Numbered from the stretch's first letter, positions 1-25,489 are shown. The stretch: 25,489 bases of DNA from a virus (IMGVR_UViG_3300011113_000605:1-25489); one strand, 5' to 3'. A program made the numbers and translations. Notes: generated by a model not told the origin, from the letters alone.

Positions 1-56
1 GTTGCGGAATCCAAATTTATCCAAACAACCGGAATTTCACGCAAATCAATAATCAT
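1..56 (-). CDS. N-terminus of a possible glycosyltransferase (partial)
   Basis: Only 18 codons are inside the window. Read on the minus strand from an ATG at 56-54 they give MIIDLREIPVVWINLDSA, open to the left edge. A short beta-strand-like run followed by W-I-N-L-D is typical of the start of family-25 (LPS-type) glycosyltransferases, which many T4-like phages carry. The start is supported by GAGG six bases upstream (66-63) and by a good sigma70-like promoter (TTGACT, 16 nt, TATAAT) at 100-73. The family call is inference from very few residues. That a minus-strand gene begins here is more secure than its function. Confidence 0.5.
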   Translation of the reverse strand, partial: MIIDLREIPVVWINLDSA

Positions 57-72
57 TGTAGACCTCACAGGA

Positions 73-100
73 ATTATAGATTACTCTATAGAATAGTCAA
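73..100 (-). promoter_or_regulatory. Sigma70-like (early) promoter, leftward
   Basis: On the minus strand TTGACT (100-95) is followed after 16 nt by TATAAT (78-73), a near-consensus bacterial housekeeping promoter. The expected start is near 66, just before the ATG at 56. Its -35 box lies in the left arm of the inverted repeat at 95-116. Confidence 0.6.
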
Positions 101-116
101 ATATATTTATTTGACT
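95..116. repeat. Inverted repeat holding both divergent -35 boxes
   Basis: The arms AGTCAAATA and TATTTGACT are perfect reverse complements around a 4-nt centre (TATT). Each arm ends in TTGACT on its own outgoing strand, so the repeat supplies the -35 element of both divergent promoters. It could also bind a dimeric regulator, or simply reflect the two promoters. It lacks a long U tract, so I do not call it a terminator. Confidence 0.6.
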
Positions 117-138
117 TTATCTAAAGGTACTCTATAGT
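111..138 (+). promoter_or_regulatory. Sigma70-like (early) promoter for uvsY-uvsW
   Basis: TTGACT (111-116) is followed after 16 nt by TATAGT (133-138), five of six matches to consensus at each box. The expected start is near 145, about 20 nt before the uvsY ATG. It mirrors the leftward promoter in box sequence and spacing. Confidence 0.55.
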
Positions 139-165
139 TCTTATTAAAAAAGAACATAAGAAAAT

Positions 166-603
166 ATGAATCTAGAAGAACTAAAGAACTCTATTACTAA
201 AGACTCTCAAATAGACTCTACAGAGTTAGGTAATGAGTCTCTTAAAATACCTCAAATACACAGTAAGTATCTTAACATGCTTACTGAACTAAGATTACTT
301 TTGAGCAAACTTCAACACGACTTTGCCATATTGCGTTTACGTAAGTGGAAAATTTACACAGGAAAAGCATCACAAGAGGAACTTGAGTCGTGGAAAGAGG
401 AACCATTTGATCTTGACATACTCAAGACAGATGTGGACAAGTTCATGGATGCTGACAAATCACTCATTGATCTTAAACTTAAAATTTCATTAAATGAAAC
501 CAAGATCAAGATGATTGAAGAATTTTTAAAATCGGTAAACAATAGAAACTTCATGATTCGTTCTGCCATTGATTGGCAAAAAATGATGAACGGCATAGTC
601 TAA
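166..603 (+). CDS. uvsY: UvsY recombination mediator
   Basis: 145 residues; T4 UvsY is 137. In T4, UvsY loads the UvsX recombinase onto gp32-coated single-stranded DNA during recombination-dependent replication. The N-terminal pattern (LEELKNSITKDSQIDSTEL, then a helix with SKYLNMLTELR) and the K/R-rich central helix with an aromatic-glycine turn (KIYTGKAS) match the T4 protein. The protein is almost entirely helical and has a late acidic D-V-D-K-F-M-D-A-D-K segment near residues 90-100. It lies 7 nt before uvsW, a pair also close together in T4. No strong ribosome site is visible before the ATG; only an A-rich AAGAAAAT leader is seen. The sigma70-like promoter just upstream suggests expression before the late genes. 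Confidence 0.88.
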   Translation: MNLEELKNSITKDSQIDSTELGNESLKIPQIHSKYLNMLTELRLLLSKLQHDFAILRLRKWKIYTGKASQEELESWKEEPFDLDILKTDVDKFMDADKSLIDLKLKISLNETKIKMIEEFLKSVNNRNFMIRSAIDWQKMMNGIV

Positions 604-606
604 ATA
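599..606 (+). promoter_or_regulatory. Possible weak late promoter (TCTAAATA) before uvsW
   Basis: TCTAAATA overlaps the uvsY stop codon and lies 4 nt before the uvsW GTG. It differs from T4 TATAAATA at position 2, like the sites before genes 22 and 23. The spacing is shorter than at the other sites, so this may be chance. Confidence 0.25.
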
Positions 607-610
607 TTAT

Positions 611-2119
611 GTGGATATTGAAGTTGAATCTATTGATGAAGTTCGTTACTACATCAAAACAGATCGAGGCATAAAACAGGAGCTACGGGACTATTTCTCA
701 TTTATGGTTCCGGGTGCTCAATATATGCCTATGTACAAAAAAAGATTGTGGGATGGTAAAATTCGTCTTTTTGATATTCTTTCATCCACTCTTCCACGTG
801 GTCTCAAATCATATCTCAACAAGTTTTGCGAGGATCGGAAATACTCCATAAATATCAAGGAGAATCAAAATCCTCTATGCATCACGGAGGAGAAACTTAC
901 ACAGTTCTACGATTCATTGCAGGTTTCCGTGAAGAAACAACCTGTGAAGATGCACGATCATCAGCAAAAGGCTATACAACATGCTTTGAATCATCACAGA
1001 TGCGTGCTGATTTCGCCTACTGGTTCGGGAAAAAGTTTGATCATATACGTGTTGGTCCGTTTTCTACAATCCGTATTAAAATCAGATCGGAAGATTTTAA
1101 TCCTGGTGCCAACGGTGGGTCTTGTCAATCAGATGGAGTCTGATTTTTTTGATTATTCAAGACAAGACAAAACATGGAGTACAAATAAGAACATATACAA
1201 AATATCTGCTGGTGCCGAAAAGGATACTAAAAAGCAGATAGTAGTCTCTACCTGGCAGTCAATTTACAAGTTGCCAAAGCAATGGTTTGACGATTTTGAC
1301 GCAATATTTTTTGATGAATGCCATCAAGCGAAGGCAGAATCAATAAATTTTATCGGTCAAAAACTCAGCAAGGCATGGTTTCGAATTGGAACCACTGGCA
1401 CGTTGCAGCAGACGCAGGCACACCGCCTAAGCATAGAAGGTATTCTTGGTCCAGCAATTCAGTTCATTCACACCAAAAACTTGATGAATAAAGGACTCTT
1501 GGCAAAGTTGGCAATAGACTGTATTGCTTTAAAATATTCTGATGAAGAAAAACAATTCATCAAGAAACAAAGATATGCCGATGAGATCAAGTGGATCATA
1601 AGTAATTCTAAGCGGAATGAATTCATACAAAAACTGGTCTTCCGAACAAAAGGCAATACACTTGTACTCTTTAACTACGTTGAAGGGCAAGGGAAGCCTC
1701 TCTACGAATTATTCAAAAAAGAAGCGGGAACACGCAAGGTATATTTTATCTCAGGCAAAACCGAAGCAGACGCCAGAGAATATATTCGCAAGATTGTTGA
1801 TACCGAAAAAGATGCCATTCTGGTTGCAAGTTACGGCACTACTAGCGCTGGGATCAATATTGTCAACCTTGACAATATTGTATTTGCCTCGCCTACTAAA
1901 TCAGTAATTCGATTGCTTCAAAGTATTGGACGGGGTCTTCGTGTATCTGAGAAGAAAAAAACACTAAAAGTCTATGACATAGTTGATGACCTATGCTGGA
2001 AGTCACACAAAAATCATATATTTCGCCATTTTGAAGAACGACTCAAGATATACAAGAAAGAAAAATTTGATCATGTGATCCACGTAATGTCGTTCAAAAA
2101 CATCTCTGAAGATAAATAA
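611..2119 (+). CDS. uvsW: UvsW-like DNA/RNA helicase
   Basis: 502 residues, close to T4 UvsW. UvsW is a superfamily 2 helicase that unwinds R-loops and branched DNA and helps the switch from origin-dependent to recombination-dependent replication. Visible motifs are Walker A SPTGSGKS (135-142), motif II DECH (235-238), motif III-like GTTGTL (260-265) and motif VI QSIGRGLR (437-444). Residues 1-110 carry the family's N-terminal domain (KKRLWDGKIRLFD). The start is GTG: the only nearby ATG (609) is out of frame and its frame closes quickly. No Shine-Dalgarno sequence precedes it, so translation may be coupled to uvsY, whose stop ends 7 nt upstream. Confidence 0.93.
   Translation: MDIEVESIDEVRYYIKTDRGIKQELRDYFSFMVPGAQYMPMYKKRLWDGKIRLFDILSSTLPRGLKSYLNKFCEDRKYSINIKENQNPLCITEEKLTQFYDSLQVSVKKQPVKMHDHQQKAIQHALNHHRCVLISPTGSGKSLIIYVLVRFLQSVLKSDRKILILVPTVGLVNQMESDFFDYSRQDKTWSTNKNIYKISAGAEKDTKKQIVVSTWQSIYKLPKQWFDDFDAIFFDECHQAKAESINFIGQKLSKAWFRIGTTGTLQQTQAHRLSIEGILGPAIQFIHTKNLMNKGLLAKLAIDCIALKYSDEEKQFIKKQRYADEIKWIISNSKRNEFIQKLVFRTKGNTLVLFNYVEGQGKPLYELFKKEAGTRKVYFISGKTEADAREYIRKIVDTEKDAILVASYGTTSAGINIVNLDNIVFASPTKSVIRLLQSIGRGLRVSEKKKTLKVYDIVDDLCWKSHKNHIFRHFEERLKIYKKEKFDHVIHVMSFKNISEDK
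2111..2118 (+). promoter_or_regulatory. T4-type late promoter (GATAAATA)
   Basis: GATAAATA overlaps the last codons of uvsW. With T4 spacing the start falls near 2124, giving a leader of about 14 nt that begins with the ribosome site AAGGAGG (2124-2130), 7 nt before the ATG at 2138. This lets the Sm-like gene be expressed late, independently of uvsW. Confidence 0.6.
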
Positions 2120-2137
2120 TTAAAAGGAGGACATTCA

Positions 2138-2758
2138 ATGTCCGACGAATCCAATGATTCTTCAGAGTCAATAAGAATTGTCAAATTGACAACGGGTGAA
2201 GAAATCGTGGGCATTTTAATGAATGATTCTGAGACGGAATATGAACTTTCATTTCCTGCTAGAGTAGATGTTAGTTATGGAAAGGGTCCAGAAGGACCAA
2301 CAGAATTTATAAAACTAAGTAACTACGCTGCATTCACATCTTTGTTTGTCATAAAAATACCTTCAAACTCAGTTATTTTTATCTCAAAACCAAATGATGA
2401 ATTAAAAATAATGTACATGACTTATTGTGAGTATTTACGCCAAAATCCAAAAATGATTATAAGCTCTGCAGCAGAAGATGCCAACACAAATTCAGAGTTT
2501 GTTGGACTGCAAATGTTGAATGAATTGTTCAACAATTCTGATTTTGTTGATTTTGTGAATGAACTTATTGAAAACTACGAAGATACAGAAATTTTTGATT
2601 TGGATGAAGAGGATGAAAAGGAAGAAAAAATAGAAGATCCAAAGCCAAAGAAGAAAAAGAAATTCAAACCAGAGGCCACTAAACTTCCTTACAATCCAGA
2701 AGCAAATCCAAATACAGCTGAAGGTTGGTCTGACAATCCAAATGACTATCTGTCATGA
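2138..2758 (+). CDS. Putative Sm-like (LSm/Hfq-fold) protein with charged tail
   Basis: 206 residues. The N-terminal half begins with an Sm1-like strand pattern (IRIVKLTTGEEIVGILM, residues 12-28) followed by strands and an I-x-K-I-P-S-N-S-V-I-F-I-S segment near 72-84 that resembles an Sm2 strand. This supports a small beta-barrel of the LSm/Hfq type, often RNA-binding. The C-terminal part is disordered: an acidic run (DLDEEDEKEEKIED) and then a basic run (PKPKKKKKFKPE). Translation is supported by a strong AAGGAGG site. The stop overlaps the stop of the convergent gene in a TCATGA hexamer. The fold is inferred from pattern only; an RNA role is a hypothesis. Confidence 0.55.
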   Translation: MSDESNDSSESIRIVKLTTGEEIVGILMNDSETEYELSFPARVDVSYGKGPEGPTEFIKLSNYAAFTSLFVIKIPSNSVIFISKPNDELKIMYMTYCEYLRQNPKMIISSAAEDANTNSEFVGLQMLNELFNNSDFVDFVNELIENYEDTEIFDLDEEDEKEEKIEDPKPKKKKKFKPEATKLPYNPEANPNTAEGWSDNPNDYLS

Positions 2759-3295
2759 TAAATCATCTGGAGCATCTGGATTTAATTCATAGTATGAATA
2801 CTTGAAACTACAAGATGCCTTGACGTGTTGCGCATCAGCCGAATCAGATTGAAAAATCAATCCACTTAATTTTATTGGAATTAAGTTTGAAAATTCAACA
2901 GTTAAAACTGGACTTGTACAACCACCATATTTGTATAGATTTGATTGAAGTATCAATGTTGCTTGGTAATGCCAGTCTTGATAATTTTCAATATTGTTGC
3001 TTGTTGAATTTTTTATATTTGTAACATTTCTCATCCATGAATATATGCTTTTCCAGTTTGTTAAATCATCGTCTACAAGAAATTCAATTGAAAGTGGGTC
3101 AAATTGAACAGACATGGTTGGAACCGGAATTGTAGTTCCAAATATTGTTGGTTGTGCTTGATCTGGGATGGACAATCCAGGTAGATTTACTTTTGTTGCC
3201 ATCAATTCCAAAACCTTTGTTCCTCTCAAGATTTTTAATTGAAAATAATTGGAGTAAAGAAGATTTAAATTATCTTGGCATGGATTGCTGCTCAT
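2753..3295 (-). CDS. Tail-tube-fold structural protein (gp19-like paralogue)
   Basis: 180 residues. The pattern F-Q-L-K-I then K-V-N-L-P-G-L, a short-strand stretch with I-P-V-P, and the F-D-P-L-x-I-x-F-L-V-D-D-D-L-x-N-W-K-S-I-Y-S-W-M block (about 65-90) resembles the tube-fold family of T4-like phages, ending in a strand with F-K-Y-S-Y-Y. It is more diverged than the tandem pair at 9600-10720. It is likely a tail or baseplate tube-fold component; its exact role is unknown. It is separated from gene 23 by a terminator and has its own late-type promoter, whose predicted start is the A of the ATG. Confidence 0.6.
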   Translation of the reverse strand: MSSNPCQDNLNLLYSNYFQLKILRGTKVLELMATKVNLPGLSIPDQAQPTIFGTTIPVPTMSVQFDPLSIEFLVDDDLTNWKSIYSWMRNVTNIKNSTSNNIENYQDWHYQATLILQSNLYKYGGCTSPVLTVEFSNLIPIKLSGLIFQSDSADAQHVKASCSFKYSYYELNPDAPDDLS

Positions 3296-3300
3296 AGAAA

Positions 3301-3308
3301 TATTTATG
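3301..3308 (-). promoter_or_regulatory. T4-type late promoter (CATAAATA), apparently leaderless
   Basis: On the minus strand CATAAATA is followed by five bases (TTTCT) and then the ATG at 3295. With T4 geometry the start is the A of that ATG. No ribosome site can be present in such a transcript. Confidence 0.6.
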
Positions 3309-3320
3309 GTAAAAAGAAAA

Positions 3321-3342
3321 CCCCCCAGATTTCTCTGGGGGG
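3321..3342 (-). terminator. Intrinsic terminator after gene 23
   Basis: A perfect 9-bp stem (CCCCCCAGA / TCTGGGGGG) closes a GAAA tetraloop on the minus strand and is followed by TTTTCTTTTT. It sits 28 nt after the gene 23 stop and ends the long head-tail transcript. T4 also has a terminator after gene 23. Confidence 0.9.
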
Positions 3343-3370
3343 TTTCGTTGACTTAACTTATACTATTCGA

Positions 3371-4792
3371 TCAACCGAGGGTCATACCGTGGAGGTTTGT
3401 GATTTCGGTGATGCGGTAGTATTGGTTCAAACCTTGTGTGAGGTTTTCGCCATCTGGTACGTTCGACCCAGTTAGAACGTATGGATTTGCGACTACGCCG
3501 TAACGAGTCTTGAATCCAATACGTGGTTGGAAAGTATTTGGATCAACTGCACGGACCATTTGGAGAGGAACGTATGGGCAGTAGAACAGACCTGCGTCAT
3601 ATGGAGACTCGCCCTTATAGCCAGCAACGAAGAAGTTTACACCGAGTTGTGAATAGGGATCGATGTAGACTCGGATCTTGCCGTTAAGTACACCAGCAAA
3701 GGTTGACTGAGTATCGTCACCATTGATCTGAGGAGCGATTCCGGGGCTGAGGCTCATAAAGCCAGACATGGCTAGAGCAGCAGCTGTATCGCTATCGCAG
3801 ATGATGAAGTTACCCTTGCCACGACGTGTTTCCTTGGCGATTGCGTTGCACTCTCTTTCGATTTGGAAAGTGAGGCCACGGAAGCGTTCGGCAGACCAAC
3901 GACCATCAGAATCTTGATTTAGGTCGTATCTTCCGCCACCAACTGCTGTGAGATCGTTCTGTTGTGATCCCTTGCGGGCAACGTAGTAAACTGTGCGAAT
4001 GATTTCACGGTTGATTTCAGCAAGAATTTCTGTGCTGAGTAGGTTGGCGAGTTCAGCTTCAGCGTCTAGACCGTGAACAGCCTTGAGGTCTTGTGCCAAT
4101 TCGATTGTGTAGTTGCTGGACAGAGCACGTGTACGAGCTTGTACGGCAACACGGTCGATTGAGAAGGCCATTTGGTTGAAGTTTGGATTGGAACCACCGC
4201 CACCCAAACCTTCACCTCTGCCTGTCAACAATCCACGGAATCGGCTGAAATCTGCAGCAGCAAAATTACGAAGTGTAATTGGATTGCTTGCAGAAGATCC
4301 GGAGAAGCCGCAGAGACCATAGAAGGCTGTTTGACCAGCATAGTCTTGACCGATTGTGTAACCAGAACCACCGTATTGTGGTTGTGCTTCTTGGAACATT
4401 GCTTCAGCGTACAATCTGGTGTTACCATATTCGTAACCACCGTAGTTAGCGCGCATTGCAAAGATGAGGCCGGTTGGAGCAGTCATTGGCTGAACGCCGC
4501 AGATGTCATAGGCCATCAAGTTTGGCATAGCACGACGAACCAGTGAGATGAGAACTGGATCGTAACCAGACACTGCACCTGTGTTGGTGAAGGTGGTTGG
4601 CATTCCCAAATTGTTGGAGGTCATGTCTTCTGTTAGGTGTTGAGCACGAAGAGCTTGCTCTTGGTTCTCTAGAAGGACGGCTGTGACTTTCTTGCGATAG
4701 TCATCTTGGATTTCTGGAAGAGCATCATGAGCGAGAACTGGATTCCACTTCTCGGTCAAGATGTCGTAAGGTGTGTTGTCTTGAAAGTTCAT
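3371..4792 (-). CDS. gp23: Major capsid protein gp23
   Basis: 473 residues; T4 gp23 is 521. It forms the hexameric lattice of the head. Diagnostic stretches are D-P-V-L-I-S-L-V-R-R-A-M-P-N-L-M-A-Y-D-I-C-G-V-Q-P-M (about 80-105) followed by P-T-G-L-I-F-A-M-R, the V-Q-A-R-T-R-A-L-S-S-N-Y-T-I-E-L-A-Q-D-L-K region, and G-K-I-R-V-Y-I-D-P-Y in the last third. L-T-E at 53-55 fits the L/I-x-E rule of the gp21 protease and lies close to the T4 processing site (after residue 65), so the mature protein probably starts at about D56. Its GC content and codon use are clearly richer than the surrounding AT-rich genes, as expected for a very highly expressed protein. The ribosome site CAGGAG lies upstream, with a late-type promoter before it and a terminator after. 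Confidence 0.97.
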   Translation of the reverse strand: MNFQDNTPYDILTEKWNPVLAHDALPEIQDDYRKKVTAVLLENQEQALRAQHLTEDMTSNNLGMPTTFTNTGAVSGYDPVLISLVRRAMPNLMAYDICGVQPMTAPTGLIFAMRANYGGYEYGNTRLYAEAMFQEAQPQYGGSGYTIGQDYAGQTAFYGLCGFSGSSASNPITLRNFAAADFSRFRGLLTGRGEGLGGGGSNPNFNQMAFSIDRVAVQARTRALSSNYTIELAQDLKAVHGLDAEAELANLLSTEILAEINREIIRTVYYVARKGSQQNDLTAVGGGRYDLNQDSDGRWSAERFRGLTFQIERECNAIAKETRRGKGNFIICDSDTAAALAMSGFMSLSPGIAPQINGDDTQSTFAGVLNGKIRVYIDPYSQLGVNFFVAGYKGESPYDAGLFYCPYVPLQMVRAVDPNTFQPRIGFKTRYGVVANPYVLTGSNVPDGENLTQGLNQYYRITEITNLHGMTLG

Positions 4793-4820
4793 TTTCTTAG
4801 TATCTCCTGTGAGTTAAAAT

Positions 4821-4828
4821 TATTTAGG
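4821..4828 (-). promoter_or_regulatory. Late-promoter variant (CCTAAATA) for gene 23
   Basis: CCTAAATA on the minus strand lies in the 47-nt gap between genes 22 and 23. The predicted start near 4815 gives a leader of about 23 nt containing CAGGAG (4809-4804), 11 nt before the ATG. Position 2 is C instead of A, as before gene 22. Confidence 0.5.
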
Positions 4829-4839
4829 ATATTTCCTTG

Positions 4840-5895
4840 TTAGAGTTTCTTGTTGAGTTTGCCGATAACACTTGCATAAGACTCAACTGTGCTGTTTTCG
4901 GGCTTCGACACAGCTGAGAATGTCATTTCTTCATTGATTTGTTGTGGCGCTTGGCGAACAACACGTTGTGAAGATTGTGGGTTCTTTAGGTAATTTTCTT
5001 TGATTGTTACGAGTTTTTCACGATATTCTTCTGGAGTTCCAAAGGCAACGTTTTCCATCAATGATTGAAGTTTGGCTACTTGTGTGTCTGCAAGATCCTT
5101 TGTTTCAGAAACAAAGATTCCAGCGCACTCAGTAAGTGCCATTTCCTTGCGAAGATTGATGTTTTCATTGATTGCACTATTCAAGGTGTTTGAAAGTTCT
5201 ACGTTGTGAGCATAAAGTTCATCAAGTGCATTGTACTTTTCTGCTGGAACATCAATGTAGTGATTCTCAAAGAGATTCTTGAGTCCCGAGATGAAGTTTT
5301 CAGCAATTTGTGTCTTGATGCCTTGCTCAACGGCAACGGCATTTTCTTGCATCCACTCTTCAACAACATAGTCTAGATAATCATCTACTTTTTCTACTAG
5401 ATTGTTGGTGACGTTCTCAAGATAATTTTTGACACCTTCGTCCAAAGAAACTACGGTCTTTGATACTTCTGCATTTACTTTTTCTTGAACTGCGGCTTCA
5501 AAAATTGCCTCAAGTTGTGTTACGAGGGTTGAGTCAGCGGCCTCTTCACCAAGGAGTTCAACCAAAGCATTCTTGAATTTGATTGCAGACTCGTTGGTCT
5601 CGGTTGGCTCTTCTTCCTCTTCCTCTTCCTCCTCAGATTCCATTGGTTCTTCTTCTGGTTCATTTTGAGTTGGTGCTGGTCCAGATGCTGGAGCACCACC
5701 CATTGAAGCCATTCCACCAGCCATAGCAGCCATGGTGGTTGGAACCTGTGCTTTTGCATAATTATTTGCGGTTACAACTGGAGTTGGGGTCACGTTGCCC
5801 TTGCCATCTGGTGTATAAGCAACACCATTTGCTGGCATAACCATACCCATACCCTGTTGCATTTGTTCATTGATTGTATTTTTTGTTCTCTTCAT
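4840..5895 (-). CDS. gp22: Prohead core scaffold protein gp22
   Basis: 351 residues; T4 gp22 is 269. It is the main scaffolding protein of the prohead core and is degraded by gp21 during maturation. The helical body shows the family signature Y-L-D-Y-V-V-E-E-W-M-Q-E-N-A-V-A-V-E-Q-G-I (about 165-190) followed by T-Q-I-A-E-N-F-I-S-G-L-K-N-L-F-E-N-H-Y-I. The extra length is an N-terminal low-complexity region of about 100 residues rich in M, G, A and P, ending in an almost pure Glu run (about 81-96). Several L-x-E sites (for example LGE, LTE) could be gp21 targets. A ribosome site (AAGGAT) lies 8 nt before the ATG, and the gene stands directly before gene 23. Confidence 0.93.
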   Translation of the reverse strand: MKRTKNTINEQMQQGMGMVMPANGVAYTPDGKGNVTPTPVVTANNYAKAQVPTTMAAMAGGMASMGGAPASGPAPTQNEPEEEPMESEEEEEEEEEPTETNESAIKFKNALVELLGEEAADSTLVTQLEAIFEAAVQEKVNAEVSKTVVSLDEGVKNYLENVTNNLVEKVDDYLDYVVEEWMQENAVAVEQGIKTQIAENFISGLKNLFENHYIDVPAEKYNALDELYAHNVELSNTLNSAINENINLRKEMALTECAGIFVSETKDLADTQVAKLQSLMENVAFGTPEEYREKLVTIKENYLKNPQSSQRVVRQAPQQINEEMTFSAVSKPENSTVESYASVIGKLNKKL

Positions 5896-5917
5896 ATCAA
5901 TAGATCCTTGATCTTAC

Positions 5918-6760
5918 TTATTTAGCAATTCCCATTCTCCTTAGATTTTCTAAAGATCCACCTAAAGTGCCTACAGCACCAACATTTGTGGTTGCTTGTC
6001 TACCTATTGAATCAGATGCTTCTTTGGCTCCCATTCTTGTTAAAGCATATTCAAATGGATCTTTTCCAAGAATTGCAATTTTTCCAATTCGTTCTGCTTG
6101 ACGAATTCCAGTTTCACCGAGTCTTCCTTTCGCCAAGAATCCTTGTGTTGATCCACCGTATGTCGTTGGATCAATTAAACCATAAGCAAGGTTGAAGATT
6201 TTGCTAGCAGCCTCGGATGGTGCACCCATGATACCTAGACCCTCTCCGAGTCCAAGTTCACCAATAGATTTGTTTATGGCTTCTCCAATGTCGTCTTCTT
6301 GACCAAGATAAAGCCTTGCCATCGCAGTTCTTGCAACTTGCTTTAATGCATATTCCGCTGGAGCAGCCATCGCTTGACCCGCTTTGTTCATTGCTCCGGT
6401 CGCAAAGTCAAATCCAACTTCATAAGCACTTTTTGGTGTTCCTGCTGGCCTTCCACCAAAAAGACCATACTTTGCTAGATCCATTCCTTTTCCAACAAGA
6501 CCAGTTGCACTAGCAATACCACCAGCAGTGATACCTTCAAGCATTTTTTCAACCATGTTTCTGTGGTTCCACCACATGGCTTGATTTTCAAGATCCCATC
6601 CACTAGGGACTCCAGTTCTTCCATATCGAATCATCTGAGATTTTTTTTGTTGTTCTTCTGGTGTTCTTTGCTTTGGTTGACTTCGTGTACTAGGTGGAAC
6701 AGATTGCTCTGTTAAATAAGAGCAAATTATGTTCTTGGTGTATGGATCGAAAGTATTCAT
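5918..6760 (-). CDS. Unknown protein between genes 21 and 22; probable internal head/core protein
   Basis: 280 residues with no family I recognise. The N-terminus (1-60) is polar with a Q/K/P-rich stretch. The remainder is rich in Gly and Ala with helices such as A-G-G-I-A-S-A-T-G-L-V-G-K-G and repeated G-L-G-E-G-type turns. L-T-E at 16-18 equals the presumed gp21 cleavage motif of gp23, and further I-G-E and L-G-E sites occur (about 165-220). Position between the prohead protease and the scaffold, with a TAATG overlap to gene 21 and 22 nt to gene 22, suggests co-assembly into the prohead core or packaging inside the head. In T4 nothing comparable lies here. Function is inferred from context and motif only; the gene itself is secure. 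Confidence 0.6.
   Translation of the reverse strand: MNTFDPYTKNIICSYLTEQSVPPSTRSQPKQRTPEEQQKKSQMIRYGRTGVPSGWDLENQAMWWNHRNMVEKMLEGITAGGIASATGLVGKGMDLAKYGLFGGRPAGTPKSAYEVGFDFATGAMNKAGQAMAAPAEYALKQVARTAMARLYLGQEDDIGEAINKSIGELGLGEGLGIMGAPSEAASKIFNLAYGLIDPTTYGGSTQGFLAKGRLGETGIRQAERIGKIAILGKDPFEYALTRMGAKEASDSIGRQATTNVGAVGTLGGSLENLRRMGIAK
5919..5926 (-). promoter_or_regulatory. Possible late-promoter variant (GCTAAATA) for gene 22
   Basis: GCTAAATA covers the stop codon of the preceding gene. The predicted start near 5913 gives a leader of about 17 nt containing AAGGAT (5909-5904) before the gene 22 ATG. It resembles the gene 23 site in having C at position 2. Confidence 0.4.
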
Positions 6761-7404
6761 TATAGATTTTTGAAGTATTGCTCAAATACCTTTACGATAT
6801 TTTTTTGTAAATTTCGATTTGAGGAAGTTTTTACCAATTTTCTTGCTCTATCAATTTCTCTTTCCTGCCAAATTCCACTCTCATAGATCCATTCTCTTCC
6901 TTCCATGATTCCATTGACGAAAGCATTTGGTGCTGATGGATCTGCTACTATATCAATAGCGGCAAGCATAAAATCCTCTTGCACTTCTTGATAGCCATTC
7001 TTTGCCTTGAGTGATCCCATTCCTCTAGTAGAAACTCCAAGTTGAGCACCTTCTTCAATGAGATTTTTTACAATTCTTCCCATCGGGGTGTCCATAACCT
7101 TTGCCTTGCCATAAACATTTTTTCCATCTTCATGAAGTTCTTTGACAATATGAGAAACGCGATCAAGATTAACAGTTGGACCTGTTGGGTGGTTTAGTTC
7201 ACCGAGTGCACGACCCTTATTTACATATTCGTTGATGTAACGACTAGCTTCCTTTGCAAGAATGTTTTTTGGGTAGATTCTTCCATTCTTGTTTTTGACA
7301 TCAGACTGCATAAAGATGCCTTCAATGAAGTAATTTTTATCTCCATTGCCAACGTTTTCTTTTACGTACTTGATGTCTTCTGTTAGCTCGGTGATCAGTT
7401 TCAT
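6760..7404 (-). CDS. gp21: Prohead maturation protease gp21
   Basis: 214 residues; T4 gp21 is 212. It is a serine protease with the herpesvirus-assemblin type fold that sits in the prohead core and cleaves gp22, gp23 and internal proteins at L/I-x-E sites. Visible signatures are N-K-N-G-R-I-Y-P (38-45), the catalytic His in G-E-L-N-H-P-T-G (H72), the nucleophile in G-V-S-T-R-G-M-G (S125), and D-I-V-A-D-P-S-A-P (151-159). The start overlaps the stop of the small core gene upstream (ATGA), and its stop overlaps the next start (TAATG), so the core genes are translationally coupled. Confidence 0.96.
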   Translation of the reverse strand: MKLITELTEDIKYVKENVGNGDKNYFIEGIFMQSDVKNKNGRIYPKNILAKEASRYINEYVNKGRALGELNHPTGPTVNLDRVSHIVKELHEDGKNVYGKAKVMDTPMGRIVKNLIEEGAQLGVSTRGMGSLKAKNGYQEVQEDFMLAAIDIVADPSAPNAFVNGIMEGREWIYESGIWQEREIDRARKLVKTSSNRNLQKNIVKVFEQYFKNL

Positions 7405-7580
7405 TTAGTTTCCCCCGATTCGTTTTTATTCTGTGAAAAAATATTTTTGGCCACAACGACATATTGATCTTTTAACTTATGATTGATCTTCTCATAAAGA
7501 GCATCACTTGTGCTTTTCTTGAAACCGACAGCATTTTCCTCTACCACGTCTTTGATCATGTTCTTTACTTTGTTGTTCAT
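7401..7580 (-). CDS. Small prohead core protein, gp67-like
   Basis: 59 residues: it starts MNNKVKNMIKDVVEEN, has FKKSTSDALYEKINHKLKDQ in the middle (20-39), and continues VVVAKNIF (41-48). It is bounded by a TAATG overlap with the upstream gene and an ATGA overlap with gene 21, which makes it a convincing gene despite its size. In T4 the small core protein gp67 (80 residues) lies just upstream of 68 and 21. The pattern of a short N-terminal helix, an F-K-x3-L-x2-K-I helix and a final V-A-K-x-I-F helix fits small core proteins of T4-like phages. The assignment rests on position, size, charge and this pattern. Confidence 0.7.
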   Translation of the reverse strand: MNNKVKNMIKDVVEENAVGFKKSTSDALYEKINHKLKDQYVVVAKNIFSQNKNESGETK

Positions 7581-7999
7581 TAGATTGCCTTTTTTGCCTT
7601 ATCGTAAAAATCTAAAGTTCTTTTTAATCCACCTTGATTTTCAAAAAGTTCTTTGACCATCATTTGACGATTTTTTGAATTTAAGGAGTCAAAAAGAAAT
7701 TTTATTTTTGTTAAATCATTTTCAGTAATATTTATAGTTGTACCATTTTTGCATTTTAAATTTTTATTCGTTTTTGGATTGTAATTGTCAATAAATTCTA
7801 AAAACATTAAAATGTCTTCATTTATTTCTGTTGAATCTTTTATGAGCAAAATTTTTGAAGAAAGTTCTTTTTGAACTTCTTTGACTGCCTCATTCAACTT
7901 GAATGAAAGAGAGTTGACTAAACTTTTCTTAAAGGAATCATCGCTTTCATACATCAAAGAATTGATTCCGCTTTTCAAAATTATGGTAGAAAGATTCAT
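7580..7999 (-). CDS. Small prohead core protein, gp68-like
   Basis: 139 residues, close to T4 gp68 in length, and located between the portal gene and the gp67-like gene. In T4 the order is 20-67-68-21; here the longer protein comes first. It is highly charged and helical. Residues 23-51 (FKKSLVNSLSFKLNEAVKEV onward) can be laid against the small neighbouring core protein's FKKS helix, suggesting a shared core-forming module. The second half (D-L-T-K-I-K-F-L-F-D-S-L-N-S-K-N-R-Q-M-M, about 95-115) is another helix pair. It overlaps gene 20 by TAATG. A role in the prohead core is inferred from context; sequence similarity to T4 gp68 could not be verified. Confidence 0.55.
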   Translation of the reverse strand: MNLSTIILKSGINSLMYESDDSFKKSLVNSLSFKLNEAVKEVQKELSSKILLIKDSTEINEDILMFLEFIDNYNPKTNKNLKCKNGTTINITENDLTKIKFLFDSLNSKNRQMMVKELFENQGGLKRTLDFYDKAKKAI

Positions 8000-9576
8000 T
8001 ATTGCTGTCCTTCGGGTGGTGGTTGACCTTGTTGTGCTGCCATGGCCTGTTGCTGTGCCATCATAATCATCTGTTCTTGCCTCATTTTTTCTCTATCAAC
8101 TTCCATTTGCTTGTCCAAAAGTTTCATTTCATTCTCAGTTTGCTTTAAAATCTTGCTTCGAATATATTCTGTTGAGAAATACTTTCCAACATAAGGCTCT
8201 GTTATGGAAAGCATTTTGATTCTCTCTGACAAAATTTCTGCTTCTTTCAAATCCCAGAAATAATTGTCTGTGTTATAAACAAGTTTGATATCTTGTTTTA
8301 GTTGATTCCAGTCGTCCTCGGTCATAACTCCCTTTAGAAGGAGTTGGACTCTCAAAAAATCTAAGAATAATTTTGAAAAATGTTGACGAAGTCTATCGAT
8401 GAATTTATAGAATTTTACTTCTTCTCTTGTAATTTCAAGAGAACGACCCATGTTAAAACCAGTTTGCTCTGCAACCAAGCGACTGAGTGGAACGTTCAAC
8501 GAATTATAAAGTTTCTTCTTGAAGTAGTCCACATCTTCTATTTGAGACATGGCGTTTCCACCAGGGAGAACTGAAATCTGTGTACCCTGTGATCCTTCAC
8601 GTCGTGGTAACCAATAATCCTCAAGCACTGAAAGGTGATTTCTTTCATCACGTATTTCACCAGAACTCTGATTATAAATGATTCTATTTCTGAATCTACT
8701 CATCATATCGCGCAAATATTGTTCAGCTTTTTGTTTTGGCAATTGACCAACGTCAACATAGAACACCCTGCGCTCAGGTGCACGGGCAACACGATAAACT
8801 AGAAGAGCATCTTCTAGTTGTCTTAACATATTCAGAGGACGAATCGCTTTATGAAGATAACCTAGGACTCTCTTTGTATTCATGTCCACCAATCCCGATG
8901 GAACGTATACAACACTGTCCAACGACAATTGAAGCCCACCAGGTCCAGTCATCAAGAATGATTCCTTATCGGAATCAGTGTATGTGTAATATTCTTCAAT
9001 TTCTTTGATTAAATTGACTGAACCTGTTTTTGTTCTTTCTTGTTCTTTTTTAATTTTTCTTACTTTTTTGATCTTTAGTGGATCGATTGGAATTATTTCT
9101 TTTATTCCGTCTACTGGATTGTCTTTGTCTATTACAATGTTATAGAAAAGTCTGGAATCAATATACCATCTTCTAAAAATTTCATATCCTCTATGATTGA
9201 AATCCAAAAGATGAATGATTCTGTCAAATTCTCTGTATATTTTTATCTTAATTGATTCTGGTATTTCAAGATTTTTTAAATCCAATTTTACAGGATTTGC
9301 TTCGCTTCCTTTTACAATAGCAGCATTTACAATTTCTTCAATTGCATTATCTATTTCAGGATATACAGACATGTTTCTGTATTGAATTACTGCACTGCTT
9401 TCGTCTTTCAGCGTGCCTGTGTAATCTATCGCAGAACTGAAATATCCACCAGCCTCGACTGTTACGGTTCCATCAAATGTTTCTGGAGCCGCAATTTTTT
9501 GTAAAGCTATATCTTCGACCTCTTTTTTGGTCTTTTGTTTTTTTCCAAATTCAAATCCAAATACTTCTATTTCCAT
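7999..9576 (-). CDS. gp20: Portal vertex protein gp20
   Basis: 525 residues; T4 gp20 is 524. The dodecameric portal starts prohead assembly, is the DNA entry channel and joins head to neck. Diagnostic regions are A-P-E-R-R-V-F-Y-V-D-V-G-Q-L-P-K-x-K-A-E-Q-Y-L (about 265-290), L-E-D-Y-W-L-P-R-R-E-G-S-x-G-T-x-I-x-x-L-P-G-G (about 320-340) and D-V-D-Y-F-K-K-K-L-Y-N-S-L-N-V-P-x-S-R-L (about 350-370). The C-terminus is a Gln/Met-rich helix ending in a P-P-E-G-Q-Q tail. A purine-rich AAGAGAAC ribosome site lies in the 23-nt gap before the ATG. Confidence 0.97.
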   Translation of the reverse strand: MEIEVFGFEFGKKQKTKKEVEDIALQKIAAPETFDGTVTVEAGGYFSSAIDYTGTLKDESSAVIQYRNMSVYPEIDNAIEEIVNAAIVKGSEANPVKLDLKNLEIPESIKIKIYREFDRIIHLLDFNHRGYEIFRRWYIDSRLFYNIVIDKDNPVDGIKEIIPIDPLKIKKVRKIKKEQERTKTGSVNLIKEIEEYYTYTDSDKESFLMTGPGGLQLSLDSVVYVPSGLVDMNTKRVLGYLHKAIRPLNMLRQLEDALLVYRVARAPERRVFYVDVGQLPKQKAEQYLRDMMSRFRNRIIYNQSSGEIRDERNHLSVLEDYWLPRREGSQGTQISVLPGGNAMSQIEDVDYFKKKLYNSLNVPLSRLVAEQTGFNMGRSLEITREEVKFYKFIDRLRQHFSKLFLDFLRVQLLLKGVMTEDDWNQLKQDIKLVYNTDNYFWDLKEAEILSERIKMLSITEPYVGKYFSTEYIRSKILKQTENEMKLLDKQMEVDREKMRQEQMIMMAQQQAMAAQQGQPPPEGQQ

Positions 9577-9599
9577 GATTGTTCTCTTATGTAGTTATA

Positions 9600-10148
9600 T
9601 CAATTATCAGGCACAACATCCGTAACACCGTCTATTTCAATCGAATCGTAGATAAAAATAACACTAAATTTTACCAAAGTATTCGGTGATCCCATGCTAA
9701 ACGCTATTGGTTCAATTGTTTTTGGCCAACATCCATGCAATGTGAATGATTTATGTGGATCTTCTTCTCCATTTAGATTCAAATGTTTTATTTTCCAATT
9801 CATGGCTTTATAATCAAAAGCAGCATTTGGAATGGTACTAATGTTAGTAACGTGGTTGTTTATAGTATTGTGCCAGGTTGAAAATTTTTGCCAAAGATTT
9901 TGCGTGTCTCCAGTATCATCCAATACTATCACGGACCAAGGACCATATTGCTTTTCACCAGGATAATATGCCTTTCTTCCAAAGTATTCATATTGAATTC
10001 TTTGTGAAGACATGGCTGGAATTGTAGTTGTTTGTATGTGAAATTTGCTAAATTCACCATTTCCCGGAATAACACCTTCAACCAAAAATCTATTTGATCT
10101 GGTTCCACCATTAAAGGCATTCTTGAAATCTGAAATGCTAATTGCCAT
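9600..10148 (-). CDS. gp19: Tail tube protein gp19 (copy next to portal)
   Basis: 182 residues; T4 gp19 is 163. It polymerises into the inner tail tube through which DNA passes. The start F-K-N-A-F-N-G-G-T-R-S-N-R-F-L-V (8-23), the Y-F-G-R-K-A-Y-Y-P-G-E-K-Q-Y-G-P-W-S-V-I-V-L-D-D (about 54-78) block, the L-W-Q-K-F-x-x-W region, and L-N-L-N-G-E-E-D with a C-W-P motif and a final F-I-Y-D strand are family features. Its position between sheath and portal matches T4 (18-19-20). It starts in a TAATG overlap with a second gp19-like gene, so the two were probably made by duplication and are translated in a coupled way. Confidence 0.9.
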   Translation of the reverse strand: MAISISDFKNAFNGGTRSNRFLVEGVIPGNGEFSKFHIQTTTIPAMSSQRIQYEYFGRKAYYPGEKQYGPWSVIVLDDTGDTQNLWQKFSTWHNTINNHVTNISTIPNAAFDYKAMNWKIKHLNLNGEEDPHKSFTLHGCWPKTIEPIAFSMGSPNTLVKFSVIFIYDSIEIDGVTDVVPDN

Positions 10149-10720
10149 TAAGAACCCAGTCCTTGTGTTATTTGGTAATAATCAAATACAAGATTTACAG
10201 TAAATCTAGAAAAATCCGCAGAATTCATGTCAAGATTTAATGCAGTTACTTGTTCAGGCCAGCAATTATAAAGAGTTATTGTTCTAATCGAAGCATCACC
10301 GTTCAAATTTAATTGTTTGATCGTCCATGTTGTCTGTAGTTTTTTATAACCAAAATCATTTTCTGGAGTTTTTCCACCAACTTGGTGACTTACATGGCCA
10401 TCAATTCTTTCTTTCCAGTGTTGAAATGATCTCCAAAGATTATCTACATTGTTATCGTCATAAATTCCTATAGTCCAAGCAGAGTAATTTCTATCACCAG
10501 CAAAGTTTAACAATCTTCCTCTGTATGGAACCTGAATTGTTCCTAGTTCAGCAGATGGCAAACTTGTTGCATAGATTTTAAATTTTTCATTTGCATTGGG
10601 TTGAAATACTTTGATTTGAGTTGGAAATGCCGATGACATATCTACTTCAAATCTATTTGGTCTAGTTCCACCGTTGAAGTTCTGTTTGAATGTCGCTATG
10701 GAATTAGTAGTTATTGGCAT
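10148..10720 (-). CDS. gp19: Tail tube protein gp19 paralogue (copy next to sheath)
   Basis: 190 residues. It aligns with its downstream neighbour along its length: F-K-Q-N-F-N-G-G-T-R-P-N-R-F-E-V near the start, Y-R-G-R-L-L-N-F-A-G-D-R-N-Y-S-A-W-T-I-G-I-Y-D-D in the middle, then L-W-R-S-F-Q-H-W, L-N-L-N-G-D-A, N-C-W-P and a final L-V-F-D-Y-Y strand. T4 has a single gene 19 here. One copy may be the main tube subunit and the other a minor or end subunit; the sequence does not decide which. It lies 2 nt after the sheath stop. Confidence 0.87.
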   Translation of the reverse strand: MPITTNSIATFKQNFNGGTRPNRFEVDMSSAFPTQIKVFQPNANEKFKIYATSLPSAELGTIQVPYRGRLLNFAGDRNYSAWTIGIYDDNNVDNLWRSFQHWKERIDGHVSHQVGGKTPENDFGYKKLQTTWTIKQLNLNGDASIRTITLYNCWPEQVTALNLDMNSADFSRFTVNLVFDYYQITQGLGS

Positions 10721-10722
10721 TA

Positions 10723-12009
10723 TTATGATGTTGTTGAGACATTAATAACAAATTCATCCGAGGAGATAAGTGGTTTTATTACAACTCTTGCATTTATAGT
10801 TGATGCGAAATCTGTGTTGTTGCTAGAATCACAGAAAATTTGAGTATATTTTGGATCTAGGTATTGACCAATACTAAACAGATATAGTGAAATTTCTGAA
10901 GTAATTGCTGTTCTTGTTGTCGCATCGTTTGACTGAAAAACATACTTAAGAAGTATATTTTTTACATTTGTTTCAACATCCTGTGTAATCTTGGATGGCC
11001 CCACACGATCATTTGCAGAGTATGTGGAACCTGTTGAAGCCGTTGCTCCAACAAGATCTAATCCTAAGAAATCTTGTTGTTGGGAGTTTGTGTAAAAATT
11101 TACACGATTTTTCTTATAAACATCTTTTTCTCCAGTAGAAGTCCATTTTACTGGGAGTGCGACTTTTCCATTCAAAACAAACGAATTCTTGAGACCACCG
11201 ATGCTAAAATAAAGAGTATTGTTATTCTTTGCACGAATGAAGGCACCAGCCACATCGCTTACCATGCTTGTGGATGATTCATATGTTGAATTTTCCTTTA
11301 AGGTGCTTGTGATGAATGTTCTGTTGTTTTTGCCAGCCACGTTAAATATTCTGTCAGCAACAGTATTTCCAGTAACAAATGATGACGTGGAAAACAGTCT
11401 GTCGTAATTTATTGCAGTATATCCTTCTCCAAAGTTTTGAGAAGCAAATATTCCGATGACGTTTGGAGTTTCTTCAACATATCTGACTTCAGCTGTATTT
11501 CCATTTTGGCCAATCAAAATGTCTACAAAATTTGAAGTTGTGGTTTCATAATTTACAAGACCAGCGGTGGATCCAGCCAAAATTAAAGTTCCACCATAAC
11601 TCAAATAAGTTAAGGCATAGATAAAGTCTATTCCATTTGTAAGCCCTACAATCGAATTTCCATTGTTCATAAAGAATCCGAATGTGCCACCTTGTGCAGC
11701 AACAGAGCTCAATAAGCATGCTGTTGTGCCACTTAAATTATTTAAATCGTTTACCATTTCAAATGGATCGGAGTAAACAATGTATGAATCTGAAGTTGTC
11801 CCCTTTATTGGTGTAGCCAACGAGGTCCTAGAATATATCAGCCAACCAAACAAACCACCTGGATTTGTGCTTGCAGCACCACTTACTCCACCAAAAGTGG
11901 GCGCCTTATAGGTAGATCCTGCCAACATCGCTGCATATAATGGTGTGACTGCTTTTTCTCTATTAAGATAATTTGGTGAAATAAATGAGTTTAGTGTTGG
12001 ATTTGCCAT
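10723..12009 (-). CDS. gp18: Tail sheath protein gp18 (short form)
   Basis: 428 residues, much shorter than T4 gp18 (659). The contractile sheath surrounds the tube. The C-terminal half holds the conserved core: S-D-V-A-G-A-F-I-R-A-K-x-N-x-T-L-Y-F-S-I-G-G (about 248-270), V-K-N-I-L-L-K-Y-V-F-Q-S-N-D-A-T-T-R (about 348-365) and Y-L-D-P-K-Y-T-Q-I-F-C-D-S-S-N-N (about 384-400), matching the part that mediates subunit contacts. The N-terminal part looks reduced, consistent with loss of the outer decorating domains of T4 gp18. A perfect late promoter and a ribosome site (AAGG) precede the ATG. Confidence 0.9.
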   Translation of the reverse strand: MANPTLNSFISPNYLNREKAVTPLYAAMLAGSTYKAPTFGGVSGAASTNPGGLFGWLIYSRTSLATPIKGTTSDSYIVYSDPFEMVNDLNNLSGTTACLLSSVAAQGGTFGFFMNNGNSIVGLTNGIDFIYALTYLSYGGTLILAGSTAGLVNYETTTSNFVDILIGQNGNTAEVRYVEETPNVIGIFASQNFGEGYTAINYDRLFSTSSFVTGNTVADRIFNVAGKNNRTFITSTLKENSTYESSTSMVSDVAGAFIRAKNNNTLYFSIGGLKNSFVLNGKVALPVKWTSTGEKDVYKKNRVNFYTNSQQQDFLGLDLVGATASTGSTYSANDRVGPSKITQDVETNVKNILLKYVFQSNDATTRTAITSEISLYLFSIGQYLDPKYTQIFCDSSNNTDFASTINARVVIKPLISSDEFVINVSTTS

Positions 12010-12024
12010 TTTGTACCTTAAAAT

Positions 12025-12032
12025 TATTTATA
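12025..12032 (-). promoter_or_regulatory. T4-type late promoter (TATAAATA) for sheath-tube-portal genes
   Basis: A perfect T4 late consensus in the 28-nt gap between genes 17 and 18. The predicted start near 12019 gives a leader of about 10 nt beginning AAGG, a ribosome site at the very 5' end. The element lies inside an 8-bp inverted repeat (12020-12037). Confidence 0.75.
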
Positions 12033-12037
12033 ATTTT

Positions 12038-13684
12038 TTAGGCTGGATACCAAACAACACCATTTGCTGTAAATTTATCATCATCCGAGTCATCTGCATT
12101 CAACATGAACAAAGTATTGTCATCTTCTGGTTTTTTAGTCTCTTCATAATTTAATTTTGCGGTTTCAATCAAATCAGAGTAATATTCTTGGCGACATAAC
12201 CAGGAAAAGAAAACCAAAGTCATTACTAAGTCATCGTTATGACCTTCCTCTGCCTTAAATGTATTTGACTTTGACACGAATGCCATCAGTTCATGAATTA
12301 TTCGATCATCGTTTAATAAAATTTTATCATGCTCAATCAAATTTTTAAGTATGGCACAACCCAATTTTTTTGTTTGGGCTGTTGTTCTGATTCCCATTTC
12401 ACTTTTTCCATTTGCAAAACCTTGAGAAAGTATTTGACCCTTCCTGCCCATGACTTTGGTCATCAAAAGATTTTCATAATTTAAATCATTGTACAAAATG
12501 GCAGATATCTGTCCACCTATGTCATTTGTTTCTACAAGCACATATGCATTATTGTACATTTCACCAACATTTTTTATTATGTTTGGAAAAGCAAATGGAC
12601 TTATTGTGTTGTTTCTAAAAGTTGCAACTACTTTGTATGGCGCTTCATTTCCACTCAATACCGAGAAAGCAGAATAGTCAGATCCTTGTCCACGTGCCAC
12701 ATCAGCCATCAAAAAGTATATTTTATCTTTGTCTGGTTTTTCATATATTCTAAGACCTTCTGAATTTTCTGATAAAAATTCTTCAGCGGCCAATACGTTT
12801 AATTTGGTGCTCGATATCAGCGTATTGGCAGAACCCAAGAAATTGCAACCATACTCTTGTTCAAATTGCTCTGCGCTTGTATTGGCTATTTGCTCCTCAG
12901 CCCATTTCTCATTACGGAGTTCGGGTTTACCGGGACTTATTGGTGTTTCTCGCCAACCAACTTCAACAGGAACAAATTTGTTTTTTAGTTTATGACCATC
13001 TAGCCTGTTGGCATCAACCCAAAGTTTGTGAAAGTGATTTAATCCATTTGGAGTTGATACGATAATAAGTTTGGTCGTAGTACCAGCAGAAATTGTTGGA
13101 TATGTTGCAGTATAAAATTCTTCCGCCACGTGGCTTGGCAAGAAGGCATATTCGTCCAACAGCAGGAGGTTATAGGAGCCACCACGAATGGCTGTAGACG
13201 ATGTGGCGTCGCACATGACCCGAGACCCGTTTTCAAGCTTGAAGCTCGTCTTATTCCATTCTACGACCCCCTGTTGAAGGAAGTGAGGTAGGTTCTCATA
13301 AGCAAGTTGAAGTTTTGAGAACAATTCTTCTTTTGCTGTCTTAAGGCGATTTGCCAGAATTGCTACATTGACGCTTTGATTGAATGTAACGTAGTGGCAT
13401 ATGTAACTAGTAACACAGGTTGACTTTCCACACTGGCGTGGCCATTTTGAAATTACAAAACGATTTTTATGAATTTCATTGATAAATTTTTTCTGATATT
13501 CATAAAGTTTGAATGGAACAACACCTTTATCAAGGGTTTTGACCTTTATGTATTTCTCGCAAAAATACACAGGATCGTTAGCACACTTGAGATATTCCTC
13601 TAATTCTTCCTTCGTATATTGGAGTTCTACTCCAGGAAGTTTTAGATTAGGATTGTTTCGATATCCCTGTTGATTGTTGCTCAT
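12038..13684 (-). CDS. gp17: Large terminase subunit gp17
   Basis: 548 residues; T4 gp17 is 610. It is the ATP-driven motor and headful nuclease for DNA packaging. ATPase signatures are Walker A W-P-R-Q-C-G-K-S-T (81-89), Walker B L-L-L-L-D-E (173-178) and the coupling motif V-S-T-P-N (209-213). RNase-H-fold nuclease acidic residues are D328 (M-A-D-V-A-R-G), E385 (V-L-V-E-T-N-D) and D484/D485 (H-N-D-D-L-V-M). All key residues appear intact. The start lies inside the end of gene 16 in another frame (38-nt overlap), so translation is probably coupled. Confidence 0.97.
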   Translation of the reverse strand: MSNNQQGYRNNPNLKLPGVELQYTKEELEEYLKCANDPVYFCEKYIKVKTLDKGVVPFKLYEYQKKFINEIHKNRFVISKWPRQCGKSTCVTSYICHYVTFNQSVNVAILANRLKTAKEELFSKLQLAYENLPHFLQQGVVEWNKTSFKLENGSRVMCDATSSTAIRGGSYNLLLLDEYAFLPSHVAEEFYTATYPTISAGTTTKLIIVSTPNGLNHFHKLWVDANRLDGHKLKNKFVPVEVGWRETPISPGKPELRNEKWAEEQIANTSAEQFEQEYGCNFLGSANTLISSTKLNVLAAEEFLSENSEGLRIYEKPDKDKIYFLMADVARGQGSDYSAFSVLSGNEAPYKVVATFRNNTISPFAFPNIIKNVGEMYNNAYVLVETNDIGGQISAILYNDLNYENLLMTKVMGRKGQILSQGFANGKSEMGIRTTAQTKKLGCAILKNLIEHDKILLNDDRIIHELMAFVSKSNTFKAEEGHNDDLVMTLVFFSWLCRQEYYSDLIETAKLNYEETKKPEDDNTLFMLNADDSDDDKFTANGVVWYPA

Positions 13685-14108
13685 CTATCACTACCTCAGC
13701 ATCCACAACATTTTTTTCCGTACTTCTTTCTTTGTTCAATAGATTTTGAAGATCTTTTGTGGAGCCAACGAAAACGGAGTTATTAGTTTGTTTTATTTCA
13801 GTTTTACTGTTTGTTGTATCTTTGGCTTTTTTGTGCACATCTAACACATTGTTATTTAAGTCTGCCATAGTCTTTAGCAATATTGCAACTACCTCAAAGG
13901 CCCTTGGACTGTCAGACTGAGTGGCAACCTTAAGAGCACTTTCAAGCGCAAGATTTCCGGTTCCAATTAAATTTTTAAAGTTTGATTGAACTAATTCATA
14001 ATCTTTTTGAAAATTTTGAGAATCAAATGTACCACCATTAACGGTTTTTGGAACATTGTTTTCACTTGGAACATTAAAAAATGCTGCTAAATTTTTATTG
14101 ATATTCAT
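13647..14108 (-). CDS. gp16: Small terminase subunit gp16
   Basis: 153 residues; T4 gp16 is 164. It recognises phage DNA and regulates gp17 during packaging initiation. The protein has an N-terminal helical part, a central segment S-P-R-A-F-E-V-V-A-I-L-L-K-T-M-A-D-L-N-N-N (about 68-88) forming the oligomerising helices, and V-F-V-G-S-T-K-D-L-Q-N-L-L (about 112-124), the family's conserved C-terminal signature. It overlaps gene 17 by 38 nt, and gene 15 ends 2 nt upstream. Confidence 0.92.
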   Translation of the reverse strand: MNINKNLAAFFNVPSENNVPKTVNGGTFDSQNFQKDYELVQSNFKNLIGTGNLALESALKVATQSDSPRAFEVVAILLKTMADLNNNVLDVHKKAKDTTNSKTEIKQTNNSVFVGSTKDLQNLLNKERSTEKNVVDAEVVIDEQQSTGISKQS

Positions 14109-14110
14109 CT

Positions 14111-14776
14111 TTATTCCGTATCCACGATCACATCACCATCCCCAATAATTCTAGTTATAGATCTAATAGGTCCATAAATGTATGTTTTTGCTATAAAAGA
14201 AAATGAAGAGATATTTATTCTTCGATTCATAAAATCCCCATCAAATTTTTCTGTGATATTGTTATCTATCATTATGATGGGAATCTTTAATCCTTGTTGC
14301 ACCGTGTTCAAATCTAGTTGAATTATGTGATCGGGATTAAAATATGGTATTATTTGTTCTGCGATTTGAAGAGTATCATCGATGTGTCTGGTGTATATGA
14401 ATAAAGAGAAACTTACGTTCACCGGAACTTCCTCAAGGATTTGAGATGCTTCTGAAGAACATACGCCTTCAGTTGTGCTAGACGTAGTAATCGGACTCAA
14501 CTTGTTTCTTCTTCTAGATGGATCTGGTTTCACTGAATTCATAATATAACTCAATTTTGGGAGTTGAGTTTCAATCCTAGTTCCTTCGGCAATCGATGAT
14601 GGCTCTAAAAGTCTTCTAATAAATTTTTCTTGTGGTGCATATGTTATTGGCACCCGTATTTTTATTGGTATATTGAGATCATCTGGATTTATATGTTCAA
14701 CGTAAATGCTGTTGAATAGCGTTCCAAATCCTACTACTAATTTTCTAAGACTTTTGTTGTAATAATAATCAAACAT
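14111..14776 (-). CDS. gp15: Tail sheath terminator/stabiliser gp15
   Basis: 221 residues; T4 gp15 is 272. It caps the sheath at the head-proximal end and joins tail to neck. The start F-D-Y-Y-Y-N-K-S-L-R-K-L-V-V-G-F-G-T-L-F-N-S-I-Y-V is the family signature. It is followed by I-K-I-R-V-P-I-T-Y-A-P-Q-E-K-F-I-R-R-L (about 38-56) and later T-R-I-E-T-Q-L-P-K-L-S-Y. Position just before genes 16 and 17 agrees with T4. Gene 13 lies directly upstream with only 2 nt between, leaving no room for gene 14. Confidence 0.9.
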   Translation of the reverse strand: MFDYYYNKSLRKLVVGFGTLFNSIYVEHINPDDLNIPIKIRVPITYAPQEKFIRRLLEPSSIAEGTRIETQLPKLSYIMNSVKPDPSRRRNKLSPITTSSTTEGVCSSEASQILEEVPVNVSFSLFIYTRHIDDTLQIAEQIIPYFNPDHIIQLDLNTVQQGLKIPIIMIDNNITEKFDGDFMNRRINISSFSFIAKTYIYGPIRSITRIIGDGDVIVDTE

Positions 14777-14778
14777 TA

Positions 14779-15609
14779 TTATCCTATAAGTGGATCCGGT
14801 GGCAATTCCTGAGTCTTGACAAGACTTTGTTCTATTTGATTTAATTCATTCACAGCATCAGCCATTATTGCAGCAGCATTCAATTGTGCTCCACCTGGAA
14901 GTGGAACGCCAGCAAATTTCATCAAATTCTGTGCCCATTGTTTCTTCAAAAGTGCCGTATAATACTTTTTGAAGATACGATCATTCCACACTCTGGAATA
15001 TTGATTGGGATCAATTTGAACATAGGCTTCAACTAAAAGATAGTGTCCAGCATTGAGTTTCTGGTTTTCTAATTCAAGAAACAGTCGTTGTGTTGTTCTT
15101 GAGAATGTAAATGAGCAAGGATAATTGAAAACATCATTTACTAACTTTAGATAACTCATGGATTCCATGTAGGATGCCATAGGACCAGTGTTAAGACCAC
15201 CTTGGTTAAAATACAAGCCAAAGAAATCAAACAGAGTAAGCTGATATCTGAGGTCAAACATATAATCACCAGAAATATCAGATGGTCTGTATACCTTTGT
15301 TATTGTACGAATGTCAGATGCATTTGGCCACGCACCTGTAATCCCGGTTGATTCGTCATAGCGATCTTGTGCACCTACGGCATTTCCAAAAGTAGAAGTG
15401 TCAAAATATCTATTAGATAAATCTTGTTGAGTTACTGGATACAAATACCAGGCTCTTTGATTAAAATCAAAGTGTCTTTCGTACATGTATTCAAGTGCTT
15501 CATTTAGTCTATCTTCGGCCTGCTCGGTATCAATATTAATTTGAATTACCGGGGCACCCAAAGATCGGAAGCAATAGTCTATAAATTGCTGCTTAGTGGT
15601 AGGTTGCAT
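14779..15609 (-). CDS. gp13: Neck protein gp13
   Basis: 276 residues; T4 gp13 is 309. It is a neck (head-to-tail connector) protein. The N-terminus Q-Q-F-I-D-Y-C-F-R-S-L-G-A-P-V-I-Q-I-N-I-D-T-E-Q-A-E-D-R-L-N-E-A-L-E-Y is typical. The C-terminal part has K-K-Q-W-A-Q-N-L-M-K-F-A-G-V-P-L-P-G-G-A-Q-L-N (about 218-240) and ends L-P-P-D-P-L-I-G, as in gp13 of marine T4-like phages. A late-type promoter lies just before the ATG so that the predicted transcript begins at the start codon; no ribosome site is visible. Confidence 0.88.
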   Translation of the reverse strand: MQPTTKQQFIDYCFRSLGAPVIQINIDTEQAEDRLNEALEYMYERHFDFNQRAWYLYPVTQQDLSNRYFDTSTFGNAVGAQDRYDESTGITGAWPNASDIRTITKVYRPSDISGDYMFDLRYQLTLFDFFGLYFNQGGLNTGPMASYMESMSYLKLVNDVFNYPCSFTFSRTTQRLFLELENQKLNAGHYLLVEAYVQIDPNQYSRVWNDRIFKKYYTALLKKQWAQNLMKFAGVPLPGGAQLNAAAIMADAVNELNQIEQSLVKTQELPPDPLIG

Positions 15610-15614
15610 GAAAA

Positions 15615-15622
15615 TATTTATG
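15615..15622 (-). promoter_or_regulatory. T4-type late promoter (CATAAATA) for gene 13 operon, apparently leaderless
   Basis: CATAAATA overlaps the stop of the upstream gene and is followed by TTTTC and then the ATG at 15609. With T4 geometry the first transcribed base is the A of the ATG. The 15-base string ATAAATATTTTCATG is identical before the tube-cap gene starting at 22645. Confidence 0.65.
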
Positions 15623-16061
15623 AATTTTCTATGATATTGGCAACTCTTTCAAAAACTTTTTGTTTTTCTAAGTCAACTGATACGGTGAGTTGTATTAAAT
15701 TTAATTTTTCTGGATCTATGTTTTCTATCTGTTTTTTTCTCTCTAAAGAATTTTTTGGTGAATTCGGGTCATAGTTGCTGAATCCAGGCATCGCCAAAGG
15801 ACATTTTAAAAACGGATAATCTAATTTTGAATATTCTTCATCCGCTTTTTGCAGCCATGTATGTGAATGATCACCACAGTCACACCCAGAACAATAATAA
15901 TATTGTGATTTGGAACTTTGAGTTAAATTTTGACATGGTTTAATATCTTCCAAACCAAAACAAGACACATATCTTAATTTTTTAGTAGCTAAATCAACAA
16001 CATTATCTTTGAGTCCACGGGACGCAATAGACATCGCAAAAGACATAATTTTTGTAAACAT
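15618..16061 (-). CDS. Unknown Cys/His-rich, probable zinc-binding protein
   Basis: 147 residues. The centre holds a dense cluster: C34, C43, then C-S-G-C-D-C-G-D-H-S-H (C57, C60, C62, H65, H67) and C87 in K-C-P-L-A-M-P-G-F, enough ligands for one or two metal sites. Residues around E-Y-S-K-L-D-Y-P-F-L-K-C-P-L-A-M-P-G-F-S-N-Y (76-97) look strongly constrained. The C-terminus is a charged helix. It lies between the wedge-like genes (2 nt) and gene 13, within the late block, so a structural or assembly role is likely. I do not recognise a named family; metal binding is inferred from ligand pattern. Confidence 0.6.
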   Translation of the reverse strand: MFTKIMSFAMSIASRGLKDNVVDLATKKLRYVSCFGLEDIKPCQNLTQSSKSQYYYCSGCDCGDHSHTWLQKADEEYSKLDYPFLKCPLAMPGFSNYDPNSPKNSLERKKQIENIDPEKLNLIQLTVSVDLEKQKVFERVANIIENS

Positions 16062-16063
16062 GA

Positions 16064-16684
16064 TTACACACTTTCATACAAAACAACAATTCCCGCTGGA
16101 TATACACATTTGTTTAAGAAATTTTTGTATTTGTCTTGAACATTTGCTCTTACAATTATAAATCCAGGACTTCCGGTGACGACTTCGCAGGATTCATATG
16201 GAATTCCCAACAATGTCACCAAAAGATAATGTATTGCCTCAAGACTTCCCTTTTTGTGAAAATAGTTTGCATCAACATTGATTGAAAACTTTCTTAAATT
16301 AGGAAGTATATCTGAAAACTCGTCTGTTGAAAAATCAAATTGAGGAAAATAGAGATCCGCTAATCCTAATAACAATTTGTCTGTTATTTTTTGTGGAACG
16401 TGAATTGTTTCCCATGGAACTGCCGCCCCATATCCGCGCTCAATATCAAATAACCATCTTTGATAACTTTTTACTATATCTACAATCAACACATTTGATG
16501 GATCTTCTTTTGATTTTTGAATTATCCATTTAGGAAAAAGTGCATCAACAGTTAAGTTGTCACCCAACCAACGATCTCCAGATACATTGTAAAAATTTGA
16601 ACCAAGAGTTTCAGCAACCAAACTAACCATCTTGGTTATTTTTGTATCTAGGCTTACAGGTAATTTATTGAAGAGTAAAATCAT
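16064..16684 (-). CDS. Baseplate wedge protein, tail-protein-I-like
   Basis: 206 residues. It directly follows gp6 (ATGA overlap), which follows gp25. In P2-like phages the order gpW (gp25)-gpJ (gp6)-gpI is the same, and gpI-like domains are found in T4 gp7. The C-terminal half contains F-S-I-N-V-D-A-N-Y-F-H-K-K-G-S-L-E-A-I-H-Y-L-L-V-T-L-L-G (about 131-158), resembling the K-G-T-x-x-A-I-x-x-x-L-x-x-L-G signature of gpI, and ends with Y-P-A-G-I-V-V-L-Y-E. It likely forms the wedge with gp6 and gp53. Far shorter than T4 gp7 (1032 residues). The gpI relation is pattern-based. Confidence 0.65.
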   Translation of the reverse strand: MILLFNKLPVSLDTKITKMVSLVAETLGSNFYNVSGDRWLGDNLTVDALFPKWIIQKSKEDPSNVLIVDIVKSYQRWLFDIERGYGAAVPWETIHVPQKITDKLLLGLADLYFPQFDFSTDEFSDILPNLRKFSINVDANYFHKKGSLEAIHYLLVTLLGIPYESCEVVTGSPGFIIVRANVQDKYKNFLNKCVYPAGIVVLYESV

Positions 16685-17751
16685 AGTGAATATATCAAGT
16701 TTATTCCAGCCACCGCTCTAATTCCAAGATAAACCATTAAAGCAGATTGATTGTCGCCACTCAATCCATTGACGTAAACTTTTACCTGACATGGAACAGA
16801 ACCATTTGCAACAGTTATTTTTGTTATATCATCTGTTCCGGGTATTCCGGACTGCAATATTGCATTTTCGTAATCTTCCAATGTTACGCATCTGTGTTCA
16901 GAGGATGCTGCAAATTGAACTTTTGCTTTAGCAAGATCAACGGATATCGTATCATAACCACCGCTTGGAGTATTATTTGTAAGGAAAGTCACCCCAGATG
17001 CAGGAGTTATTATTGCACCATTTCCTATTGATCCATTCGTTGTTACTGCTTTTACATACACAGTTAATGTGGAATCTAGGGGATTGGATTCTGGAAGATT
17101 TGCTGTTACCAAATATCCATTTACAGTGTTTAAAACAGTATAATAATTCCCAAGAGAAGCTGAAAAACTAGATTTATCGAGCCTTGTCCATGTAGTTTCT
17201 GTTCCATATACGTCAACTGAATATAGATTTATTGTTTCTGGATCGACTGTCAGGGGTAAAACTATTGATTGTGTATTGAAATCCCAATCTGTATATTGGA
17301 CCATTGCAGATCCAGAATACAGATCAACCGTGGTCTCCGTATCGCTAGTTAACCCAACTGTATTGAAAAAGAGTATGGTTGTCCCATCAACTGCTGTTGC
17401 ATTGAATGGTGTATAAGCACTCAGACCAGCGGATGATATTGAAACTGAATTACTAACCTTTGCGGATTTTTTTACTTCTAGCAATACTGAACTATTGGAT
17501 GAAAGCCCAACTATTGATTCAAGCAAAGTTGCGGTACTCAAAAAAGATTCATGATAGCCAAATTGAGAATAAATTCCGTTATATGCAACACCAGTGGCCA
17601 GAATGTTGCAAAGCATGTTTATCGCACTAGCATCATTGTCAAAATCCAATGAACTGAGAGATGGTTCCGATTTTAAAAAGGTCTTCAGTGATGCAACAAT
17701 ATCGGCATAATTTAAAGACGCTACATTTAATTTTCTAAAGTCAAGTGTCAT
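16681..17751 (-). CDS. gp6: Baseplate wedge protein gp6 (short form, Baseplate_J family)
   Basis: 356 residues; T4 gp6 is 660. gp6 dimers form the inner ring of the baseplate. The N-terminus L-N-Y-A-D-I-V-A-S-L-K-T-F-L-K-S-E-P-S-L-S-S-L-D-F (13-37), the I-N-M-L-C-N-I-L-A-T-G-V-A-Y-N-G-I-Y segment and H-E-S-F-L-S-T-A-T-L-L-E-S-I-V-G-L match gp6. The C-terminal part has the Baseplate_J-type region with R-C-V-T-L-E-D-Y-E-N-A-I-L (about 284-297). It overlaps gp25 upstream and the protein-I-like gene downstream, each by ATGA. The compact form resembles the P2 gpJ core more than the expanded T4 protein. Confidence 0.88.
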   Translation of the reverse strand: MTLDFRKLNVASLNYADIVASLKTFLKSEPSLSSLDFDNDASAINMLCNILATGVAYNGIYSQFGYHESFLSTATLLESIVGLSSNSSVLLEVKKSAKVSNSVSISSAGLSAYTPFNATAVDGTTILFFNTVGLTSDTETTVDLYSGSAMVQYTDWDFNTQSIVLPLTVDPETINLYSVDVYGTETTWTRLDKSSFSASLGNYYTVLNTVNGYLVTANLPESNPLDSTLTVYVKAVTTNGSIGNGAIITPASGVTFLTNNTPSGGYDTISVDLAKAKVQFAASSEHRCVTLEDYENAILQSGIPGTDDITKITVANGSVPCQVKVYVNGLSGDNQSALMVYLGIRAVAGINLIYSL

Positions 17752-18128
17752 ACTAGATCTACCTCTATTTTACATGTTGTTTCGTTACTTGTTTTTTGAT
17801 ATCTAAGAGAAAAGGTCACATTCATTATTATTTTTTCATCATCGTAATAAATTACTTTAACTTTGACCTTAGAAATATCTTTTATAGAACTTTTTATTGA
17901 ATTAGCTATTTCACTTTCCAAACCATTTTTATTTGATCTTGGATCAAATATGAAAGAATAATAGTTGGTCCCAAGATATGATGTTGAAGGTATTTCACCC
18001 TTTTGCAATCTGCATATATTCTCTATTTTTTGAACATATGAGTTTATATCACTAACAAAAGAAATGTCTTTCTTGTTGTTTGTGGAATCTATTTTAAGTC
18101 CGAGAATATTGAAGTCTTTGCTGTACAC
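17748..18128 (-). CDS. gp25: Baseplate wedge protein gp25
   Basis: 126 residues; T4 gp25 is 132. It belongs to the gpW/gp25 baseplate family and interacts with gp6 and the first sheath ring. The F-V-S-D-I-N-S-Y-V-Q-K-I-E-N-I-C-R-L-Q-K-G-E-I-P-S-T-S-Y-L-G-T-N-Y-Y-S-F-I-F-D (24-64) region is the family pattern (S-x-x-x-x-I-x-x-x-L-x-T-x-x-G-E), ending in paired strands. The start is GTG at 18128: the codon just upstream is TGA and the nearby ATG (18132) is out of frame. A perfect TATAAATA lies 6 nt upstream, so the transcript would begin about one base before the GTG, without a ribosome site. Confidence 0.88.
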   Translation of the reverse strand: MYSKDFNILGLKIDSTNNKKDISFVSDINSYVQKIENICRLQKGEIPSTSYLGTNYYSFIFDPRSNKNGLESEIANSIKSSIKDISKVKVKVIYYDDEKIIMNVTFSLRYQKTSNETTCKIEVDLV

Positions 18129-18155
18129 TCATAATATTTATATTAAATATTATGA
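18129..18155. repeat. 27-nt perfect inverted repeat at the gp25 promoter
   Basis: Two 12-nt arms (TCATAATATTTA and its exact reverse complement) flank TAT. The repeat contains the TATAAATA late promoter of gp25 and the stop codon of the preceding gene, and ends just before the GTG. In read-through RNA it would form an AU hairpin beside the gp25 start; in RNA from the local promoter it would be absent. No U tract follows, so it is not a standard terminator. Confidence 0.7.
18135..18142 (-). promoter_or_regulatory. T4-type late promoter (TATAAATA) for gp25-gp6 operon
   Basis: Perfect T4 late consensus on the minus strand, followed by TTATGA and the GTG start. The predicted start is one nucleotide before GTG, an almost leaderless mRNA. 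Confidence 0.7.
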
Positions 18156-18866
18156 AACTTCATTTGCCCTGATATCCGAAAGAACTAATTTTGTCTCATG
18201 TACACCGGAATTTGATATGGTATGTTTTACCGAAAGAACATAATATTTCTTAGAAAGAATTGATACTGGTATTGTATTTGAATATGCTGCCATGTTGTCC
18301 ACTTTGAGTTCAACCACATTTCCCGGTTTTATTCTAAAATCTCCAGCAATATCAATTGAAATTTTTTCACCATGATTTATTAACTCCGCAAATTGATTTC
18401 TCATGACGGGAGCATCTATTGGTGTATACCAGAACGTAGCATCACTTAATCTCAATTTTAAGTAATTTACATAATTTTGACCAACGTCTGGGCAAGTACA
18501 ACTAAATGGAGCCATAGGAGAACCCCAAAGACACCCTAACCACGATTCGCCCAAAACATTTTTAACTTTTTCGCATTCTTCAGATGTAATTCCAAGCAAT
18601 GGATCAAAAATAGTAGGAACACTACCTTCTGGTGGAGGGCTTCCTGGACCTGCCCACATAGTGGAAGATACACCAAGATTAGATGCTATTAGTGCTACAT
18701 TCGGAAATCTTTCAAAACAATCGTTCAGAGTCTCAGGTGCACTTGTTACACCCCTTGTTATCAAAGCATTGGCGCACATATAAGAATCATGCGAAGAAAT
18801 TGTGTTCTTTGCATAGTTTATCTTGGTTGCACCAATTGTCTTTATTTGATTTGGTGTATTGGCCAT
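18150..18866 (-). CDS. Putative baseplate hub component (gp27 C-terminal-domain-like)
   Basis: 238 residues. The first half is Cys-containing and poorly recognisable, with C-x-W-G-S-P-M-A-P-F-S-C-T-C-P-D near 112-127. The second half has a beta-rich domain: I-S-I-D-I-A-G-D-F-R-I-K-P-G-N-V-V-E-L-K-V (about 174-194), then L-S-K-K-Y-Y-V-L-S-V-K-H-T-I-S-N-S-G-V-H-E-T-K-L-V-L-S (about 206-232). G-D-F-x-I-x-P-G with Y-x-V-x-x-V-x-H is the pattern of the last domain in phage hub proteins (gp27/gpD type). It starts one base after the stop of the large hub-like gene, so the hub function may be divided between two polypeptides. The assignment is inference from pattern and position. Confidence 0.5.
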   Translation of the reverse strand: MANTPNQIKTIGATKINYAKNTISSHDSYMCANALITRGVTSAPETLNDCFERFPNVALIASNLGVSSTMWAGPGSPPPEGSVPTIFDPLLGITSEECEKVKNVLGESWLGCLWGSPMAPFSCTCPDVGQNYVNYLKLRLSDATFWYTPIDAPVMRNQFAELINHGEKISIDIAGDFRIKPGNVVELKVDNMAAYSNTIPVSILSKKYYVLSVKHTISNSGVHETKLVLSDIRANEVS

Positions 18867-18867
18867 A

Positions 18868-20910
18868 TTAAGTAGTTGGGGTTGGGCAGCGACCGTCCGT
18901 AACGTTTTCTGCTGCGAATGTATAAAGGTAACGATTGGAATAATATTCTAACAAATCTTCTTTTGTTACTTCAGCTTCAATTAACAATCTTTTCATTGGT
19001 GTTTTTGTCATTCTAACAATGTGATATTTACCACAATCAAAATTAGCACAACCAGATTCAGTGTCTAGATCTCTTATATTATGCCCTATTGGTCTATAGG
19101 TAACATTTGTATATTCATTCGCTAAAATACTCAACGCATGCCACCCAGGGGCATATTTTCCAATTCCAAGACTTGTGTCTACAAAATTTGTTCGTTCATT
19201 TAAATTTATTGCATAAGTAGAAAAATCATCGGGAACTGATTTATCTGTGCTTGTTATATCAAATTCCCAGAATGGTTTTTCAAACCCTCGGAATGGATTG
19301 TTTGTTTTTGTAGATGATATTACTGATGAAGAAGGGGCAGTTGGCTTTAGACGAACGAAGTAGTAAAGATACTTCAGTGGTTCACCATTTACGCCATTCT
19401 CTGCATAGGGACTTATTTCTGGTGTATATCCTGTTATTGCGGCAAAAAAGGTTTCATCTTGTAGATTTTCTTCCGGTGTTGTCAAACAACACAAAACATA
19501 AGCGACAAAATTTTGTCTTTCTATTTCTCTTATCTTTTCCAATTGATCTGGAATTCCATTTGTTTCTTTAAATACTTCATACCTTAAAGATATAATTTTA
19601 TCCAAATTAGTGTTATTTTTTGTATAAGAAGTAAGAGGACAATTTGGATGCAATGAAGTCAAATCAAATTGATGTCTCCACATTTCCGTGCTATCAATAT
19701 AAGGAAACAATCCAGTAAGTCCCATAAATTCAGGATTTACGTATTTTTGTTCCAAGCCAAATACGTTTCCAATGTGTGTTGGTTTATTTACTTTATTGAT
19801 GGATGTCAAATCATCATAATATCCCCAATGACCATCATATGTTATTTCATTCGCCCCATTCGGTACGGTGTTAAAGATTCCATCAGATGTTACAATAGAG
19901 ATTGTGTATTTTTCTCCCTCATCTTGATATTGATATAGAAGTTGATCGTATGGCAGTCCAGAACTTGGGCTCAAAAGTCTTGGAGTTTTTCTTACATAAA
20001 AAGCCTTTGTTGACATAAATTGATCTGCTGGATCTGTAAGAAAGGTATATATTTTTTTGAATATTTTTTCATCACCATCTCTATCAATTGTTATAGCTGG
20101 AGTATCACTATCATATACAGCATACCTAAAATTATTTTCATCTAATTTTGTTAATTGATTTTCATCTTCATCTGGATGTTGGTAAAAATATTTAAAATTT
20201 ACAGTATTGTCCCAACCAGTCCAAAAAAGGAATCTAGGCAAATATCTATTAGCATTTGGATTTCTTCCAACCGCATATGAACTTAAATAAGAAAAGTATT
20301 GCATGCAATTGTCTGTTGGTAGATCAGTTCTACTTTCCAAACAATTTAAAGGTTTATATAAAACAAAATTTTCTGTTTTATCTACTGTTAATTTTATATC
20401 ATCTGCAGCACTAAAATGTGTATGCATTGCATTATTTAATTTTGGAATTATGTCTTCCATAAATTCATGTATCAATGATACTGTTGGTTTTTTTGTATTT
20501 ACAATGTTTACTAATGATTCTTGTTCAATCGTATGATAAAGATGATTTGTAAAATTTATGGAAACATAAGTTTCACTAGTTTCTGATGCTGCGTTGTTCA
20601 AATAACTAGTGCTTGATATATAAAAATTATGAAAAGTTCCATCAAGGTATTTTATCATTATTGCATTAAATTCATTTTCCTTGATAACAGTAACAATGTC
20701 TGTCAGATCTCTTACAGTGATAGCACCCTTTGGATACTGCTCAAAAACACTCTCAATCATTTCAAGTTTTTCAAACTTGCAATGAACATTATTCATTAAT
20801 GATAAATCTTCGGTTCCCCCACCACTAGCATCGTCATTGTACAACCAAATCTCAGAAATTTTTGAGTATAGTGGATTTGCCGAACTGTAATCTAAAGGAG
20901 CATCACCCAT
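18868..20910 (-). CDS. Putative baseplate hub protein (gp27-like, large)
   Basis: 680 residues; T4 gp27 is 391. Near the N-terminus, V-H-C-K-F-E-K-L-E-M-I-E-S-V-F-E-Q-Y-P-K-G-A-I-T-V-R-D-L-T-D-I-V (43-74) resembles the first domain of hub proteins, where a strand with E-S is followed by G-x-I-x-I-x-D. The middle region has A-N-R-Y-L-P-R-F-L-F-W-T-G-W-D-N (about 222-237), and the end has C-G-K-Y-H-I-V-R-M-T-K-T-P-M-K-R-L-L-I-E-A. It lies between the gp53-like gene (5 nt upstream) and the smaller hub-like gene, in the baseplate cluster. Hub identity is probable; a different baseplate structural role is possible. Confidence 0.5.
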   Translation of the reverse strand: MGDAPLDYSSANPLYSKISEIWLYNDDASGGGTEDLSLMNNVHCKFEKLEMIESVFEQYPKGAITVRDLTDIVTVIKENEFNAIMIKYLDGTFHNFYISSTSYLNNAASETSETYVSINFTNHLYHTIEQESLVNIVNTKKPTVSLIHEFMEDIIPKLNNAMHTHFSAADDIKLTVDKTENFVLYKPLNCLESRTDLPTDNCMQYFSYLSSYAVGRNPNANRYLPRFLFWTGWDNTVNFKYFYQHPDEDENQLTKLDENNFRYAVYDSDTPAITIDRDGDEKIFKKIYTFLTDPADQFMSTKAFYVRKTPRLLSPSSGLPYDQLLYQYQDEGEKYTISIVTSDGIFNTVPNGANEITYDGHWGYYDDLTSINKVNKPTHIGNVFGLEQKYVNPEFMGLTGLFPYIDSTEMWRHQFDLTSLHPNCPLTSYTKNNTNLDKIISLRYEVFKETNGIPDQLEKIREIERQNFVAYVLCCLTTPEENLQDETFFAAITGYTPEISPYAENGVNGEPLKYLYYFVRLKPTAPSSSVISSTKTNNPFRGFEKPFWEFDITSTDKSVPDDFSTYAINLNERTNFVDTSLGIGKYAPGWHALSILANEYTNVTYRPIGHNIRDLDTESGCANFDCGKYHIVRMTKTPMKRLLIEAEVTKEDLLEYYSNRYLYTFAAENVTDGRCPTPTT

Positions 20911-20915
20911 AAAAA

Positions 20916-21782
20916 TTATACCTCATAGTTTTGAACTACTCTTGTAAATGCCGAATATTTCATTGTTCCAGAAATATACGAATTTATATTATTTTGTTTT
21001 GTTTGAATTGTTTGGTTTATATCAATATATTGAGTTGGGCCTTCCGGTGGTATTTCGTAGGGAGAAAGACCAAATCCCTTTTTAATCAATGGATATTCGG
21101 ATTTTACAGTTGCGTATGATGTTTTTTCAGCTGTCTGAAAAGTTATTTCATCTGTTATACTAAGAGTGGCAGCGGTGCTTCCAATATAAATTTCACCAGT
21201 ATATGTTGTTCCAAAAATTTCTTTTGTAAAATTATATAAAGAATATCCGGTTGGTCCCTTAATCAAAGCTGAAATAAGACTAGACAATTGAAAGGTGAAG
21301 CCAATTGGTTGTTTGGTTATTGCTCGCTTTGAAAACGTGTTATAAGAATCAATAACAGCAAAACCACCAGTGAGACTAAAGTTACCGGTGCTTCCGTAGC
21401 TCCAAGATGCCCCTGTTACCTCTGTTGCTGGAAATATAATTGATCCAGGAGTCAATATAGCATCATTGTAATCTGGAACCAATTGTTGTTGAACTCCTAG
21501 TCCAAGTAATTGACTTGCAGATTCTTTTACTGATGTATTGCTAAAATCAAGTAAATCAAAAGGGTTTATAGTTTTATTGGCAAATAAAAATAACCAAAAT
21601 GAATCCACATCATCATAGATTGATTGAGCTAATTCAACTAAAGTCTGTGTATTGTCTACATTTATCTCTTTTGTTTTAAATTGAGAATCATCAACCTTCA
21701 AATATGACGTAAGATCAACAATACTGAATGTGCCTATTGTTGTTGCATACTGCAATTTGGATTGAGATAAAAAATATTTCAT
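20916..21782 (-). CDS. gp53: Baseplate wedge protein gp53-like
   Basis: 288 residues; T4 gp53 is 196. gp53 links adjacent wedges around the hub. The N-terminal part has the LysM-like signature seen in gp53: V-D-N-T-Q-T-L-V-E-L-A-Q-S-I-Y-D-D-V-D-S-F-W-L-F-L-F-A-N-K-T-I-N-P-F-D-L (42-77), where a short helix is followed by an aromatic W and x-N-x-I-x-x-P-F. The rest is beta-rich with Gly/Ser/Thr runs. It begins in an ATGA overlap with the tube-cap gene and is followed after 5 nt by the large hub gene. The longer C-terminal part is not recognised. Confidence 0.65.
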   Translation of the reverse strand: MKYFLSQSKLQYATTIGTFSIVDLTSYLKVDDSQFKTKEINVDNTQTLVELAQSIYDDVDSFWLFLFANKTINPFDLLDFSNTSVKESASQLLGLGVQQQLVPDYNDAILTPGSIIFPATEVTGASWSYGSTGNFSLTGGFAVIDSYNTFSKRAITKQPIGFTFQLSSLISALIKGPTGYSLYNFTKEIFGTTYTGEIYIGSTAATLSITDEITFQTAEKTSYATVKSEYPLIKKGFGLSPYEIPPEGPTQYIDINQTIQTKQNNINSYISGTMKYSAFTRVVQNYEV

Positions 21783-22645
21783 GGACTTGTTGGTGTATAT
21801 CCAAAATAATTATAAGAGATTTCAGATTTGGACAATACTTCATTGGTTTCTGGGTCGAATGTTCCTGTTTCAAATTCTTCAAAAACAAGTCCAAGCATTG
21901 TTACGTTGGAATAACCACTTGGAAGCAATCTAACTATTGGATCCGCTCTGTCGTTTTTCTTAACGCTCACTGTTTTTAAAACACATGGAAGTGGATCTCC
22001 CAACCAATCCCTTGTTGGATTTTCAGATTCAACGGAACTTGGTGCACTAGCTCCATAAGTTATTTGCATAGACCACAAGTTTTGAGGATATGTTCTTTCA
22101 GGCAATTCAAATACTGCGGTTGGATATGAAACTTTTCTAAAAGATCCAATTATATCTTCGACTTCAAGACTTTCATCCTTATTCTTTGGAGCAAATATGT
22201 ATTCAAAAACGTACTTTTTTCTTGCTTCTGAAACTAAAGTCAATTCTGTTATATTTGAATATCTTCTAAAAGTGCTGGTACTAGCGGTTGTTGCATTTGA
22301 GTATTCGGCAAAAAAATTAGCCCTTGATAACGCAGCTTCACGATCTTCTCCATCTCTTGTTAGGTAGGATCCACCATTATTTGCTAAATTTGGAGCTAAA
22401 TCAACACTTGGCAACAATGGACTGCCAGCCATTGAAAATTCATGATTGGCGTTGTAGCCTACTTCTCTTGGCAAAGGGAGTTTTATTTGGCCAAAAGAAT
22501 TCTGTATTATTCCCGCGTTTGTTCGTTTAAAGTTAATCAATGAATATTTTGATGCATAAAATGTAATCCAAAGTGGTTGCTCTGCAGCATAATCCCCTTT
22601 AGGGTATTGATAATACCAAGCATCATCAGTGATTTGTTGAACCAT
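21779..22645 (-). CDS. Baseplate tail-tube cap/initiator (gp48/gp54-like)
   Basis: 288 residues. In T4, gp48 (364) and gp54 (320) sit on the hub and start tube polymerisation. Here R-R-Y-S-N-I-T-E-L-T-L-V-S-E-A-R-K-K-Y-V-F-E-Y-I-F-A-P-K-N (126-154) followed by V-E-D-I-I-G-S-F-R-K-V-S-Y-P (about 161-174) matches the tube-fold core of that family. Early K-L-P-L-P-R-E-V-G-Y and C-terminal V-R-L-L-P-S-G-Y-S-N-V-T-M-L-G-L-V-F-E-E-F-E are also in keeping. I cannot decide between gp48 and gp54. It is the first gene of the leftward late block, and its late promoter predicts a transcript that starts at the ATG. Confidence 0.65.
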   Translation of the reverse strand: MVQQITDDAWYYQYPKGDYAAEQPLWITFYASKYSLINFKRTNAGIIQNSFGQIKLPLPREVGYNANHEFSMAGSPLLPSVDLAPNLANNGGSYLTRDGEDREAALSRANFFAEYSNATTASTSTFRRYSNITELTLVSEARKKYVFEYIFAPKNKDESLEVEDIIGSFRKVSYPTAVFELPERTYPQNLWSMQITYGASAPSSVESENPTRDWLGDPLPCVLKTVSVKKNDRADPIVRLLPSGYSNVTMLGLVFEEFETGTFDPETNEVLSKSEISYNYFGYTPTSP

Positions 22646-22650
22646 GAAAA

Positions 22651-22658
22651 TATTTATG
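22651..22658 (-). promoter_or_regulatory. T4-type late promoter (CATAAATA), leftward, apparently leaderless
   Basis: CATAAATA is followed by TTTTC and the ATG at 22645; the predicted start is the A of the ATG. It would drive the long leftward late block starting with the tube-cap gene. Confidence 0.7.
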
Positions 22659-22665
22659 ATAAATA
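22658..22665 (+). promoter_or_regulatory. T4-type late promoter (GATAAATA), rightward, almost leaderless
   Basis: GATAAATA is followed by TTTAA, one more base, and the gene 4 ATG at 22672. The predicted start is one base before the ATG. It drives gene 4 to the unknown gene ending at 25053. Confidence 0.7.
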
Positions 22666-22671
22666 TTTAAT

Positions 22672-23097
22672 ATGGCCTATAAAACAAGATTCATGCCACA
22701 AAACCCAAAAAAATATGTAGGAGACACATCAAAGATAGTGTGCAGATCTTTGTGGGAAAGAAATGTGTGTAAATTTTGTGATGAAAACGAAAGCATAAAA
22801 AAATGGTCATTTGAAGAGATAGTGATACCATATCAGAGCCCAATAGATAAAAAAGTACACAACTATTTTCCAGACTTTTTAATAGAATTTGACAATGGAA
22901 ACGGAATCAAAACTTGGATGGTAGAAGTTAAACCAAAAAAACAAACTTTTTTGAAAGAAAATGCTTCAAAAAAGGAAAAGATCACTTGGATAATAAATCA
23001 GGCAAAATGGAAAGCGGCAGAATCTTATTGCAACAAGCACGGAATTGAATTCAAGATAATAACAGAAAAAGAAATATTCAGCAATGCCACTAACTAA
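22672..23097 (+). CDS. gp4: Head completion protein gp4 (gp50/65-like)
   Basis: 141 residues; T4 gp4 is 150. It is needed to finish DNA-filled heads before tail joining. Clear similarity to T4: start M-A-Y-K, K-Y-V-G-D (14-18), C-R-S-L-W-E-R (24-30), V-I-P-Y (51-54), Y-F-P-D-F (65-69), V-E-V-K-P-K-K-Q-T (84-92) and the helix Q-A-K-W-K-A-A. The D68 and E85-x-K87 arrangement is that of a PD-(D/E)XK nuclease-like fold. No ribosome site is seen, in agreement with the leaderless promoter. The end overlaps the next gene by 14 nt. Confidence 0.92.
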   Translation: MAYKTRFMPQNPKKYVGDTSKIVCRSLWERNVCKFCDENESIKKWSFEEIVIPYQSPIDKKVHNYFPDFLIEFDNGNGIKTWMVEVKPKKQTFLKENASKKEKITWIINQAKWKAAESYCNKHGIEFKIITEKEIFSNATN

Positions 23098-23668
23098 CAA
23101 TTCCATTCAAACAATTAAAGATTACTTTGCTGGCCATGGTGGTCTTCAATTAAGCAACAGATTCGTTGTAAATTTTTATAATGTACCTTCTTACACGACA
23201 AGTGGAGTTGTTCAGGGAATACATGCACAGGAAGTTGTCTTTCCTCCAAGAGAAATCAGCACCGTTGCAGATCAGCTACAGGGATATGGCCCAGGAAGAT
23301 ATGTTCCTAGATACCAAAATATATTGGCAAAAGGAGTATTGATAAATTTTCCTGTTACTAATGACTCTTTCATAATGGACTTTTTCAATAGATGGTTTAA
23401 TTATTTTTATGCTAGTACACTTACAGGTGTATCCGATGGAAGAAATTTTACTTTACCATATTACGATGAAGCTGTAAAGCCAGTAAGAATGGAAGTAAGC
23501 ATACTAGATCCGAATGGAAATATAAACAATAATGTGGTATTCACGGAAGTATTCCCCGTAGAAACACAACCATTCAATCTGTCAATGAAAACTGAAAATT
23601 CATATGTTATATATCCTGTGGTTTTTGGATTTAGAGATTGTTATTATCAGATATCAACAACACCATGA
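23084..23668 (+). CDS. Tail-tube-fold protein (gp19-like paralogue)
   Basis: 194 residues. The start MPLTNNSIQTIKDYF is very like that of the tube protein starting at 10720 (MPITTNSIATFKQNF). It continues L-S-N-R-F-V-V-N-F-Y-N-V-P (about 25-37), a Y-x-P-x-Y-Q region, and strands ending G-F-R-D-C-Y-Y. It is a tube-fold protein lacking the C-W-P and L-N-L-N-G motifs of the two main tube genes. In T4 the baseplate-proximal tube proteins gp48 and gp54 share this fold, so this may be the missing partner of the gp48/54-like protein, or a tube terminator. It overlaps gene 4 by 14 nt and the gp26 gene by 4 nt. Confidence 0.65.
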   Translation: MPLTNNSIQTIKDYFAGHGGLQLSNRFVVNFYNVPSYTTSGVVQGIHAQEVVFPPREISTVADQLQGYGPGRYVPRYQNILAKGVLINFPVTNDSFIMDFFNRWFNYFYASTLTGVSDGRNFTLPYYDEAVKPVRMEVSILDPNGNINNNVVFTEVFPVETQPFNLSMKTENSYVIYPVVFGFRDCYYQISTTP

Positions 23669-24324
23669 ACAATTTATTGAAAAATTTAAATTCGTTACTT
23701 CCAACTTATTCAACGGAATTACCTTTCTCAAAGCAAACGGTTTCTTTCACACCATTCAAAGTGAAGGATTCCAAAAATATTTCAATAATATTGCAAGAAG
23801 AAAACAAGACATTGTCATTAAAAGCAATGGTAGAATTATTAAAAAATTGCTGTTCTGATATCAATCCAGAAGACCTTTGTCTTGCTGATGCAGAATATCT
23901 TTTTCTCATGATAAGATCAAAAAGCATAGAAGAAAACATAAATTTGATTGTAAAAGGAAATCCAGTACAGGTAAATATTTTTGAAATAAAAACAAGAAAT
24001 GAATTTGTAAAAAGTGAAATAAAAATTTCTCAAGGTCTTACTTTAAAAATTGAAACCCCAAAACTAAAATCTTTGTTGCAATTGAAGGAAATAACCAAAA
24101 AAACCATACTTCTATCATCAATTAAATTTATAGTGGCAAATCAGGAAATCTATAATGTAGAAACATTTGTTCCAAAGGAAATTGAAGATTTTTTAAATAA
24201 TTTGCCAATAAATATTTTGACGCAATTAGAAAAATTAAATCATCCAGAACTTTATATAAACATAAAGTCAAATGAAGATGAAAGCGAGGTGTCAGGTATC
24301 CTGACTTTTTTTACCTTGCGATGA
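23665..24324 (+). CDS. gp26: Baseplate hub subunit gp26-like
   Basis: 219 residues from the ATG at 23665; T4 gp26 is 208. This ATG forms an ATGA overlap with the upstream stop and is preferred to an in-frame TTG 27 nt earlier. gp26 works in hub assembly. The order of features fits: L-P-F-S-K-Q-T-V-S-F-T-P-F-K-V-K-D-S-K-N-I-S-I-I-L (about 19-43), C-C-S-D-I-N-P-E-D-L-C-L-A-D-A-E-Y-L-F-L-M-I-R-S-K-S (about 61-86), then a beta-rich half. The L-x-x-x-D-x-E-x-L-F-x-x-I-R-S-K-S pattern is diagnostic. It is followed by the small gp51-like gene with ATGA overlap, as gene 51 follows 26 in T4. Confidence 0.78.
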   Translation: MNNLLKNLNSLLPTYSTELPFSKQTVSFTPFKVKDSKNISIILQEENKTLSLKAMVELLKNCCSDINPEDLCLADAEYLFLMIRSKSIEENINLIVKGNPVQVNIFEIKTRNEFVKSEIKISQGLTLKIETPKLKSLLQLKEITKKTILLSSIKFIVANQEIYNVETFVPKEIEDFLNNLPINILTQLEKLNHPELYINIKSNEDESEVSGILTFFTLR

Positions 24325-24512
24325 AGTTTTTTGATTTAAAAGATTATTATATGACAAATTTTAGTTTAATATCAAGTGGAAAATGGTCTTTGTCTGACTT
24401 GGATGAAATGATGTTCTGGGAGAGAGAAATTTATGTCAACCTTTTAATTGAACATAATAAAAAAATAAACAATCAATTACAAACAAATGAAATGAGTTGG
24501 ATGAATGGCTGA
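24321..24512 (+). CDS. Small baseplate hub assembly protein (gp51-like position)
   Basis: 63 residues: S-S-G-K-W-S-L-S-D-L-D-E-M-M-F-W-E-R-E-I-Y-V-N-L-L-I-E-H (18-45) is a compact helix with the W-x-x-x-x-x-D-x-M-x-x-W-E-R-E-I-Y pattern found in small tail or baseplate assembly chaperones. In T4 gene 51 (hub assembly catalyst, 249 residues) follows gene 26. This protein is much shorter, so the relation rests on position and the helix pattern. It overlaps gp26 by ATGA and the next gene by 8 nt, so it is clearly part of the operon. Confidence 0.55.
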   Translation: MKFFDLKDYYMTNFSLISSGKWSLSDLDEMMFWEREIYVNLLIEHNKKINNQLQTNEMSWMNG

Positions 24513-25053
24513 ACAAAACCCCAATCTTCAAAGACCATCCTTTCAGTCTCCTGAAAGATTTTTTGACGTTGGATTCAAAGATGTTGAACTCGGTGACGAG
24601 GATCAAAATAAACCTCAAATAGATATTCGTGCAGAATCAACATTATTGAGTGTTCCTATTTCGTCGGGTGTGCAGACATTTGGAATAACTGGAGGTAAAT
24701 CAATAACTATTGATTATGATTTGATTTCCGGAAAATTGAACACAAATTTTATTCCAATGCCACAATCATCAACATCCACTGGTTTGGCTGGACAAGGAAC
24801 TACACCAGTACCATCCATGGATGTGGAAATAGCAAAACAAATCAAAGAACTCAAAGATCAAATTCAAAAATTAAAAATTAATACGACACAAAGTTTAAAA
24901 GAAGTTGATAGTAATCTTACCACAGGATTACAAAGTTTGATAAGAAATCAAGGTCAAAATTTTTCAGAAGAATTTGAAATAGTCAAAAGCGGTAGTAAAT
25001 ACTTTTTTGATTTAAGATTAGTTCAGGCTGGTGATACACCAACTTGGTTGTAA
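24505..25053 (+). CDS. Unknown late protein with coiled coil
   Basis: 182 residues, not recognised. Residues 1-50 are polar and P/Q/D-rich (Q-R-P-S-F-Q-S-P-E-R-F-F-D-V-G). Residues 51-75 form short strands with I-T-G-G-K-S-I-T-I-D-Y-D. Then comes a Ser/Thr/Gly/Pro linker (84-105), a heptad-type coiled coil (I-A-K-Q-I-K-E-L-K-D-Q-I-Q-K-L-K, about 109-124, continuing to 140) and a conserved-looking end, A-G-D-T-P-T-W-L. It starts inside the end of the small hub gene and is followed at once by a terminator, so it closes the rightward late operon. A trimeric structural role, for example in fibre or baseplate, is possible but not shown. Confidence 0.55.
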   Translation: MAEQNPNLQRPSFQSPERFFDVGFKDVELGDEDQNKPQIDIRAESTLLSVPISSGVQTFGITGGKSITIDYDLISGKLNTNFIPMPQSSTSTGLAGQGTTPVPSMDVEIAKQIKELKDQIQKLKINTTQSLKEVDSNLTTGLQSLIRNQGQNFSEEFEIVKSGSKYFFDLRLVQAGDTPTWL

Positions 25054-25057
25054 AATA

Positions 25058-25083
25058 AAAAAAGCCCCTTTCGGGGCTTTTTT
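25058..25083. terminator. Bidirectional intrinsic terminator between convergent genes
   Basis: GCCCC and GGGGC, extended by A/T pairs, form a long stem around TTTC (GAAA on the minus strand), with T runs on both sides. It ends the rightward operon (stop at 25053) and the leftward gene 32, whose stop codon abuts it. It shares the GAAA tetraloop with the gene 23 terminator. Confidence 0.92.
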
Positions 25084-25489
25084 CAATCCTGATCCATCTC
25101 TGAGAAATACTTGAGTGGATCTTTTTCCTCCATGTCTTCCGTGACTGGAGAATTCTCGACATCATCCTCAATGCTCTTTGACTCGGTAAACTGAGCACGG
25201 ATGTCGTCACCAACAGTCTTGTCAAGTTTGGCCTTGAGTTCGTCAAAGCTCTTGAACTGACTCTTGTCGATGAATGGCTTGAGGGGATACTGCTTCTTCC
25301 ACAGTTCCTCAAGCTTCTTGTCATCACCACCAAACAGTGGTGATGGGGTGGCAAACTCGCTGCGATCATAGTTCACATATCCACCGACATTGCGAATCTT
25401 GATCTTAAAGTCCGCACCCGTCCAGAAGTTAAACGGATCAACCGCAACTTCATCTTGGAACTCAGGATGGGCCAGACCCTGGATCTTCT
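25083..25489 (-). CDS. gp32: Single-stranded DNA-binding protein gp32 (C-terminal part, 5' end outside)
   Basis: About 134 codons are in the window, open to the right edge. gp32 coats single-stranded DNA in replication and recombination, and through its acidic tail contacts UvsY, polymerase and other proteins. F-N-F-W-T-G-A-D-F-K-I-K-I-R-N-V-G-G-Y-V-N-Y-D-R-S-E-F matches the end of the T4 DNA-binding core (W-E-G-A-N-F-x-L-K-V-x-x-V-x-G-F-x-N-Y-D-x-S-x-F). F-K-S-F-D-E-L-K-A-K also matches T4 (F-K-S-F-E-E-L). The C-terminus is acidic (E-D-M-E-E-K-D-P, ending M-D-Q-D). The reading frame passes through the GTG at 25376 without a stop, so that is an internal Val codon. GC content is higher than in the adjacent late genes. 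Confidence 0.94.
   Translation of the reverse strand, partial: KIQGLAHPEFQDEVAVDPFNFWTGADFKIKIRNVGGYVNYDRSEFATPSPLFGGDDKKLEELWKKQYPLKPFIDKSQFKSFDELKAKLDKTVGDDIRAQFTESKSIEDDVENSPVTEDMEEKDPLKYFSEMDQD

Follow-up and report, generated by a model that had tools for sequence, protein, structure and literature searches.

The late transcription of bacteriophage T4 is a textbook system, in which promoters of the T4 type (TATAAATA) are served by gp55, gp33 and gp45 and the messages carry leaders. Leaderless mRNAs, such as that of lambda cI, begin with a 5' AUG, lack a Shine-Dalgarno (SD) sequence, have a weakly structured start and are translated by SD-independent initiation; to our knowledge, the known phage cases are single regulator genes. 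Late promoters and leaderless mRNAs are each known, and their combination in T4-like phages is apparently undescribed: a literature search, mostly outside subscription journals, found no description of leaderless late mRNA in these phages. At T4 gene starts, all promoters in the stretch scanned leave leaders, with a gap (the bases between the last A of the promoter core and the start codon) of at least 12 nt and usually an SD sequence. Promoters of the class with short gaps described below (near class) numbered zero in T4 (100 kb scanned) and in the stretches scanned of P-SSM2, Syn9 and S-CREM1, and T4 therefore offers no precedent for leaderless late mRNA. Four gap-5 matches occur in T4, and both of those in the annotated stretches examined lie off gene starts.

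Here we analyzed a window of 25,489 bases, the whole stretch of DNA in the virus record IMGVR_UViG_3300011113_000605 of a T4-like phage. Its major capsid protein shares at most about 55% identity with those of cyanophages in the cultured collection searched, and no near match to the window at the DNA level was found among cultured phages. A gp23 search of genome contigs for host identification found no relative.

Several late genes of the window start immediately downstream of a late promoter core. On the minus strand, ATAAATA at 3301..3307 is followed, after a gap of 5 (spacer TTTCT), by the ATG at 3295 of a tube-like tail-completion gene (gp3/gp19-like; 2753..3295; phrog_45), which occupies the position of the P-SSM2 “gp3” and the HTVC008M tail completion genes. 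The same gap separates ATAAATA at 15615..15621 (minus strand, spacer TTTTC) from the ATG at 15609 of gene 13, encoding the gp13 neck protein or head-tail adaptor (14779..15609; phrog_211, with a match to T4 gp13), and ATAAATA at 22651..22657 (minus strand, spacer TTTTC) from the ATG at 22645 of a probable gp48-like tail-tube cap gene (21779..22645). The gap is 6 between ATAAATA at 18135..18141 (minus strand, spacer TTATGA) and the GTG at 18128 of gene 25, a gp25-like baseplate wedge gene (17748..18128; phrog_261/phrog_43), and between ATAAATA at 22659..22665 (plus strand, spacer TTTAAT) and the ATG at 22672 of the gene for the head completion protein gp4 (22672..23097; phrog_218). The tail-completion and gene 13 messages are predicted to be leaderless, and that of gene 25 leaderless or with a one-base leader. 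The cap candidate has no Pfam or PHROG match and is assigned by synteny with Mosig only, its neighbors being those of the Mosig T4_tail_cap gene, between gp4 and gp53. A Pfam match of gp4 to the TnsA-like endonuclease N-terminal domain (3.9e-23) suggests a nuclease fold for this head completion protein.

These five sites had been reported in an earlier note made from the sequence of the window, and every coordinate proved correct, as did the absence of SD sequences at all five genes. A 15-mer noted there as repeated (ATAAATATTTTCATG) has exactly two copies in the window, with none expected in shuffles. Across the 31 gene starts of the window, five motifs at gaps 5–6 compare with 0.015 expected (Poisson P ~5e-12). 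A sixth near site had been overlooked: CTAAATA at 600..606 (plus strand) lies at gap 4 from the GTG at 611 of the UvsW helicase gene (611..2119) and shares bases with the stop codon of the gene before it. The core ATAAATA or CTAAATA is present at all sites, and near sites frequently have C or G in place of the first T of the T4 box.

Other late promoters in the window lie farther from their genes and leave room for an SD sequence (far class). These are found before gene 18 (12025..12031, minus strand; gap 15, SD AAGG, predicted leader 10 nt), gene 22 (5919..5925, minus strand; gap 23, SD AAGGA, predicted leader 18 nt), gene 23 (4821..4827, minus strand; gap 28, SD AGGAG, predicted leader 23 nt) and an Sm-like gene (2112..2118, plus strand; gap 19, SD GGAGG, predicted leader 14 nt). 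The earlier note was right that all four exist with SD sequences; those of genes 22 and 23 have the variant core CTAAATA in place of ATAAATA.

We then evaluated the spacing in 80 related contigs obtained from a capsid search. Motif-to-start gaps at 82 loci are bimodal, with 17, 70 and 10 cases at 4, 5 and 6 nt, nearly none at 7–14 nt, and a second group at 15–28 nt; over gene families, the near class ranges from 4 to 9 and the far class from 15 to 31. Conservation of the 5–6 nt spacing in relatives, whose absence had been set beforehand as grounds for rejecting the idea, turned out to be strong gene by gene. In counts that include near-duplicates (among them IMGVR_UViG_3300011116_001097, a contig almost the same as the window), the gap is 5 in 68 of 78 homologs of the tail-completion/tube gene, 5 in 73 and 8 in 6 of 80 homologs of gene 13, 5–6 in all 24 close homologs of gp4 (≥64% identity), 5–9 in 24/24 cap genes and 4 in 39/39 uvsW genes. 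For gp25 it is 6 in ten of 14 homologs, 5 in two and 7 in two, and relatives have ATG at the position of the GTG. For homologs of genes 23, 22, 18 and the Sm-like gene, the gaps range from 15 to 31. Among gene 13 starts (loci L188–L267), gaps are 5 or 8 and never 6 or 7, i.e., a 3-nt step. Start codons further downstream had been named as another way for the idea to fail; in the cases that homology can check, gp4 aligns with its T4 counterpart from residue 1 and the uvsW GTG aligns with Met1 of T4 UvsW. Homologs of gene 13 also align from residue 1.

After removal of duplicates, 90 near and 99 far sites remained. An SD core is present at 1/90 near sites, where it sits within the flank of the motif itself, vs. 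96/99 far sites. Near genes start with ATG in 77/90 cases, and GTG is found in 11/11 uvsW and 2/9 gp25 genes. The proposal of the earlier note that late mRNAs form two classes is thus supported, as discrete classes separated by their SD content. Near and far promoters number 20/23, 21/13, 14/10 and 10/12 in four larger contigs, raw counts that include some chance matches, above all in the first contig. In the clade of the window, unlike T4, about one in two start-proximal promoters would leave no leader. Several small proteins starting roughly with M[DN]YLTNYYKNLCEQLQ (L175:6823-9234, L174:12436-12981, L167:5070-5510, and at 55615 and 58343 in G004) lie mostly behind gap-5 promoters and resemble a repeated gene family.

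The same gap-5 placement, partly at the same genes, occurs in the cultured pelagimyophages HTVC008M and Mosig and in the methylophage Melnitz. Matches to the gap-5 pattern vs. its reversed control are 13/2 in HTVC008M, 9/0 in Mosig and 5/0 in Melnitz, and 12/13, at least 6/9 and 3/5 of these, respectively, coincide with start codons from annotations made by others. HTVC008M, a SAR11 pelagiphage, has 12 annotated genes at a gap of exactly 5 and none at 9–15; its spacer is often GTANN, in contrast to TTTNT in the clade of the window. Near genes of HTVC008M include gp4 (18943), gp2 (18916, minus strand), gp48 (19456), gp25 (31132) and the tail completion gene (75830); gp20 (69453) would carry a leader. 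The Mosig gp48/gp4 pair, near in the window, is led (gap 24 on the gp48 side), so the near state is not fixed and switches between relatives. No gap-5 excess was found in P-SSM2, Syn9, S-CREM1, S-8S55, S-H9-1, Rhizobium N34, pf16, phiM12 or Milchi, and Campylobacter NCTC12673 has five matches vs. two in the control. Neither the gp23 tree nor the gp4 tree placed the clade firmly with respect to HTVC008M, Mosig and Melnitz; by the gp23 tree, the near trait may be shared with these phages by descent or may have arisen more than once.

Taken together, these patterns are very probably those of gp55-type late promoters that yield mRNAs without leaders or with leaders of 0–4 nt. ATAAATA and CTAAATA would correspond to positions -12 to -6 of TATAAATA, and host RNA polymerase with a phage gp55-type sigma factor and sliding clamp would use near and far promoters alike. 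In the near class, promoter placement would put +1 on the start codon's first base or within a few bases of it, and the resulting messages would be translated in the leaderless, SD-independent mode; in the far class (genes 23, 22, 18, the Sm-like gene and others), the same promoter 15–31 nt upstream would give ordinary SD-led mRNA. Likenesses to T4-type late promoters include the core, the gp55-type sigma of the clade, in the led class the purine at the T4 +1 position and, probably, an AT-rich downstream sequence. The near messages resemble leaderless mRNAs in the 5' AUG predicted for most of them, the lack of SD and the weakly structured start, their first 40 nt showing less structure than interior windows do (P 0.002). 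They differ from lambda cI in that the class is genome-wide, covers late structural and replication genes, and has a dedicated late promoter. We infer that the near messages are translated without a leader. Some spacings count against this reading by departing from 5–6: uvsW combines gap 4 with GTG, some homologs of gene 13 have gap 8, and some cap genes have gaps of 7–9. A further point against it is that GTG works poorly as the start codon of leaderless messages in E. coli (PMC9031893).

The near promoters might be real while the first gene is translated mainly by coupling from read-through transcripts, so that the short transcript serves only the genes downstream; we consider this distinctly unlikely. 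Read-through and translational coupling are possible at genes 13, 25 and uvsW, where a co-directional gene lies close upstream and no terminator was found in between. At gene 13 and uvsW the TAA stop codon of the preceding gene even falls inside the motif, and a co-directional neighbor ends at most 12 nt away from 22 of the 71 near genes. Coupling is inapplicable, however, to the tail-completion gene, which lies behind a conserved intrinsic terminator (3317..3346, minus strand; 13-bp stem, U-rich tail; -24.1 kcal/mol, z -4.7) placed between gene 23 and the tail-completion promoter. Gene 23 transcripts should end at this terminator, and therefore no place is left for a leader. Of the 48 non-redundant sites homologous to this one, 45 have such a hairpin, which ends 7–11 nt before the tail-completion motif. 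The terminator at 3317-3346 is almost identical across the clade, and the changes in its stem are paired (CCCGAGAAATCGGG / CCCCAGAAATGGGG).

Nor can coupling apply to the divergent genes starting at 22645 (minus strand) and 22672 (plus strand), where the upstream DNA is transcribed in the opposite direction and both promoters lie inside a 26-bp spacer (22646-22671). In HTVC008M (KC465899, 18917-18942), divergent late promoters likewise serve gp2 and gp4 with exactly 26 bp between the start codons; the partner of gp4 across the spacer is thus gp2 in HTVC008M and the cap gene in the window. In T4, gp4 likewise diverges from a tail gene, gp53, over a short spacer with back-to-back late promoters, but that spacer has 47 nt and the messages are led and SD-bearing, whereas the 26 bp in the window and at HTVC008M gp2/gp4 offer no room for leaders. 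Finally, coupling would not require the exact conservation of gap 5.

An alternative to leaderless initiation at the T4 register is that the promoters are real and +1 has shifted in this lineage, giving short leaders or starts inside the gene. Homologs of gp55 in four contigs of the clade (G001, G002, G004, and G005) are only 41–51% identical to those of cultured phages, and the gaps of the near class spread from 4 to 9, both of which would suit such a shift. The T4 late TATA box starts at -13 (PMC2988020), which puts its last A at -6 and +1 at offset 6 from that A. At the 99 far sites this offset holds a purine in 92%, against 9–38% at offsets 2–4, which is the T4 register; in gap-5 genes it is the A of the ATG. 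Upstream shifts are limited to about 10–20 nt by the terminator and the divergent gene, and starts inside the gene would cost the conserved N-termini of gp4 and UvsW. A shifted start thus appears improbable, with only a slim chance of being correct, and in vivo transcription would start at the predicted register, as judged from sequence. Offsets 1–5 downstream of the motif are mostly A/T, and the -35 region of the tail-completion gene is occupied by the terminator. Homologs of the gp45 clamp were found in three contigs; together with the gp55 homologs, these make gp55-type late initiation the natural reading. A search of the window fragment for gp55 gave no match because the window is only part of the genome.

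It is very improbable that the motif is no promoter and instead acts on longer mRNAs as an A/T-rich translation-enhancing element, as in Bacteroidota. SD-less initiation is indeed aided by A/T-rich, unstructured start regions, yet here a fixed 7-mer sits at one distance, and control A/T 7-mers produce no comparable gap-5 peak in the same relatives. The ratio of ATAAATA to CTAAATA is 71:29 in near and far classes equally, the far class uses SD sequences, and the terminator at the tail-completion gene lies directly upstream. Chance placement in DNA with 64% AT, where ATAAATA as such is not enriched (12 observed vs. 9.3 expected in the window), or a by-product of start-codon calling has practically no standing, the former being ruled out by shuffles (55 start codons at gaps 4–6 in the window and four contigs vs. 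4.1, sd 1.8), by the reversed pattern (45 matches to MTAAATAN5ATG in five clade contigs vs. 5), by a gap-10 control with no excess and by the spacing conserved in dozens of divergent homologs, and the latter by T4 homology and by the HTVC008M starts that others annotated independently.

The two classes follow gene function only in part. The earlier note assigned leaderless messages to the first genes of neck and baseplate operons and led ones to abundant head and sheath proteins. This holds for the best-known genes and fails for others, as the near class also includes uvsW, a RuvC homolog and small ORFs, and the far class a ribonucleotide reductase. Further near genes encode a phosphoesterase, a fiber-like protein and, in one relative, gp20; a tail protein gene is also far. 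In T4, gp4, gp13, gp25, the cap and the tail-completion protein are needed in low copy number, and capsid, scaffold and sheath in high copy number. One may speculate that leaderless messages, being initiated more weakly, are suited to assembly proteins made in few copies and that leaders serve the abundant ones, an idea about dosage that fits the best-known genes but not the same exceptions. In a stronger version, which is tentative and seems unlikely on present evidence, the leaderless class would serve regulation: an altered late ribosome pool or altered initiation factors would make it a separately controlled regulon, through which low-copy assembly proteins are dosed relative to capsid, scaffold and sheath.

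A study of pelagimyophages could not detect late promoters by the method used for cyanophages (PMC7029224), and the near placement may explain this failed prediction. The near motif spacing is also an aid for annotators correcting start codons. The prediction of leaderless messages is clear and open to test in cultured phage-host pairs. If it is true, promoter placement alone would set the mode of translation in these phages, which are related to phages of SAR11 and OM43.
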